Of a DNA stretch of 64,000 bases, positions 1 through 64,000 are shown piece by piece; the stretch's first letter is position 1; every line of letters begins with the position of its first letter. A program made the translations under genes and the position numbers. The stretch lies in the NCBI RefSeq assembly GCF_900142975.1, contig NZ_LT670848.1, positions 248,001-312,000 of the forward strand, given 5' to 3'. Source of the stretch: Salegentibacter salegens (lineage in GTDB: Bacteria; Bacteroidota; Bacteroidia; Flavobacteriales; Flavobacteriaceae). The notes beneath the pieces are model-generated. The model was not told the DNA's origin. It ran no database searches and saw only the letters and a list, made by a program, of their open reading frames with translations.

Positions 1-275
1 ACTATTAAAATGAAAGAAAAACTTATAAAATGGCGTTTAAATATAAATTTTGGAATTAAAAAATAAATGCTGAAATAGCACAAAATCATATGTATAGGAA
101 ACCCGATCAAGTTACCTTTAAGTGATAAAAGAAAATCATCGTAATAACTTCCCCAGCGCAGGGTATTAAAAAGAAAATAGGCTAACCAAAAAATAAAATG
201 GTGCCAGGCAGTAATTTTAAATTCGCCTTGGTTTTGAATAGAAAAACCGTTTAAAAATTGTTTTCTGGTAAGCAT
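1..275 (-). CDS. Partial LytS-type sensor histidine kinase (N-terminal end)
   Basis: An open frame on the minus strand starts with ATG at 275 and runs off the left edge of the window (about 91 codons, no stop). It begins MLTRKQFLNGF and has two hydrophobic stretches, one around FIFWLAYFLF and one around IHMILCYFSIYFLIP, followed by basic KFIFKR. This layout of a short lead, paired helices and an LIP-K turn is typical of the membrane part of LytS/YpdA-type kinases (His_kinase family) in Bacteroidota, which work with LytTR response regulators. The catalytic part is outside the window, so the call rests on the membrane region only. It is divergent from the GH92 gene, with about 110 bases between. 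Confidence 0.55.
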   Translation of the reverse strand, partial: MLTRKQFLNGFSIQNQGEFKITAWHHFIFWLAYFLFNTLRWGSYYDDFLLSLKGNLIGFPIHMILCYFSIYFLIPKFIFKRHFISFSFILI

Positions 276-385
276 TTTTGAAATTTTTTAGCTGTTCAGC
301 CTTTGTGAATAGTCGTTGGTCTAAATTTCTTTTTTATGAAGCTGAATATATAAATATTTAGCATATAAGTTAAAAAAATGTTTAC

Positions 386-2665
386 GTGATCTTAAATAAA
401 CGATTTCAAGCCCCTGGAAATTTAGTAGTATGTTTTTTGCTTTTAGCTTTTGTTTCTTGTACACAAACCAAACAGCAAGAAGAGACTGACCAAAATGAAA
501 ATTTAACTACCTATGTAGATCCTTTTATAGGAACGGGAGGGCATGGCCACACCTATCCCGGAGCAGCCCAACCCTTTGGGATGTTTCAACCCAGCCCAGA
601 TAATGGGAGAAGCGGTTGGGACTGGTGTTCGGGTTATCATATTTCAAGCGATACCATCGCCGGGTTTAGTCAATTACACCTAAGCGGTACCGGAATTGGT
701 GATTTAGCCGATTTGCTTTTTATGCCGGTTACCCAGGAAATTGATCTTAGTCAGAAAGTAAATTCCCAAAGAGACATTCCCTATGCTTCAGAGTTTAAAC
801 ACGATTCTGAAACTGCAATTCCCGGGTTTTACAGTGTTTTCCTCGATAAACCTCAAGTAAAAGTCGAGCTCACCACCTTGGATAGGACTGCATATCATAA
901 GTATGAATTTAAGGAAGAAAGTAAGCAAGCCGTGATTCTTGATTTGGGGTTTGCCATTAACTGGGATCAACCTACAGAAACGGCAATAGATCTTGAAAAT
1001 AAAACCACTATTAGCGGTTACAGGCACAGTACCGGCTGGGCAAATAACCAGAAAGTATTTTTCGTTGCGGAATTTTCAAAACCAATAATTGAGCATCGAT
1101 TTTTTCAGAATTATCAATTGGTTAAAGGCAAACAAATTTCCGATGAAAAAACTTCAGCACAGTTCTATTTCGATAAGGATTCCGGTCAGGAAATTAAAAT
1201 GAAGATTGCAGTTTCATCGGTAAGTGTAGAAAATGCCAGGCAAAATTTAGCTAAAGGAGATTTCGAGTTTGAAAAGATTAAAGAAAAAGCAATTCAGAAT
1301 TGGGAAGAGGAACTTTCTGGGATAAAAGTAAAAACTCCCCGGGATTCTTTAAAAACAATTTTTTATACAGCCCTTTACCACACTAAACTTTCGCCGGTTA
1401 TTTTTAGCGATAGTAATGGGGAATTCAGAAAAGAGAATGATAGTATCGTAAAAGCTGATTATACGGCATACTCCACGCTTTCACTTTGGGATACCTTTAG
1501 GGCACAGCAACCACTGCTAACCTTGACCAATCCAGATAAAGTTACCGACATCATTAAATCAATGCTAGAATATTACAAGCTTGAAAAATCACTTCCGGTT
1601 TGGACCCTCTATGGAAATGAAACCAATACCATGACCGGCTACCATTCTATCCCGGTAATAGTAGAAGCTTATTTTAAAGGTATAAAAGGTTTTGATCCTA
1701 TGGAAGCCTTTGAAGCGATGAAAACTACAATGATGCAGGATGATCGTGGTTTGGATGCTTATAAAGAACACGGCTTTATTCCTTATGATGCCGGTGATGA
1801 ATCAGTAACCATAACCCTGGAATATGCCTATAACGATTGGTGTGTAGCGCAAATGGCAAAAGCTCTTGGAAAAGATGAAGATTACCAGTATTTTTCAAAT
1901 CGAGCTAAAGCTTATGAAAAGGTTTTTGACAAGGAAACCGGTTTTATGCGCGGAAGAAAAAGCGCAGAAAATTCCTGGAACGAACCTTTTGATCCAAAGC
2001 ATTCTAACCATCGTGTAAATACCGATTACACCGAAGGGAATGCCTGGCAACATAGTTGGTTCGTACTTCACGAGCCGGAAGAACTTATAGTTTTGCAGGG
2101 TGGGGCAGAAGCCTTTAATGAAAAACTGGAACAACTTTTTACTGAAAGTTCGGAAATAACGGGAGACCATATTTCTGCAGACATAACCGGCCTAATTGGT
2201 CAATATGCCCACGGAAATGAGCCAAGCCATCATATTGCTTATTTGTTCAATAAATCAGGAAAACCATGGAGAACACAATATTGGGTTCGGGAGATTTTAA
2301 AAACCCAGTATAGTACTAAGCCAGATGGTCTTAGCGGAAATGAAGACGCGGGACAAATGTCGGCCTGGTATGTTTTTAGTAGTATGGGCCTATATCCTTT
2401 TAATCCGGCTTCAGCAACTTACGAAATTGGCAGTCCAATCTTCGAAGAGTCGGAGATCCGTTTGAAAGATGGGAAAACTTTTCGCATAAAGGCTCAAAAT
2501 GTTTCCGATGAAAATATCTATATACAATCGGCCAGCCTAAATGGTGAAGCGTTTAATCAAACCAATATTTCCCATGAAAGTATTCTAGCAGGGGGAGAGC
2601 TCATTTTTAAGATGGGTGATGAACCTAATAAAGAATGGGGTACTAACAATAGCATCAAGAACTAA
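386..2665 (+). CDS. GH92 alpha-mannosidase, lipoprotein (copy A)
   Basis: Exo-acting, calcium-dependent alpha-mannosidase of family GH92, 759 residues, the usual length. The start is GTG; the ATG eight bases upstream is out of frame and hits a stop after three codons. A lipobox (FVSC, Cys25) marks an outer-membrane or surface lipoprotein. The GH92 N-terminal motif YVDPFIGTGGHGHTYPGA begins near residue 43. The probable catalytic acid is Glu550 in TEGNAWQ, and the acidic pair is in GNEDAGQMSAWY (about 651-662). The HGNEPSHH motif before it is, from memory of published GH92 work, of the type linked to alpha-1,2 preference. It is the first gene of a tight cluster and its TAA overlaps the next ATG (TAATG), so translation is probably coupled to the symporter. 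Confidence 0.93.
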   Translation: MILNKRFQAPGNLVVCFLLLAFVSCTQTKQQEETDQNENLTTYVDPFIGTGGHGHTYPGAAQPFGMFQPSPDNGRSGWDWCSGYHISSDTIAGFSQLHLSGTGIGDLADLLFMPVTQEIDLSQKVNSQRDIPYASEFKHDSETAIPGFYSVFLDKPQVKVELTTLDRTAYHKYEFKEESKQAVILDLGFAINWDQPTETAIDLENKTTISGYRHSTGWANNQKVFFVAEFSKPIIEHRFFQNYQLVKGKQISDEKTSAQFYFDKDSGQEIKMKIAVSSVSVENARQNLAKGDFEFEKIKEKAIQNWEEELSGIKVKTPRDSLKTIFYTALYHTKLSPVIFSDSNGEFRKENDSIVKADYTAYSTLSLWDTFRAQQPLLTLTNPDKVTDIIKSMLEYYKLEKSLPVWTLYGNETNTMTGYHSIPVIVEAYFKGIKGFDPMEAFEAMKTTMMQDDRGLDAYKEHGFIPYDAGDESVTITLEYAYNDWCVAQMAKALGKDEDYQYFSNRAKAYEKVFDKETGFMRGRKSAENSWNEPFDPKHSNHRVNTDYTEGNAWQHSWFVLHEPEELIVLQGGAEAFNEKLEQLFTESSEITGDHISADITGLIGQYAHGNEPSHHIAYLFNKSGKPWRTQYWVREILKTQYSTKPDGLSGNEDAGQMSAWYVFSSMGLYPFNPASATYEIGSPIFEESEIRLKDGKTFRIKAQNVSDENIYIQSASLNGEAFNQTNISHESILAGGELIFKMGDEPNKEWGTNNSIKN

Positions 2666-4542
2666 TGGCATTTTGGGATGTATTTATAATTATTATATAC
2701 GTGGCCGTTACTCTTGGCCTTGGTATTTATGTTTCCCGCAGAGCGTCTAAAGGGCTTGACTCCTATTTCTTAGGGGGTAAAAGTATAAAATGGTACTATT
2801 TAGGTCTTAGTAACGGCTCGGGCATGTTCGATGTTTCTGGAACGGCCTGGATGGTAGGTATTTTATTTCTCTACGGAGTTAAAAGCTTTATGTTTATGTG
2901 GATGTGGCCCATCTGGAACCAGATTTTTGTCATGATGTTTCTTGCGGTATGGATTCGTCGTTCGGGTGTTATGACGGGTTCTGAATGGATTCTTACTCGT
3001 TTTGGCGACGACAGGGCAGGAAGGGCTTCCCACCTAATTGTTGCAATCTTTGCCGTAATAGCCGCCATAGGTTTTATAGCTTATTTTTTTGAAGGTGTCG
3101 GGAAGTTTATGACGGTAATTTTACCGTGGAGCCTGGATTTGTTTATGGGCGATTTCTTGCTATTGACTTCTGAACAATCTTACGCGTTAATCATTATTTT
3201 TCTTACTACAATTTATACCATTAAAGGTGGTATGTTTTCGGTAGTAGCGACAGAAGTTCTGCAATATGTTATTATGGTTTTAGCAGGAATTTTGATTGCC
3301 GGCTATACTTTTTTTGTAATAACTGATGTAGAAATTAATACGGCCATACCCGAAGAGTGGAGAAATATTGCTTTTGGAAAAGAACTCGAAGGTTTTTGGA
3401 GTGGGAAAAAGGATGTTTTTAATGAACTTATTGATAATGAAGGATATAAGATGTTTGGAGCTTTTATCGGGATGACCCTGTTTAAAGGCTTCTTCGCAAG
3501 TGTTGCAGGACCTACGCCCAGTTATGATATGCAACGTATCCTTTCTACCCGAACTGTGAGAGATGCCGCTTATATGAGCGGATTCACAAACTTGGTGCTT
3601 TTTATTCCGAGGTATTTACTAGTGGGCGGAATCGTGGTCCTGGGGCTTGTTTTTCTTGCTCCCGAAATTGCTGCACTGGAAAATTTAAATGGAGGTGATA
3701 TGGAATTGGTCTTACCTCAGGTTATTAATTATGAAGTTCCTGTTGGGATTAAAGGCCTATTACTGGCAGGGCTTCTGGCTGCTTTTATGTCAACTTTTTC
3801 CGCCTTTGTAAATTCCGGGCCCGCTTATATTGTAAATGATATTTATAAAAAATATTTTAAGCCAGCAGCTACCGACAAACATTATATACGTGCCAGCCAT
3901 ATTTCTTCATTTTTGGTGGTTGTACTTGGCGTAATAATGGGCTTTTTTGCCGATTCAATTAATTCTATTACCCTGTGGATTACCAGTGCTCTTTATGGAG
4001 GATATATTGCTGCAAATTTTTTAAAATGGGTATGGTGGCGATTTAACGGCTGGGGTTATTTTTGGGGAATGCTCTCCGGTTTAATAATCGCTACCCTTCA
4101 ATTTGTGGTAGATAAGAATAAAGAATATTATACGGAAGGTAGCTGGCTCTTTGAGATCGCTGGAACACCTGCAATTTATCTGTTCCCTGTAATTTTTGGC
4201 TTTTCCTTATTGGGATGTATTCTTGGTACCTGGTTAACTCCTGCCACAAACAGAACAACGCTGAAAGCGTTTTATAAAAATGTACGACCCTGGGGGTTGT
4301 GGAAGCCGGTTCGTAAAATGATGGAGCAGGATGGGGATCCTGTAGAGAAGAATAAGGACTTCGGCATAGACATGTTTAATTGTGCAATAGGTATACTTTG
4401 GCAATCCAGTATGATATTGATGCCAATTTACCTTGTGGTGCGCGACTATTATCAGGTTTTGGTTTGGTTAACTATATTTATTATAACCACGGTAGTTTTA
4501 AAATTTACCTGGTTGGATAAAGTAAAACATTATAAAGATTAA
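2665..4542 (+). CDS. Sodium/solute symporter family (SSS) sugar transporter
   Basis: Inner-membrane Na+-coupled transporter of 625 residues with many hydrophobic helices, starting at once with [20 protein letters not shown]. The early motif [20 protein letters not shown] (about residues 28-47) is the usual SSS signature after helix 1. The length fits the 13-14 helix members that carry monosaccharides, sialic acid or small oligosaccharides. It sits between GH92 and GH130 with overlapping or 1-base junctions, so the likely cargo is mannose or a Man-GlcNAc disaccharide for the cytoplasmic phosphorylase that follows. The cargo is inferred from context only. Confidence 0.88.
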
Positions 4543-4543
4543 T

Positions 4544-5518
4544 ATGGAGAATTTAAAAAATATCCCTTGGCAGGAAAAACCGGAAAATTGTAATACGGTA
4601 ATGTGGCGTTATTCAGAAAACCCAATTATAGACCGTTATGCAATTCCTTCCTCGAACAGTATTTTTAACAGTGCAGTGGTACCTTTTGAAGATGGATATG
4701 CCGGTGTATTTAGGTGCGACAATAAAGCTGTGCAAATGAATATTTTCGCCGGTTTTAGTAAAAACGGGATTGATTGGGATATAAATCACGAACCTATAAG
4801 TTTTAAGGAGGGAAATACTCAAATGATAGAGTCCGATTACAAGTATGATCCGAGGGTGGTTTTTATAGAAGATCGCTACTGGATTACCTGGTGCAATGGT
4901 TATCACGGACCAACCATAGGTATAGGCTATACTTTTGATTTTAAGGAATTTTTTCAGTGTGAAAATGCATTTTTGCCTTTTAACCGAAACGGGGTATTGT
5001 TTCCAAAAAAAATTAAAGGAAAATATGCAATGTTAAGCAGGCCTAGTGATAATGGCCATACACCATTTGGGGACATTTACATTAGCTACAGTCCTGATAT
5101 GAAATACTGGGGTGAGCACCGATGTGTGATGAAAGTTGCTCCGTTTGAACAAAGTGCCTGGCAATGTACCAAAATTGGTGCCGGACCAATTCCGATTTTA
5201 ACCGATGAAGGCTGGCTGGTATTCTATCATGGAGTAATTGCTACGTGTAACGGTTTTAGGTATTCAATTGGAGCTTCTATTTTAGATGAAAATGAACCCG
5301 ATAAAGTAAAATACCGTTCGCAACCTTATTTAATGGCTCCTGCCGAATTATATGAACTTACAGGAGATGTACCTAATGTAATTTTTCCTTGTGCCGCGGT
5401 ACATTCAGAAAAAGAAGATAAATTAGCCCTTTATTATGGCGCTGCCGATACGGTAACCGCAATGGCTTTCGGAAGGCTTAGCGAGATTATTGAATTTGTA
5501 AAAAACAACAGCTTATGA
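4544..5518 (+). CDS. GH130 mannosyl-glycoside phosphorylase
   Basis: Inverting phosphorylase of family GH130, 324 residues, with no signal peptide and therefore cytoplasmic. The family signature runs through [20 protein letters not shown] (about residues 23-42), AGVFRCDN and [19 protein letters not shown], where the Asp of YDPR (about 104) is the expected proton donor. The form resembles enzymes acting on beta-1,4-Man-GlcNAc or Man-Glc, releasing mannose 1-phosphate. In an N-glycan locus the natural substrate would be Man-beta-1,4-GlcNAc from the core. It starts one base after the symporter stop, and its end overlaps the next gene by 4 bases (ATGA), so uptake and phosphorolysis look like one unit. 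Exact acceptor specificity cannot be read here. Confidence 0.9.
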
Positions 5519-6585
5519 GACGATATCTACTTTTGTTTGTAATATGCAGCCTCTTTTTTCAGCTTCAAATATATGCTCAAGGTGAAAAAACTCCGCGTGC
5601 TTATGTAGCCCATAAAACTTCAGAGAAAATAATTATTGATGGAAGAGCTCAGGAGGCAGCCTGGAAAAGCGCTCCTAAAAGTCAGGATTTCATAGATATT
5701 GAAGGAAAAAAAATACCTACCTATCAAACCAATATGAAAATGCTTTGGGATGAGGACTACCTATACTTTTATGCCAAAATGGAAGAGCCGCATATTTGGG
5801 CAACTTTGAAACAGCGTGACACCGTAATCTTCTATAATAATGATTTTGAAATCTTTATTGACCCTGATGGTGATACTCATAATTATTATGAGTTTGAAAT
5901 GAATGCCCTGAATACCGTTTGGGATTTATTTATTGTAAAGCCTTACCGGGAACCTGCACCAATTGTTGATAGTTGGGATATCCAAGGCTTGAAATCTGAA
6001 GTTTTTATAGAAGGCACGTTAAATGATTCTTCTGATGAAGATAAATCTTGGAGTGTTGAAGTAGCGATTCCCTGGGAGGTTTTAAAAGAAGCTAATACGC
6101 ATAATGAGATTCCAGAGGGGGAATTCTGGCGAATCAACTTTTCCCGTGTGAATTGGGATTTTGATTTGGATAATGGCACCTATTCCCGGGCAAAAGATGA
6201 AAAGGGCGAATTTAAGCATGAATATAATTGGGTGTGGTCACCACAGGGTGTTATTAATATGCATGAGCCCGAACACTGGGGTTATGTTTATTTCTCAGAG
6301 AAAGCTCCTGGGCAAGAAGAAGAATTCAATATTCCAATTGATGAGAACATAAAATGGGAATTATACAGGCTTTATCGGGCTCAGAAAGCTTATAAAGAGA
6401 AAAATGGAAATTGGGCAAAGAAACTATCCGCTATTAATGGGGAATCTATTAATGTTGAAGGAAAAAAACTTCAGCCTAAATTAGAAGTCCACAAGACAGG
6501 CTGGAATATTTGGGTGAAAAGTCCTTTTACCGACGATAGACTTCTAATTAAAGAAGATGGCGATTTTATAAAACAAAAAAAATAA
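5515..6585 (+). CDS. Secreted CBM9-like carbohydrate-binding protein
   Basis: Protein of 356 residues with a clear Sec signal peptide ([15 protein letters not shown], cleavage after YAQ near residue 22). Residues about 28-230 fit the CBM9-like/DOMON family: a [13 protein letters not shown] opening, a [20 protein letters not shown] strand pair and the [20 protein letters not shown] core. This domain often stands alone in Bacteroidota PULs. The role is probably glycan binding in the periplasm or at the outer membrane; no catalytic residues are evident. The start overlaps the GH130 stop by ATGA. The C-terminal 120 residues are rich in Lys and Trp and I could not assign them. Confidence 0.8.
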
Positions 6586-6605
6586 CCGGTGTAAATTAAA
6601 AAAAA

Positions 6606-7724
6606 ATGAAGTATATCTATTATTTATTATTGGCCTTTGTAGTTACAGCTTGTGGAAATTCTTCTGCTGAAAACGATTTAGCTACAACAGAAAAAACAGA
6701 GGAAAAACCCACTCCTTCAAATAAAGACTTTAAGTATTGGACCTGGATAACGGCCAGCCCTGAAAAATCGGACGAAGAATATTCAGCTGAATTCAAGAAA
6801 TATAAAGAACACGGGATAGAAGCGGTTTTAATCAATACTGAAGCTGACGCTCAATTGCTTTCAGAATTAGCTCCTCTTGCTACAGAGGAAGGTTTAGAAG
6901 TACACGCATGGATGTTTACCGTAAACCGCCCGGGTGATAAGGAAGCTGAAAAACACCCGGAATGGTATGCAGTGAGTAGAGATGGTAAATCAACTTATGA
7001 CGAGCCTCCATATGTAGGTTACTACAAATGGCTTTGTCCAACTCGTGAAGAATCTAAAAACCATATTTTAAGTTTGGTAGAAGGTTTAGCAAAAGTAGAA
7101 GGAGTAGAAAGTGTACACCTGGATTACATCAGGTATTCAGATATTTTTCTTCCTATCGGTTTACTGCCCAAATATGGTTTAGAACAAAACGAAGAACTTC
7201 CCGAATTCGACTTTTGCTATTGCCAGGTGTGTACAGCTGAATTTGAAAAAGAACATCATAAAAATCCGAATGATTTTGATAATCCGGCTATCGATATGGA
7301 ATGGAAGCAATTCCGTCTGAATAAAGTAAAGGCAATTGTTGATGAAGCGTATGAAATAGCCCATGATAATGGAAAATATTTAACGGCTGCTGTTTTTCCA
7401 TACCCAGAAATGGCCGATCATATGGTTCGCCAGCGTTGGGATAAATGGAATGTAGATATGGTTTTACCAATGATTTATCAAAATTTTTATAACGAAGAAA
7501 TAGATTGGATTGGCTTTGCTACAGGACAGGGTGTAAAAGATTTGAAAGGAACAAATACCGAATTACACACAGGAATTTACCTGCCCGCAATGGATGGGGA
7601 AGAACTAAAAAGGGCTATTAATTATGCCCGTGAAAACGGAGCAAAAGGAGCAGCATTTTTTGATGGCGGTGCATTCACCGAAGAACATTTCGAAGCATTA
7701 AAAAATGCAAAAGAGAATTTCTAA
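6606..7724 (+). CDS. TIM-barrel glycoside-hydrolase-like lipoprotein (GHL10-like)
   Basis: Lipoprotein of 372 residues (lipobox VTAC, Cys16). The body looks like a TIM-barrel hydrolase of the GHL10/GH-like group: FKYWTWITA at the first strand, EGLEVHAWMFTVNRPGD, and the hallmark VHLDYIRYSD, where the Asp is the usual barrel acid. It ends with GAKGAAFFDGGAFTEEHFEAL. A small cysteine cluster (FCYCQVC, about residues 201-207) follows an insertion in the barrel. The substrate is unknown; context suggests a mannose- or GlcNAc-containing glycan. It lies 20 bases after the CBM9-like gene and just before a GH92 remnant. An assigned GH family could not be recognised with certainty. Confidence 0.7.
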   Translation: MKYIYYLLLAFVVTACGNSSAENDLATTEKTEEKPTPSNKDFKYWTWITASPEKSDEEYSAEFKKYKEHGIEAVLINTEADAQLLSELAPLATEEGLEVHAWMFTVNRPGDKEAEKHPEWYAVSRDGKSTYDEPPYVGYYKWLCPTREESKNHILSLVEGLAKVEGVESVHLDYIRYSDIFLPIGLLPKYGLEQNEELPEFDFCYCQVCTAEFEKEHHKNPNDFDNPAIDMEWKQFRLNKVKAIVDEAYEIAHDNGKYLTAAVFPYPEMADHMVRQRWDKWNVDMVLPMIYQNFYNEEIDWIGFATGQGVKDLKGTNTELHTGIYLPAMDGEELKRAINYARENGAKGAAFFDGGAFTEEHFEALKNAKENF

Positions 7725-7756
7725 AAGAAGAATAATGTATAGATTAAAAAAATACT

Positions 7757-8041
7757 GGACTCTATCCGGTAAACCCGGCTCAGGGAACTTATATGCTTGG
7801 TGCACCCTTATTCGAATGGGCTGAAATCAACCTGGAAAACGGGAAAATATTCCATATAAAAACTTCAAATTTCGCAAAGGAAAATCAATTTGTAGCAAGC
7901 GTAACTTTAAACGGTGAAGTCCTGGACCGAACTTTTATTACTCACGAAGAGATTATGAGTGGAGGGGAGCTGATTTTTGAAATGACAAATGAACCGGTAA
8001 ACACCAACTTGAAATCTCCTGAACCTAATAAGATATATTAA
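7757..8041 (+). pseudogene. 3' remnant of a fifth GH92 gene
   Basis: The frame translates to GLYPVNPAQGTYMLGAPLF and continues through NLENGKIFHIKT, TLNGEVL and GGELIFEMTNEPVN. This is the standard C-terminal end of GH92, closely matching residues about 670-750 of copy A. A TAA in the same frame lies at 7745-7747, only nine bases before homology begins, so about 650 residues including all catalytic motifs are missing. The ATG at 7793 could open an 82-codon frame, but it is simply the Met of TYMLG. The piece sits between two intact genes with no IS next to it. Confidence 0.88.
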
Positions 8042-8042
8042 T

Positions 8043-10370
8043 ATGAAATTGGTGAAAATTCTTCTGTTTTTTTTTGTGGGAATATTGATAAGCTGTGGTG
8101 AAAAAGAAAATCCATCTTTCACTAAGGAAGATCTAGTCTTGATCCCGGAACCAAAATTACTGGAAGTAAACAAAGGAAGTTTTAGGATAAATAGGGAGAC
8201 CAAATTGATAATTCCTGTAGATAGTTTAAAACCACTTACCAATATTTTAAATGACTTATTTGAGAAATCGGCTGGATTTAAAATGTCTGTTTCCGAAGAA
8301 TCTCCTGAAAATAATTTTATTCAGCTGCAAGAAGACTCAGAATTAGGAGAAGAGGCTTATAAGCTTTCGGCGACTACAGATCGGGTGATTTTAGAGGCAA
8401 ATTCCAGACTGGGATTTGTGTATGGTTTGGAAACCATAAGACAGTTACTACCCAAAGAAATAGAAAGCGCTTCAAAAATTTCAAACATAGACTGGCTAAT
8501 TCCTAATGTTGAAATTAAAGATGAGCCCCAATATTCTTACCGGGGCAATATGCTGGATGTTTCCCGTCATTTCTTTGAAAAGGATTATATCAAAAAGCAT
8601 ATTGACCGTATGGCTTTTTTAAAATTGAACACCTTGCATTTTCATTTGGTAGATGATCAGGGATGGAGGATTGAAATTAAAAAATATCCGAAATTAACCC
8701 AAGTTGGTGGTTTTAGGGTAGATCAGGAAGATAAACACTGGAATGCGAGAACCGAAAATGAACCAGAAGAAGAAGCAACTTTTGGCGGTTTTTATACCCA
8801 GGAAGATATTAAAGAAATTATGGCCTACGCCCGGGAAAAAGGAATTCGAATAATTCCTGAAATAGAAATGCCGGCGCATGTGATGAGTGCAATAGCAGCT
8901 TACCCCTGGCTTTCCTGTACAGAAGAACCTATAGCAGTACCATCTGGCGGTGTATGGCCAATTACAGAAATTTATTGCGCAGGAAAAGAATCTACTTTCG
9001 AATTTTTAGAAGACGTGCTTACCGAAGTAATGGAATTATTTCCTGGGAAATATATTCATGTGGGTGGTGATGAGGCTACCAAAACAAATTGGGAAAGCTG
9101 TCCTGATTGTCAGCGTAGGATAAGGGAAGAGGGCCTTGCCAACGAACACGAGCTGCAAAGCTATTTTATGAAACGTATCGAAAAGTTTCTAAATAAAAAT
9201 GGAAGGACCTTAATTGGATGGGACGAAATTTTGGAAGGTGGCCTGCCGGAAGAAGCAACCGTGATGAGCTGGCGCGGATTTGAAGGTGGCTGGGAAGCTT
9301 CAAAACAAGGTCATGATGTGATTATGACACCTACAAGTCATTTGTATTTTGACTATTACCAGGGAAGTCCAGACCATGAGCCTGTGGCATTTAATGCATT
9401 TACCCCGCTGCATCGGGTTTATGAATTTAGACCTGTCTTAGATTCCATGACGGTAGAGCAGAAGAAACATGTTCTTGGAGGGCAGGCAAACTTATGGTCA
9501 GAATATGTGCCAAATGAAGAACATTCTGAATATATGCTCTTTCCAAGACTTGCTGCGCTTTCTGAGGTGGTTTGGACCCCGGAAAACAAATTGAATTGGG
9601 AAGATTTTTCTGTTAGAATTCAGAAAATGATGGAGCGTTTTGATATTATGGGAATTAATTATGCAAGAAGTGCTTATGCTATTCAACCAGATTCAGAAAT
9701 TAATCTTGAAACAGGGGAAATTACCACTGCACTTAAAGCTGAATTTCCTAATGTAGAAATTAGATATGCCAGGGGGGATTCAGAATTAAGCGAAAATTCT
9801 GCCATTTATAAAGAACCGATTAAAATAGAATCAAGTTCTTGTTTAAAAGCCGCTGTTTTTAAAAATGGTGAAATTATGGGTCCCATTATGGATAATGATT
9901 TCCAATTTCATAAGGCGGCAGCAAAACCGGTTACTTATAAATACCCATATAATGATAATTATAAAGGAGGAGAAGAAACGGGACTTGTAGATGTACTAAG
10001 AGGAAGTAAATATTTTAAGGATGGCCGCTGGCAGGGATGGATTAATAATCCTGCAGTTATTACGATAAATCTTGAGAAACCAACGCAACTTAGTGAGGTG
10101 GTAGTTGGCAGTCTTGAAGAGCAGGGAACCGGCATTTATTTTCCACAAAAAATTAAAGTAGAAATTTCTGAAGACGGAAAAACTTTTGAAAAAGTTGGAG
10201 AAATAACACGTGAATTTCAGAATAATTCAAGTGCGAAAATTGAGAATTTTAGTGTTGAATTTGATACACAAAATAATATAGAATTTGTTCGGGTAACTGT
10301 CGAGCCTCTGGAGAATAATCCAAAAGGCGGCGGATCATGGTTATTTTTAGATGAAATTCAGGTAAAATAG
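8043..10370 (+). CDS. GH20 beta-N-acetylhexosaminidase, lipoprotein
   Basis: Retaining, substrate-assisted exo-hexosaminidase, 775 residues, with lipobox LISC (Cys18). Domains in order: GH20b N-terminal domain (about 30-160, starting LIPEPKLLEVNKGSF); GH20 barrel (about 165-520) with GNMLDVSRHFFEKDYI, LHFHLVDDQGWRIEI and the catalytic pair Asp343-Glu344 in HVGGDEATK; then a C-terminal F5/8-type C (CBM32-like) domain of about 130 residues, ending FVRVTVEPL...LFLDEIQVK. It would remove terminal GlcNAc from antennae or cores of N-glycans. It begins two bases after the GH92 remnant stop and ends six bases before the next GH92, so it is in the same operon. Confidence 0.93.
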   Translation: MKLVKILLFFFVGILISCGEKENPSFTKEDLVLIPEPKLLEVNKGSFRINRETKLIIPVDSLKPLTNILNDLFEKSAGFKMSVSEESPENNFIQLQEDSELGEEAYKLSATTDRVILEANSRLGFVYGLETIRQLLPKEIESASKISNIDWLIPNVEIKDEPQYSYRGNMLDVSRHFFEKDYIKKHIDRMAFLKLNTLHFHLVDDQGWRIEIKKYPKLTQVGGFRVDQEDKHWNARTENEPEEEATFGGFYTQEDIKEIMAYAREKGIRIIPEIEMPAHVMSAIAAYPWLSCTEEPIAVPSGGVWPITEIYCAGKESTFEFLEDVLTEVMELFPGKYIHVGGDEATKTNWESCPDCQRRIREEGLANEHELQSYFMKRIEKFLNKNGRTLIGWDEILEGGLPEEATVMSWRGFEGGWEASKQGHDVIMTPTSHLYFDYYQGSPDHEPVAFNAFTPLHRVYEFRPVLDSMTVEQKKHVLGGQANLWSEYVPNEEHSEYMLFPRLAALSEVVWTPENKLNWEDFSVRIQKMMERFDIMGINYARSAYAIQPDSEINLETGEITTALKAEFPNVEIRYARGDSELSENSAIYKEPIKIESSSCLKAAVFKNGEIMGPIMDNDFQFHKAAAKPVTYKYPYNDNYKGGEETGLVDVLRGSKYFKDGRWQGWINNPAVITINLEKPTQLSEVVVGSLEEQGTGIYFPQKIKVEISEDGKTFEKVGEITREFQNNSSAKIENFSVEFDTQNNIEFVRVTVEPLENNPKGGGSWLFLDEIQVK

Positions 10371-10375
10371 AAAAT

Positions 10376-12625
10376 ATGGGATCAGTGTTAAAAGTTGTTT
10401 TTTCAGGATTATTGATTTTAGTTTCATTGAAAATAACTGCGCAGGATTTTGATCCTGTAAATTATGTAAATCCGTTTATCGGCACTTCAAATTACGGGGC
10501 GACAAACCCAGGTGCTATTGCTCCAAGGGGGATGGCAAGTGTTTCGCCTTTTAATGTTGCGGGAAGAATTGACCTTAACCCTTTAGAAAAAGACAGCCAG
10601 TGGTTGTCTAATCCTTATGTGTATGAAAATACTTTTTTAACCGGATTCAGCCATGTAAATATGAGCGGTGTGGGATGTCCAGACCTGGGGGTTATCATCA
10701 GCATGCCTACCACAGGAGCATTAGAAACGAATCACGTAAAATACGGTAGCACTTATTCTGAAGAAACAGCAAAAGCCGGATACTATTCGACAAATTTGAA
10801 TAAATATGATGTGAAAGTTGAAGCGACCGCCAGCACCAGAACAGGGGTTACACGGTATTCGTTTCCGGCAGGAAAATCCAACATTTTATTGAATTTAGGT
10901 TTGGGCTTAACCAACGAGCAGGGTGCTATGGCGCATGTAGTTTCCCCTACCGAGATCGAAGGGATGCGAATGATAGGAAGCTTCTGTTATAATAATGCTA
11001 AAGCAGCTTATCCGGTTTATTTTGTTGCAAAATTTTCTAAACCTGCTGATAATTTTGGGGTCTGGAAAACACCTTATAAATATGAAGGAGAAGAAGCGCA
11101 ATGGATGACTTACAATGGCAAAACCCGTATTAAGGAGGGATTTTCGCGAGAAGTAGTTGGGGACAGCATTGGAGCCTACATGACTTACGATTTTAGTGAG
11201 CCACAACAAGTGGAAGTTAAGATTGGAGTTTCTTATGTAAGCATGGAAAATGCGAGGGAAAACTTAGAAAAAGAAGTAGGAGATTCAACTTTTGAAGAAG
11301 TATATGCGCAAACAAAGGAAGAATGGAAAAAGAAATTGCGGGTTGTAGAGGTTGAAGGGGGCACTGAAGATGAAAAAACCATTTTCTATACCGCTTTATA
11401 TCATACTCAGATTCATCCTAATATATTGAATGACGTTAATGGTGAATACCCTGAAGTCGCTACAGGAAAAATTGGCAAAACCGAAGGGACACGATATACC
11501 ACTTTTTCCCTTTGGGATACTTATAGAAATTATCATCAATTAATGAGTTTGCTTTATCCACGGGAGCAAATAGAGATGGTGAAATCTATGCTTGAAATGT
11601 ACGATGAGAACGGTTGGTTACCAAAATGGGAGTTAAATTCAACTGAAACATTTACTATGGTTGGTGATCCTGCGGCAATTGTTTTAGCTGATACCTATTT
11701 ACGGGGACTTACTGATTTTAATGTGGATAAAGCTTATAAGGCCATGCTAAAAAGTGCTACTCAGATTGAAGAAAATCCTCTACGGCCCGGCCTTGAAGAA
11801 TATTTAAAAAATGGCTATGTAAGTGTAGATATGGGAGTGCCCGGTCCTGTTTCTGTTACCCAAGAATATAATGCTGCTGATTATGCAATTGCATTATTGG
11901 CGAAAGAGTTAGGGAAAAAAGAAGATCATGAAGTATTTAAAGAACGATCGATTTCTTATAGAAAGCTATATAATTCAGATTCAAAGTTTCTTCAACCTAA
12001 ACATATAAACGGAAACTGGCTGGAAGGTTTTGATCCTTTGGCCGGTGCAAATTTCACCAAAAATCCTGGATTTATTGAGGGCAATGCCTGGCAATATCTT
12101 TTTATGCTTTCGCACGATGCAGAGGGATTAATGCAACGAATGGGTGGAAAAGTGGCTTACGAGAAGAAATTGGATGCTGTTTTTAATGAAGGACAATTTG
12201 ATATGGCAAACGAACCCGATTTTGCTTATCCATACCTGTATAATTTTATTCCCGGAAGTGAGCATAAAGCTCAAAAAAGGGTCCAAGAGTTATTAAAAGG
12301 ATATTATAAAAATAGTCCCGATGGTTTGCCGGGCAATGACGATACTGGTACGATGAGTGCCTGGGCAGTATATAGTATGATGGGTTTTTATCCACTAGTG
12401 CCAGCTGAACCTACTTACTCCTTAACGGCACCAATTTTTGATAAAATTGATATTAAATTAAATACAGATTTCTATCCCCGGGAACGCCTTTTAATAAGAA
12501 AACAAGAAGCTTCTATGAATAAGGAAGGCGGAGAAATATTTCTTGATAATAATCCAATTAATACCTTCTTTATTAACCATGATGCTTTAATTAACGCTAA
12601 TGAACTATTATTTATTGAAGAATAG
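10376..12625 (+). CDS. GH92 alpha-mannosidase, secreted (copy B, divergent)
   Basis: GH92 protein of 749 residues with a Sec signal peptide ending ITAQ (residue about 23) and no lipobox, so probably periplasmic. The family opening is altered to YVNPFIGTSNYGATNPGA, where copies A and D have GHTYPGA. The acid region is IEGNAWQYLF and the acidic pair is GNDDTGTMSAW, with Thr in place of the usual Gln. The region aligned with HGNEPSHH reads MANEPDFAYPYLYN. These changes suggest a linkage preference different from copies A and D. Catalytic acids appear intact. It is the last gene before the SusD remnant and the IS256 element. Confidence 0.92.
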   Translation: MGSVLKVVFSGLLILVSLKITAQDFDPVNYVNPFIGTSNYGATNPGAIAPRGMASVSPFNVAGRIDLNPLEKDSQWLSNPYVYENTFLTGFSHVNMSGVGCPDLGVIISMPTTGALETNHVKYGSTYSEETAKAGYYSTNLNKYDVKVEATASTRTGVTRYSFPAGKSNILLNLGLGLTNEQGAMAHVVSPTEIEGMRMIGSFCYNNAKAAYPVYFVAKFSKPADNFGVWKTPYKYEGEEAQWMTYNGKTRIKEGFSREVVGDSIGAYMTYDFSEPQQVEVKIGVSYVSMENARENLEKEVGDSTFEEVYAQTKEEWKKKLRVVEVEGGTEDEKTIFYTALYHTQIHPNILNDVNGEYPEVATGKIGKTEGTRYTTFSLWDTYRNYHQLMSLLYPREQIEMVKSMLEMYDENGWLPKWELNSTETFTMVGDPAAIVLADTYLRGLTDFNVDKAYKAMLKSATQIEENPLRPGLEEYLKNGYVSVDMGVPGPVSVTQEYNAADYAIALLAKELGKKEDHEVFKERSISYRKLYNSDSKFLQPKHINGNWLEGFDPLAGANFTKNPGFIEGNAWQYLFMLSHDAEGLMQRMGGKVAYEKKLDAVFNEGQFDMANEPDFAYPYLYNFIPGSEHKAQKRVQELLKGYYKNSPDGLPGNDDTGTMSAWAVYSMMGFYPLVPAEPTYSLTAPIFDKIDIKLNTDFYPRERLLIRKQEASMNKEGGEIFLDNNPINTFFINHDALINANELLFIEE

Positions 12626-12675
12626 GAGTAAAACACTACACATATGCACTGAAATTATTCATTAATCTATTTTAT

Positions 12676-12828
12676 AACAAGGGAAATGTTACCAACGGAA
12701 CAATTCCCAGAAGATTAACTTACATGACTTCAGAACAATCAACTAATGCGGAAAATTACAATGTGGCTATCCAATCTTAGGGACCAGATTTACTAACCAC
12801 TAGAATATGGTGAGATGTTGAACAATAA
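12676..12828 (+). pseudogene. 3' remnant of a SusD/RagB gene
   Basis: The frame reads NGTIPRRLTYMTSEQSTN, then ENYNVAIQS-stop-GPDLLTTRIW-stop-DVEQ-stop. This matches the C-terminus of SusD-like lipoproteins, which commonly end in PxRLxYPTSEQxxN and then LTTRIWWD; the first stop follows AIQS and the second replaces the second Trp of WWD. Only about 50 codons are recognisable and two stops interrupt them. The upstream 50 bases give a loosely SusD-like frame without firm homology. It implies that a second SusC/SusD pair once stood between copy B and the GH3 gene. Confidence 0.75.
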
Positions 12829-13006
12829 AATTACAAAGATGACTGCTCTTATATAAGGCCCTGGAAGAGTAAAATCCAGAATAATAAAGGAATAAAGGAT
12901 GGTGGTTTTTAAATAAAGGACTGTCTTATTAAAAACGAAAATTTTATCTAGAATGATAGAATTTATAAGGCTAAAGCCTAAACAAGAAATTAAATGTATT
13001 AGTTAG

Positions 13007-13310
13007 GGGAGTGTTAGCTCAACTCTGTCTGCTTCTTCTCCCGGGGGTACCCCCGGGAGAAGAAAATTTTAGTTTTTCGTTTCATTGGTGGCTAAGTCCA
13101 ACTCTAGCCGACCTTCAAATTTAATAGCTAATTGTTGAACTACCAAACCCCAGTTCTGCAGTGGGGCGTTCCATTTCTTTTCAATTCTTCTGGTAGCTAG
13201 GTAAACCAGCTTCAATAGTGCCATATCATTGGTAAAAGCGCCTTTGGTCTTGGTTACTTTTCTTACCTGCCGGTGAAAAGCCTCTACGGCATTTGTGGTG
13301 TATATGAGTT
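13007..13310. repeat. 304-bp tandem duplicate of the IS256 end
   Basis: These 304 bases are repeated without any difference that I can see directly next to themselves at 13311-13614. The unit contains the outer inverted repeat of the IS, the long palindrome and the last about 80 codons of the transposase (minus strand). It therefore looks like a second, truncated copy of the same IS end in direct orientation. It could come from slippage, unequal recombination, or two insertions followed by deletion. Confidence 0.9.
13033..13064. terminator. Perfect 32-bp palindrome, copy 1
   Basis: A perfect inverted repeat from TTCTTCTCCCGGGGG through the centre GTAC to the matching arm. It is extremely GC rich against a low-GC background. 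It lies in the truncated IS copy and is identical to the one at 13337-13368. On the minus strand it follows the transposase stop and could terminate transcription or block read-through into the IS. Confidence 0.7.
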
Positions 13311-13336
13311 GGGAGTGTTAGCTCAACTCTGTCTGC

Positions 13337-13368
13337 TTCTTCTCCCGGGGGTACCCCCGGGAGAAGAA
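13337..13368 (-). terminator. Perfect 32-bp palindrome after the transposase gene
   Basis: The second copy of the GC-rich palindrome, placed four bases beyond the transposase stop codon on the minus strand. With the flanking A/T tract (AAAATTTTAG on the plus strand) it would form a very stable hairpin at the 3' end of the transposase mRNA. Confidence 0.7.
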
Positions 13369-13372
13369 AATT

Positions 13373-14611
13373 TTAGTTTTTCGTTTCATTGGTGGCTAAG
13401 TCCAACTCTAGCCGACCTTCAAATTTAATAGCTAATTGTTGAACTACCAAACCCCAGTTCTGCAGTGGGGCGTTCCATTTCTTTTCAATTCTTCTGGTAG
13501 CTAGGTAAACCAGCTTCAATAGTGCCATATCATTGGTAAAAGCGCCTTTGGTCTTGGTTACTTTTCTTACCTGCCGGTGAAAAGCCTCTACGGCATTTGT
13601 GGTGTATATGAGTTTTCTAATGGGTGCGGTATATTCAAAATAAGCACTCAATCGGTCCCAGTTATCATTCCAGGAACGGATCACTATGGGATATCTTTTG
13701 CCCCATTTTTCTTCCAGATCCAGTAAAGCCGATTCAGCCTGGTCTTTGGTGTCAGCCTTGTACACCAGTTTAAGGTCTTTCATAAAATCTTTTTGATCCT
13801 TACTGGCCACATACTTCATACTATTGCGGATCTGGTGGACAATACATAGCTGAATATCAGTCTTGGGATAAACAGAATGAATGGCTTCACTAAAGCCCGT
13901 AAGATTATCCGTACAGGCAATCAGAATATCTTTTAAGCCACGGTTGTTTAATTGGGTCAGCACCTGAAGCCAAAAATTGGCCCCTTCACTTTCCGAGATA
14001 TACATACCCAGCACTTCCTTTCTTCCAGCTTTATTTATTCCTAAAATATTATACAAGGCCTTGTGCTTTACTTTGCCTTCTTCGCGTACCTTGAAGTGCA
14101 TCGCGTCGAGCCATAGGATGCAATATACCGGCTCCAAGGGGCGATCCTGCCATTCCTTAACCTTGGGAATCACCCGGTCCGTAATATCACTTAGAACGTG
14201 TGTGGATATCTTGGAATCATACATTTCCTCTATATGAGCTGAGATATCCCGCAGGCTATTGCCCATCCCGTACATGCCTATAATCTGCTTTTCTAAATTA
14301 TCGGCCAGGATACGCTGGCGTTTCGCTACGATCTCCGGCTCAAAGGTACTGTTACGATCCTGGGGCGTGTTAATGGTGACGTCCCCTTGGCTGCTCTTTA
14401 GGGTCTTTTTGCCTTTGCCATTACGCTTATTACCTGCTTTTGAGCCTTTTTCTTCATCGGAAAGGTGCGAAGACATTTCTGCTTCCAGGGCCTCTTCCAT
14501 AAACTCCCTAAGCATTGGAGCAAAAGCGCCGTTTTTGCCGGTTAGGGATTCTCCTGATAAAAATTGTTTTAATGCTTTTTCCTTTAATTCCTTAATCTCT
14601 TCTTGTGTCAT
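13373..14611 (-). CDS. IS256-family (mutator) transposase
   Basis: Intact DDE transposase of 412 residues. The three catalytic acids are visible: Asp in ILWLDAMHFK (about residue 169), Asp in ACTDNLTGFSEAI (about 235) and Glu in TTNAVEAFHRQVRK (about 343). The family helix motif IVHQIRNSMKYV follows the second Asp. The N-terminal part has the usual AEMSSHLSDEEKG segment and a basic KRNGKGKKTLK stretch for DNA binding. No frameshift or internal stop is present, so the element may still be active. It runs against the direction of the surrounding PUL genes. Confidence 0.95.
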   Translation of the reverse strand: MTQEEIKELKEKALKQFLSGESLTGKNGAFAPMLREFMEEALEAEMSSHLSDEEKGSKAGNKRNGKGKKTLKSSQGDVTINTPQDRNSTFEPEIVAKRQRILADNLEKQIIGMYGMGNSLRDISAHIEEMYDSKISTHVLSDITDRVIPKVKEWQDRPLEPVYCILWLDAMHFKVREEGKVKHKALYNILGINKAGRKEVLGMYISESEGANFWLQVLTQLNNRGLKDILIACTDNLTGFSEAIHSVYPKTDIQLCIVHQIRNSMKYVASKDQKDFMKDLKLVYKADTKDQAESALLDLEEKWGKRYPIVIRSWNDNWDRLSAYFEYTAPIRKLIYTTNAVEAFHRQVRKVTKTKGAFTNDMALLKLVYLATRRIEKKWNAPLQNWGLVVQQLAIKFEGRLELDLATNETKN

Positions 14612-14709
14612 AATCTAGTCTAAAAATTTTAATTTAATTTTCAAAGTCTAGACAGACTTGAGATTACACCCTCTGAAAACCGGCCGGTTTTCTTTTTAAA
14701 ATAAAATTG

Positions 14710-17097
14710 ATGAAAAAAATTTGCATTTGTTTTTTACTTATTTCTAATGTTCTGCTAAGTCAGGAGCTAAAAAATGCGGCTTATAAAGATGCATCTTTAA
14801 GTGTGGAAGCACGAGTAGATGATCTTTTAGCTCTAATGACCTTAGAGGAGAAGATAGGTCAGCTCACGACTCCACTTGGTTGGAAGATGTATACAAAGAG
14901 TAGGAATAAAGCAGTTATTAGTGAGCTTTATAAAAAAGAAATTAAAACCCGGCATATCGGCGGTTTGTGGGGATTGCTTAGGGCAGACCCCTGGACGCAA
15001 AAAACACTGGAAACCGGCCTTCACCCCAAAGAAGCGGCTAAAATCACGAATGAGATCCAAAAATATGTAATGGAGAACAGTCGTCTGGGAATTCCTCTCT
15101 TGCTGGAAGAAGAAGCCATGCATGGTCATATGGCCGTTGGGACTACCGTTTTCCCAACCGCAATTGGTCAGGCAAGCACCTGGAATCCCGATCTCATTAA
15201 GAAAATGGCAGAAGCTATAGCCGAAGAAATAAGAGCACAGGGTGCAAATGTGGGTTATGGTCCCATAGTAGATTTGGCAAGAGATCCTAGATGGTCCCGG
15301 GTAGAAGAAACATTTGGCGAAGATCCTTACCTAATTTCAGAAATGGGAAAATCTATAATTTCCGGATTTCAGGGAAACACAGCAGAAGACCTTAGAAATG
15401 GAAAGCACGTGGCTGCTACTTTAAAACATTTTGCCGCGTATGGAGTTTCAGAAGGAGGGCATAATGGCGGCGCGGTTTATATAGGTGAACGAGATTTATT
15501 CCAGAATTTTATGTATCCGGTGAAGGAAGCGGTGGATCTGGGAATCCTTTCCATTATGACGGCATATAGTTCTATTGATGGAATCCCAAGTACAGCCCAC
15601 AAAAAATTACTCACGAATACTTTGAGAGAAGATTGGGGATTTGAGGGCTTTGTGATTTCAGATCTTGGGAGTATTGAAGGACTTCTGGGAAGCCACCATA
15701 TTGTTGCTAATGAGGAAGATGCCGCGGCAGTTGCTATGAATGCCGGTGTAGATGCAGATCTTGGAGGAAATGGTTTTGATGATGCTCTAATGAGTGCTGT
15801 AAAAGCAGATAAAGTTTCTGAAGATAGAATAGATGAAGCAGTAAGAAGAGTGCTTGGGGTAAAATTTAAATTAGGACTTTTTGATAATCCCTATGTTGAT
15901 GTTGAAAATGCGGGAAGCGTTGTTCGAAATCCAGATCATATAGAACTGGCTAGGGAAGTCGCTCTACAGTCGGTGACTATGCTAAAAAACGAAAATAAGC
16001 TTTTGCCGTTAAGTAAGAATCTTAAAAATATCGCGGTAATCGGTTCTAATGCCGATATGCAATATAACCAGTTGGGAGATTATACGGCACCTCAGGCAAA
16101 AGATAATATCGTTACTTTTCTGGAAGGAATTCAGAATAAAATGCCACAGGCAAACATTCGGTATGTAAAGGGAACCGCCGTACGTGATACCACTCAGACT
16201 AACATACCGGCAGCTATAGAGGCAGCCAAAAGCGCTGAAGTTGCCATAGTTGTTTTAGGAGGTTCCAGTGCGCGGGATTTCAAAACAGAATATCAGGAAA
16301 CTGGAGCAGCAATGGTGTCTTCTTCAGAAGATGAAATTTTAAGCGATATGGAAAGCGGTGAAGGTTACGATCGCTCAACCTTACAATTAATGGGGAAACA
16401 ACTGGAATTATTACAGGCCGTTGTCGCTACAGGTACCCCAACGGTTTTAGTTCTTATTAAAGGCAGGCCCTTATTGCTAAACTGGTCTTCAGAAAATGCC
16501 CCTGCTATTCTGGATGCATGGTATCCGGGCCAGGAAGGTGGAAATGCCATTGCCGATGTGCTGTTCGGGGATTTTAATCCTGCAGGGAGATTGCCGGTTT
16601 CAGTTCCAAAATCTGTAGGGCAGTTGCCCGTTTATTATAATCACTGGGCTCCGGAACGCAGGGATTATGTAGAAATAGATGCTAAACCATTATATCCTTT
16701 TGGTTACGGATTAAGTTATTCAGAATTTGAATATTCAGATTTAAAGGTATCTGTAGAAGCTAAGGGCGTCAATACTAAAGTGAATCTGAGTTTAAAAGTT
16801 AAGAATATCAGCGATAAAGATGGAGATGAGGTGGTACAGCTGTATTTAAGGGATATGGTGAGTAGTGTACTTAGCCCCGTGAAGCAATTAAGAGGCTTTG
16901 AACGGGTTTCAATCAAATCTGGCGAAACTAAGACCATAAATTTTGAAATCCTTCCGAAAGAATTATCCCTGTTTAATGTGGATATGGAGCAAGTAGCAGA
17001 ATCAGGAGAATTTAAAGTAATGATAGGAGCTTCTTCTGAAGATATTAGGTTGGAAACTACTTTTGAACTATCAGAAAATATAACTATTAATAAATAA
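14710..17097 (+). CDS. GH3 beta-glycosidase, secreted
   Basis: GH3 enzyme of 795 residues. I chose the ATG at 14710 over the in-frame TTG just before it because it gives a compact signal peptide (KKICICFLLISNVLLSQ). Domain order: GH3 barrel (about 25-370), alpha/beta sandwich (about 400-620), fibronectin III-like domain (about 680-760). The nucleophile is Asp318 in VISDLGSIEG. GH3 covers beta-glucosidases, xylosidases and N-acetylglucosaminidases; this three-domain form favours beta-glucoside or beta-xyloside substrates, so its role in an N-glycan locus is open. The IS256 end lies about 37 bases upstream, so expression may now depend on the IS. GH29 follows after 12 bases. Confidence 0.9.
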   Translation: MKKICICFLLISNVLLSQELKNAAYKDASLSVEARVDDLLALMTLEEKIGQLTTPLGWKMYTKSRNKAVISELYKKEIKTRHIGGLWGLLRADPWTQKTLETGLHPKEAAKITNEIQKYVMENSRLGIPLLLEEEAMHGHMAVGTTVFPTAIGQASTWNPDLIKKMAEAIAEEIRAQGANVGYGPIVDLARDPRWSRVEETFGEDPYLISEMGKSIISGFQGNTAEDLRNGKHVAATLKHFAAYGVSEGGHNGGAVYIGERDLFQNFMYPVKEAVDLGILSIMTAYSSIDGIPSTAHKKLLTNTLREDWGFEGFVISDLGSIEGLLGSHHIVANEEDAAAVAMNAGVDADLGGNGFDDALMSAVKADKVSEDRIDEAVRRVLGVKFKLGLFDNPYVDVENAGSVVRNPDHIELAREVALQSVTMLKNENKLLPLSKNLKNIAVIGSNADMQYNQLGDYTAPQAKDNIVTFLEGIQNKMPQANIRYVKGTAVRDTTQTNIPAAIEAAKSAEVAIVVLGGSSARDFKTEYQETGAAMVSSSEDEILSDMESGEGYDRSTLQLMGKQLELLQAVVATGTPTVLVLIKGRPLLLNWSSENAPAILDAWYPGQEGGNAIADVLFGDFNPAGRLPVSVPKSVGQLPVYYNHWAPERRDYVEIDAKPLYPFGYGLSYSEFEYSDLKVSVEAKGVNTKVNLSLKVKNISDKDGDEVVQLYLRDMVSSVLSPVKQLRGFERVSIKSGETKTINFEILPKELSLFNVDMEQVAESGEFKVMIGASSEDIRLETTFELSENITINK

Positions 17098-17109
17098 AGA
17101 AATTATAGG

Positions 17110-18552
17110 ATGCTGAAAATCAATAAATTTAAAGCCGTTTTAGTTTTTGCCGTGGCGTTTACATTTCAGTTTATCCAGGCACAGGATGAGCAGGGTGTGC
17201 ACCAGAGATCTGAAGCCTATATGGCACCAACAGATCCTTTAGTGAAGGAAAAACTTTCAAAGTGGGAAAACCAGAAGTTTGGAATGTTGATCCACTGGGG
17301 AGTGTATTCGGTTCCGGGAATTATGGAATCCTGGAATTTATGTTCAGAGTCATGGATAGAGCGTGATAGCACTATTGCTTATAACGATTATAAGAAATGG
17401 TACTGGAACTTAGATAAAATTTTTAATCCGGTAAATTTTGATCCTGATAGCTGGGCAGATGCAGCTGAGACGGCCGGGATGAAATATATGGTTTTTACTA
17501 CGAAGCACCATGACGGTTTTAATATGTTCAATACCCAGCAAACAGATTATAAAATTACCAATGGCCCATTTCAAAATCATCCCAAAGCCAACGTAGCGAA
17601 ACATATTTTTGAAGCTTTTAGGAAAAAGGACTTTATGATTGGCGCGTATTTCTCAAAACCTGACTGGCATTCACAATATTTCTGGTGGGATAAATATGCC
17701 ACGCCAAATAGAAATGCAAACTACGACATTGAGAAATACGACTGGCGTTGGAATAAATTTAAAGAGTTTTCCTTCAACCAAATTAGCGAGTTGATGCACG
17801 ATTATGGCAGTATTGATATTCTTTGGTTAGATGGTGGCTGGATACGGCCAAAAGAAACGGTAAATGATGAGGTTAGGGCCTGGGGAGCTCCAATTCCTGA
17901 AGCCAGCCAGGAGATAGATATGCCAAAAATTGCAGAAATGGCAAGGGAAGCCCAGCCGGGGATAATCTTTGCAGATCGCACAGTGCACGGCCCTTACGAA
18001 AACTATCAAACCCCCGAGCGTAAAATTCCTGAAACCAAACTGGATAATCCCTGGGAAAGCAGTTTGCCATTGGGTAATAACTGGGGATATGTACCAAACG
18101 ATCCTTTTAAATCGCCTACCGCGGTTATTCATAATCTTATTGAAGTTGTTGCCAAAGGAGGAAACTTGCTCTTAGGAGTTGGTCCAAAGCCCGATGGAAC
18201 TTTACCTCTGGAAGTAATTGATAAACTGGAAAAGATAGGAAGCTGGTTGGATAAAAATGGGGAGGCTATTTACGATACTCACGCTATAGATAATTATCAG
18301 GATGGGAATATTTTTTTTACTGAAAAAGGGAATAAACAGTATACAATTGTAATTTTAGAAGAAGGAAAAGAAATTCCGAAATCAGTTAGCTGGGCTAAAA
18401 ATTTACCCTCAGAAAATGCAAAGATCAGATTACTTCAAACCGGTAAAAAAGTTGACTTTAAAATAAAGGGAGATAATGTAGAGATTAGGCTTCCTAAAGA
18501 GATTCGTTCGGCTAAGAACAGTGCAGCAATCGCTTTTTCCATAGAAAATTAG
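17110..18552 (+). CDS. GH29 alpha-L-fucosidase, secreted
   Basis: Retaining alpha-L-fucosidase of 480 residues with a signal peptide ending FIQAQ (about residue 25). Typical GH29 features: FGMLIHWGVYSVPG (about 57-70), YMVFTTKHHDGFNMF, and the nucleophile Asp241 in ILWLDGGW. No C-terminal binding module is present; a short beta domain ends the protein. It would remove core or antennary fucose from N-glycans. It lies 12 bases after GH3 and 6 bases before the second, broken GH29 gene, so the three were one transcription unit. Confidence 0.93.
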   Translation: MLKINKFKAVLVFAVAFTFQFIQAQDEQGVHQRSEAYMAPTDPLVKEKLSKWENQKFGMLIHWGVYSVPGIMESWNLCSESWIERDSTIAYNDYKKWYWNLDKIFNPVNFDPDSWADAAETAGMKYMVFTTKHHDGFNMFNTQQTDYKITNGPFQNHPKANVAKHIFEAFRKKDFMIGAYFSKPDWHSQYFWWDKYATPNRNANYDIEKYDWRWNKFKEFSFNQISELMHDYGSIDILWLDGGWIRPKETVNDEVRAWGAPIPEASQEIDMPKIAEMAREAQPGIIFADRTVHGPYENYQTPERKIPETKLDNPWESSLPLGNNWGYVPNDPFKSPTAVIHNLIEVVAKGGNLLLGVGPKPDGTLPLEVIDKLEKIGSWLDKNGEAIYDTHAIDNYQDGNIFFTEKGNKQYTIVILEEGKEIPKSVSWAKNLPSENAKIRLLQTGKKVDFKIKGDNVEIRLPKEIRSAKNSAAIAFSIEN

Positions 18553-18558
18553 ACAAAA

Positions 18559-20019
18559 ATGTTTAAGAAACTAAATAAAACAATAGCAGGTATTTTTATA
18601 GTAACACTGGCATTTTCCTGTGAGGAAAATAAACAGGTGGAAACGCCTGAAGCAGTGGGGCCAACACCTTCCCGGGAGCAACTGGACTGGCATAATATGG
18701 AAATGAATGCTTTTATTCATTTTACCACCAATACTTTTACAGATAAAGAATGGGGATATGGAGATGAATCCCCGGAGGTTTTTAATCCAAAAGATATCGA
18801 TATAGACCAATGGATGCAAACCTTGAAAAAAGCAGGTTTTAAAGGGGTGATCCTTACTGCCAAACACCACGATGGCTTTGCTTTGTATCCTTCGGATTAT
18901 ACTGAACATGATATAGCCAATTCTCCTTATAAGGATGGTGAAGGAGATTTGGTAAAAGAAGTTGCAGAATCTGCCCGGGAACACGGTTTGAAATTCGGAA
19001 TTTATCTTTCTCCCTGGGATAGAAACCGCGCCGATTATGGGGAGGCATCTTATATTGAATATTATAGAAATCAGCTTAAAGAGGTGTTTACTAACTATGG
19101 GAATATTTTTGAAATGTGGTTTGACGGCGCCAATGGCGGTGACGGTTATTACGGAGGAGCTGATGAAGAACGGCGTATAGACAAACAAAATTATTACGAC
19201 TGGCCAACAACTTTAGCGATGGTTGAAGAGATTCAACCATCAGTATTATTTTTTAGTGATGCCGGGCCCGATCTTCGTTGGGTAGGAAATGAAGACGGAA
19301 TTGGAGGAAAAACCAATTGGAATATGATTACGCCCGATACCCTTTATGCGGGGAAAGCAGGAATTGGTGATATTCTGTAAACCGGTTCTGAAGATGGAAC
19401 CGAATGGATCCCTGCAGAGGTTAATACTTCTATTCGTCCGGATTGGTTTTACCACGAAAATGAGGATTCACTGGTTAAAACTCCGCAAGAATTATTTCAG
19501 GTTTATCTTCAGTCTGTAGGGCGGGGATCAACCTTGTTACTTAATGTTCCACCAGATAAACGCGGACTTTTCCACGAGAATGATGTGGAGTCATTACTGG
19601 GAATGCGCAGAATTATTGATAGTGTATTTGCCAATAATTTAGCTAAAAATGCACAAGTTTCGGTAAGTTACTATCGGGGAGAAAATGAAAATTTTTCTGC
19701 CGAAAATTTGATCGATGGAGATCCTGAAACTTTCTGGGCAACCAATGATGATACTATCCAATCTTCTGTAGAAGTAGCATTTGAAAAAGAACAGGAGGTG
19801 AATTATGTTTTGCTTCAGGAGTATATAAAATTAGGACAGCGAATTATAAGCTTTAATGTGGAAGCAAAAGTAGATGGCGAATGGAAAGAGGTTGCTGAAG
19901 GTACAAGTATAGGATATAAGCGAATTCTTGAAATCCCTTCAGTAAAAACTAAGGCAATAAAGATTAATTTTAAAGATGCCAGGGCAAGCCCTGTAGTTTC
20001 TAATCTTGAAATTTATTAA
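18559..20019 (+). pseudogene. Second GH29 alpha-L-fucosidase, split by an in-frame stop
   Basis: A 486-codon GH29 gene with one TAA at 19378-19380 and no frame change. Upstream (273 codons): lipobox region FSC near residue 21, MNAFIHFTTNTFTDKEWGYG, ILTAKHHDGFALYPSDY and nucleophile Asp189 in EMWFDGANGGDG. Downstream in the same frame: TGSEDGTEWIPAEVNTSIRP, RPDWFYHENED and RGSTLLLNVPPDKRG, all standard GH29, then an F5/8-type C domain (about 365-486). The stop lies between catalytic core parts, so the shortened product would lack the end of the barrel. It differs in type from the upstream GH29 and is closer to the binding-module form. Confidence 0.9.
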
Positions 20020-20043
20020 ATAACCTGATTATTTTACTTATAG

Positions 20044-20202
20044 GTGGAACTAAGGGAGGACGGTGATCTTCCCATTTTCACTTCTTTTGGGAATGAATGA
20101 TAGGATATTTTTAATACAAATGAGTTGGTCAAACCTGTGTATTCGAAATATAACCTTGAAGGGGTTGAATATACTCGCTTAAAGCTTATTAAAATAATCA
20201 GG
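20044..20202 (+). pseudogene. Unidentified degraded coding remnant
   Basis: One frame reads VELREDGDLPIFTSFGNE, two adjacent stops, then DIFNTNELVKPVYSKYNLEG and VEYTRLKLIKII. Composition and the run of sensible codons on both sides of the stops suggest a decayed gene end, but I do not recognise the family. It lies between the broken GH29 and the broken cutC. Confidence 0.4.
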
Positions 20203-20204
20203 GA

Positions 20205-20845
20205 ATGTCAAAGAGTAGACCTTACATCAAAGAAGCCTGTGTGGAAACTCTAGAACAGGCGATTGCTGCGGAAAAGAAAGGGCAGATCGTATAGAACTTT
20301 GCGCCGATTTACATCTTGAGGGATTAACACCACCAGAAGATTTAATCCTTAAGGTATTAAAAGAACTACATATTCCTATACGGGTGATGATTCGTCCCCA
20401 TGCCGGTAATTTTTTGTATTCTGAAGTAGAAATAATTGAGATGAAAAAAGCAATTATTACTTGTAAAAAATTGGGAGTAGAGGGAGTCGTTTTTGGAGCT
20501 TTAAAGGCGGATAAAACTCTGGATATTGATGTAATATCCATTTTAACCAAACTGGCGCTTCCTTTAAATGTGGTGATACATAAAGCTATAGATAATACTC
20601 CTGATCTATTAAAAGCACTCGAAGAATTGACAGGGATTAAAGGGATATCGGCCGTGCTTACTTCCGGGGGAGCTGAAACGGCATTTTTAGGACGTGGCGT
20701 TTTAAAAGAGATGATTAAAACCTCATCAAATAGAATTGAAATAATGCCGGCAGGAAAAATTAATTCCGAAAATCTTTCAGAAATACATAATTTATTGGGA
20801 GCTTCGGCTTATCACGGAAAACAGATTGTAGGAAAACTTAACTAA
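20205..20845 (+). pseudogene. cutC: cutC-like gene with a single-base frameshift
   Basis: CutC is a TIM-barrel protein once linked to copper homeostasis and often found in GlcNAc/N-glycan loci of Bacteroidota. From ATG 20205 the frame reads MSKSRPYIKEACVETLEQAI...AEKKG, matching the CutC start, then goes wrong. Adding one G to the GGG near 20280 restores ADRIELCADLHLEGLTPPED and joins the long 3' frame VMIRPHAGNFLYSEVEI, which runs to 20845. The loss is thus a 1-nt deletion in a short G run. The 3' part (from 20384) retains an open 153-codon frame but lacks the first barrel strands. Confidence 0.88.
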
Positions 20846-21039
20846 TATGTTATATATTTTAGTTTACAGAAGAACGGAATATTGTTAAGGGAAGTTAGAG
20901 TCAATGATGATATTTTGCAATAAGGTTCTTACAGTCTATTGTCAATTTAAATGGAGTTGTGGTTTAATTAAATAGTATTAATAGCAATAGTTATAAACGA
21001 AGAATTCTGTTAGAAAGGAAGGAAGAATATATTACTACT

Positions 21040-21505
21040 AATCATAGGTAAGCATGCACCTGGGTACGGTGGTGCTCCAGACAGGGAAGGGGGGTGACTT
21101 TAGATGTGTGCATTATGGCTCCTAATAGGAAAAGCGGTAGTGTGGCTTATCTTTAGGAGTCGCTCGAAAAGAGATGGAAGCCCCTCAGGTGGTGTTAGTA
21201 GAAGAAGGTGCCTAAAACTCCGCCATTTAAAATAGATTTAACCCAAAAAATCTTTTAAGTGAAAATTCCGATAACAGAGGGAAAATGGTTAAAAGATAAA
21301 GAGTATACATCTATAAAGAATATTTAAGGTGATAATACTATCGGGATCCTGTCCATAGATAGAAGTAGAGATGTCGCTGGGTAATGTTCTACTTGTCGGT
21401 TAGCCAATATAAAGATTCAAGTTTCATTTAAGGCTTTAAACAAATAAAGAGAAAAGGTTCCTATTGCAGATATTCACTGTTTTGATGTATTAAACAGTGA
21501 AGGCA
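21040..21505 (+). pseudogene. Degraded N4-(beta-GlcNAc)-L-asparaginase (glycosylasparaginase)
   Basis: Pieces in three frames line up in order with the Ntn-hydrolase that cleaves GlcNAc from Asn: GYGGAPDREG (21061 on), VTLDVCIM, KSGSVAYL, VARKEMEAPQVVLVEEGA, NPKNLLSE, WLKDKEYTSIKNI, then NTIGILSID, where the Thr is the autocatalytic nucleophile (normally HDTIG). After a GCSTCRLA piece (normally CTTSGLA) about 90 residues are missing before QVSFKALNK and the end. There are at least four stops or frame changes. The gene is beyond repair by a single mutation. It would have completed N-glycan breakdown at the Asn-GlcNAc link. Confidence 0.82.
21473..21501 (+). repeat. 10-bp inverted repeat (hairpin 1)
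   Basis: TTCACTGTTT at 21473-21482 pairs perfectly with AAACAGTGAA at 21492-21501, with a 9-base loop. It lies in the tail of the asparaginase remnant and directly before a second hairpin. No T run follows, so terminator function is doubtful. Confidence 0.5.
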
Positions 21506-21512
21506 AAAGAGG

Positions 21513-21552
21513 AATATTCAATTAATTCTTTTTGATGAATTAATTGAATATT
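21513..21552 (+). repeat. 16-bp inverted repeat (hairpin 2)
   Basis: AATATTCAATTAATTC at 21513-21528 pairs perfectly with 21537-21552 across an 8-base loop. The stem is almost entirely A/T. It may be a weak terminator closing the old asparaginase transcript or a regulator site; the sequence alone does not decide. Confidence 0.55.
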
Positions 21553-21788
21553 AAATAAAGTTTTGTTTGAGGTGATTCGGTTCTTACAGAAATTCAACAT
21601 AGAGCCAGTAGATTTTTACAATTTTAACAAGTTGAATCTCTTTTTTATTCACGTAAGCCTAGTTGTGCCTAAGATTATTATATACATAATTTCAGGATAT
21701 GAGCCAGGGTTTAATAGTAGGTATTTGTAATTAAGGACGAATATTATCAAAAATTAACAAAAAAAAATGATTAACATTTTTTTTTAAC

Positions 21789-21800
21789 TAAAACGTTTTA
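21789..21800. promoter_or_regulatory. Candidate LacI-type operator before susC
   Basis: TAAAACGTTTTA is a perfect 12-bp palindrome with the central CG typical of LacI-family operators. It lies about 160 bases upstream of the susC ATG, next to an AT-rich promoter region. A LacI regulator gene is encoded downstream at 30674 in the same locus. Binding is inference. Confidence 0.5.
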
Positions 21801-23635
21801 TTACATTAGCTTTTGTTAAAAAATATAAATGTTAAGTATATGCGAAATATGGATTTAAAAGTCTAAAATTTAGCTTTTTTGAATATATATAGCTAAATAC
21901 TATTCGTTAAACAGTACTAAATCATTTTAGTTTTAATTATTCTAACCAAAAAAATTATTAAATGAAAACACAAATTCAGCCAGAGAAGGCCTCTGTTTTA
22001 AAGGAAAGGCACCGTTTATTCGGTTGGCAAGAGAAGAAGTTTTGTATTCTCTTCTTTTGCTTAATTATTTTTGGATTCGGTTATGCGTCTCCTGAATCAG
22101 TTACTTTAGTACAGCAACAAGTCGTAACAGGAACAGTTACAGATATAAACAACATGACTCTTCCGGGGGTGACCATCAGGGAAAAAGGAACTAATAATGG
22201 TACACAAACAGATTTTGATGGTAATTATTCTCTGGAGGTGAGTTCTACAGATGCTGTGCTTCAATTTTCTTATGTGGGGATGGAGACAATTGAAAGAAGT
22301 ATTGGAGAAAATCTTGTTGTAGATATAGTAATGGAACAGGATGCTGCGGCACTGGATGAAGTAGTACTTGTGGGTTATGGTACGCAGCAAAAATCAGATT
22401 TAACAGGTTCCATAGGTACTGTTAGTGGTGAAGATTTAACAAGAGGCCCGGTTTCAAATCCTTTACAGGGGTTGCAAGGTAGAGTAGCTGGTGTAAAAGT
22501 TGCTCTAAATTCTGGATCTCCGTCTTCCAGTCCTCGTGTACTTATAAGAGGAATTGGAACGGTTAACTCTTCTTCTGATCCACTTTATGTGGTGGATGGT
22601 GTAGTAATGGAAAGTATTCAGTTTTTAAACCCTAATGATATAGAGAACATGGAAGTGTTGAAGGATGCGTCTTCTACTGCTATTTATGGGGCTAGAGGGG
22701 CGAATGGAGTGGTGTTGATTAGTACAAAAAGAGGTGCTAGATCTGAAGGAACTACCATTGGATATGAGGCTTTTGTTAGTGTTGGAGTTTTACCCAAAAA
22801 ACTCGATCTATTAAACTCTAGTGAGTTTATGGAGGTTCTGGAACGTGGTTTTGATAATCATTCACAATACTCCGACTCTTCTATTCCGACTTTTACTGCA
22901 GATGATCCAAATCTTTTTGACGAAAATGGAAATCCTCTGTACGATACAGATTGGCAGGAAGAGGCTACACGAACAGCTGTGTCGCACAATCATCAACTCT
23001 CTTTTAGATCCAGAGGTGAAAATTCATCATTTGGAGCATTTCTTAACTATGCAGATATGCAGGGAATTATGCTTAACAGTTTTCAGGAACGGATCAGTGG
23101 AAAGATAGCGTATGATGCGGATCCTAAAGAATGGCTTTCTGTAGGTGTTAATTTGCTGGTAAACACCACGACTGAAAATGAGATTGAAGAAGGCGGTGGT
23201 GGTAATGTGCCAAGGAGGACTATTATCGAGATGCCGGCAATTTTTCCGGTAAGGTTTCCGGATGGAACATGGAGCAATACCGGTATGATTAGCGATCCGT
23301 ATGGTTTAGAGACAATGGCTAATCCTGTCCATGTGTTAGAAACGCAAGAGCGTGAGAGAGATAGAACGAAAATTTTCGGAAACTTGTTTACTGAATTTCA
23401 CATCCTTCCGAATTTGGATTTGAGAACACAAATAGGTTTTGATAGGAATGTTTTTAATGAGCAAAACTATAGTCCTACAGATCTTGCCAATATTTCTTCT
23501 CCTAATGGCTTTGCTTCACTGGGTAATAGTAGAAGTCTCTATTGGCAGCAGGAAAATTATTTAACTTATAACAATGACTTTGGTGATCATAGTATCAATG
23601 CTGTGGCCGGGTTAAGTTGGCAGCAAAGGACATCA

Positions 23636-23643
23636 AAAAACTT
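23636..23643. repeat. Target-site duplication, left copy (AAAAACTT)
   Basis: The 8-bp sequence AAAAACTT is found here and again at 24693-24700, flanking the IS. Eight bases is the usual duplication length for IS1595-type elements. Confidence 0.9.
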
Positions 23644-23646
23644 AGC

Positions 23647-23677
23647 TTTGTTCTAAGATGAATATGTCTTATATTTG
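23647..23677 (+). promoter_or_regulatory. Bacteroidota-type promoter of the IS transposase
   Basis: TTTG at 23647-23650 and TATATTTG at 23670-23677 are separated by 19 bases. This matches the -33 TTTG / -7 TAnnTTTG consensus of this phylum exactly. The -33 box lies inside the left inverted repeat. Transcription would start about 10 bases upstream of the transposase ATG at 23695. Confidence 0.7.
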
Positions 23678-23694
23678 TGTAAAACTATATAGAT

Positions 23695-24690
23695 ATGATA
23701 CCTTCAGATTTCAGGGATTTTTTCGTTAATAGTCCAGCGACTGTTCAACAAGAGATAGTGGCTTCGTTGCTATCATTGTCTTTGCAAGAAAGTGAAGTAA
23801 AGGACAGCAACGAGGCAAAAGCAGTTACCTGTCCTCATTGCTCAGAAAAGCGTGTTCGTGCCAATGGCAAGCTCAAAGGCGTTCAACGCTATGTTTGCAA
23901 TGGCTGTAAGAAGAATTTCAGTGAGACCACAGGTAAGTTTTGGTATAATATAAAAAAGAAAGAGAAGTTAAATCGGTATTTATACTGTTTGTTGTCGGGC
24001 TACAGTATCAGGAAAAGTGCAGAAGAGACGGAGATATCAATTCAAACGTCCTTTGATTGGAGACATAAATTGCTCACGTCATTTTCCAGTGTTTCGGTAG
24101 AAGAGTTTCAGGGCATAGTCGAAAGCGATGACCTGTTCTTTGCCTACTCAGAAAAAGGAGGACGTCATTTAGGTAGAAAACCGAAAATGCGAGGAGAAAA
24201 AGCAAGCAAAGCAGGCATAAGTGATGAAAAAGTAGCTGTAGTGGCAACTTGTGATAGATCTGGAAACAAAGACTTTAAAGTGGCCACAAGAGGTCGTATC
24301 AGTAAAGAGGATCTGAATAGAATACTTAAAGGGAAACTTGATAAAGCTGACGTACTCTGCAGCGACAGCCATAGAAGTTATGGTGCTTTTGCAAAAGCCA
24401 ACACAATTGCCCATAAAAAGTTCAACACCTCAAAGGGACAGCGAACCGTAGATAAGGTGTACCATGTCCAGAATGTAAACAATATGGATATGAGATTGAG
24501 AAAGTTCATGGATTCTTTCAATGGGGTAGCTACAAAATACTTACAGAATTACTTGAATTGGTTCTTGGTACTTGAAAAAATCAAGAACTCAACCAGTAAA
24601 ATGGCAACAGTTACAGCCATTGCCTTTGCTTCAAATAGCGCATGGTACGAGTACAAACAACAACTATTCAATATGCTAATTAGAACTTAG
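23695..24690 (+). CDS. IS1595-family (ISXO2-like) transposase
   Basis: Transposase of 331 residues, complete. It has an N-terminal zinc ribbon (CPHCSEKR at about residue 46 and CNGCKKNF at about 69), a helix-turn-helix region (SGYSIRKSAEETEIS), and an ISXO2-like DDE core: the first Asp in VESDDLFFAY, the second in VLCSDSHRSYGAF, then the C-terminal acidic/Asn region around FNGVATKYLQNYLNWF. All are normal for IS1595. There is no sign of decay. Confidence 0.92.
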   Translation: MIPSDFRDFFVNSPATVQQEIVASLLSLSLQESEVKDSNEAKAVTCPHCSEKRVRANGKLKGVQRYVCNGCKKNFSETTGKFWYNIKKKEKLNRYLYCLLSGYSIRKSAEETEISIQTSFDWRHKLLTSFSSVSVEEFQGIVESDDLFFAYSEKGGRHLGRKPKMRGEKASKAGISDEKVAVVATCDRSGNKDFKVATRGRISKEDLNRILKGKLDKADVLCSDSHRSYGAFAKANTIAHKKFNTSKGQRTVDKVYHVQNVNNMDMRLRKFMDSFNGVATKYLQNYLNWFLVLEKIKNSTSKMATVTAIAFASNSAWYEYKQQLFNMLIRT

Positions 24691-24692
24691 CC

Positions 24693-24700
24693 AAAAACTT
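24693..24700. repeat. Target-site duplication, right copy (AAAAACTT)
   Basis: Right-hand copy of the 8-bp duplication that brackets the IS1595-family element in susC. The susC frame resumes immediately after it with TTATGTGAGTGCT. Confidence 0.9.
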
Positions 24701-26161
24701 TTATGTGAGTGCTACAGGATTTTCTGATGATACGTTTAGTTATAATAGGATACAAGCAGCCAGCGAACCCGGAGCACCTGAATCCGGTTATGATGAATGG
24801 AGTATGAACTCATATTTCTTTAGGGGAAGTTATAATTATCTTCAAAAATATTTAGTCACGTTCACAGGTAGAATGGACGGTTCTTCAAGGTTTGGAGCAA
24901 ATAATAAGTATGGTTTTTTCCCATCAGTTGGTGTAGGGTATGTGTTATCTGAAGAGTCTTTTTGGGAAGATATGGAAAGTACTGTTAATTTATTAAAATT
25001 TAGAGCTAGTTATGGAATTACCGGAAACACCGAAATTCCAACATACCAATCCTTGGGAACCCTTTCTTCAGGAACTACCTTAATCAACGGCTCACGGGCG
25101 TCTATGAGTTATGTTAATAGGTTACCTAATCCAGATTTGGAATGGGAAAAAACAAAACAATTTGATATAGGACTTGATTTGGAATTGTTTAACCGGGGAT
25201 TAATAGTAAATCTGGATTATTATTACAAACTAACAGAGGATTTGCTCTTGGATCGTCCAATTCCAGCACATACTGGTTTCGGTTCGGTTAGAGATAATAT
25301 TGGTTCTGTATCAAATGAAGGTATTGAAGTTTTATTGCGAGCTTTTCCTGTTAGGACAGACGACTTTAGTTGGGAAAGTAATTTAAATTTTAGTTATAAT
25401 AAAAATACGATAGAGAGCTTAGGAGTGAACGATGAAGATATTTTTCCTGGCCCTAATTGGGTTTCAGGAAGCCAGACAATCTTACGTGTGGGAGAATCAC
25501 TTAGTTCTTTCTGGGGTTATGACCGACTTGGGACCTGGAACACAGATGAGGCAGAGGAAGCTGCTCTAGTAGGAGCTGTGCCTGGTGTGGCTAAGCGTAG
25601 CGAGGAGAAAAGAATAATTGGTAATGGAATTCCAGACTGGAATGGTTCTTTTATTAATAATTTTTATTTTAAAAATTTTGATTTAACAGTGGATCTGAAC
25701 TTTGTTGCGGGCGTTGATATTTTGCAACAAATGTTTCACTCATCAGAGGATAGAACTGGATTATCAAGTGGGTTGGCCAGTCAACTTAATGAAGCATGGA
25801 CGCCGGACAATCAGAATACAATGGTGCAGCAAATCAGAAATGCACCGTATTCGGGGCAGAATAGTGAAATTGACACCCGTTGGCTTGCTGATGGTTCGTT
25901 TCTTCGTGGGAATTTAATTGCTTTAGGATACACTTTGGATCCGCATCTAGTTTCAGATATGGGAATCGAATCACTTCGTGTATATGCCAATGTGCAAAAT
26001 GCTTTTGTGATTCATTCTGATGAATTTCGTGGCTATGATCCGGAAGCTTCTTCCTGGGGAGGGAATCAGTGGGGACAGAATATATTCTTTCACCAATATC
26101 CACGTCCTAGAACTTTTACATTAGGATTTAACGTGCATTTTTAAACAGAAATATTCAAAAA

Positions 26162-27733
26162 ATGAAAAACTATAATATATTTTACTTGTTGATAATCGTC
26201 CTTTTTACAACGGGATGTGAAGACTTTTTAGAAGAAACTCCGGTAGACGAAATTGCTTTAGATCAGTACTTTACCGAGCCAGAACACGCTCGAGATGCAG
26301 TTAATGCTTTGTATAGGACTGGGGCCATGCAATTATATCCTGGAGACATTTATGCGGGAACAAGGATCATGTTTGGTCCTTATGTTTCGGGGTTTGTTGA
26401 TAACGACTATAAAGGGCAGGAGGTTCATGTTGGATATGCTCAGGAATTGACTTATGATGAAACCAATCTTTCATTATATTTTAATGGTATGTGGTCTGAT
26501 ATGTATTTGGGTATTTCAAGGGCAAATACGGCTATTAAATATATTCCTGAAGTGGAAGGACTTTCCGAAGGGGAGCGTTCGCAATATCTTGCAGAGGCAC
26601 ATTATTTTCGCGCCTTGAATTATTTTTACCTGGTGAGATTTTTCGGAGGTGTCCCTTTGATTACAAAGCCTTACGAGAGTTTGGGAGACCTGGAATTGGA
26701 AAGGAGTAGTCCTGGAGCAATATATGAACTTATAATAGAAGATCTCAATTTTGCCGTTAATGGCTTATCTAGTAGCACTATACCAAATAATAATGGAAGG
26801 ATAACAAAAGGTGTTGCTCAAACCGTTTTGGCTGATGCATATTTAACCAGAAGCGGAGAAGCGGGAGACGGAGATTATTATTCAGAGGCTGCGGAAGCTG
26901 CCAGAAATGTTATAAATTCTGGAGTGTATAACCTTACTCAACATAGCTTTAATTCCAATAACGAATTAGCCGAAAATGGTTCAGCTTACAACAAAATAAA
27001 GAACAGTAAACTTCCAGAAAATGAATTCATTTATTATTATGAATACCAAATTGGAATAGCTAATAGTCCTTATCCGGCTTATAGTTACCCCGTTTCGCTT
27101 TCTCCAGAGGTGTCTTATGCCATTGTAAATAATGCTTACAGGCCAACTACTGATTTGTTGAATTCTTATAAGGAGGGGCTAGATTTGAGGATTCAAGAGA
27201 AGCAATATTTTCATTCATCGGATATTCTTCCTAACGGGGAAGAAGTAGAATTTCAGACTGCTCCACATATGTGGAAGGATGAGGAGGCTCTTTATGAGAC
27301 AGCGCTTGGCGATAATGCCACACCTATCTATACCTATTCTAATGTTTTGTTAATCGCTGCTGAAGCTATCGCGAAATCGGAAGGAGTTACAGCGGAAGCT
27401 GTAGATTATCTTGCTCAAGTAAGGGGAAGAGCTTATTGGCAAGAAGATCCGGAAGCTATAAGAGGCTCACTTTTGAATCTGTCAGAGGAGGAATTCGTAG
27501 ACGAAGTATTAAAGGAACGAGTTAGAGAGTTGGTTTTCGAATTTACTATTTGGTTTGATATAATTAGAACAGGAAAATTCCCAAGATCTGCAAATGGCGA
27601 AATTAATTTTGTGGATGTGGTGGGAGCAACAAATAATTTTGGAGGAACAATTACGGAAACCGACTTATTGTTTCCTATTCCTGAACTTGAAATGCAGCGA
27701 AATCCTGCTTTAACGCAAAATCCTGGATATTAA
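26162..27733 (+). CDS. SusD/RagB glycan-binding lipoprotein
   Basis: Surface lipoprotein of 523 residues (lipobox TTGC, Cys19) that binds glycans and caps its SusC partner. Typical SusD features: CEDFLEETPVDEIALDQYF after the lipid Cys, EAHYFRALNYFYLVRFFGGVP (TPR-like helix, about 145-165), and a C-terminal FEFTIWFDIIRTGKF followed by LFPIPELEMQRNPALTQNPGY. All parts are intact. It stands 17 bases after the disrupted susC, so it may be expressed without a working partner, or less expressed because of the IS. It is of a different SusD subgroup from the remnant at 12676. Confidence 0.95.
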   Translation: MKNYNIFYLLIIVLFTTGCEDFLEETPVDEIALDQYFTEPEHARDAVNALYRTGAMQLYPGDIYAGTRIMFGPYVSGFVDNDYKGQEVHVGYAQELTYDETNLSLYFNGMWSDMYLGISRANTAIKYIPEVEGLSEGERSQYLAEAHYFRALNYFYLVRFFGGVPLITKPYESLGDLELERSSPGAIYELIIEDLNFAVNGLSSSTIPNNNGRITKGVAQTVLADAYLTRSGEAGDGDYYSEAAEAARNVINSGVYNLTQHSFNSNNELAENGSAYNKIKNSKLPENEFIYYYEYQIGIANSPYPAYSYPVSLSPEVSYAIVNNAYRPTTDLLNSYKEGLDLRIQEKQYFHSSDILPNGEEVEFQTAPHMWKDEEALYETALGDNATPIYTYSNVLLIAAEAIAKSEGVTAEAVDYLAQVRGRAYWQEDPEAIRGSLLNLSEEEFVDEVLKERVRELVFEFTIWFDIIRTGKFPRSANGEINFVDVVGATNNFGGTITETDLLFPIPELEMQRNPALTQNPGY

Positions 27734-27782
27734 TTTAATAGTTTTTAGTTGAATAGTTAGTTTTAGTTGATTAATTAGCCTT

Positions 27783-27811
27783 AACGGGAATGATACCCCC
27801 TCATTCCCGTT
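27783..27811 (+). terminator. Intrinsic terminator after susD
   Basis: AACGGGAATGA pairs perfectly with TCATTCCCGTT over a 7-base loop (TACCCCC), followed by ATTTTTAG. It lies 50 bases after the susD stop and closes the susC-susD unit. Confidence 0.85.
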
Positions 27812-28161
27812 ATTTTTAGTTCTTTAATAGAATCTGTAATGTTAGGAAATAAATAAGATTGAAAAATTAGTTATTTGAGTTTAGGGTAATCGATTGATGA
27901 TCCAACCTCACTTAATCAATAGCAGATTTCTACTGCAAAAATGTTTTAAAATAAAATTAATGGTATTCCTTAAGTTTTAGGACTAGACGGGAGTAAGCTC
28001 AATACTCAACACCGTTCCCTATAATTCTTGAGGATTCACGGTTATATTTTTTTGAATTTGAACCTAATTATAAGAATTTGAGAATACCCTGCAAAAGTCT
28101 GGAAAACTGTTCTTGGTAAGAAGGCTTCAAGGTAAATCATAAATAGATAAACCAATTTAAA
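27812..28161 (+). other. Intergenic region before the Gfo/Idh gene
   Basis: 350 bases with stops in all frames. An 8-bp palindrome AATCGATT at 27888-27895 has the same CG-centred core as the larger candidate operator at 31804, but it is not symmetric further out. No coding remnant or RNA is recognised. The promoter of the next operon should lie here. Confidence 0.5.
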
Positions 28162-29637
28162 ATGGAAGAGAAAAAAGAAAATCATAGTATTTCAAGAAGA
28201 AAGTTTATAAGCCGTACAGCGACAGTAGCTGCCGGTATTTCTATCGTTCCCAGGCATGTACTTGGGGGGGTTGGGTACAAGGCTCCAAGTGATAAATTAA
28301 ATATTGCCGGGATAGGTGTAGGTGGTATGGGAAGAGCTAACCTAAGGGAAATGGCTGGAGAAAATATTGTGGCCCTTTGCGATGTAGATTGGAAATATGC
28401 CCAAAGAGCTTTTAATGATTATCCCGATGCTAAAAAGTATAAGGACTACCGTAAGATGTTAGAAGAAATGGGCGATGACATTGATGCCGTGGTAATTGCA
28501 ACTCCAGATCATACCCACGCGGTAACAGCTGCTGAGAGTATGAAGATGGGCAAGCATGTGTATCTTCAGAAACCCCTTACCCACTCTATTTATGAATCCC
28601 GTTACCTAACCGAACTCGCAAAAGAAACAGGTGTGGCAACCCAAATGGGCAACCAGGGACATTCTGGAGAAGGCACCAGACTTTTTGCTGAATGGATTCG
28701 AAATGGAGAAATTGGCGACCCTATAGAAGCACATTGTTGGACTAACCGTCCCATTTGGCCACAAGGATTGGAAAGACCAGAAAACGAACCTGCTATTCCT
28801 TCTAGCCTCGATTGGGACCTCTTTATTGGACCTGCTGAATACAGGCCATATCATCCGGCATATACTCCCTGGAACTGGAGAGCATGGTGGGATTTTGGAA
28901 CTGGTGCACTAGGTGATATGGGATGTCATATTATGGATCCTGTATATTTTGCTCTTGATTTAGATCATCCTACAGCCTTTCAAGGTAGTTCTTCCCAGGT
29001 AAATACAGAAAGTGCTCCAATAGCAGAGAAAGTAATTTATTACTTTCCAGAACAATCTAAGCTAAATAAAATAAAAAGACCAGAACTAAAATTAACCTGG
29101 TATGACGGCGGATTATTGCCAGAAAGACCTAAAGGTATTAAACCCGGAAAAGTCCTTGGGGATAATGATGGAGGAGCTATGGTAGTTGGTACTAAAGGAA
29201 CCATTATTTGTGGAACATATGGCCGTGATCCTTATATCATTGGAAGAGAGGACAATCCACCTCAGACTAAAAAAATAATACCACGTGTTGAAACAAGCCA
29301 TGAGATGGACTGGGTAAGAGCCTGTAAAGAAAATAAAAACAACCGGGTTGAGGCTAGCTCTCACTTCGGGTATTCCGGACCATTTAATGAGGTTGTAGTA
29401 ATGGGAAATTTAGCCGTTCGTTTACAGGATCTGAATAAAAAATTAAACTGGGATGGAAAGAATATGAAAATCACCAACATCGGAGAAAGTGAAGAGATTA
29501 ATGTAGTCACTACCGACAAGTTCACTGTTGTAGACGGAGATCCGAAATTTAATACTCAATATGCTACCATCAATGCCAGGGAAGCGGCTGAACAATATAT
29601 TAAACATAATTACCGGGACGGCTGGAAATTATCTTAA
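28162..29637 (+). CDS. Tat-exported Gfo/Idh/MocA-family oxidoreductase
   Basis: NAD(P)-dependent sugar oxidoreductase family, 491 residues. The N-terminus has a twin-arginine signal (SRRKFISRTATVAAGISIVP), so it is exported folded, probably with cofactor. The Rossmann fold begins IAGIGVGGMGRANLREM (about 49-65); VVIATPDHTHAV and the QKPLTHS motif (normally EKP) follow, with a second domain containing GTGALGDMGCHIMDP and its conserved His. Such exported members often act with DUF1080 proteins on 3-keto-glycosides, and the next gene is DUF1080. A run of seven G at 28264 lies in the signal region. The substrate is unknown. Confidence 0.88.
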   Translation: MEEKKENHSISRRKFISRTATVAAGISIVPRHVLGGVGYKAPSDKLNIAGIGVGGMGRANLREMAGENIVALCDVDWKYAQRAFNDYPDAKKYKDYRKMLEEMGDDIDAVVIATPDHTHAVTAAESMKMGKHVYLQKPLTHSIYESRYLTELAKETGVATQMGNQGHSGEGTRLFAEWIRNGEIGDPIEAHCWTNRPIWPQGLERPENEPAIPSSLDWDLFIGPAEYRPYHPAYTPWNWRAWWDFGTGALGDMGCHIMDPVYFALDLDHPTAFQGSSSQVNTESAPIAEKVIYYFPEQSKLNKIKRPELKLTWYDGGLLPERPKGIKPGKVLGDNDGGAMVVGTKGTIICGTYGRDPYIIGREDNPPQTKKIIPRVETSHEMDWVRACKENKNNRVEASSHFGYSGPFNEVVVMGNLAVRLQDLNKKLNWDGKNMKITNIGESEEINVVTTDKFTVVDGDPKFNTQYATINAREAAEQYIKHNYRDGWKLS

Positions 29638-29683
29638 ACAATTCACCTAAGCAAATTATTATCTAATTTAAATTATAATTAAT

Positions 29684-30514
29684 ATGACATATCTACCTAA
29701 AATTGAAAAGAAAACCATTGCATTACCCCTCTTGCTTCTAGGTATTGTTTTCACAAGCTGTAAAGATCAAAAAGAAAAAGCTGATAACGACCAGAAGAAT
29801 AATGGGATAGAAGCTAATTCGGAAGAAGTAGCAACTAAAGCAGGTTTGAATGAACTTTCAGCAAAAGAAAAAGAAGAAGGCTGGAAATTACTCTTTGACG
29901 GAGAAAGTACAGAAGGCTGGCGAGGTTACGGCAAAGATTCCTTTCCAAAGGGCTGGGTTATTGAAGACGGTGCTCTGAAAGTCCAGGGAAGTGGAGCTGG
30001 GGAAGCCGGTGGCGGCGGAGACATCATTTATAAAGATGAATTTAAGGATTTTGAACTTTCTCTTGAGTGGAAGGTTTCTGAAGGTGGAAATAGCGGGATC
30101 TTTTACCTGGCCGAGGAAATTGATGATGAACCTATATATAGTTCAGCGCCGGAATTTCAGATACTAGATAATGAAAGACATCCAGATGCAAAATTAGGGA
30201 AAAATGGAAATCGCCAGTCAGCCTCTTTATACGATCTAATCCCTGCAGAACCCCAAAACGCCAAACCAGTTGGAGAATGGAATAAAGCCACAATTATTGT
30301 ATATCGCGGTACAGTAGTTCATTCTCAAAATGGAGAAAATGTGGTAGAATACCATCTGTGGACCGATAAATGGAAAGAAATGGTAGCTAATAGTAAGTTT
30401 AAAGACTGGGAAAACTTCCTGAATACAGGAGGAGATGATAAAAAAGGTTATATCGGTCTTCAGGATCATGGTGATGACGTCTGGTTTAGAAATATAAAGA
30501 TTAAAAAACTTTAA
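29684..30514 (+). CDS. DUF1080 (3-keto-disaccharide hydrolase-like) lipoprotein
   Basis: Lipoprotein of 276 residues (lipobox FTSC near residue 25) with an acidic linker, then one DUF1080 domain (about 65-275). It shows GWKLLFDGESTEGWRGYG, WVIEDGALKVQGSG, the metal/ligand strand FELSLEWKVSEGGNSGIFYL and PEFQILDNERHPDA. Members of this concanavalin-like family have been shown to cleave 3-keto-glycosides or bind glycans. It lies 46 bases after the Gfo/Idh gene and is followed by a terminator. A role in an oxidise-then-cleave route for mannosides is inferred from the GMC dehydrogenase genes 3 kb away. Confidence 0.86.
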   Translation: MTYLPKIEKKTIALPLLLLGIVFTSCKDQKEKADNDQKNNGIEANSEEVATKAGLNELSAKEKEEGWKLLFDGESTEGWRGYGKDSFPKGWVIEDGALKVQGSGAGEAGGGGDIIYKDEFKDFELSLEWKVSEGGNSGIFYLAEEIDDEPIYSSAPEFQILDNERHPDAKLGKNGNRQSASLYDLIPAEPQNAKPVGEWNKATIIVYRGTVVHSQNGENVVEYHLWTDKWKEMVANSKFKDWENFLNTGGDDKKGYIGLQDHGDDVWFRNIKIKKL

Positions 30515-30547
30515 GGTGAAAATTGAGAAAAGTTTTTAAATTTTAAT

Positions 30548-30576
30548 AGGTCGGTTTGATATAAATCGACCTTTTT
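30548..30576 (+). terminator. Intrinsic terminator after the DUF1080 gene
   Basis: AGGTCGGTTT pairs with AAATCGACCT (nine Watson-Crick pairs and one G-T) over a 5-base loop, followed by five T. It lies 34 bases after the stop codon and separates the gene from the LacI regulator. Confidence 0.82.
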
Positions 30577-30673
30577 GTTTAAATAAATATATTAAGTTGA
30601 TTCTTGAAAAAGTTAGGTTGTTCATTAAAAATGAATTTAATATATATTAGCCCTTTCTATAAAAGAATAATTA

Positions 30674-31693
30674 ATGAAAAAAAAGCGACCTTCGATTAAG
30701 GATATTGCAGCTGAATTAAAAACCTCGGTTACTACTGTTTCTTTTGTTTTAAACGGAAAAGCTAAAGAGATGAAAATTTCTGAAGAGATGACTCAAAAGG
30801 TGCTTGATTATGCTAATAAGATCAATTATCAGCCAAATCAACTGGCCCAAGGTCTTAGGACCGGTAGGTCTAATATCATCGTATTTATGGTAGAAGATAT
30901 CTCGAATTATTTCTTTGCTAGAATAGCTAGAATAATCGAAGATATCGCCTATAAAAAAGGCTATAAAGTAATTTTTTGTAGCAATGAAAACAATGATGAA
31001 AGGTCTCGTGATCTTTTGAGATTATTTAAAGAACGACAGATAGATGGCTACATTATTATTCCGAGTCCCGGTATTGAAAAGGACATTCAAAATTTGATGA
31101 AGGAAAAAATTCCAGTGGTTTTATTTGATAGGTATTTTCCAGGTTTGGAGTCGCACTATGTCGTAATTGATAATAAGGATGCGGCATACAATGCGACCCT
31201 TCATCTTATTAAAAATAAATTTAAAAACATTGCTTTTATAACTATTGATACGGGGCAAAATCAAATGCTGGAAAGATTAGAAGGGTACAAAAAAGCTATT
31301 CACCAATATGATTTAACAGAAAATATTTTGGCTATTCCTTACAGACCTGATACCGTAAGTTACGTTAAAGCTATTATACGGGATTATATCATGCACCATG
31401 ATATGGATGCAATATTTTTTGCAACTAATTACCTTACCCAAAGTGGGCTGGAAGCAATTAAAGAAAATTTCCCTCACTTCTTGACTGAATTGGGCCTTAT
31501 TACTTTTGATGATCATGAAATTTTCAAAATATATAGTCCATCCATATCTGCCATTTCACAGCCACGATTTGAAATAGCAGAAAATCTTATGAGAATTATG
31601 ATAAGCCTTATCGAGAATTCAAATACACCTCAAAATTTCAATAAAGTTATTTTGAAATCAACTCTTTTTTCAAGAGAATCTACAAAATTCTAG
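30674..31693 (+). CDS. LacI-family transcriptional regulator
   Basis: Regulator of 339 residues. The N-terminal helix-turn-helix (PSIKDIAAELKTSVTTVSFV, about 6-25) and hinge helix (YQPNQLAQGLRTGRS) are standard; the remainder is a periplasmic-binding-protein-like sensor (IIVFMVEDISNYFFARIARI and so on). It probably responds to a sugar released by the PUL. It is a single-gene unit between a terminator and an AT-rich gap. Two CG-centred palindromes (21789 and 31804) are plausible binding sites in front of susC and of the ROK operon. The effector and whether it represses are unknown. Confidence 0.92.
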   Translation: MKKKRPSIKDIAAELKTSVTTVSFVLNGKAKEMKISEEMTQKVLDYANKINYQPNQLAQGLRTGRSNIIVFMVEDISNYFFARIARIIEDIAYKKGYKVIFCSNENNDERSRDLLRLFKERQIDGYIIIPSPGIEKDIQNLMKEKIPVVLFDRYFPGLESHYVVIDNKDAAYNATLHLIKNKFKNIAFITIDTGQNQMLERLEGYKKAIHQYDLTENILAIPYRPDTVSYVKAIIRDYIMHHDMDAIFFATNYLTQSGLEAIKENFPHFLTELGLITFDDHEIFKIYSPSISAISQPRFEIAENLMRIMISLIENSNTPQNFNKVILKSTLFSRESTKF

Positions 31694-32023
31694 AGAACTT
31701 CATTTCTTTAACAGCGTATCTATTTTTTTCGTTTTGAATAAGCCTATTTAAATGTTAAATTTTACAAATTCGGTTCATATTATTAAACAAAAGCTTTTTT
31801 CACCTAAATCGATTTAGTAAGTTTAGCAGGTGTTAAATAACGTTAATGAATGAAAAAAAATTAACTTAAGATCAAGGTTACGCTCTTAAAATTTTTTCAG
31901 TTATAAAAATAGCATATCTGGTCGTATGTTCTATTGCATATTTAAATCAGAGGTAGCAGTAGAGGAAGGCTTAAAGGTGATACGAGCTGTTAATTAGGAA
32001 GAAAATGAATACTTAAATATAGA
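31694..32023 (+). other. Intergenic regulatory region before the ROK operon
   Basis: 330 bases without a gene between the LacI gene and the ROK gene. It contains the palindrome at 31804-31817 and AACGTTAA near 31840, and is otherwise AT rich. The promoter for the ROK-GMC-GH43-GH92 operon should be here. Confidence 0.6.
31804..31817. promoter_or_regulatory. Candidate LacI-type operator before the ROK operon
   Basis: CTAAATCGATTTAG is a perfect 14-bp palindrome centred on CG, the form used by LacI-family proteins. It lies 207 bases before the ROK gene and 110 bases after the LacI gene. Its centre resembles but is not identical to the one before susC. Confidence 0.5.
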
Positions 32024-33154
32024 ATGAAAATATTCAAAGACAAAAGGATAGTTTTAACTTTAGATGCGGGAGGGACGAATTTTGTTTTTTCGGCTTTAAG
32101 GGGGGGGGAACCTATCACGCCTTTAATAACATTTCCTTCACAATCTAATGATTTAGAAAAATGTCTAAAAACCTTCATAACTGGTTTCGAAAAGGTAAAA
32201 GAACTTTTGCTTCCACAGAAAGCAGTGGCAATTAGTTTTGCATTTCCAGGTCCGGCTGAGTATAAAAAAGGGGTAATATTAAATCCACCTAACTTTCCTT
32301 CCTTCAAAGAGGGTGTGGCTTTAGGACCTATGCTTGAAGATTATTTTAGCCTACCTACCTTTATCAATAACGACGGTGATCTTTTTACGTATGGAGAAGC
32401 TATTGGGGGGTTCTTAAAGGAAATCAATCAAGGATTTCAGGATTATGAAATAAATAAAGATTTTAAAAACCTGATCGGGGTTACACTAGGTACCGGGTTT
32501 GGCGGTGGCATCGTTATCAATAATCAAATTTGTATTGGTGATAATTCGGCAGGTGGTGAAGTTTGGTTAATGAGAAATCTTTTGGAATCAGAATTTATAG
32601 CAGAGGAAAGTGTCAGTGTTCGTGGTATTCAGTATTACTATAAAGAACTCTCAGGAGAAAAAGGAAATCTAAGTCCTAAAGATATTTTCGAAATTGCAAT
32701 TGGAGATAAAGAAGGTCACAGGGATGCGGCTATCAATACCTATAATAAAGTAGCGCAAGTAGCTGCAGAAGCATTGGCAAATATCATTACCCTAATTGAT
32801 GGTGCGGTGGTGATTGGAGGTGGAATTTCAGGTTCGGCTAAATTATTGCTTCCGCAGATTTTGAGACACTTAAATGGGGATATTAAAAACCGGCAAGGGG
32901 TAAAATTTAAACGTATAGTGTCTCAAGCATTTTCATTCGAAGAAAAAGACAGTAAAAAGGAATTTTATCTTTCGGCCACAAAGAAAATAAAAGTACCATT
33001 CTCTTCAAGGGAAGTTGAGGTTCTTCAGAAGAAAGGAATACCAATAGGAATTTCCCGATTGGGTACTAATAATGCTATTATGCTTGGTGCCTATGCGATT
33101 GCTTTAGACCAAATAGAAAAATTCACTCCCCAATACAAGAGGAAGGTGATATAA
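32024..33154 (+). CDS. ROK-family protein, probable sugar kinase
   Basis: ROK protein of 376 residues with the sugar-kinase fold. The ATP site is LTLDAGGTNFVFSAL (about 7-21), the active-site region is FINNDGDLFTYGEA (about 115-128) and the ROK signature is GVTLGTGFGGGIVIN (about 152-166). There is no N-terminal helix-turn-helix, so it is an enzyme rather than a repressor. The zinc site Cys-x-Cys-Gly usual in ROK kinases is missing (the region reads GGEVWLMRNLLE), which is unusual. A mannose, GlcNAc or glucose kinase role is inferred. A run of nine G at 32100-32108, about codon 26, could cause slippage. Confidence 0.85.
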   Translation: MKIFKDKRIVLTLDAGGTNFVFSALRGGEPITPLITFPSQSNDLEKCLKTFITGFEKVKELLLPQKAVAISFAFPGPAEYKKGVILNPPNFPSFKEGVALGPMLEDYFSLPTFINNDGDLFTYGEAIGGFLKEINQGFQDYEINKDFKNLIGVTLGTGFGGGIVINNQICIGDNSAGGEVWLMRNLLESEFIAEESVSVRGIQYYYKELSGEKGNLSPKDIFEIAIGDKEGHRDAAINTYNKVAQVAAEALANIITLIDGAVVIGGGISGSAKLLLPQILRHLNGDIKNRQGVKFKRIVSQAFSFEEKDSKKEFYLSATKKIKVPFSSREVEVLQKKGIPIGISRLGTNNAIMLGAYAIALDQIEKFTPQYKRKVI

Positions 33155-33177
33155 AATAATTTTTTTAAAATAAAACA

Positions 33178-34905
33178 ATGTCAATTCAAATAAAAAAACA
33201 AGCTACGAAATATGATGTGTGTATCGTAGGCTCCGGAGCTGGTGGTGGTATGGCTGCAAAATTACTGGCCGATGCAGGTTTTAAAATAGCCTTATTGGAG
33301 GCTGGGCCTGATTTTGATCCTGCAAATAAGGAACAGCGTACACAACTTCGATGGCCCTGGGAATCTCCACGTAGAGGAGCAGGTTCAACCCGACCTTTTG
33401 GTGATTTCGATATGGCCTATGGTGGCTGGGAACTGGAAGGAGAACCTTATACACAAAATGAAAATACCGAATTTGCCTGGTTTCGTTCCAGAATGTTAGG
33501 TGGGAGAACTAACCATTGGGGACGTATTTCTCTACGTTTCGGACCATTGGATTTTAAACGAAAAGATTTTGATGGCAAAGGTGATAATTGGCCTATAGGT
33601 TATGAAGACGTAAAGCCATACTACGATAAGGTAGATAAGTTAATTGGTGTTTTTGGAACCAAAGAAAATATACCTAATGAACCCGATGGTTTTTTTTTAC
33701 CACCACCCAAACCACGGCTTCACGAATTATACATCAAAAAGGGAGCGAACAAAGCCGGAGTTCCTATGATTCCGTCGCGTCTATCAATCCTTACCAAGCC
33801 CGTGAATAAAGAAAGAGGCGCTTGTTTTTTCTGTAATCAGTGTTCTCGTTCTTGTATGGCCTATGCTGACTTTTCTTCATCATCGGTTTTGGTAAAACCG
33901 GCTGTGGAAACTGGCAATGTAGATCTTTATGTAAACGCGATGGTAAGAGAAGTCCTAACCAATGGAGATGGTGAAGCGACCGGAGTTTCTTATATAGATA
34001 AAGAAGATTTAAGAGACTATGAAATTAAAGCCAAGGTGGTAATTCTGGCCGCCAGTGCTTGTAGTTCAGCACGAATATTACTTAATTCAAAATCGGCCCA
34101 GCATCCTAACGGACTTGCCAACTCCAGCGGTGTGGTTGGGAAGTATCTTCACGATTCTACCGGTTCTTCCAGAATGGGATTTATTCCCCAGCTTATGGAT
34201 AGGGAGCGTTATAACGAAGATGGGGTAGGTGGAATGCACCTGTATACCCCCTGGTGGTTAAATGATAGTAAAGATCTTGGTTTTACCAGGGGTTATCATA
34301 TAGAATATTGGGGCGGGATGAGTATGCCAGCATATGGTTTTGGATTTAACACACAGGCCTTAAAAGAAATTGCCGGGGATACTTCCCGCAATGCCTACGG
34401 AACAGGACTAAAGAAAGACGTGAAAAAGTTCTATGGTGCTACCTTTGGGATGGCAGGCCGGGGAGAAAGTATCCCCCGAAAAGAAAACTATTGTGAAATA
34501 GATAATCATACGGTGGATAAGTATGGCATTCCGGTGTTGAAATTTAATTACTCTTGGTCCGATGAAGAAGTCAAACAAGCCCGACATATGCAGGATACTT
34601 TTGAAGAGGTAATGCATAATATGGGGGCTGTTCCCTTAGGGGACAAACCAGGAAAAGAAACAAATTACGGACTTGAAAATCCAGGAAAAATTATTCACGA
34701 AGTGGGTACAACCAGGATGGGTAAGGATGCAAACAGCTCTGTAGTAAATGAATTTAATCAGGCTCACGATGTTCCCAACCTATTTATAATGGATGGAGGT
34801 CCATTTGTTTCTCAAGCCGATAAAAACCCAACCTGGACGATTTTAGCACTGGCCTGGCGTGCTACCGATTATTTAACTGAACAGCTTAAAAAAGGAAATG
34901 TATAA
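33178..34905 (+). CDS. GMC oxidoreductase, glucoside 3-dehydrogenase-like large subunit
   Basis: FAD-dependent GMC dehydrogenase of 575 residues. The FAD site is CIVGSGAGGGMAAKLLADAG (about 11-30) and LLEAGPDF. A cysteine group ACFFCNQCSRSC (about 218-229) is of the kind that carries an Fe-S cluster in sugar dehydrogenases of this group. The C-terminus has EVGTTRMGKDA and NPTWTILALAWRATDYL with the conserved Asn. No signal peptide is present; in related complexes the small subunit carries the Tat signal and exports both. It lies 12 bases before that small subunit. Likely reaction: oxidation of a hexoside at C3 to a 3-keto sugar. The sugar acted on is not known. Confidence 0.87.
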   Translation: MSIQIKKQATKYDVCIVGSGAGGGMAAKLLADAGFKIALLEAGPDFDPANKEQRTQLRWPWESPRRGAGSTRPFGDFDMAYGGWELEGEPYTQNENTEFAWFRSRMLGGRTNHWGRISLRFGPLDFKRKDFDGKGDNWPIGYEDVKPYYDKVDKLIGVFGTKENIPNEPDGFFLPPPKPRLHELYIKKGANKAGVPMIPSRLSILTKPVNKERGACFFCNQCSRSCMAYADFSSSSVLVKPAVETGNVDLYVNAMVREVLTNGDGEATGVSYIDKEDLRDYEIKAKVVILAASACSSARILLNSKSAQHPNGLANSSGVVGKYLHDSTGSSRMGFIPQLMDRERYNEDGVGGMHLYTPWWLNDSKDLGFTRGYHIEYWGGMSMPAYGFGFNTQALKEIAGDTSRNAYGTGLKKDVKKFYGATFGMAGRGESIPRKENYCEIDNHTVDKYGIPVLKFNYSWSDEEVKQARHMQDTFEEVMHNMGAVPLGDKPGKETNYGLENPGKIIHEVGTTRMGKDANSSVVNEFNQAHDVPNLFIMDGGPFVSQADKNPTWTILALAWRATDYLTEQLKKGNV

Positions 34906-34916
34906 AGGTGTAAATT

Positions 34917-35615
34917 ATGGATAGAAGGGAATCATTAAAAACATTAGTTATGGGAGGAATGGCTTCCAGTCTTTTCCTTGGTAGTTGTATAACTGATAAA
35001 GAAGCACCTATCGAAGAAGGTGATATAATAGAAGAAAAAGAAGGATACGGAAGAACCCCTGCAGAAGAAGAAAGGGATGAGGAGATATATTCAAAGGAAT
35101 TTTTTTCTAAAGAAGAAATGGCCACCATTATTATTCTGGCAGACATCATTGTTCCTGAAGATGAAGAATCCGTTTCCGCTAGTGAAGCAGGAGTGCCGGA
35201 ATTTATCGAATTTATTGTAAAAGATATACCAGGGCATCAACTTCCAATGCGAGGTGGCCTATTGTGGATCAACCGAGAAAGTAGTAAGCGTTTTGACGCA
35301 GCTTTTAACGAGATTTCAGAAGAAAATCAGATGGAAATTATAAATCACATGGCCTATCCTAAAGATTTTGAGAAAAATTCACAGGGTTCGATTTTTTTTA
35401 GAAATTTCAGAGATCTGGTTGTTACAGGCTATTTTACGAGCGAGCCGGGTTTCAAATACCTCGATTATCGCGGCAATACACCGAATGTTTGGGACGGCGT
35501 GCCTTCCCATATTTTAGAAAAACATGGGATGAAATACGATGAAGATTTATTAAAGGTAGCTATGGATCCTGAAACCCGGAATGAGGTTATGGACTGGAAC
35601 AAATATGAAGTTTAA
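34917..35615 (+). CDS. Gluconate 2-dehydrogenase subunit 3-family protein (Tat small subunit)
   Basis: Small subunit of 232 residues paired with the preceding GMC protein. The N-terminus MDRRESLKTLVMGGMASSLF with LGSC (Cys23) looks like a Tat signal ending in a lipobox, so the complex may be anchored to a membrane. The body has FSKEEMATIIILADIIVPED and IEFIVKDIPGHQLPMRGGL, the usual subunit-3 motifs. It would export and support the FAD subunit. A strongly acidic linker follows the signal. The GH43 gene begins shortly after the stop. Confidence 0.85.
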   Translation: MDRRESLKTLVMGGMASSLFLGSCITDKEAPIEEGDIIEEKEGYGRTPAEEERDEEIYSKEFFSKEEMATIIILADIIVPEDEESVSASEAGVPEFIEFIVKDIPGHQLPMRGGLLWINRESSKRFDAAFNEISEENQMEIINHMAYPKDFEKNSQGSIFFRNFRDLVVTGYFTSEPGFKYLDYRGNTPNVWDGVPSHILEKHGMKYDEDLLKVAMDPETRNEVMDWNKYEV

Positions 35616-35631
35616 GGGCAATAATGAAAAG

Positions 35632-36615
35632 ATGAAAAATTCTACAGCCTGGATATTAATATTTTTTACGACTACTCTTCTTTTCAGTGGTCAAATCAAT
35701 GCCCAGGAAAAGAATAACAATCCTGTCTTTCCAGGGTGGTATGCCGATCCTGAAGGGATTGTTTTTGACGATAAATACTGGATTTTCCCTACTTATTCTG
35801 CCCCATATGAGGAACAGGTATTTCTTGATGCTTTTTCTTCAAAAGACCTGGTAAACTGGGAGAAACACGAAAAAATAATTGATACTGCCGAGGTAAAATG
35901 GGCTAAGCGTGCAATGTGGGCCCCTGCCATTATTAAAAAGGATGAAGATTATTTCCTGTTTTTTGCAGCTAATGATATTCAAAGTGATGATGAGCTAGGA
36001 GGTATTGGTGTGGCAAAAGCTTCTACTCCAGAAGGACCTTACAAAGATCATTTAGGGGAGCCATTAATTGGTAAATTTCATAATGGAGCCCAGCCTATAG
36101 ACCAGTTCGTCTTTGAAGATAACGGCGAATACTATATGTTTTACGGGGGGTGGCAACATTGTAACGTAGCAAAATTAAATGATGACTTTACCGGGTTCAA
36201 ATCTTTTGAAGATGGTGAAATTTTTAAAGAAGTGACCCCAGAAGGTTACGTAGAGGGACCGTTTATGTTTAAGCGAGATGGGAAGTATTATTTTATGTGG
36301 TCTGAGGGCGGCTGGACCGGCCCCGATTACAGTGTTGCCTATGCTATTGCCGATTCTCCTACCGGCCCATTTAAAAGAATAGGAACCATACTGCAACAAG
36401 ATCCAGAGATTGCTAATGGCGCCGGACATCATTCGGTAATAAAAACCCCGGGCAAAGATGATTATTACATTGTCTATCACCGCCGTCCGGGAGGGGAAAC
36501 CGCGCGTGACTCCAGGATGACCTGTATTGATAGAATGTATTTTGATGAAAATGGTCATATAAAACCGGTAGTCATTACTCATGAAGGAGTTAAACCAAAT
36601 CCAATAAATAAATAA
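35632..36615 (+). CDS. GH43-family glycosidase, secreted
   Basis: Five-bladed propeller hydrolase, 327 residues from the chosen ATG at 35632. In-frame ATGs at 35581 and 35605 would overlap the previous gene and put a polar lead before the signal peptide (STAWILIFFTTTLLFSG, cleavage after NAQ). Catalytic triad of GH43: base Asp39 in GWYADPEG, the pKa-modulating Asp in GAQPIDQFVF, and acid Glu in GYVEGPFMF. GH43 enzymes usually act on arabinose, xylose or galactose; here the target is unclear, possibly a decoration on a mannan or glycoprotein. It lies 12 bases before GH92 copy C. Confidence 0.86.
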   Translation: MKNSTAWILIFFTTTLLFSGQINAQEKNNNPVFPGWYADPEGIVFDDKYWIFPTYSAPYEEQVFLDAFSSKDLVNWEKHEKIIDTAEVKWAKRAMWAPAIIKKDEDYFLFFAANDIQSDDELGGIGVAKASTPEGPYKDHLGEPLIGKFHNGAQPIDQFVFEDNGEYYMFYGGWQHCNVAKLNDDFTGFKSFEDGEIFKEVTPEGYVEGPFMFKRDGKYYFMWSEGGWTGPDYSVAYAIADSPTGPFKRIGTILQQDPEIANGAGHHSVIKTPGKDDYYIVYHRRPGGETARDSRMTCIDRMYFDENGHIKPVVITHEGVKPNPINK

Positions 36616-36626
36616 AATATTACTAT

Positions 36627-38921
36627 ATGAAAACTAATTTTTTTGTCCTTGCGTTTTGCTTTTTCGCAACTTTTGCCACTGCGCAGGATTACCTTGTAGA
36701 GAAGGTTGAAAATCCTGTAGATTGGGTAAGACCACTTATGGGAACAGATTCTAAGCCAAGCATGTCAAATGGAAATGTATACCCGGCCATTGCCCGGCCC
36801 TGGGGAATGAACTTTTGGACACCACAAACCGGTAAAATGGGTCACGGTTGGGCCTACCAGTATACTGCCGATAAACTGCGTGGATTTAAACAAACGCATC
36901 AACCTTCTCCCTGGATGAATGATTATGGCCAGTTTGCTATTATGCCCGTAACCGGAAAAATTCGTTTTAATGAAGATGCCCGGGCCAGTTGGTTTTCACA
37001 TAAATCTGAAAAAGTAAATCCGCACTATTACAGCGTATATCTTGCCGATCATGATGTAACTACCGAGATAACACCTACGTCGAGAGCAGCCCGTTTCCGC
37101 TTTACTTTTCCGGAATCTGATAGTTCGCATGTGGTTATAGATGCATTGGATATGGGTTCTTATGTAAAGGTTATTCCTGAAGAAAATAAAATAATTGGGT
37201 ATACCACTAAAAATAGTGGAGGAGTACCAGATAATTTCAAGAACTATTTCATTATAGAATTCGATAAAGAATTTACTGCTTCGCATACATTTAGTGGTGA
37301 AGAAATTTCGGAAGACCTGGAAGTTGAGGCTGAACACGTTGGAAGTGTAATCAGTTTTAAAACTGAAAAAGGAGAAGTCATTAATGCAAAGGTAGCTTCA
37401 TCATTTATAAGTTATGACCAGGCCGAATTAAACCTGAAAGAGATTGGAAATGACGATTTTGAAACCGTAAAAGAAAAAGGCCGCGAAGAATGGAATAAGG
37501 AACTTTCCAGAATTAAAGTGGAAGGCGGAACTCCAGATGAAGTAGCAACATTCTATTCAGCATTATACCGTTCCTTGCTTTTTCCACGAAAATTTTATGA
37601 ATACAATGCTGAAGGTGAAGTGGTGCATTATAGCCCATATAATGGAGAAGTTTTACCGGGTTATATGTTTACCGATACCGGTTTTTGGGATACCTTCCGT
37701 TCTTTATTTCCCTTCTTAAATCTAATGTACCCAGAACTAAATGCCAATATCCAAAAAGGCCTGGCCAATGCTTATAAAGAAAGCGGTTGGTTGCCAGAGT
37801 GGGCCAGCCCGGGACTTAGGAATATTATGGTAGGAAACAACTCGGCCTCAGTTGTTGCCGATGCTTATTTAAAAACCGATGGGAAGTTTGATTATGATAT
37901 TGATCTATTATACGAAGCACTTCTAAATGGAGCCAACAATGAAGGGCCTATGACCGCCGTAGGACGTGCGGGGGCTGAATATTATAAGGATCTTGGTTAC
38001 GTTCCTTATGATGTGGGTATCAATGAAAATGCCGCCAGAACTTTAGAATACGCCTATGACGATTTTGCTATATATCAATTAGCAAAAAAACTAAATCGTC
38101 CCAAAGAGGAAATTGAACTTTATAAAAAACGAAGCCTTAACTATAAAAAACTTTATGATCCAGAAACCAAGCTAATGCGTGGGAAGAAAGAGAACGGAGA
38201 ATTTGTAGAAGATTTTAATCCTTTTAAATGGGGAGATGCCTTTACCGAAGGGAACAGCTGGCATTACTCCTGGTCGGTATTTCACGATCCGCAAGGATTA
38301 ATCGACCTAATGGGAGGTAAAAAAGAATTTGTAGATCAACTGGATAAGGTTTTCGAAATGCCACCGGTTTTTGATGAAAGCTATTACGGTGGGGTAATCC
38401 ACGAAATTCGGGAAATGCAAGTTGCCGATATGGGACAATATGCACACGGGAATCAACCAATCCAGCATATGATTTATCTGTATAATTATGCAGGTGAACC
38501 ATGGAAAGCTCAATATTGGGTGCGAGAAACAATGGATAGAATGTACCAACCTACTCCAGATGGTTATTGTGGCGATGAGGATAATGGACAGACTTCTGCC
38601 TGGTATGTATTTTCGGCAATGGGCTTCTATCCCGTTGCCCCGGCAACAGATGAATACGTAATGGGTGCTCCGCTTTTCAAAAAAGTAACAGTAGAACTTG
38701 AAAATGGAAACGAGCTTATTATTAATGCTCCTCAAAATAGTGATTCCAATAAGTATATTCAGAAAATGGAATTAAATGGAAAGGATTACACAAAGAATTA
38801 CTTAAGCCATAAAGAACTGATGAAAGGAGCAGTGATCGATATAGAAATGGGGGATACACCTAATAAGAAGCGAGGAACTAAAAAATCAGATTTCCCGTAT
38901 TCTTTGACAAATGAACTATAA
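36627..38921 (+). CDS. GH92 alpha-mannosidase, secreted (copy C)
   Basis: GH92 protein of 764 residues with a Sec signal peptide (cleavage after TATAQ, about residue 20) and no lipobox. The opening motif is changed to WVRPLMGTDSKPSMSNGNVY with AIARPWGMNFW. The acid region is FTEGNSWHYSWSVF and the acidic pair is CGDEDNGQTSAWYVF. The segment aligned with HGNEPSHH reads HGNQPIQH, so the Glu is replaced by Gln; this position has been tied to linkage choice in GH92, which suggests a bond other than alpha-1,2. It is followed after 41 bases by copy D. Confidence 0.92.
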   Translation: MKTNFFVLAFCFFATFATAQDYLVEKVENPVDWVRPLMGTDSKPSMSNGNVYPAIARPWGMNFWTPQTGKMGHGWAYQYTADKLRGFKQTHQPSPWMNDYGQFAIMPVTGKIRFNEDARASWFSHKSEKVNPHYYSVYLADHDVTTEITPTSRAARFRFTFPESDSSHVVIDALDMGSYVKVIPEENKIIGYTTKNSGGVPDNFKNYFIIEFDKEFTASHTFSGEEISEDLEVEAEHVGSVISFKTEKGEVINAKVASSFISYDQAELNLKEIGNDDFETVKEKGREEWNKELSRIKVEGGTPDEVATFYSALYRSLLFPRKFYEYNAEGEVVHYSPYNGEVLPGYMFTDTGFWDTFRSLFPFLNLMYPELNANIQKGLANAYKESGWLPEWASPGLRNIMVGNNSASVVADAYLKTDGKFDYDIDLLYEALLNGANNEGPMTAVGRAGAEYYKDLGYVPYDVGINENAARTLEYAYDDFAIYQLAKKLNRPKEEIELYKKRSLNYKKLYDPETKLMRGKKENGEFVEDFNPFKWGDAFTEGNSWHYSWSVFHDPQGLIDLMGGKKEFVDQLDKVFEMPPVFDESYYGGVIHEIREMQVADMGQYAHGNQPIQHMIYLYNYAGEPWKAQYWVRETMDRMYQPTPDGYCGDEDNGQTSAWYVFSAMGFYPVAPATDEYVMGAPLFKKVTVELENGNELIINAPQNSDSNKYIQKMELNGKDYTKNYLSHKELMKGAVIDIEMGDTPNKKRGTKKSDFPYSLTNEL

Positions 38922-38962
38922 AGTGTAAGGTTTAGCTTTCAATTTTTATAAACTAAAAATGA

Positions 38963-41332
38963 ATGAAATTCAACAATAATTTTATTACCTCAGCAGGAAC
39001 ATTTATAGTGTTCCTGCTGTTTTTTTCCTGCGGAAAGGAAGAAAAAATTACTAAAGAAAATAATTCATCTTCAAATGAAGATCTAAAAGATCTCGCTCAA
39101 TTTGTAGACCCTATGATTGGTACGGCCAAAATGGGGCATACATATCCGGGTGCTACGGTACCTTTTGGAAGCGTTCAGTTAAGCCCAGATACCGACACCA
39201 TTCCTTATGCCGTAGATGGCAAATACAATCCCGATGTTTATAAATATTGTGCGGGTTACCAGTATGATGATTCTACGATAGTTGGTTTTAGCCATACCCA
39301 TTTTAGCGGTACTGGCCATTCCGATTTGGGCGATTTCTTAATAATGCCCACCACAGGCGAATTAAAATTGAACCCGGGAACAGAAACTGATCCAGATAGC
39401 GGTTACCGTTCCCGTTTTTCACATAAAAATGAAACTGCTGAACCCGGCTATTATAACGTTTTGTTGGAAGATTATGATATTGAAGCTGAAATGACGGCTT
39501 CCACCCGGGTGGGAATGCACCGATATACATTTTCCGAAAAGGATGAAACCCACGTCATTTTAGATTTGATGTCTGGCATTTACAATTACGATGATAAAAA
39601 TGTTTGGACCTTTGTTAGGGTGGAAAATGATACCTTAATAACAGGTTTTAGACAAACCAACGGTTGGGCAAGAACTCGCAAGGTTTTCTTTGCCATGAGC
39701 TTTGATAAACCCATTAAAAATTACGGGCGGGCACGTTATGATAAACAACCTTATAATGGTTTCTGGAGGAAGTTTGACCAGGATGAGAATTTCCCGGAAA
39801 TAGCAGGTGAAAAAATCAGGATGTATTTTGATTTTGACATGGAAGCCGAAGAAAAACTTCAAATTAAATTGGCAATTTCCCCGGTAAGTTCAGAAGGAGC
39901 GCTTAATAATATGAAAACCGAAATTCCTCATTGGGATTTTGATAAAGTGAAGGACGAGGCACGTGAACAATGGAATAAAGAATTGAATAAAGTAGTGGTT
40001 GATGCTGAAAATGATGCCGAAATGACCAATTTTTATACCGCGATGTACCATGCGTTTCTGGGCCCTACCGAATATATGGATGTAGATGGTAAATATCGGG
40101 GGCTGGATATGAATATCCACCAGGCCGAAGGTTTTACTAATTATACCAGTTTTTCACTATGGGATACTTATCGTGCTTTGCATCCGCTTTTCAATATATT
40201 ACAACAAGATCGCAACAGTGACATGATAAACGCTATGTTGGCACATTATGACCAGAGTGTACATAATATGCTCCCAGTTTGGTCACATTATGCTAATGAA
40301 AACTGGTGTATGATTGGTTACCACAGTGCCTCAGTAATCTCCGATGCCATCGTAAAAGGAAACACCGGTTTCGATAAGCAGCGCGCACTGGACGCGATGG
40401 TGCAAACTGCCAAAACAGGTTATTATGATGGACTGGAATACTATATGGAGAAAGGATATGTGCCTGAAGATAAAAACGGCGCCTCCGTTTCTAAAACTTT
40501 AGAATATGCTTACGATGACTGGGCAATAGCCCAGGCAGCGAAAAAAATAGGGAATAGTGAGGTTTATGATGAATTTAGCAAAAGATCTGAAAACTATAAG
40601 AACGTTTATGATAGTAAATCGGGCTTTATGAGACCTAAACTGGATGATGGAAGTTTTAAAGAAGAGTTTGATCCTCTAAATACCCACGGGCAGGGATTTA
40701 TTGAAGGTAATGCCTGGAATTACAGCCTCTATGTTCCACATCAACCTGCGGAAATGATTAAAATGATGGGAGGAAAGCAGCAATTCTCTCAACATTTAGA
40801 TTCCCTATTTACTATGGATTTACCCGACAGATATTTTGAGGATACTGAAGATATTTCCCGTGAAGGAATTATAGGGAATTATGTGCACGGAAACGAGCCA
40901 TCACATCACGTTGCTTATTTGTATAATTGGACAGATACGCCTTGGAAATCGCAGGATAAAATAAGGATGATTTTAAAAGACCAATACCAAACCGGTGCTG
41001 ATGGTTTAGGCGGGAATGATGATTTTGGCCAGATGAGTGCGTGGTATATTTTTAGCAGTTTTGGTTTTTATCCTGTGGCACCCGGTTCTACACAATATGC
41101 TTTAGGGAGTCCCGCGATTAATAAGGCAACAATAAATCTCGATAATGGTAATACGTTTACGGTTATTGCCAATAACCAGTCTGCAGAGAATGTTTTTGTT
41201 TCAAAGGTAGAACTTAATGGCGAAGTATTGGAAAACCCGTTTGTAGACCATAGCGATATTATGGCTGGCGGAGAGCTAAAATTTTATATGAGTAGTGAGC
41301 CGAATAAAGAAATTTACATAGAAAATAATTAA
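38963..41332 (+). CDS. GH92 alpha-mannosidase, lipoprotein (copy D)
   Basis: GH92 protein of 789 residues with lipobox LFFSC (Cys23). The following GKEEK resembles a lipoprotein export signal, so it is probably surface exposed. The opening is FVDPMIGTAKMGHTYPGATV, the acid region FIEGNAWNYSLYV and the acidic pair GGNDDFGQMSAWYIF. VHGNEPSHHVAYL matches the alpha-1,2 type of copy A. The start is the ATG at 38963; an overlapping ATG four bases earlier is out of frame and stops after six codons. Codons 10-22 of the signal peptide form a terminator-like hairpin (38991-39026). The MFS gene starts three bases after the stop. Confidence 0.93.
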   Translation: MKFNNNFITSAGTFIVFLLFFSCGKEEKITKENNSSSNEDLKDLAQFVDPMIGTAKMGHTYPGATVPFGSVQLSPDTDTIPYAVDGKYNPDVYKYCAGYQYDDSTIVGFSHTHFSGTGHSDLGDFLIMPTTGELKLNPGTETDPDSGYRSRFSHKNETAEPGYYNVLLEDYDIEAEMTASTRVGMHRYTFSEKDETHVILDLMSGIYNYDDKNVWTFVRVENDTLITGFRQTNGWARTRKVFFAMSFDKPIKNYGRARYDKQPYNGFWRKFDQDENFPEIAGEKIRMYFDFDMEAEEKLQIKLAISPVSSEGALNNMKTEIPHWDFDKVKDEAREQWNKELNKVVVDAENDAEMTNFYTAMYHAFLGPTEYMDVDGKYRGLDMNIHQAEGFTNYTSFSLWDTYRALHPLFNILQQDRNSDMINAMLAHYDQSVHNMLPVWSHYANENWCMIGYHSASVISDAIVKGNTGFDKQRALDAMVQTAKTGYYDGLEYYMEKGYVPEDKNGASVSKTLEYAYDDWAIAQAAKKIGNSEVYDEFSKRSENYKNVYDSKSGFMRPKLDDGSFKEEFDPLNTHGQGFIEGNAWNYSLYVPHQPAEMIKMMGGKQQFSQHLDSLFTMDLPDRYFEDTEDISREGIIGNYVHGNEPSHHVAYLYNWTDTPWKSQDKIRMILKDQYQTGADGLGGNDDFGQMSAWYIFSSFGFYPVAPGSTQYALGSPAINKATINLDNGNTFTVIANNQSAENVFVSKVELNGEVLENPFVDHSDIMAGGELKFYMSSEPNKEIYIENN
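38991..39026 (+). terminator. Terminator-like hairpin inside the start of GH92 copy D
   Basis: CAGCAGGAACA (38991-39001) pairs perfectly with TGTTCCTGCTG (39009-39019) over a 7-base loop, and seven T follow directly. This is the form of an intrinsic terminator, but it sits in codons 10-22 of an intact gene. It may act as a partial terminator that lowers copy D and MFS expression, or as an mRNA element. It could also be a chance result of Phe/Leu codons. Confidence 0.55.
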
Positions 41333-41335
41333 TAA

Positions 41336-42649
41336 ATGGACCAAAAGAAATCCTATCGTACAGCTTTTATATTTGTAACAATCCTTTTTTTTCTATGGGG
41401 CTTTATTACCGTACTCGTAGACTCACTCATACCTAGATTAAGGGAAGTTTTTACACTTTCTTATTTCCAGGCCGGAATGGTACAATTTGCATTCTTTGGT
41501 GCTTATTTCTTGCTATCTATACCAGCGGGATATATTTTATCAAAAATAGGATATAAAAAGGGAATTATCTTAGGCTTGGTTACCATGGCTGTGGGCTGTC
41601 TGCTTTTTTACCCGGCAGCATCCTATCGTGTCTTCGGAATTTTTATGTTCGGTTATTTTACCCTTGCTGCGGGGATTACCATACTTCAGGTTGCAGCTAA
41701 TCCCTATGTAACTATTTTAGGTTCTGAAAAGACAGCTTCCAGCCGACTTAACTTATCGCAAGCTTTTAACTCCCTCGGGACGGCAATAGCACCGGCTTTA
41801 GGTGCCTTATTTATCCTGCAGGATAAAGTAAAAACCACTGCCGAAATTGAAGCATTGGATGCTAATGCACAAACCAGCTACTATATTTCTGAAGCTTCAG
41901 CAGTACAAACACCTTTCCTTGGGATTGCCGCTTTTATAATAATAATTGCGATCGTTTTCTTTTTTGTAAATCTTCCCAAAGTAGGAGATAAAGAAGCTTC
42001 GAACGATTACCGGGGAGTATTAAAAAACAGGAATTTAATCCTGGGAGCCATTGGTCTATTTTGTTATGTAGGGGCTGAAGTTGCACTGGGAAGTTATATG
42101 GTAAACTATTTTTTAAGCCTTGATCTTGCTGAAACAGTAAGGGATACGTCTTTTATGCGCACCATAGCAAGCTGGATATTGAGCACAGGTGTATCTGCTT
42201 CCAGTGATATGGCCGTGGTGGGTGTTTTTGTAACATTCTACTGGACGGGAGCTATGATTGGAAGGTTTATTGGTTCTTATTTAACCACTGTTTTTAATCC
42301 TGCCAAGGTTTTAAGTGTATTTGCAATAGGGGCGATAAGTATGATATTTATATCAACCTTTTCAGTAGGACTTGCAGCTATGTGGACGATTATTGCTGTG
42401 GGGCTATTTAATTCTATTATGTTCCCTACAATTTTCAGTCTTGCCTTAGACGGGTTAGGAGATGATAAAGCCCAGGGATCTGGAGTATTGTGTACAATGA
42501 TAGTTGGTGGAGCTATAATACCACCAGCTTATGGTTTTTTAACCGATTCTTATAGTTTTAAGATTGCCTTAATTTTAGTGATGATCTGCTATGCGTATAT
42601 ATTTTATTATGCCTGGACTAACAAAAGGAGAAACTTGGTAATTGATTAA
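41336..42649 (+). CDS. FHS-type MFS sugar transporter (glucose/galactose/fucose type)
   Basis: Inner-membrane sugar/H+ symporter of 437 residues with about 12 helices. The start SYRTAFIFVTILFFLWGFIT with VLVDSLIPRLREVF and the AAGITILQVAANPYVTILG segment are characteristic of the FucP/GluP group. It would take up monosaccharides freed in the periplasm, with mannose, GlcNAc or fucose the candidates here. It begins three bases after GH92 copy D and is the last gene of the operon, with a strong terminator behind it. Confidence 0.92.
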   Translation: MDQKKSYRTAFIFVTILFFLWGFITVLVDSLIPRLREVFTLSYFQAGMVQFAFFGAYFLLSIPAGYILSKIGYKKGIILGLVTMAVGCLLFYPAASYRVFGIFMFGYFTLAAGITILQVAANPYVTILGSEKTASSRLNLSQAFNSLGTAIAPALGALFILQDKVKTTAEIEALDANAQTSYYISEASAVQTPFLGIAAFIIIIAIVFFFVNLPKVGDKEASNDYRGVLKNRNLILGAIGLFCYVGAEVALGSYMVNYFLSLDLAETVRDTSFMRTIASWILSTGVSASSDMAVVGVFVTFYWTGAMIGRFIGSYLTTVFNPAKVLSVFAIGAISMIFISTFSVGLAAMWTIIAVGLFNSIMFPTIFSLALDGLGDDKAQGSGVLCTMIVGGAIIPPAYGFLTDSYSFKIALILVMICYAYIFYYAWTNKRRNLVID

Positions 42650-42694
42650 TTTTAATATATAAAATTCTGGAAAAATCAGATCGCACTTAGCTTA

Positions 42695-42740
42695 AAAAAC
42701 AAGAAGGACTTCACAGGGAAATGAAGTCCTTCTTGTTTTT
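42695..42740. terminator. Bidirectional terminator between the PUL and galT
   Basis: A perfect 19-bp stem (AAAAACAAGAAGGACTTCA and its complement) with an 8-base loop. A run of A before and T after lets it work on both strands, for the MFS gene and for galT, which converge here. Confidence 0.92.
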
Positions 42741-42760
42741 CCGTTTTATATATAAACTCC

Positions 42761-43801
42761 TTACCGCTCCAAATAATGAACTTCAGAAAGCTCTTTTAAA
42801 TTTTGGGCTGCCTGTTCTGCGGTAATATCCCGTTGCGGGCCGGCAAACATTTCATAGCCTACCATGAATTTCTTAACCGTAGCCGATCTTAAGAGTGGCG
42901 GATAAAAACTCATATGAAAATGCCATTCTGGGTAATCTTTGCCATCTGTTGGAGCTTGATGAATACCTGAAGAATAGGGGAAAGAAGTTTCAAAAAGGTT
43001 ATCGTATTTTATGGTGAGTTTTTTAATAATTTCAGCAAAAGCTTTTTCCTCTTCAGCATTTAACTGCCCAATATGTTGATAGTGTTTTTTTGGAACAATC
43101 ATCGTTTCGTAGGGCCAAACCGCCCAATAAGGAATCAATGCTACAAAATGTTCATTTTGCGCTAAAATACGCTCATCTAATTCCAGTTCCTGCTTTAAAT
43201 AATCGCTTAATAAACTGCTCTTATTTTCTTCCCAGTAATCTTTAAAATGATTCGATTTTTTTAAAATTTCTGTCGGAATAGATTTCTGCGACCAAATTTG
43301 GCCGTGGGGATGCGGATTGCTGCAGCCCATCATGGCACCTTTATTTTCAAAGATTTGAACGTAGTTTATATTATCTTTCCTGCCCAATTCTTTAAATTCT
43401 TTTTTCCAAAGGCCAACCACTTTTGTAATATCTTCTACATCCATTAAAGGAAGAGTGAGGGAGTGATCTGGAGAAAAGCAAACTACTTTGCAAATTCCGG
43501 TTTCGCTTTCGGCTTTTAGGAGACCGTTTTTAAAATCATCAGTCGGTCCTTCCGGAAGGAGGGAAGGGAAGTCGTTTTCAAAAGAATGAACACCTTTATA
43601 ATTGGGATTTGTTTCTCCACCGGCTCTTGAATTACCCGGACATAAATAGCAGGAAGAATCGTAGCTTTCTCGTTTTTCCTGGTTATTTTTTTCGGTTTTC
43701 CCCTGCCATGGCCGTTTGGTTCGGTGTGGTGAAACCAAAATCCATTCGCCAGTTAAAATATTATACCTTCTATGTGGATGCTTGTTCAGTTCTGTGTTCA
43801 T
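42761..43801 (-). CDS. galT: Galactose-1-phosphate uridylyltransferase
   Basis: Leloir pathway enzyme that exchanges UMP between UDP-glucose and galactose 1-phosphate; 346 residues. The catalytic HPHGQIW motif is at about residue 168-174 within GCSNPHPHGQIWSQ. The N-terminal RRYNILTGEWILVSPHRTKR and CYLCPGNSRAGG (zinc Cys pair) are standard, as is the second zinc/His region HQAPTDG...EWHFHMSFYPPLLRS. It lies 11 bases after galK on the same strand, so the two form an operon. Confidence 0.96.
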   Translation of the reverse strand: MNTELNKHPHRRYNILTGEWILVSPHRTKRPWQGKTEKNNQEKRESYDSSCYLCPGNSRAGGETNPNYKGVHSFENDFPSLLPEGPTDDFKNGLLKAESETGICKVVCFSPDHSLTLPLMDVEDITKVVGLWKKEFKELGRKDNINYVQIFENKGAMMGCSNPHPHGQIWSQKSIPTEILKKSNHFKDYWEENKSSLLSDYLKQELELDERILAQNEHFVALIPYWAVWPYETMIVPKKHYQHIGQLNAEEEKAFAEIIKKLTIKYDNLFETSFPYSSGIHQAPTDGKDYPEWHFHMSFYPPLLRSATVKKFMVGYEMFAGPQRDITAEQAAQNLKELSEVHYLER

Positions 43802-43812
43802 CTTTTCCTTTT

Positions 43813-45000
43813 TTAAACTTTAGTAATTTGAGTTCCTTCATCTGGAACCACCGTGATTGGCGTTGGGGTGATATTAAATTTATCCTGGTAAGCTTTTTTT
43901 ATTTCCGTGATATACTCATCAATTTTATCGCTTTCAATTAAATTAATTGTGCAACCGCCAAAACCACCGCCCATCATTCGGGAGCCGTAAATAAAACTTT
44001 TGTCTTCCGAAAAATCTACCATGAAATCCAGTTCAGTGCAGCTTACTTCATATTGATGCTGCAAACCCCGGTGCGAAGCATACATTAATTTGCCCAGCTC
44101 TCTCAGGTCTCCGCTTCGTAAAGCTTTTTCGGTTTCCTGTACGCGTCTATTTTCTTCCAGCACATAAAGACAGCGTTTTAAACTTGTAGGGCCAATTTTT
44201 TCTTTGAATTCCTCCAACATCTCCCAAGTCACCTGCCTTAAAGATTTTACTTCTGAATATTTTTGCTGAATAATGGCTACCGCATTTTCACATTCCTGCC
44301 TGCGGGTATTGTATTCACTATCGGCCAGGTTATGGGAAACATTGGTATTTAAAAGTAATAATTTACAGTTCTGAATTTCAGCCGGAATAAATTCTGCTTC
44401 CAGCGATTCACAATCAAGCTTTATAAAATGATTTTTCTTGCTCATTACTGAAGCAAACTGATCCATAATTCCGCAGTTACTGCCCACAAAATTATTTTCT
44501 GCCCGCTGGGAAAGTTTTACTATTTCCATTTGCGACAGGTTTAAATTGAATAACGAATTTAAACCACCTGCAAAACCACATTCCAGCGCTGCTGAAGAAC
44601 TAATCCCGGCACCAATGGGCAATTCGCTTTTAATAATACAATCAAAACCTTTAAGTGTTTTGCCCGATTTCTGAATTTCATCAATTACCCCCAACAAATA
44701 ATTCTCCCAGGAGTTTTTACTTTTCAAAATTTGATTCAGGTCAAATTCCACATAAGTATCAAAGGTTTCACTATAAATTCTGCCTAAATTATCGCTGGCG
44801 GTTTTCCTGAATTTAAAATATATTTTCTTGTCTATAGCCGAGGGCATTACAAAACCCTGGTTATAATCGGTATGTTCACCAATTAAATTTATTCTTCCAG
44901 GAGAGGCAACTTTTACTTCAGATTTAAAAACCTTAAAGTCTTCCGGAATATTGTGATAATTTTCTGCTGGTTTCAAATGCAATAACTTTTTAGAATTCAA
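43813..45000 (-). CDS. galK: Galactokinase
   Basis: GHMP-family kinase that phosphorylates galactose; 395 residues. Motifs: VASPGRINLIGEHTDYNQGF (about 32-51, substrate and Mg), LPIGAGISSSAALECGFAGG (ATP loop, about 131-150), and a C-terminal GSRMMGGGFGGCTINLI. No ATG occurs before the GRINLIGEHTDY motif, so the start must be non-ATG: TTG at 45000, or the TTG codons at positions 7 and 9. The region is divergent from the sugar porter gene at 45179. The TTG at 45000 overlaps a TATATTTG promoter-like box on the same strand. Confidence 0.93.
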   Translation of the reverse strand: MNSKKLLHLKPAENYHNIPEDFKVFKSEVKVASPGRINLIGEHTDYNQGFVMPSAIDKKIYFKFRKTASDNLGRIYSETFDTYVEFDLNQILKSKNSWENYLLGVIDEIQKSGKTLKGFDCIIKSELPIGAGISSSAALECGFAGGLNSLFNLNLSQMEIVKLSQRAENNFVGSNCGIMDQFASVMSKKNHFIKLDCESLEAEFIPAEIQNCKLLLLNTNVSHNLADSEYNTRRQECENAVAIIQQKYSEVKSLRQVTWEMLEEFKEKIGPTSLKRCLYVLEENRRVQETEKALRSGDLRELGKLMYASHRGLQHQYEVSCTELDFMVDFSEDKSFIYGSRMMGGGFGGCTINLIESDKIDEYITEIKKAYQDKFNITPTPITVVPDEGTQITKV

Positions 45001-45178
45001 ATATAATAAATGTAAAAATTACGCTCATTATTTTATAGAAATTCTTTTGTATTCATTTTTAGATTTTATAAAAGTTAGTATATCAGGCAATTTAATCTTC
45101 ACGGGACTTATAAATTGCTCTTTTTGAATAAGAAATTAAATTTTATTGTTAGCTTAGATTTCCACATCTAATTAAATT

Positions 45179-46501
45179 ATGAATAAAATCTTCGTATGGT
45201 CTATTAGCGCTGCCCTGGCCGGATTTTTATTTGGGTTTGACACTGTAGTTATTTCGGGAGCCGATAAGCAACTTCAGGATTTATGGGGAACTTCTGATGC
45301 TTTTCATGGCTCGATAGTGATGGCAATGGCTTTATGGGGAACCGTGTTTGGAGCTATTTTTGGAGGAATTCCAACCAATAAATTCGGAAGAAAAAACACC
45401 TTATTGGTTATAGGAATGCTTTATCTCCTTTCTGCACTGGGTTCAGCCTTCGCTAATGACCCCATTACGTTTGCGGTTTTTCGATTTCTGGGCGGATTAG
45501 GTGTAGGGGCTTCAACCATCGCGGCTCCTACTTATGTTTCAGAAATTGCGCCCCCTAAAGATAGGGGTAGGCTGGTATCTCTTTACCAGTTCAATATAGT
45601 TTTAGGTATTTTAATCGCTTATTTGTCAAATTATTTACTTAGAGATACCGGTGCACAACCCTGGCGCTGGATGGTTGGGGTAGAAGCCATCCCTGCATTT
45701 ATCTATATTATTTTTGTAATTTTTATTCCTAAAAGTCCGCGTTGGTTAATCTCGAAGTCCAAAAATGAAGAAGCTGCCAAAATTCTTCAGGAAATTAATC
45801 CCGAAGCCGATCTTAAACAAAGAATGCTAGACATTCAAAAACAGTCTGAAAATCAGATTACAGGTGAAAATATATTTCTGAAAAAATATCGTTTCCCGTT
45901 AATCCTGGCATTTTTAGTAGCATTTTTTAATCAACTTTCGGGGATAAACGCTTTTCTTTATTACGCACCAAGAATTTTTGAATCGGCGGGTTTAGAGGCT
46001 AATACGGCGCTATTAAGCAGTATTGGAATAGGTGTGGTGAATTTGCTTTTTACTCTACTTGGTGTTTTTCTAATCGATAAAGTAGGAAGAAAACAACTGA
46101 TGTTTGTTGGTTCTATAGGTTATATCGTCTCCTTATCTCTGGTAGCTGCAGCCTTCTTCCTAGATTGGGGCGGACTTTGGGTTCCAATTTTCCTTTTCTT
46201 ATTTATCGCAGCACATGCTATTGGCCAGGGTGCAGTAATTTGGGTGTTTATTTCTGAAATATTCCCCAATCATTTAAGAGCATCAGGACAGGCATTTGGC
46301 TCCTCTACCCATTGGGTTTTAGCCGCGATTGTACCTTCTTTGGTGCCGGTGCTTTTTACAACCATTGGCCCGGGCTATGTATTCGCATTTTTTGCTTTTA
46401 TGATGGTGCTTCAGCTTCTTTTTGTAATTTTTATGATGCCCGAGACGAAAGGAAAAACCCTGGAGGAACTTGGTGAAGAATTATCACTGGCAAGAGAATA
46501 A
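45179..46501 (+). CDS. Sugar porter (MFS, XylE/GLUT-like)
   Basis: Sugar/H+ symporter of 440 residues with 12 expected helices. Sugar-porter signatures are all present: DKFGRK-like TNKFGRKNTLL after helix 2, RFLGGLGVGAST, PKSPRWLI (normally PESPRWL), NQLSGINAFLYYAPRIF and the C-terminal PETKGKTLEELGEE. It probably carries galactose, glucose or xylose. It is divergent from galK with a 178-base shared promoter region and is followed by a PfkB kinase after 42 bases, so uptake and phosphorylation are likely co-expressed. Confidence 0.95.
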   Translation: MNKIFVWSISAALAGFLFGFDTVVISGADKQLQDLWGTSDAFHGSIVMAMALWGTVFGAIFGGIPTNKFGRKNTLLVIGMLYLLSALGSAFANDPITFAVFRFLGGLGVGASTIAAPTYVSEIAPPKDRGRLVSLYQFNIVLGILIAYLSNYLLRDTGAQPWRWMVGVEAIPAFIYIIFVIFIPKSPRWLISKSKNEEAAKILQEINPEADLKQRMLDIQKQSENQITGENIFLKKYRFPLILAFLVAFFNQLSGINAFLYYAPRIFESAGLEANTALLSSIGIGVVNLLFTLLGVFLIDKVGRKQLMFVGSIGYIVSLSLVAAAFFLDWGGLWVPIFLFLFIAAHAIGQGAVIWVFISEIFPNHLRASGQAFGSSTHWVLAAIVPSLVPVLFTTIGPGYVFAFFAFMMVLQLLFVIFMMPETKGKTLEELGEELSLARE

Positions 46502-46543
46502 TTTCAGTTAAAATATTGAAGAATACCATTAAAAAGAATTAAA

Positions 46544-47434
46544 ATGAAACAACCTACGGCTGTTTGCTTCGGCGAGATATTATACGATGTTTTTCCAGAC
46601 GGGAAGAGAATTGGAGGGGCTCCGCTTAATGTGGCTTCCAGGCTCTCGGGATTGGGAATTTCAACAGAAATGATTAGTAAAGTAGGTGATGATGAAAAAG
46701 GGAGAAAGCTAATTTCTTTCCTGGAATCTAAAAATATTAAAACTGAAAATATAGCCAAGGACGCTGAATATCCTACAGGAGTGGTGAACGTAAAACTTTC
46801 GGAAAGCGGTTCGGCTACCTATGAGATTACGCAGCCGGTAGCCTGGGATAAAATTCAAATTTCAGAAGAAATTAAAAATTCGGTACAGCAGGCAGATGCT
46901 TTTATCTTTGGAAGCCTGGTTTGCCGTGATAAGGTAAGTCGGGAAACACTTTTAGAACTTTTACCTGTAGCAAAGTATCGAATTTTTGATATTAATTTAC
47001 GTCCCCCATATTATAAAAAAGAGGTTTTAATAAATCTTATGAATCAGGCAGATTTTATAAAATTCAATGATGACGAATTATTTGAAATTGCTGCATTACT
47101 TGGGTCCCCTTATAATTCTATAGAGCAAAATCTTCAATTTATTTCAGAGAAAACTAATACGAAAAACATTTGCATTACAAAAGGCCCTCACGGTGCACTT
47201 TTATTAAAAGATGGAGAACGTTTCTATAATAGTGGGTTTAAGGTAAAGGTAAAAGACACCGTAGGCGCGGGAGATTCATTTTTAGCAAGTTTAGTCGCAG
47301 GATTATTGAAAGAAGAAGAGCCCCAAAGTACACTGAATTTTGCTTGTGCCGTAGGTGCTTTGGTAGCCGGGGAAGAAGGCGCAAATCCAGAAATTTCTAA
47401 AGAGAGAATTCAAAAATTTATATTTCCGTATTAA
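46544..47434 (+). CDS. PfkB-family carbohydrate kinase (fructokinase-like)
   Basis: Ribokinase-fold kinase of 296 residues. It has the N-terminal GGAPLNVASRLSGLG motif (about 22-36), CITKGPHGALLL, and the C-terminal signature VKDTVGAGDSFLASLVAGLL, where the Asp of GAGD is the catalytic base. The short form with VCFGEILYDVFPDG at the start is typical of fructokinases. It follows the sugar porter by 42 bases. Fructose is the likeliest substrate, but other hexoses cannot be excluded. Confidence 0.9.
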   Translation: MKQPTAVCFGEILYDVFPDGKRIGGAPLNVASRLSGLGISTEMISKVGDDEKGRKLISFLESKNIKTENIAKDAEYPTGVVNVKLSESGSATYEITQPVAWDKIQISEEIKNSVQQADAFIFGSLVCRDKVSRETLLELLPVAKYRIFDINLRPPYYKKEVLINLMNQADFIKFNDDELFEIAALLGSPYNSIEQNLQFISEKTNTKNICITKGPHGALLLKDGERFYNSGFKVKVKDTVGAGDSFLASLVAGLLKEEEPQSTLNFACAVGALVAGEEGANPEISKERIQKFIFPY

Positions 47435-47492
47435 AAGAAGCGATTTGACCTTATTTCTGAAAATACTAACTTGGATTTCTTTTTAAAAGAAT

Positions 47493-48380
47493 ATGCAGCA
47501 ATTTGCCGATGTTTTTATGCCTCTCTCTATCGCCCTAATTATGTTGGGGATAGGTCTGGACCTTTGTATAAAAGATTTTAGAAGGGTTTTTGCGCACCCA
47601 AGAGCAATAATTACCGGCCTGTTGTCTCAAATATTTTTATTGCCACTTATTGCTTTTCTATTGATCTTTTTCTGGCCAATAGATCCTGTTTATAAAATTG
47701 GGATTATGTTGCTCGCGGGCTGTCCCGGGGGCACCGCTTCAAATCTTGTCACTAAAATGCTAAAAGGAAAGGTGGCGCTTTCGGTTTCGCTCACGGCCTT
47801 TAATAGTTTTATTATTTTATTCAGCATTCCGCTGGTAATTCAGTTTAGTTTTGCGGTTTTTGGAAATAACGGGGCAGCAGTAGAACTGAGTTTTGGGCAA
47901 ACTATGGCCGATGTTTTATTGACGGTTATTTTGCCCGTGATGGCGGGAATTTTATTAAACGAGTTATTTGGGCATAAGTTTGGTGAAAAATTTCATAAAG
48001 CGTTACGTTATATTTTACCGGCCATAATGTTATTAGCCTTTATTGTTGTTATTTTTTTTGATGAAAATCAACGAAATGTAGAATATTTAAAACATTTAAA
48101 TCTTTTTATTCCCCTGATTATTTTAAATTTCACCACGATAATAGCCGGTTATTTTGCTGCCAGGCATATGAAACTGAAGCATAGCTCTGCATACACAATT
48201 GCGGTTGAAATGGGCTTGCAAAATAGTGTGCTGGCTTTATTTATTGCCAATCAGTTATTAAAAGATAAAGATATTAGCCTGGTGGCCATTGTATATGGTA
48301 GTTTTTCTCTCATAACAACTTTTTTGGGAGGTTGGATTCTTAAGCATTACTTTAAAAAAGAGAAAAATGAGAGGGCTTAA
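47493..48380 (+). CDS. BASS-family (bile acid:Na+ symporter-like) transporter
   Basis: Membrane protein of 295 residues with about nine hydrophobic helices. The family pattern is clear: FMPLSIALIMLGIGLDLCIK at the start, LLAGCPGGTASNLVTKMLKG (the conserved crossover region, about 75-94) and VEMGLQNSVLALFIAN (second crossover, about 233-248). Members move organic anions with Na+, such as bile acids, pyruvate or pantoate. The cargo here is not evident. It lies 58 bases after the PfkB kinase. Confidence 0.9.
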   Translation: MQQFADVFMPLSIALIMLGIGLDLCIKDFRRVFAHPRAIITGLLSQIFLLPLIAFLLIFFWPIDPVYKIGIMLLAGCPGGTASNLVTKMLKGKVALSVSLTAFNSFIILFSIPLVIQFSFAVFGNNGAAVELSFGQTMADVLLTVILPVMAGILLNELFGHKFGEKFHKALRYILPAIMLLAFIVVIFFDENQRNVEYLKHLNLFIPLIILNFTTIIAGYFAARHMKLKHSSAYTIAVEMGLQNSVLALFIANQLLKDKDISLVAIVYGSFSLITTFLGGWILKHYFKKEKNERA

Positions 48381-48865
48381 ATAAAAATGCCGGCCACATA
48401 AAGCTCAAAACAGACCCTACTCAGTTTACGCTTTTGCAACCGGCATTGTTTAATTGCCAAATTAAAATAAGTTCAAATACAGATCTATTTGTACTTATGT
48501 GTACCGAATTTAAAGCTTTTGTTACTTAGTTTTTTACGGATTTCCGTAATTTAGAGTTAACCTTCTGAAAGTGAATAATATAAATATTTATTTTTTCTGA
48601 AGTAAATATTTCGATTTCATTTAAACCCCTTTAAGTTGAATAAAAATTAAAATGAAATTTGAAGGAATTTTGCACAGAATATAGTTTTTTATTGCTCCGG
48701 TTTCTCTTACTTCCTGATCAAGTTTTATATACTCAGAGATGGCCTACTTTTAATTGAAAGATCTTTCATGTCTTTAAATTTAACTGCATTTTCAGAATAT
48801 TTGAGCAGAAATAACTTAAGTTGTATCTAAGGTAAACTTGTGCTAACCAAACAGAAAATTTACTT
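48381..48865 (+). other. 485-bp intergenic region with structured elements
   Basis: No gene or gene remnant is seen. It contains a nested inverted repeat just after the BASS stop (48386-48447) and a 14-bp palindrome TGAAAGATCTTTCA (48755-48768). The rest is AT rich and should contain the promoter of the hypothetical gene at 48866. Confidence 0.6.
48386..48447 (+). ncRNA. Possible structured RNA or terminator after the BASS gene
   Basis: AATGCCGG (48386-48393) pairs with CCGGCATT (48440-48447). Inside, AAAGC pairs with GCTTT and AAAC with GTTT around the loop AGACCCTACTCA. The three nested stems make one long interrupted hairpin, followed by TGTTTAATT. It may be the terminator of the BASS gene or a small structured RNA. 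No known riboswitch family was recognised. Confidence 0.3.
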
Positions 48866-49486
48866 ATGGATAAGCTTTTAGATGAAGATAATATAAAAAT
48901 AAACCTACCTGTAAAAATTACTTATCGAGTTTTAGAAGATGTACTTCAAAAAAAATTGGTAGGAGAGCAAATAGGGATGGAAGACTCCAGGGGCACTGTA
49001 AAAAACTATGCTGAAGTACTTGGAGCGAACCTAGGGAAAAGCCAGGAGCCAAATTTTGATCTCACCTTAAACCTAAAGTTAAAAACTCTCACCACGCTTT
49101 TTAAAAATAAAGAGGTAACCTTATTAGTCCATATAAAACTCGGCTTTGATGAGGTGGAACAGGTAATAGATGTAGAAGAGTACGAACTTGAAGGCCAAAG
49201 TAAAAGTTGGTTTATGGATAATTCGCTGGAGACGCTGGCTAATACTTTAATCTATAAAAAGATTAAAAACAAAATGAAGTTAGACCTGAAGCCTCATATT
49301 AATGAACAGTTGGGAAAAGCAAATAAAAAGCTGGGCGACGAAATGGAGGCCGCCCCTGGTGTATTTCTTTCAGGTAATGTAAATATTCTAAAAGTAGCCG
49401 AAATTATCCCGGGAGATAGCTTACTATTAATTCTTCTGGAAATTAGTGCTTATGGTTTTGTAAATGTAAAAGAGGTTAAACTTTAG
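48866..49486 (+). CDS. Hypothetical protein (possible lipid-binding fold)
   Basis: Protein of 206 residues, not recognised with confidence. It has no signal peptide or membrane helix. It starts with an acidic segment, then INLPVKITYRVLEDVLQKKL, a long alternating pattern of beta strands (DLTLNLKLKTLTTLF, VTLLVHIKLGFD), an amphipathic helix (ETLANTLIYKKIKNKMKLDL) and a final strand region. The pattern recalls DUF4403/BPI-like lipid-binding folds, but this is a guess from secondary structure. Its last 11 bases overlap the end of murF on the other strand. Confidence 0.75.
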   Translation: MDKLLDEDNIKINLPVKITYRVLEDVLQKKLVGEQIGMEDSRGTVKNYAEVLGANLGKSQEPNFDLTLNLKLKTLTTLFKNKEVTLLVHIKLGFDEVEQVIDVEEYELEGQSKSWFMDNSLETLANTLIYKKIKNKMKLDLKPHINEQLGKANKKLGDEMEAAPGVFLSGNVNILKVAEIIPGDSLLLILLEISAYGFVNVKEVKL

Positions 49487-50774
49487 GTTCAAAAACTTCC
49501 AGGATTTCTTCTAAAGCCATAGCTCTTGAACCTTTAATTAGGATACTGCAATTTTTTAATTCGGCCAGATGTAAGTGTTTTTTAATGTTTTCGGTATTTT
49601 CAAATTTTATGATATTTGGCCTGTTGGTAGTAGTTTTCTTAAATTGTTTTCCTACCAGGTAGATTTCAGAAATATCGGCGTTTTCCAAAAAGTTTACCAC
49701 AACCTGGTGCTCGGTTTCTGAAGCCGCACCGAGTTCTCCCATATCACCCAAAATAACAATTTTGGTAGTATTGGTTTTCGAATCATTAAAGTGCTGTAAT
49801 GCTGCCATCATACTGGTAGGATTGGCATTATAAGCATCTAAATAGATTTTATTTGAATCGCGCTCAATTAGTTGCGAGCGGTTATTTGAGGGTTTATAAC
49901 TTTCTATGGCTTCTTTTATCTCGTTAAAAGGAACTTTAAAGTATAAACCTACACAAAGTGCCGCGGCCATATTCTTAGCATTGTAAGTGCCACTTAACTG
50001 ACTTGTGAATTTAGTATCGTTAAAGATTAATTCAGCTGAATCGGAGGCTTCGGGATAATCCACCTTTACCTGGGCTTTTCTATTACTTCCAAAGCTAAAG
50101 TTGTGTTTGTAATTTATTTCGAGTCTTTGAATTACATCGTCCAGGTTTAGAAAAATTAGCTTTTTGTTATCTTTTAAATGCCGGTATAATTCGGTTTTAG
50201 CTTGTATAACACCATCTAAACTTCCAAAACCTTCTAGGTGGGCTTTACCGAAGTTGGTAATTAGTCCATAATCAGGCATTGCAATTTTAGAAAGGAATTC
50301 AATTTCGCCGGGATGGTTGGCGCCCATTTCAATTAATCCAATTTCGGTTTCTTCATCCATTGCCAGTAGACTAAGCGGTACCCCAATATGATTGTTTAAG
50401 TTGCCCTGGGTGGCGGTGACAGCATATTTTTTAGAAAGTACGTTGTAAATAAGTTCTTTGGTGGTAGTTTTTCCATTGCTTCCCGTAATGCCAATTATTG
50501 GAATAGCTAAAAATTTTCTATGAAATTTGGCCAGGCTTTGAAGCGCCTCGAGGGTATTTTTTACAACTATATACTCTTTATTATTTAGCGCAGCTTCTTT
50601 GTTGTCTACAATCGCACAAATGGCTCCTTTGGCAATGGCCTGTGCGGCAAATTCGTTGCCGTTAAAATTGGCTCCTTTTAAAGCAAAGAAAATGCTTCCG
50701 GGTTCAATATTTCGGGTATCGGTAGAGATTCCTGTACTTACCAGGAATCTTTGGTGGATTAATGCTGTTTTCAT
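49476..50774 (-). CDS. murF: UDP-N-acetylmuramoyl-tripeptide--D-Ala-D-Ala ligase
   Basis: Last cytoplasmic step that adds D-Ala-D-Ala to the peptidoglycan precursor; 432 residues. Mur ligase domains in order: N-terminal uridine-binding domain (STDTRNIEPGSIFFALKGAN, about 18-37), central ATP domain with IIGITGSNGKTTTKELIYNV (about 95-114) and GLIEMGANHPGEIEFLS, then the C-terminal domain with YLDAYNANPTSMMAAL and VILGDMGELG. It lies 114 bases after gldJ on the same strand with a terminator between, so it has its own promoter. The convergent end overlaps the hypothetical gene by 11 bases. Confidence 0.97.
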   Translation of the reverse strand: MKTALIHQRFLVSTGISTDTRNIEPGSIFFALKGANFNGNEFAAQAIAKGAICAIVDNKEAALNNKEYIVVKNTLEALQSLAKFHRKFLAIPIIGITGSNGKTTTKELIYNVLSKKYAVTATQGNLNNHIGVPLSLLAMDEETEIGLIEMGANHPGEIEFLSKIAMPDYGLITNFGKAHLEGFGSLDGVIQAKTELYRHLKDNKKLIFLNLDDVIQRLEINYKHNFSFGSNRKAQVKVDYPEASDSAELIFNDTKFTSQLSGTYNAKNMAAALCVGLYFKVPFNEIKEAIESYKPSNNRSQLIERDSNKIYLDAYNANPTSMMAALQHFNDSKTNTTKIVILGDMGELGAASETEHQVVVNFLENADISEIYLVGKQFKKTTTNRPNIIKFENTENIKKHLHLAELKNCSILIKGSRAMALEEILEVFEPKV

Positions 50775-50835
50775 ATTTCGCGTTTTCTAAGCTTATAATT
50801 AGGTTAGTCCAGGGCTTTAAAATTAAAGCTATAAA

Positions 50836-50865
50836 AAAAGCCCTAAACAAATAGGGCTTTTATCA
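50836..50865 (-). terminator. Intrinsic terminator after gldJ
   Basis: On the minus strand the hairpin AAAGCCCTA-TTTGTT-TAGGGCTTT is followed by a run of T. It lies about 25 bases after the gldJ stop and separates it from murF. The symmetric A/T flanks would allow some activity on the other strand too. Confidence 0.88.
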
Positions 50866-50888
50866 TAATTTTTAGAAGATTAGAAGTT

Positions 50889-52586
50889 CTAATTTCTTGC
50901 TTTTTTATTATCATCTAAAGATTTTGAACCAACTCGAGACATTGCATTTCTAAATCCAATATAGTCAGTTGCCATATCTTGTGGGAAATATCTACGTTGT
51001 GCCGGGTCTAACCAGTACGCGCGATCTCTCCATGAACCTCCTTTGTAAACTCTAACTTCGTCACTAATAAGGGTAGTTCTATCAGCAGTGTCATATCCAC
51101 GTGTGTTTGTTCCCGTTGTATCTGTAGTATTTGCTACGTTGTAAGTTGGCGAATTATACATACGTTGGGAATCGTCTTCAGCTTCCTGAAATGATTGGTA
51201 ATAACGGCTTGAACTTTTATCACCGTCCCTGAAATTACGCTGATCACTATCGGTATAGTTGGTACGCATATAAGTATCCTCTTCGGTTACCGGTACTTGT
51301 GCAATATCACCAGGATAAGATCTGGCAACCAGTCTTCCGGTTGATAATGTATCAAACTCTATTTCATCTAAACCAACTACTTTTACAGAGCCATCTTCGT
51401 TAATAGCGTGTTTTGTATAAACATTTCCCCTGTAATAGTTAAAGTCGTTAAATTCGTCATCAACTATTGGGCGGTATACATCGGCAACCCATTCGGCTAC
51501 GTTTCCGGCCATATCATAAAGGCCAAAATCGTTAGGCTCATAAGATTTTACTTCAGCAGTAATATCGGCGCCATCATCACTCCAACCTGCAATTCCGCCG
51601 TAATCTCCAGCTCCTTGCTTAAAGTTAGCTAATTGGTCACCCTGTCTTTTTACATCGCCAGAACGGGTGTATTGCCCATCCCACGGATATTTTTTTCTTC
51701 CTCTGTAAACATTGTAATCTCTAATTCCTACTAAAGCAGAAGCGGCATATTCCCACTCAACTTCGGTTGGTAAACGATATTCAGGAAGTAAAATTCCATC
51801 TTTACGTTGAACGTAGGTTTGTCCGCCAAGAGCATTCCCCTCAGCATCTGTGTTTTGATTGTCTATCATATCCTGAGACTCATCTCCTCCCTGGCTTATT
51901 TCAGTATTTCCACCGTAAGCCTGGCTTGGAGCATTTAGATAAGTTTCAGTATTAAAAGTGGTTCCGGCCTCAACATCGGTATAGCGAGCTCCTTCTTTAG
52001 TGTAGCCACCTTCTTCTAATAATAATTCGTTTACCCTGTCGGTTCTCCATTTACTAAACTCTACGGCTTGTATCCAACTTACACCAACTACGGGGTAGTT
52101 TCCATAAGCGGGATGACGCAAATAATTGTTTACCATGGTTTCATTGTAACCAAGTCTGTTTCTCCAAACAAGAGTATCTGGCACGGCACCATTATAAATA
52201 TTTCGAAAGTTTTCCTGTGTTGGAGGAAAAACATTTTTCAACCAATCCAGGTATTCCATATACATCATATTGGTAACCTCGGTTTCGTCCATGTAAAAGG
52301 ACTGAACATGCTGTTGAGTAGGTGTATTGTTCCAATCGTGCATAACATCGTCTTGCACCTGGCCCATAGTAAAGGTTCCTCCTTCTACGAAAACCAACCC
52401 GGGGCCGGTTTCCTGTTCCTTGTAATCTGTGTTGTATTGAAATCCACCTTCATCTGAATTAATGTCCCATCCGGTTGCCCTGGAGTTGTCTTCATAATCC
52501 CGGGAATTATTACAGCTTAGTAAACCAACGCCAAAAACGAGGGTTAAAAAGGCTCTAAAAGCAATATTGATTCTCATATTCATCAT
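50889..52586 (-). CDS. gldJ: Gliding motility lipoprotein GldJ
   Basis: Outer-membrane lipoprotein of the gliding/type IX secretion machinery, 565 residues from the chosen ATG at 52586; a longer frame would need a TTG and a polar lead. Signal and lipobox: FLTLVFGVGLLSC. The body is an FGE/sulfatase-modifying-like domain: GLVFVEGGTFTMGQVQDD, DETEVTNMMYMEYLDW, YPVVGVSWIQAVEFSKW, RLPTEVEWEYAASAL, DMAGNVAEWVADVY and the final KGGSWRDRAYWLDPAQRRY. In GldJ this fold is structural, not enzymatic. The length and the insertions (EEDTYMRTNYTDSDQRNFRD) match GldJ of gliding flavobacteria. It is divergent from porV. Confidence 0.95.
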   Translation of the reverse strand: MMNMRINIAFRAFLTLVFGVGLLSCNNSRDYEDNSRATGWDINSDEGGFQYNTDYKEQETGPGLVFVEGGTFTMGQVQDDVMHDWNNTPTQQHVQSFYMDETEVTNMMYMEYLDWLKNVFPPTQENFRNIYNGAVPDTLVWRNRLGYNETMVNNYLRHPAYGNYPVVGVSWIQAVEFSKWRTDRVNELLLEEGGYTKEGARYTDVEAGTTFNTETYLNAPSQAYGGNTEISQGGDESQDMIDNQNTDAEGNALGGQTYVQRKDGILLPEYRLPTEVEWEYAASALVGIRDYNVYRGRKKYPWDGQYTRSGDVKRQGDQLANFKQGAGDYGGIAGWSDDGADITAEVKSYEPNDFGLYDMAGNVAEWVADVYRPIVDDEFNDFNYYRGNVYTKHAINEDGSVKVVGLDEIEFDTLSTGRLVARSYPGDIAQVPVTEEDTYMRTNYTDSDQRNFRDGDKSSSRYYQSFQEAEDDSQRMYNSPTYNVANTTDTTGTNTRGYDTADRTTLISDEVRVYKGGSWRDRAYWLDPAQRRYFPQDMATDYIGFRNAMSRVGSKSLDDNKKARN

Positions 52587-52631
52587 CTCTTTTGGTAGAA
52601 ATATTAGGCTTTGCAATATAGTAATTAACGC

Positions 52632-52664
52632 TAAAAGTACAAGTTTATTTTATGTTGTCTCAAA
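52632..52664 (-). promoter_or_regulatory. Probable gldJ promoter
   Basis: On the minus strand TTTG (52661-52664) and TACTTTTA (52632-52639) are 21 bases apart, fitting the -33 / -7 pattern with one mismatch in TAnnTTTG. It lies about 45 bases upstream of the gldJ ATG. Confidence 0.45.
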
Positions 52665-52988
52665 GGCTTTGTTTTCTTTAAAACCCTGATGTCCTAAGTA
52701 CTTAGGGTATGTGAAGCTCTTTGAGATTCCCTGTGTACCGTTAATACTTACTCCCGGTATAGCAGGAAAGCAGCAAAATTAAATGTTTTTTATTTAACTG
52801 AAGGTTACTGCACTTAAAAAAGTAACTAAAATCTAAAACATACAATATTTTGGCTATTATAAAGTTGTAATAAACCTACTCTATTTACTTTTATAACTTT
52901 TAACAGGCCAGATAAATTTCTGGTTTGATTTTAATCCGCCTTAAAAATTATTTAAACTTAAGGTCTTTTCTTAACAAGATTATTAGTA

Positions 52989-52996
52989 TATATTTG
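52989..52996 (+). promoter_or_regulatory. Probable porV -7 box (TATATTTG)
   Basis: TATATTTG matches TAnnTTTG exactly, 16 bases before the porV ATG. A good -33 TTTG is not evident at the right distance (a CTTTT is present), and the leader would be only about 10 bases. Confidence 0.45.
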
Positions 52997-53012
52997 TTAA
53001 TCATTAATTAAT

Positions 53013-54170
53013 ATGATGAAAAAAATTACAATCTTATTGCTCGGGTTAATTTTAAGTTCTCAATTTAAAATGACCGCCCAGGAAGAAAGGGATAGAGTTA
53101 TAACTACCGCAGTTCCCTTTTTACTGGTAGCTGCTGATGCCCGGGCGGCTGGAATGGGAGACCAGGGAGTAGCTACTTCTCCCGATGCGTTTTCCCAGCA
53201 ATGGAACCCTGCGAAATATGCTTTTGCTACCAGCGAACACGCGATAGGAGTCTCTTACACTCCATACCTTAGTAATATTGTTAGTGATATCTTTCTTGGG
53301 AACATTAGTTATTACCATAGAATTAATGATAGAAGTGCAGTTGCTTCCAGTTTAAGATATTTTAGCCTGGGAAGTATAGAGCGAAGAGCAAGTTTTGAAC
53401 AGGCTCCTTTAGTGGTAAATCCCAATGAACTTACCTTTGATGTTTCCTATTCTTTACGTTTAAGTGATAATATCTCTATGGCGGTGGCCGGGCGTTACTT
53501 GCATTCAGATCTTGGTTTGCAGGACGAAGAAGACTTGGGGGCAGCCAATAGCTTTGGGGTAGATGTTGCAGCATATTATCAGAGTAATCAAATGGTTTTT
53601 TCAAACTTTAATGGAGTTTGGAAAGCAGGTGCGAATATTTCAAATATTGGCCCTAAAATGAAATATGAAGATGCCGGGCAGGAAAATTTTATTCCAACAA
53701 ACTTTAAAGTAGGTACTGGTTTCGACTTTATTTTTGATATTGAAAACCGTTTAGGGGCTTATGTTGAATTCAATAAACTTTTAGTGCCAACCCCAAAAGA
53801 TTTTAATGATGATGGTGAAATTGATGCTGAAGATGATGCCGAATATAATGATATAGGCGCGATAGAAGGGATTTTTACTTCCTGGGGCGATGCTCCGGGT
53901 GGTTTTGGAGAAGAACTTCGTGAAGTAACCTGGGCATTGGGCGCCGAATATATGTATAGGAATGCATTTGCTTTTCGTGCCGGTTATTTTAGTGAGAGTT
54001 TAACCAAAGGTTCAAGGAGATTTGTTTCTTTTGGTGCAGGCTTTAAATATGAGCAGGTAAACATAGATATTTCCTATTTATTTTCTACCTCGCCGGTGCC
54101 AAGTCCATTAGAAGGAACCCTTCGTTTTGGCTTAACTTTTAATTTCGGAGATCAATTTCCAGCTTATTAA
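53013..54170 (+). CDS. porV: Type IX secretion outer-membrane protein PorV (LptO)
   Basis: Outer-membrane beta-barrel of the type IX secretion system, 385 residues, with a signal peptide ending MTAQ. PorV binds secreted substrates and passes them from the translocon to the surface-attachment complex. Family hallmarks: ITTAVPFLLVAADARAAGMG with DQGVATSPDAFSQQWNPAKY near the start, and a long series of amphipathic strands ending FGLTFNFGDQFPAY. An insert EDDAEYNDIGAIEG is acidic. Its presence with gldJ indicates a working T9SS/gliding organism. None of the PUL hydrolases here shows an evident T9SS C-terminal sorting domain. Confidence 0.95.
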   Translation: MMKKITILLLGLILSSQFKMTAQEERDRVITTAVPFLLVAADARAAGMGDQGVATSPDAFSQQWNPAKYAFATSEHAIGVSYTPYLSNIVSDIFLGNISYYHRINDRSAVASSLRYFSLGSIERRASFEQAPLVVNPNELTFDVSYSLRLSDNISMAVAGRYLHSDLGLQDEEDLGAANSFGVDVAAYYQSNQMVFSNFNGVWKAGANISNIGPKMKYEDAGQENFIPTNFKVGTGFDFIFDIENRLGAYVEFNKLLVPTPKDFNDDGEIDAEDDAEYNDIGAIEGIFTSWGDAPGGFGEELREVTWALGAEYMYRNAFAFRAGYFSESLTKGSRRFVSFGAGFKYEQVNIDISYLFSTSPVPSPLEGTLRFGLTFNFGDQFPAY

Positions 54171-54242
54171 ATTAAATTTCAGTTAGTTTAATATTTGCTG
54201 CTTTGCAGGTTTCTACTATCTTTCCCTTCCAATAATTTTTAT

Positions 54243-54725
54243 ATGAAGCCATTAAAAGTCACCTCAAATTTTGAGGTTTATGATTCTGTTGAAGAACTTC
54301 CGCAGGCCATTCAGAATTTAATGAAAACAGCCGTAGAAGCCCGGGATAAAGCCTACGCGCCTTATTCGCAATTTAAGGTTGGTGCTGCTTTATCACTAAA
54401 TAATAATGAAGTTGTTACCGGAAGTAACCAGGAAAACGCTTCTTATCCATCGGGATTATGTGCAGAACGTACCGCAATTTACTACGCGGGTGCCGCTTTT
54501 CCGGAAGCTCAAATTCAAAATATTGCAATTTCAGCCAAATCTATGAAGCATACGGTAGAAGCTCCTGTTCCGCCGTGCGGGGCGTGTAGGCAGGCGTTGG
54601 TAGAATATGAGGTGAAACAGGAAACTGATATTGCTGTCTATTTTATGGGCGAGACTGGCAAAGTGATGAAGGCAAATTCTATAAAAGATTTATTACCTTT
54701 AATCTTTGAGAATTCGGTCTTATAA
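54243..54725 (+). CDS. cdd: Cytidine deaminase
   Basis: Zinc enzyme of pyrimidine salvage (cytidine to uridine), 160 residues from the ATG at 54243. An upstream in-frame start at 54195 would add a hydrophobic lead not found in this cytoplasmic family. Motifs: YAPYSQFKVGAALSL, the zinc/proton-shuttle motif PSGLCAERTAIYYAG with catalytic Glu, and PPCGACRQALVEYE with the other two zinc Cys. It lies 72 bases after porV and is probably a separate unit. Confidence 0.95.
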   Translation: MKPLKVTSNFEVYDSVEELPQAIQNLMKTAVEARDKAYAPYSQFKVGAALSLNNNEVVTGSNQENASYPSGLCAERTAIYYAGAAFPEAQIQNIAISAKSMKHTVEAPVPPCGACRQALVEYEVKQETDIAVYFMGETGKVMKANSIKDLLPLIFENSVL

Positions 54726-54742
54726 CGTTTTCGTTATTTTTG
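54722..54742 (+). terminator. Weak hairpin terminator after cdd
   Basis: ATAACG-TTTT-CGTTAT followed by TTTT; it overlaps the cdd stop codon. The stem is only six base pairs, so the call is tentative. Confidence 0.4.
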
Positions 54743-54776
54743 CTTAAAAACTGTTTTCCATTCTTATTGAAAATAG

Positions 54777-54784
54777 TATTTTTG
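54777..54784 (+). promoter_or_regulatory. Probable pdhA -7 box (TATTTTTG)
   Basis: TATTTTTG fits TAnnTTTG and lies 48 bases before the pdhA ATG. A -33 TTTG at the right distance is not clear (TTTTC is nearest), so this is a partial match. Confidence 0.35.
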
Positions 54785-54832
54785 TTATCCGCTTGGCAAA
54801 CCCATCTGTCTGGCCTAAAATTAATAAGTTAA

Positions 54833-55834
54833 ATGAAGAAAGTAACAAAAGCCACGTATTTAAAGTGGTACGAGGATATGCTGTTTTGGCGTAAATTTGA
54901 AGATAAACTTGCGCAAGTTTACATTCAGCAGAAAGTAAGAGGTTTTTTGCATTTGTATAATGGGCAGGAAGCTATCCTGGCTGGTGCCCTTCATGTGATG
55001 GACCTAGAAAAAGATAAAATGATTACCGCTTATCGTAACCACGTGCAGCCAATTGGTTTGGGAGTAGATCCTAAACGAGTAATGGCAGAGCTTTATGGAA
55101 AAGCTACAGGAACTTCTCAAGGTCTTGGTGGTTCTATGCACATTTTCTCTAAAGAACACGGCTTTTACGGAGGTCACGGTATTGTAGGAGGACAAATTCC
55201 ACTTGGAGCCGGACTTGCATTTGCAGATAAATACTTTAAGCGCGAAGCGGTAACACTTACCTTTTTAGGAGATGGTGCTGCAAGACAGGGGTCTCTTCAC
55301 GAAACTTTAAATATGGCTGTGAAATGGAATTTGCCGGTTGTATTTTGTGTTGAAAATAACGGTTATGCGATGGGAACATCTGTAGCCAGAACTTCTAAGG
55401 GAACAGATATCTGGAAACTTGGTAATGGATACGAAATGCCTTGCGGTCCTGTAGATGCTATGGATCCTACCAAAGTTGCAGAAGCTTTAGACGAAGCGAT
55501 TAAAAGAGCAAGAAAAGGTGACGGTCCTACATTTTTAGAAATGAAAACTTACCGTTATAGAGGTCACTCAATGAGTGATGCTCAGAAATATAGAACAAAA
55601 GATGAAGTTGCAGAATATCAGGAATTAGATCCAATTACTAAGGTATTGAAGATAATAAAGGATAAGAAGTATGCTTCTGAAGATGAAATAAAAGAGATCA
55701 ACAAACGCGTTAAGGATAAAGTATCTGAATGTGAGAAATTTGCTGAAGAGTCAGATTTCCCTGAAAAGAACGTGATGTACGATGTTGTTTACGAACAGGA
55801 AGATTATCCGTTTTTAGCACATAAACCTCAGTAA
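54833..55834 (+). CDS. pdhA: Pyruvate dehydrogenase E1 component, alpha subunit
   Basis: Thiamine-diphosphate-dependent E1 alpha subunit, 333 residues, that decarboxylates pyruvate and passes the acetyl group to E2. Motifs: MITAYRNHVQPIGLG, GGSMHIFSKEHGFYGGHGIV, and the ThDP/Mg site LGDGAARQGSLHETLNMA with ENNGYAMGT (about 145-180). The phosphorylation-loop-like YRYRGHSMSDAQKYR is present. E2 follows after 3 bases, but no E1 beta gene is next to it, so the beta subunit must be encoded elsewhere, an arrangement seen in other Flavobacteriia. Confidence 0.96.
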   Translation: MKKVTKATYLKWYEDMLFWRKFEDKLAQVYIQQKVRGFLHLYNGQEAILAGALHVMDLEKDKMITAYRNHVQPIGLGVDPKRVMAELYGKATGTSQGLGGSMHIFSKEHGFYGGHGIVGGQIPLGAGLAFADKYFKREAVTLTFLGDGAARQGSLHETLNMAVKWNLPVVFCVENNGYAMGTSVARTSKGTDIWKLGNGYEMPCGPVDAMDPTKVAEALDEAIKRARKGDGPTFLEMKTYRYRGHSMSDAQKYRTKDEVAEYQELDPITKVLKIIKDKKYASEDEIKEINKRVKDKVSECEKFAEESDFPEKNVMYDVVYEQEDYPFLAHKPQ

Positions 55835-55837
55835 ATT

Positions 55838-57484
55838 ATGGCAGAAGTAATTAATATGCCGCGTTTGAGCGACACCATGGAAGAAGGTGTTGTTGCGAAG
55901 TGGCTAAAGCAAAAAGGTGATAAAGTTGAAGAAGGAGATATCCTTGCCGAGATAGAAACCGATAAAGCTACGATGGAGTTTGAATCTTTCTATGATGGAA
56001 CGCTACTGCATATTGGTATTGAAGAAGGGGAAACCGCCCCTGTAGATACTTTGCTTGCTATTATTGGTGAGGAAGGCGAAGATATTTCTGATTTACTGAA
56101 GGGTGACGGAGATTCTAAGAAAGATAAAAAAGAAGATAAGTCAGATTCTGAAGATGAAGATGAAGGTGAAGACGAAGCTGAAAGTGATGACGATAGCGAT
56201 GATGGTGGAATTCCTGAAGGCGTAGAAATTATCACTATGCCCCGTCTTAGCGACACCATGGAAGAAGGTACTGTCGCTTCCTGGTTAAAAAAAGAAGGCG
56301 ATAAAGTTGAAGAAGGAGATATTCTAGCCGAAATCGAAACCGATAAGGCAACGATGGAATTCGAATCTTTCTACGAAGGCACTTTGCTTAAAATTGGTCT
56401 TCAAGAAGGCGAAACGGCTAAAGTAGATAGTCTTTTAGCGATTATTGGCCCAGAAGGAACAGATGTATCTAATGTTTCAGTAGACGGAAAGTCTAAAAAG
56501 AAATCTTCAGAAAAATCAGAGAAAAAAGAAGAGAAATCTGAAGAAAAAGAAGAAAACAAATCTTCAGAAAAGAAAACTTCAGATTCTGCTAAAGACGGTG
56601 GGAGAATTTTTGCTTCTCCGTTAGCTAAGAAAATGGCAGAAGATAAAGGTATAGATCTTTCAGATGTTCAAGGTAGCGGTGGCAATGGCCGTATCGTTAA
56701 AAAGGATATTGAAGATTATAAACCTTCAGAAAAACCTGCTCAAGCTAAAGAAAGTAAGGGAGACGCTGCTGCTGCACCACAACCTTATGTGCCGGCAGGA
56801 GAAGAAAGCTTTGAGGAGATTAAAAACTCTCAAATGCGTAAAACCATAGCGAAGAGACTTGGAGAATCTAAGTTTAACGCGCCACATTACTACCTAACCA
56901 TAGAGGTGGATATGGGTAATGCAATGGCTTCACGTAAGCAGATCAACGAAATGCCAGATGTGAAGGTTTCTTTTAACGATATGGTGATTAAAGCAAGTGC
57001 AATGGCTCTTCGTAAGCATCCACAGGTAAATAGCCAATGGACAGGGGAATCTATGAAAATTGCTAAACACATTCATATGGGTGTGGCTGTAGCGGTAGAA
57101 GAAGGTCTTGTTGTTCCTGTTTTAAAATTTGCCGATCAAATGTCTATGACCCAAATTGGGAATAATGTAAAAGACGTTGCCGGTAAAGCGAGAAACAAGA
57201 AATTGCAACCAAATGAGATGGAGGGAAGTACTTTTACAGTTTCTAACCTGGGTATGTTTGGTATTGTTGAGTTTACAAGTATTATAAACCAACCTAATTC
57301 CGCAATTCTCTCTGTAGGAACTATTGTTGAAAAACCAGTGGTGAAAAACGGACAAATCGTAGTAGGAAATACAATGAAGTTGACTCTTGCCTGCGATCAC
57401 AGAACAGTAGACGGTGCAACCGGTGCTGCTTTCTTAAAAACGCTTAAAACCTATATGGAAAACCCGGTAACTATGTTAGCATAA
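55838..57484 (+). CDS. pdhC: Dihydrolipoamide acetyltransferase (PDH E2) with two lipoyl domains
   Basis: E2 core of the pyruvate dehydrogenase complex, 548 residues. Domain order: lipoyl 1 (1-85) and lipoyl 2 (about 132-212), nearly identical, each with the lipoylated Lys in ETDKATMEFESFY; acidic and Lys/Ser/Glu-rich linkers; E1/E3-binding domain (about 247-285, ASPLAKKMAEDKGIDLSDVQ); catalytic domain (about 320-548) with the active-site His in LACDHRTVDGATGAAFL. The two lipoyl repeats are normal for the family. A strong terminator follows, so pdhA-pdhC is a two-gene operon. Confidence 0.97.
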   Translation: MAEVINMPRLSDTMEEGVVAKWLKQKGDKVEEGDILAEIETDKATMEFESFYDGTLLHIGIEEGETAPVDTLLAIIGEEGEDISDLLKGDGDSKKDKKEDKSDSEDEDEGEDEAESDDDSDDGGIPEGVEIITMPRLSDTMEEGTVASWLKKEGDKVEEGDILAEIETDKATMEFESFYEGTLLKIGLQEGETAKVDSLLAIIGPEGTDVSNVSVDGKSKKKSSEKSEKKEEKSEEKEENKSSEKKTSDSAKDGGRIFASPLAKKMAEDKGIDLSDVQGSGGNGRIVKKDIEDYKPSEKPAQAKESKGDAAAAPQPYVPAGEESFEEIKNSQMRKTIAKRLGESKFNAPHYYLTIEVDMGNAMASRKQINEMPDVKVSFNDMVIKASAMALRKHPQVNSQWTGESMKIAKHIHMGVAVAVEEGLVVPVLKFADQMSMTQIGNNVKDVAGKARNKKLQPNEMEGSTFTVSNLGMFGIVEFTSIINQPNSAILSVGTIVEKPVVKNGQIVVGNTMKLTLACDHRTVDGATGAAFLKTLKTYMENPVTMLA

Positions 57485-57511
57485 CCCAGGTTTATAAAAT
57501 TACTAATTATT

Positions 57512-57541
57512 AAAATCCCGCAAAGCTGCGGGATTTTTTTA
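57512..57541 (+). terminator. Intrinsic terminator after pdhC
   Basis: AAATCCCGCA-AAGC-TGCGGGATTT with a run of T. A perfect 10-bp stem 28 bases after the pdhC stop; it also lies just before the next ATG at 57553. Confidence 0.93.
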
Positions 57542-57552
57542 TCTTTAACGGT

Positions 57553-58548
57553 ATGAGAAAAATCACCTTAAGTTTTACATTATTTGTAGCTTTCCTGCTT
57601 ATTGTTTCCTGCGGAAATTCACAAGCGGTTCAATCTTCACAAGAAGCAAAAACCAGTTTAAATGCCAGTGTTCAGCAAGCTGAAGTTGAAGAATTACTGA
57701 ATTATTTGTCTTCAAATGAACTAAAAGGAAGACAAACCGGTACAGAAGGAATTGAACTGGCTGCGCAAAAAATTGAAAGTATTTTTCAAAAAAATGACAT
57801 CCAAAAATACTTTGATTCATATCGGCATAATTTCGAAACTAATGGCGTAAAAGGATTTAACGTGGTTGGAGTTTTGGAAGGCAACGATCCCAGGCTTAAG
57901 GATGAGTTCATTATTCTTGGAGCTCATTACGATCATATAGGAATCCAGAAACCCGTAGAAGGAGATTCAATTGCGAATGGTGCTAACGATAATGCTGCAG
58001 GTACGGTTGCAGTAGTAGAGTTGGCTAAGATGCTTGCCGAAATGGATAATAATAAACGAAGCATTATGTTCGTATTATTTTCTGCGGAAGAAATGGGACT
58101 GGTAGGAGCAAAGCGAATTGCGCAAAGACTTAAAGAAGATAGACTAGATTTATACGCTTTATTTAATTTTGAAATGATTGGCGTGCCAATGAACGATAAA
58201 GAGTATATAGGTTATCTCACCGGTTACGAAAACTCGAATTTCGCTGAAAAATTCAATGAATATTCAGGGGAAAAAGTACTTGGCTTTTTACCGCAGGCCA
58301 AAGAATATAACCTATTTAAACGAAGCGATAATTATCCGTTTTTTGAGGAATTCAATGTGCCGGCGCAAACAATTTCAACATTCGATTTTACTAATTACGA
58401 TTACTATCATCACGTAGCTGACGAAGCCGAAAAACTTGATGTAGCGCATATGACCAATGTGATAGAAAGTGTGATTCCGGGAATATTGAAAATGGCCAAT
58501 ACACCTGAAAAGGAAATAAAACTGAACCAACATGATGCTGGACGCTAA
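57553..58548 (+). CDS. M28-family zinc aminopeptidase, lipoprotein
   Basis: Peptidase of 331 residues with lipobox IVSC (Cys20). Zinc ligands of family M28 appear in order: LGAHYDHIG (about 117-125), NGANDNAAGTVAVVEL with the bridging Asp, SAEEMGLVGA with the catalytic Glu and zinc Glu, and the final His in YDYYHHVADEAEKLD. An N-terminal helical part (EELLNYLSSNELKGRQTGTE) precedes it. It probably trims peptides in the periplasm or at the outer membrane. It starts right after the pdhC terminator. Confidence 0.92.
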   Translation: MRKITLSFTLFVAFLLIVSCGNSQAVQSSQEAKTSLNASVQQAEVEELLNYLSSNELKGRQTGTEGIELAAQKIESIFQKNDIQKYFDSYRHNFETNGVKGFNVVGVLEGNDPRLKDEFIILGAHYDHIGIQKPVEGDSIANGANDNAAGTVAVVELAKMLAEMDNNKRSIMFVLFSAEEMGLVGAKRIAQRLKEDRLDLYALFNFEMIGVPMNDKEYIGYLTGYENSNFAEKFNEYSGEKVLGFLPQAKEYNLFKRSDNYPFFEEFNVPAQTISTFDFTNYDYYHHVADEAEKLDVAHMTNVIESVIPGILKMANTPEKEIKLNQHDAGR

Positions 58549-58608
58549 AGTGCTTAAAATTGTAGAAAATTAGAGAAAAGTGTGAAACTGGAAACCAGGA
58601 CTTAAATT

Positions 58609-59298
58609 ATGAAGGAGATGAAACATATTGTTATAACAGGAACCAGCCGCGGAATGGGTTACGAAATGGTGAAGCTCTTTGCTGAAAATGGGCATAAAGT
58701 ATTGGCGCTTTCCCGAAATGATAAACCGGTTTCTGAATTAAATTTAGAAAATGTAACCACTTTTTCCTGTGATATTTCAAAAGCTGAAGACCTTGAAAAA
58801 GTTTCAGCATTTGTAGAAGCAAAATGGGAGAAAGTAGATATTTTGATCAATAATGCCGGGGCACTTATTAATAAGGATTTTGAAGAAATTTCAGCAGAAG
58901 AATTTCAGAAAATATATAGCACCAATGTTTTTGGGGTAATTGGTTTAACTCAAAAATTATTACCCTTTATGAAAAGAGACTCTCACGTCGTAAATATTAG
59001 TACTATGGGCGGCGTACAGGGCAGTGTTAAATTTCCGGGACTTTCGGCTTATAGTTCCAGTAAAGCTGCGGTAATTACGTTAACCGAACTATTGGCAGAA
59101 GAATATAAAGAAAAAGGACCTTCATTTAATGTGTTGGCTCTGGGCGCTGTACAAACCGAAATGCTGGAAGAAGCATTTCCAGGACTGGAAGTTCCGCTTT
59201 CGGCTAAAGAAATGGCTGAATATATTGCAAATTTCAGCCTTACAGGCCATAAATTTTATAATGGGAAATTGCTCCAGGTATCTAACAGTACGCCTTAG
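58609..59298 (+). CDS. Short-chain dehydrogenase/reductase (SDR)
   Basis: Classical SDR of 229 residues. Cofactor motif VITGTSRGMGYEMVKLF (TGxxxGxG, about 8-24), NNAGA (about 82-86), catalytic Ser in VVNISTMGG, and the Tyr-Lys pair in SAYSSSKAAVITL. The ATG at 58618 (MKHIVITG) is an equally good start. The substrate is not evident. It ends 3 bases before the SprT-like gene, so the two are likely co-transcribed. Confidence 0.92.
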   Translation: MKEMKHIVITGTSRGMGYEMVKLFAENGHKVLALSRNDKPVSELNLENVTTFSCDISKAEDLEKVSAFVEAKWEKVDILINNAGALINKDFEEISAEEFQKIYSTNVFGVIGLTQKLLPFMKRDSHVVNISTMGGVQGSVKFPGLSAYSSSKAAVITLTELLAEEYKEKGPSFNVLALGAVQTEMLEEAFPGLEVPLSAKEMAEYIANFSLTGHKFYNGKLLQVSNSTP

Positions 59299-59301
59299 CC
59301 A

Positions 59302-59901
59302 ATGAGAGAAATCCTTGAAAGATATATTCCTGAACGAGCGGTTCCTCCGGTTTTTGAAATGATTAAAACCAATAATGTTCATTTAAAAATTGTAAACGAG
59401 CGTAAAACTAGGCACGGAGATTATCGCAGAATGCCAAACGGGGCCCAACAAATTACGGTTAATGCCAATCTAAATAAATATCGGTTTTTGATCACTTTGG
59501 TTCATGAAATTGCTCATTTACTGGCTTTTGAGAAGTTTGGCAGGCAAATAAAACCGCACGGGTACGAATGGAAATTTACTTTCAGAGAACTGATGTTGCC
59601 ATTTATAAGACCAGAGATTTTTCCATCAGGATTGCTTCCGGTAATTGCGCAACATTTTAGAAATCCCAAAGCCAGTAGCGATACTGATGCAAAATTATCT
59701 GTTGCACTTAAAAGTTTTGATCCGGAGAACGATAAAAATTATATTTTTGAAATTCCATTTGGAGGAATTTTCAGAATCTATAATGGGAAAACGTTTAAAA
59801 AAGGGGAAAGAAGAATAAAACGCTACGAATGTCTGGAAGTAGACACAGGTAAAATTTATTTGTTTCAGCCCAATGCAGAAGTGGAGTTGCTAAAAAATTA
59901 A
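59302..59901 (+). CDS. SprT-like zinc metallopeptidase-domain protein
   Basis: Protein of 199 residues with a SprT-like domain. The zinc motif HEIAHLLAFEKFG (HExxH, about 73-77) is followed by a further His in KPHGYEWKFTF. The C-terminal part lacks the usual zinc-ribbon Cys set but contains IFRIYNGKTFKKGERRIKRY and one Cys. SprT-like proteins in bacteria have uncertain function; the eukaryotic relative Spartan degrades DNA-protein crosslinks. It is followed after 10 bases by the guanylyltransferase. Confidence 0.9.
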   Translation: MREILERYIPERAVPPVFEMIKTNNVHLKIVNERKTRHGDYRRMPNGAQQITVNANLNKYRFLITLVHEIAHLLAFEKFGRQIKPHGYEWKFTFRELMLPFIRPEIFPSGLLPVIAQHFRNPKASSDTDAKLSVALKSFDPENDKNYIFEIPFGGIFRIYNGKTFKKGERRIKRYECLEVDTGKIYLFQPNAEVELLKN

Positions 59902-59911
59902 TTCCTTTTTT

Positions 59912-60994
59912 ATGAAAAACACAAATCACTACGCAATTTTAATGGCCGGGGGAATTGGTTCCCGTTTCTGGCCTGTAAGCACCTCCAGTTATCCTAAACA
60001 ATTTCAGGATATTTTAGGTGCCGGTTCAACGCTTATTCAAACTACTTTTCATCGTTTAGCGAAACTTATGCCTATAGAGAATATTATTATTCTCACGCAC
60101 AAAGAATATAAAGATGTTGTAAAGGAACAATTACCCCAGGTTAAGGATGAACAAATTGTACTGGAGCCGGAAATGAGAAATACCGCTCCAAGTATTTTAC
60201 TGGGCGCTTTAAAGATTAAAAAGAAAAATAAAGATGCCTTAATTCTTGTGGCGCCAAGCGATCATTGGATTCAGGGTGATATTGAATTCCAGAATAATAT
60301 AGAAGAAGCTTTTGAGATCGTTGCTAAAGAAGATAAATTAATTACCCTGGGAATTGAACCTACTTTTCCCAATACCGGTTATGGATATATAAAGTATAAA
60401 GATGAAGAAGGGAAAGGAGCCAAACCGGTTTTAAAATTTACTGAAAAACCTACCTTTAAAAAGGCCGAAACCTTTCTTGAAGAAGGAAATTATGTTTGGA
60501 ACGCCGGTATTTTTATTTGGAGTGCTACTTTTATTCTGGAAAGCTTTAAAAAATATCAGCCAGAAACTTTCCGGCTTTTTGAAGCAGGGAATGATGCTTA
60601 CAATACTGAAGATGAGCAGGATTTTTTAGATACAAATTATCATAAAGCGCAGAATGTTTCTATAGATTACGCTATTATGGAAAAATCTGACAGCGTTTTT
60701 GTTATTCCTGCAAAATTTAAATGGAACGATTTAGGAACCTGGAAATCTCTGGAAGATGAATTGCCACAAGATGAGTATAATAATACTATCGTGAACGGCC
60801 GCCTTCTACCTTTTGAGGCCGCCGGTAATATTATTAAAACTCAAAATAAAAAAGCTGTAGTTTTAGAAGGCCTAAATGATTTTGTGGTGGTAGAAAATGA
60901 TGCGGTTTTATTGATCTTCCCCAAAGAAAAAATACAGGAGATTAAAAGAATTCGTGAAAAGGCTATAGAGAAATTTGGAGATGATTTAGGTTAG
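59912..60994 (+). CDS. manC: Mannose-1-phosphate guanylyltransferase
   Basis: Makes GDP-mannose from mannose 1-phosphate and GTP; 360 residues. The nucleotidyltransferase motif AILMAGGIGSRFWPVSTSSY and the following PKQFQDIL (about 7-34) are diagnostic, as are APSDHWI and FTEKPTFKKAETFLEEGNYV with WNAGIFIW (about 175-200). It is the short form without the C-terminal isomerase domain. GDP-mannose feeds polysaccharide and glycoprotein synthesis. It also could use mannose 1-phosphate from GH130, though no link beyond the same window is seen. Confidence 0.95.
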   Translation: MKNTNHYAILMAGGIGSRFWPVSTSSYPKQFQDILGAGSTLIQTTFHRLAKLMPIENIIILTHKEYKDVVKEQLPQVKDEQIVLEPEMRNTAPSILLGALKIKKKNKDALILVAPSDHWIQGDIEFQNNIEEAFEIVAKEDKLITLGIEPTFPNTGYGYIKYKDEEGKGAKPVLKFTEKPTFKKAETFLEEGNYVWNAGIFIWSATFILESFKKYQPETFRLFEAGNDAYNTEDEQDFLDTNYHKAQNVSIDYAIMEKSDSVFVIPAKFKWNDLGTWKSLEDELPQDEYNNTIVNGRLLPFEAAGNIIKTQNKKAVVLEGLNDFVVVENDAVLLIFPKEKIQEIKRIREKAIEKFGDDLG

Positions 60995-60999
60995 AATAT

Positions 61000-62442
61000 A
61001 TGGAGAATAATCAGGAACCTGAAAATAATCAACCTCTTGCTTCACAAGAAAAATCGGAAGATTTGGGGGAAAGCGCTAAGGGGATTTGGCAAAATATAAA
61101 ATCGCTTGTAAAGGAACTCCTGGAAATTCGTCACGATACCGATAGGGAATCTACGGTTGAAGCGGTAAAAAAGGATATTTCATTTAAAGGGCACAATGCC
61201 TGGATTCTAATATTTTCCATTTTTGTGGCATCTGTAGGGCTGAATGTTAGTAGTACAGCAGTTGTTATAGGAGCGATGCTTATTTCTCCTCTAATGGGTC
61301 CTATTGTGGGCGTGGGAATGTCTGTAGCCATAAACGATGTGCTTACCCTTAGAAAGTCGTTCATCAACCTTGGGTTAATGGTAGGTTTAAGTGTGCTTAC
61401 GGCCTATATTTATTTTCTTGTTTCTCCCGTAAAAACCGAAACACCTGAACTAATTGCCAGAACCTATCCTACAATTTTGGATGTTTTAGTAGCTATATTT
61501 GGTGGTTTGGCGCTTATTGTAGCGAAAACTAAAAAAGGAACTATAGCCAGTGTAATTCTTGGTGTTGCGATTGCAACAGCACTTATGCCACCACTCTGCA
61601 CCGTAGGTTTTGGATTGGCAATAGGGAACTGGTCTTATGCCGGTGGTGCTTTATACCTTTTCTCAATTAACGCGGTATTTATTGCGCTTTCTACTTTTGT
61701 TGTGACCAAAGTCCTCGGGTTTCCACTTGTAAAATATGTAAATAGTAAAAAACGCAGAAGAACGGCTCAAATAGCTTCTACTATCGCTGTAATTGTAATG
61801 ATTCCCAGTGTTATTTTGTTCGTATTTTTACTTCAGGAACAATTATTTGAATCTAAAGCTAAAGACTTTATATCTAATGTGATGCGATATGAAGGCACTG
61901 AAACTATAAAATCTTCTTACGATTATAACGAGAAAAGCATTGAAGTTTATTTAATTGGAAACCGAGTGCCGCAGGCTACAATTTCTACCTGGCAAAAGCA
62001 ATTAGATGATTTTGAAGCTTTGAAGGAGACTGAATTAATTATTCACCAGGGAGCAGATCCCACGGGAGATATAGACCAGCTTTCAACCCAGGTAAGAAGC
62101 GGTATTCTGGAAGATTTATATATGAAAAACCAGGAGCTTATTGAAGATAAAGATGAAAAAATCGCTCTCTTAGAGAATGAAATTTCTAAATATCGTGGTG
62201 ATGGATTTTCATTTAGTGATTTAAGCCAGGAAGCGAAGATAAATTATGATGGAATAGATGAATTAGGATATTCTAATCTTATTACCACTAATTTTTCTAA
62301 AACTGATACCATTCCCACATTTACAGTTGGCTGGAAAGAAGGCCTAAATAACCGCCAGATCACAGAACAAAAACAACGCTTTGAAAAGTGGTTGAAAGTG
62401 CGTTTAAAATTGGATACGCTTCAGGTGAAATCGGTTAATTAA
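61000..62442 (+). CDS. DUF389 (TIGR00341-type) membrane protein
   Basis: Membrane protein of 480 residues. After a hydrophilic N-terminus, about seven helices lie between residues 65 and 290, including GLNVSSTAVVIGAMLISPLM with GPIVGVGMS (about 85-113), the DUF389 signature. A second conserved stretch is IASVILGVAIATALMPPLCT. The C-terminal 190 residues are soluble with coiled-coil character (LYMKNQELIEDKDEKIALLE). Function in this family is unknown. It starts 5 bases after manC and overlaps the convergent ABC gene by 4 bases. Confidence 0.9.
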   Translation: MENNQEPENNQPLASQEKSEDLGESAKGIWQNIKSLVKELLEIRHDTDRESTVEAVKKDISFKGHNAWILIFSIFVASVGLNVSSTAVVIGAMLISPLMGPIVGVGMSVAINDVLTLRKSFINLGLMVGLSVLTAYIYFLVSPVKTETPELIARTYPTILDVLVAIFGGLALIVAKTKKGTIASVILGVAIATALMPPLCTVGFGLAIGNWSYAGGALYLFSINAVFIALSTFVVTKVLGFPLVKYVNSKKRRRTAQIASTIAVIVMIPSVILFVFLLQEQLFESKAKDFISNVMRYEGTETIKSSYDYNEKSIEVYLIGNRVPQATISTWQKQLDDFEALKETELIIHQGADPTGDIDQLSTQVRSGILEDLYMKNQELIEDKDEKIALLENEISKYRGDGFSFSDLSQEAKINYDGIDELGYSNLITTNFSKTDTIPTFTVGWKEGLNNRQITEQKQRFEKWLKVRLKLDTLQVKSVN

Positions 62443-63206
62443 AGACCTTGCCGTTGTGCGTCCCTCACTTTTTGGAACAAATTAGAAGAATAAACAAAAT
62501 CAACTACCGTTTCATCATCGGTCTTGAAAATTTCTGATTTATCTCCTTTCCAGGCTAAAACACCATCTTTAAGGAAAGCGATTTTTTCGCCAATTTCTAA
62601 AACCGAATTCATATCGTGGGTAATAATTATGGTAGTAATATCATATTCATGGGTAATTTCCTGGATAAGGTTATCTATTACCGTGGCAGTCTTAGGATCA
62701 AGACCAGAGTTTGGTTCATCACAAAATAGATATTTAGGCCGGTTCACAATAGCACGGGCAATAGAAACCCTTTTTTGCATACCACCACTAATTTCTGAAG
62801 GTAGTTTTTTCTCAGAGCCTTCCAAATTTACTCGTTTTAAAACTTCTTTTACTCGTTCCAGGTTTTCCTTTTTCTTTTTTCTGTGAGTAAACATTCTTAG
62901 AGGAAACATAACGTTCTCTTCCACCGTCATAGAATCAAAAAGGGCACCTCCTTGAAAAATCATTCCTATTTGCTTACTTAGATCTTTTTTTTCATCTTCA
63001 GTAAATTCAGAATAAGGTTTGCCGTCATATTTAATAACCCCTTTTTCGGGAGTTAATAATCCAAGCATGCATTTTAGAAGTACACTTTTACCAGAACCAG
63101 AGCCCCCAATAATAAGGTTTGTTTTACTTTTATCAAAGGTATAATTAATACCTTTTAAGATTTCCTCTCCACCAAATCCCTTATGTAAATTCTCTATTTC
63201 TATCAT
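62439..63206 (-). CDS. mlaF: ABC transporter ATPase, MlaF-type
   Basis: ATPase of 255 residues from the ATG at 63206; this start overlaps the permease stop (TAATG), and a longer frame would run into that gene. Walker A GGSGSGKSVLLKC (about 34-46), signature SGGMQKRVSIARAI and Walker B YLFCDEPNSGLDP are all present, with the switch His in ITHDM. Family: phospholipid/organic-solvent tolerance Mla system, which moves lipids between the membranes. It pairs with the upstream MlaE-type permease. Confidence 0.93.
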   Translation of the reverse strand: MIEIENLHKGFGGEEILKGINYTFDKSKTNLIIGGSGSGKSVLLKCMLGLLTPEKGVIKYDGKPYSEFTEDEKKDLSKQIGMIFQGGALFDSMTVEENVMFPLRMFTHRKKKKENLERVKEVLKRVNLEGSEKKLPSEISGGMQKRVSIARAIVNRPKYLFCDEPNSGLDPKTATVIDNLIQEITHEYDITTIIITHDMNSVLEIGEKIAFLKDGVLAWKGDKSEIFKTDDETVVDFVYSSNLFQKVRDAQRQGL

Positions 63207-63943
63207 TAACTTAGTAATAATTGGGTTACTGCGTAATTTGTAATAATAATAACCACACTGGTCCATACAAAAGATGTGGTACTGGCTTCTCCAACTTCTA
63301 ACGCACCACCTTTCATATAATAACCATGATAAGCGGGAACTGTTGCCAAAATAAAGGCAAATAAAAATGTTTTTATAAACGCATAGACAAGATGAAAGGG
63401 AATAAAATCTTCCTGAAGTCCCTGTACAAACTGATCTGGTGGCACAAAACCTCCCATAACAGCAGCAGCGTAAGCTCCAAAAACACCCAAAAACATTGCA
63501 ATGGCGATTACAAAAGGATAAAATAACATCGCGACAATCTTAGGGAAAATAAGGTAATTCAAAGAATTGATACCCATTACTTCCAGTGCATCAATTTGTT
63601 CGGTTACATTCATAGAGCCTATACTGGAGGTTATATACGAGCCTACTTTACCTGCCATAATTATAGAAATAAAAGTAGGGGCAAACTCCAGGATTATAGA
63701 CTGCCTGGCCGCGTAGGCAATAAGCGTTTTGGGGATTAAGGGATTATTTAGATTTAAAGCTGTTTGTAAAGCCACTACAGCTCCAATAAAAAAGGATAGA
63801 AAAGCCACAATTCCCATGGAGCCAATAATCAGGTCATCTAATTCTTTAAGGATTAAACCCCTTAAAACCGAACCTTTTGTCATTCGGTGAAAAGTTCCTT
63901 TCAGCATTAAAAAATATTCCCCAATGGAGTGTAGATAGTTCAT
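63206..63943 (-). CDS. mlaE: ABC transporter permease, MlaE-type
   Basis: Permease of 245 residues with about five to six helices. Typical MlaE features: IGSMGIVAFLSFFIGAVVAL (about 41-60), EFAPTFISIIMAGKVGSYIT with SSIGSMNVTEQIDALEVMGI (about 90-130), and GFVPPDQFVQGLQEDF. It is the membrane part of the Mla-like lipid transporter and is translated just before the ATPase, with stop/start overlap. The MlaD-type substrate-binding gene is not in the window; the order on this strand would place it downstream or elsewhere. Confidence 0.93.
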   Translation of the reverse strand: MNYLHSIGEYFLMLKGTFHRMTKGSVLRGLILKELDDLIIGSMGIVAFLSFFIGAVVALQTALNLNNPLIPKTLIAYAARQSIILEFAPTFISIIMAGKVGSYITSSIGSMNVTEQIDALEVMGINSLNYLIFPKIVAMLFYPFVIAIAMFLGVFGAYAAAVMGGFVPPDQFVQGLQEDFIPFHLVYAFIKTFLFAFILATVPAYHGYYMKGGALEVGEASTTSFVWTSVVIIITNYAVTQLLLS

Positions 63944-64000
63944 TAAGCAATTTTTGTAAAGCTAAAATACTAAAAAATTACTCCAAAGTATTTAACGTAG

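Follow-up and report, generated by a model that had tools for sequence, protein, structure and literature searches.

High-mannose and N-glycan polysaccharide utilisation loci of Bacteroidota combine GH92, GH130 and GH20 enzymes with SusC/SusD importers, and importer and enzymes tend to be treated as a single unit that is inherited together; where no intact SusC is present, such a cluster is readily written off as dead. The window analysed here, 64,000 nucleotides of the genome of the marine bacterium Salegentibacter salegens, holds a locus for using glycoprotein sugar chains that resembles these systems in its gene families, in a GH130 close to UhgbMP and in a LytTR two-component regulator at one end. 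It differs from them in that its own SusC/SusD pair is deleted, a second SusC is split by an insertion sequence (IS), and an importer with orthologues in the equivalent cluster of sister species stands alone 2.8 Mb away. Our preferred reading, to which we give a probability of roughly one half, is that this is a mosaic high-mannose N-glycan locus with selected enzymes that lost its own importer and accessory genes, mostly recently, and for which uptake is likely provided in trans. Because most of the enzymes and a related importer are intact, the pathway may be rearranged and not abandoned. It is not clearly decaying, and is perhaps best read as a case of repeated uncoupling of mosaic enzymes from their local importer, with service in trans. 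Such a locus should not be called decayed on sequence alone.

The GH92, GH130, GH20 and GH29 genes found together here are the enzyme set of N-glycan and high-mannose loci (Table 1). The best PDB sequence match of the GH130 is UhgbMP (4udg, E 1.8e-148), so the enzyme may be of the mannosyl-GlcNAc phosphorylase type; against the NCBIfam equivalogs its scores stayed under the cut-off. A LytTR response regulator (Response_reg and LytTR domains, in the same genome) lies immediately outside the window on the histidine-kinase side. The first-pass annotation had reported six damaged genes in one 18-kb locus, and all six were confirmed, with corrections in detail. Its list of intact genes (four GH92, GH20, GH130 and one GH29) was also borne out by the sequence, and the GH3, SSF, CBM9-like and GHL10-like genes are intact as well. 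That assembly or consensus errors account for the single-base lesions in GH29b and cutC is highly improbable: the cutC frameshift does adjoin a short base run, but the assembly is a single contig of 4.01 Mb with a completeness of 99.99, and errors of this kind cannot produce the deletions of SusC/SusD and GH92, the asparaginase remnant or an IS insertion with its duplication.

Table 1. Features of the locus, in positions of the window.
Feature	Position	Strand	Remarks
Histidine kinase, 5' end	1..275	-	His_kinase domain in the S. salinarum (G009) orthologue
GH92 alpha-mannosidase a (GH92a)	386..2665	+	intact
Sodium:solute symporter (SSF)	2665..4542	+	intact
GH130 phosphorylase	4544..5518	+	intact; nearest solved structures UhgbMP (4udg) and 5ayd
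CBM9-like protein	5515..6585	+	intact
GHL10-like putative glycoside hydrolase	6606..7724	+	intact
Further GH92, 3' remnant	7769..8041	+	90 open codons
GH20 hexosaminidase	8043..10370	+	intact
GH92 alpha-mannosidase b (GH92b)	10376..12625	+	intact
Scar of own SusC/SusD (SusD tail)	12681..12825 (about)	+	single in-frame stop 12778-12780
Partial IS256-family copy, 304 bp of one end	13007..13310	-	precedes full copy
IS256-family element, full	13311..14673	-	one of at least 41 near-identical copies
GH3	14710..17097	+	intact
GH29 a (GH29a)	17110..18552	+	intact
GH29 b (GH29b)	18559..20019	+	nonsense codon 19378-19380
cutC	20205..20845	+	frameshift at about 20280
Asparaginase-family (PF01112) remnant, old	21060..21450 (about)	+	several stops, gaps
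SusC2, 5' part	21962..23643	+	ends with first target-duplication copy
IS1595-family element	23644..24692	+	transposase 23695-24690; one of 22 copies, transposase identical
SusC2, 3' part	24693..26144	+	starts with second target-duplication copy
SusD2	26162..27733	+	intact

In S. salinarum (G009), the nearest named relative at the locus, a SusC and a SusD occupy the gap where the window has the SusD tail, so SusC and most of SusD have been deleted from the window; in G011, too, GH92b and GH3 are separated by a SusC/SusD region. IS256-mediated deletion was considered and rejected, as the junction lies outside the IS and has no IS end. The first-pass annotation had instead counted the IS-split SusC among the losses that hit the cluster's import. 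That gene, SusC2 (21962-26144), is interrupted by an IS1595-family element whose ends were judged by eye and which is flanked by an 8-bp target duplication (23636-23643 and 24693-24700). It belongs to a second importer pair and is not the cluster's own importer, since its G011 orthologue adjoins a GMC oxidoreductase gene. The enzymes thus have no intact SusC/SusD pair beside them, the own pair being deleted and the SusC of the second pair split.

The loss of import put forward by the same annotation nevertheless does not follow, because an importer pair with orthologues in the equivalent cluster is intact elsewhere in the genome, at G000:C1:3063712-3068514 (G000 is the genome of the window). 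This orphan SusC/SusD pair, whose SusC we call SusC-A, is 90-94% identical to the pair that directly follows an equivalent enzyme set in five other Salegentibacter genomes (G004-G008). All five loci fetched show enzymes and then importer, four of the five being seen in part; G003 has a reduced enzyme set at that place. The locus of G004-G008 has the same enzyme families as the window, in the same order where seen, and differs in its chromosomal place, in a GH20 only 56-59% identical, and in an importer that is intact inside the cluster. In the window genome, G009 and G011 the pair lies between the same flanking genes and the enzymes are absent there. Upstream of the orphan, the spacer can be aligned with that between GH92b and SusC of the in-cluster copies, and the best match to the 3' end of GH92b is at the colinear place in the window genome (a score reached by 5 of 300 simple shuffles) and in G009 (1 of 300); in G011 it is at another place and was reached by 37 of 300. 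The orphan pair could accordingly be what remains of a resident form of the cluster that no longer has its enzymes at that place.

SusC-A is full length and free of stops in all nine genomes that match at E <= 1e-250, a threshold that short remnants would escape. Among the three orphans omega is 0.033-0.039 and among in-cluster copies 0.027-0.049; for DNA polymerase I, which gives pairwise distances and no species tree, it is 0.024-0.045 where dS could be computed. Constraint on the orphan importer is as strong as on the orthologues inside clusters, and the genome therefore has an intact importer of this orthologous group under purifying selection away from the enzymes, as supply in trans would need. 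Each of the three genomes with an orphan SusC-A has an enzyme set elsewhere, and the three genomes out of 15 that lack GH92b also lack SusC-A. Co-occurrence of SusC-A with GH92b (9/12 versus 0/3) has p = 0.044, a value that comes mostly from six genomes with both genes as neighbours and includes, among the three negatives, one genome that is 61% complete. SusC-A and SusC-B, the B-type importer discussed below, share about 39% identity, so a common substrate is a presumption. A search for LytTR sites as a control common to the orphan importer gave few, scattered hits, and the element upstream of SusC-A is altered in the three orphans but also in G004 and G006.

These observations suggest how the system might work. 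The window enzymes would stay under selection while their own SusC/SusD was removed by deletion, in a genome whose IS elements are active; the orphan pair would import glycan fragments of the same substrate, the window enzymes would trim them, and this redundancy would be the reason that the local importer could be lost. An unrelaxed orphan importer that co-occurs with distant, importer-less enzymes offers a natural test of import in trans.

Missing or broken local importers recur in the genus, in 4 of the 12 genomes having GH92b. SusC-B is broken or gone in three of the four Salegentibacter genomes that carry that cluster. Outside the genus, 34 of 35 close relatives have no in-frame stop in it (p = 0.0017 against Salegentibacter); these comprise the 34 matches at E <= 1e-280 together with G088 (67% identity), with weaker second matches of 46-48% left out, two candidates scored per genome and orthology assigned by match and not by gene order. 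In S. salinarum the importer in the same cluster is frameshifted, and G002 has the enzyme set without an adjoining SusC/SusD. SusC-B of G012, where no SusC-A match was obtained, is also frameshifted, but the lesion falls in a short G run of what looks like a metagenome-assembled genome and could stem from faulty assembly. In G011 SusC-B is intact and the orphan SusC-A is present too, so its orphan state is independent of the loss of SusC-B. In the related Zunongwangia locus (L006-L008) the GH20 is 75-77% identical to that of the window and a B-type SusC follows GH92b; it differs in having an intact importer (1030-1092 aa) and the further GH92 (748 aa in L006). It is possible, as a tentative generalisation that we hold at somewhat worse than even odds, that N-glycan enzymes and SusC/SusD are separable modules in Salegentibacter, with mixed, partly foreign enzymes using a resident importer elsewhere and their own importer repeatedly lost. 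Phase variation of SusC by slippage was also considered and rejected, no long repeat being seen at the two frameshifts. One SusC comparison was read on a single strand, and its non-zero values alone were used; in the GH92a comparison the rows for G007, Lut71, Joost and Aureib represent paralogues, the orthologue lying outside the fetched DNA.

The lesions are of several kinds and ages, as had been proposed, with an old asparaginase remnant and a recent SusC insertion; the excess of mismatches in the first and the identity of the IS transposase across 22 copies agree with this. The asparaginase remnant exceeds the G011-G012 baseline by 0.11-0.17 in mismatches at codon positions 1 and 2, while the other five lesions have little or no excess amino-acid change on the window branch (the 3' piece of SusC2, 24 codons aligned and badly cut, was left out of these values), which makes it the sole old lesion. 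The asparaginase gene is intact in G011 and G012 and was not detected at the equivalent place in G009. In the window genome a paralogue is intact and constrained at 2.24 Mb and could stand in for it, so that loss of the Asn-GlcNAc step, which had been claimed, does not follow. GH29b and cutC are open in both G009 (486 and 213 aa) and G011 (486 and 217 aa), and no second close copy of either was found in the window genome, so cover for the losses is incomplete. The spacer between these two genes gave no convincing match to a remnant of another gene.

A GH92 gene occupies the place of the GH92 remnant in the Zunongwangia, Leeuwenhoekiella and Lutibacter loci and in G006 and G007. The remnant ORF (7793-8041) covers positions 400-463 of the 464 of the Pfam GH92 catalytic domain, and 7769-8038 is open throughout. 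Its dN to Leeuwenhoekiella is 0.357, as against 0.361 for the intact Zunongwangia copy and 0.282 for the intact G006 copy. Because the tail has all of its 90 codons open and its dN matches the value for the intact Zunongwangia copy, though not the lower one for G006, the deletion in the window is probably young and separate from that in S. salinarum, and a loss common to the two by descent was rejected.

Plain decay would mean that N-glycan use is no longer selected, that lesions pile up stepwise and that the remaining enzymes have not yet been hit. The presence of six damaged genes within 18 kb, of which one is old and the others young, would fit it, as would the want of a close backup for GH29b and cutC. 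Relative to G009, 2 of 13 cluster genes are broken versus 2 of 125 in a 141-kb syntenic control (Fisher p = 0.044), by one rule for both stretches and with a single control; the lesions visible to this rule are GH29b and cutC, and the other four are invisible to it. Much smaller Poisson values are biased, since four lesions escape the common rule, and are not relied on. Eight G009 ORFs scored as broken in the window genome, these two and six in the control, where 166474 and 246519 were kept and four were excluded: 149940 (a fusion in G009 of what are here two complete neighbouring genes), 254372 (at the edge of the fetched stretch), and 213844 and 216595 (stops preceding the likely start). Nine intact cluster genes have omega values of 0.03-0.14, showing that these enzymes are under purifying selection, and the values are higher than those of 102 control genes (median 0.045, Mann-Whitney p = 0.006), which may reflect mild relaxation or, alternatively, faster evolution of glycoside hydrolases. 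On the window branch, dN is 0.032-0.034 for the pieces of GH29b, slightly above the 0.019-0.028 of four intact enzymes. However, those four (GH92b, GH20, GH3 and GH29a) have not accelerated on this branch, the four GH92, GH130, GH20, GH3 and GH29a genes are all intact, and the orphan importer and the asparaginase paralogue are intact and constrained. We therefore regard plain decay as rather unlikely, although, with most lesions recent, measures of selection on the enzymes can hardly separate decay from retention. Of the locus-specific progressive decay put forward by the first-pass annotation, the excess of broken genes stands, weakly and against one control, but the abundance of IS elements genome-wide and the four unaccelerated enzymes speak against it.

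Insertion-sequence expansion can drive pseudogene formation, and the damage might be collateral of a genome-wide IS burst with drift, unrelated to N-glycan use. The genome does resemble such cases in its multi-copy, near-identical IS elements (at least 41 IS256 and 22 IS1595 copies) and in the 8-bp duplication, and two IS elements lie in 18.4 kb where 0.29 are expected. Five of the six broken genes, however, were not broken by IS insertion: the SusC/SusD deletion, the nonsense codon, the frameshift and the GH92 deletion have no IS at the lesion, and the control, in the same genome, has its 2 broken genes in 125. We consider this explanation of the damage improbable, and return to retained enzymes served in trans as the better account. 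The full IS256 element and its 304-bp partial copy were absent from the first-pass annotation, and no target duplication was recognised for the element at 13311-14673. The control stretch also contains a SusC gene split by an IS256 copy, and groEL and an SLC13-like gene (named by eye) are among the locus-A genes that adjoin the locus of G004-G008.

The six damaged genes reported by the first-pass annotation were all seen in the window of Salegentibacter salegens (G000), whose genome is a single contig of 4,009,999 bases. For comparison, the genus set held 15 Salegentibacter genomes, G000 counted in, among them S. salinarum DSM 23400 (G009), where the counterpart locus is on G009:C21 and GH20 is 89% identical to that of the window. 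Pfam matches in the first stretch of the window are GH92a, SSF, GH130, CBM9-like, GHL10-like, a GH92 tail, GH20, GH92b and IS256, followed by GH3, GH29a, GH29b in two pieces, a partial CutC, a SusC 5' piece, an IS1595-type transposase and SusD. After SusD2 come GFO/IDH, 3-keto-disaccharide hydrolase, LacI, ROK, GMC, gluconate-2-dehydrogenase subunit 3 and GH43, and beyond GH43 two further GH92 and an MFS transporter. Genes for a LytTR regulator and a histidine kinase lie upstream of the cluster in divergent orientation. The 3' piece of SusC2, the SusC of the second importer pair, had no Pfam match and was identified through its orthologue in another Salegentibacter genome, G011.

Features and their coordinates (window numbering unless a contig or genome position is named)
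Feature	Coordinates	Remarks
Window	G000:C1:248001-312000	
GH92a to cutC	~386-20845	
SusD tail	~12681-12825	
Piece of IS256 end	13007-13310	304 bp, ahead of full IS256 copy
Perfect 32-bp palindrome	13033-13064 and 13337-13368	Just inside IS256 end, 3' of transposase
SusC2/SusD2	21962-27733	
IS1595-type element	23644-24692	In SusC2, 8-bp duplication
3-keto unit	28162-42649	GFO/IDH, 3-keto-disaccharide hydrolase, GMC oxidoreductase, gluconate-2-dehydrogenase subunit 3, GH43, two GH92
Control stretch	42,764-184,368	141 kb, syntenic with G009
Control SusC split by IS256	173923-178473 (G000:C1:421923-426473)	Beyond window; open, 1060 aa, in G009
Asparaginase paralogue	2,244,416 (genome)	Intact
Orphan SusC	3,063,724 (genome)	1029 aa; SusD 566 aa
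Joined hpt-like and adk-like frame	G009:C21:149940-151052	L072, L073 region; names by eye

Where the window has the GH92 tail, loci of Zunongwangia, Leeuwenhoekiella and Lutibacter carry a GH92 gene, as do Salegentibacter G006 and G007; G009 has a shorter tail, and none was found in G011 or G012. Between GH92b and GH3, G009 and G011 carry SusC and SusD (the G009 SusC in two frames), and what remains in the window is the final 46-48 codons of SusD, interrupted by one stop and joined to the GH92b downstream spacer. GH29b has a nonsense codon and cutC a frameshift; both are open in G009 and G011. The shredded asparaginase is intact in G011 and G012 and was not detected at the same place in G009. 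The annotated split of a SusC by an IS was confirmed, but this gene is not the importer of the cluster, as its G011 orthologue (a single open frame of 1040 aa, 78-84% identity) adjoins SusD2 and the GMC gene rather than lying in the GH92b-GH3 gap.

Lesion ages were judged from sequence divergence. With G011 as outgroup, the window branch carries dN of 0.032 and 0.034 in the GH29b pieces (G009 branch 0.022 and 0.032) and 0.042 in cutC (G009 branch 0.073); four intact enzymes have 0.019-0.028. The SusD tail has dN 0.009 and dS 0.353 to G009 over 46 codons, and the GH92 tail, with 90 open codons, has dN 0.357 to Leeuwenhoekiella, compared with 0.361 and 0.282 for the intact copies of Zunongwangia and G006. 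In the asparaginase remnant, the share of mismatches at codon positions 1, 2 and 3 is 0.25, 0.15 and 0.46 to G011 and 0.30, 0.15 and 0.46 to G012, against a baseline of 0.13, 0.04 and 0.46 between the two intact genes; its alignment has five gaps rather than one. By these branch and tail dN values, mismatches and gaps, the asparaginase lesion is old, and the other five show little or no drift since divergence from S. salinarum, for which nine intact cluster genes give dS 0.30-0.71. The proposed spread of ages from old (asparaginase) to recent is supported, and most of the damage is recent.

Mobile elements are abundant in this genome, with 22 identical copies of the IS1595 transposase plus one distant match, and at least 41 full-length, near-identical copies of the IS256 element; 40 of 92 candidates were scored, so there may be more. 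Of the 125 G009 genes with a counterpart in the control stretch, two are damaged: IS256 interrupts a SusC, and a 188-aa ORF has a stop. The same criterion finds 2 of 13 cluster genes broken (p = 0.044, a flattering value, given one control stretch and a locus chosen for looking broken). No target duplication was recognised around the 304-bp IS256 piece or the full copy, and together they look like an insertion in or beside an IS followed by an adjacent deletion. The palindrome, also found with the other IS256 copies of the genome, is perhaps a terminator.

The nine intact cluster genes have omega values of 0.032-0.136 against G009, higher than in 102 control genes of at least 150 aa (median 0.045, maximum 0.163; p = 0.006), although all values are low. 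The asparaginase paralogue shares 70% identity with the copy at the G011 locus and has dN 0.026 and dS 0.569 to G009. Decay of one cluster was a fair first reading, but it is too simple because the damage is mostly recent and partly on genes with stand-ins, and because the enzyme core is constrained. Plain decay is still the main rival, and GH29b and cutC speak for it, as neither has a stand-in: searches of the genome at E <= 1e-60 and E <= 1e-10, respectively, returned only the broken copies. We prefer, at about one in two, a reading in which importer and enzymes would have become uncoupled, with uptake in trans.

GH92b is present in 12 of the 15 genus genomes. The SusC beside it is apparently intact in eight, namely G001 (own type), G003-G008 (type A) and G011 (type B), and missing or broken in four: deleted in G000, frameshifted in G009 and G012 (the latter may be an assembly error) and absent in G002. 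With so few cases, linked by common ancestry, p values of uncoupling tests are indicative only. Outside the genus, 34 of the 35 SusC-B relatives counted, from 397 genomes searched, have no in-frame stop, and G018 has one TAA. G002:C18 (L207, L208) has the enzyme set near groEL without adjacent SusC/SusD, the reverse of the situation in G000, where the importer is the orphan.

That orphan was the only G000 match, at 39% identity, when the G011 SusC-B was searched against the genus at E <= 1e-150. It and its SusD lie between an AraC-type regulator gene and an SLC13-like gene (named by eye), in surroundings of apparent housekeeping genes; the SLC13-like gene is two ORFs in G007 (L177) and G008 (L211). 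At the same place G006 has GH92a-SSF-GH130-CBM9-GHL10-GH92-GH20-GH92-GH92b followed directly by a SusC/SusD 90% identical to the orphan. G007 has the same order from GH130 onward (SusC/SusD 92-93% identical), G004, G005 and G008 are consistent with it in the portions fetched, and G003 has a reduced enzyme set before SusC/SusD. G000, G009 and G011 have the type A pair without these enzymes, and one GH92b match each, at the other locus. The orphan SusC is preceded by a spacer homologous to the one between GH92b and SusC where the pair is in-cluster. In G000 and G009, though not in G011, the colinear position also holds a short degenerate match to the GH92b end. Both features suggest that the enzymes formerly stood beside the orphan importer. 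A weak response-regulator match in the G011 gap (E 6.5e-4) would fit this, though not strongly. SusC-A is full length in nine of the 15 genomes, those with a match at E <= 1e-250. Between pairs of the three orphan copies its omega is 0.034, 0.039 and 0.033, and between in-cluster copies (G003-G008) 0.027-0.049; DNA polymerase I has 0.024-0.045 (pairs with unsaturated dS), and SusD-A has 0.026-0.053 in nine of ten pairs, the other being saturated.

Gene trees, midpoint-rooted, differ along the locus. For GH20, the window, G009 and G011 cluster with Zunongwangia and Leeuwenhoekiella (support 0.991), with G012 next to this group and G001, G006 and G007 outside. For SSF and GH92a, the window groups with G001, G009 and G012, and for GH130 and CBM9 the sampled Salegentibacter stay together (0.735 and 0.933). 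The left half of the G001 locus is 83-96% identical to the window and its right half is of another type. Because of these differing trees and the half-and-half make-up of G001, parts of the locus have probably been exchanged, partly across genera. In G009, much of the 3-keto unit, which looks like a system for oxidative glycoside breakdown, precedes the N-glycan genes; in the window it follows them. On the same G009 contig, hpt-like and adk-like genes form one open frame; they are separate in G000.
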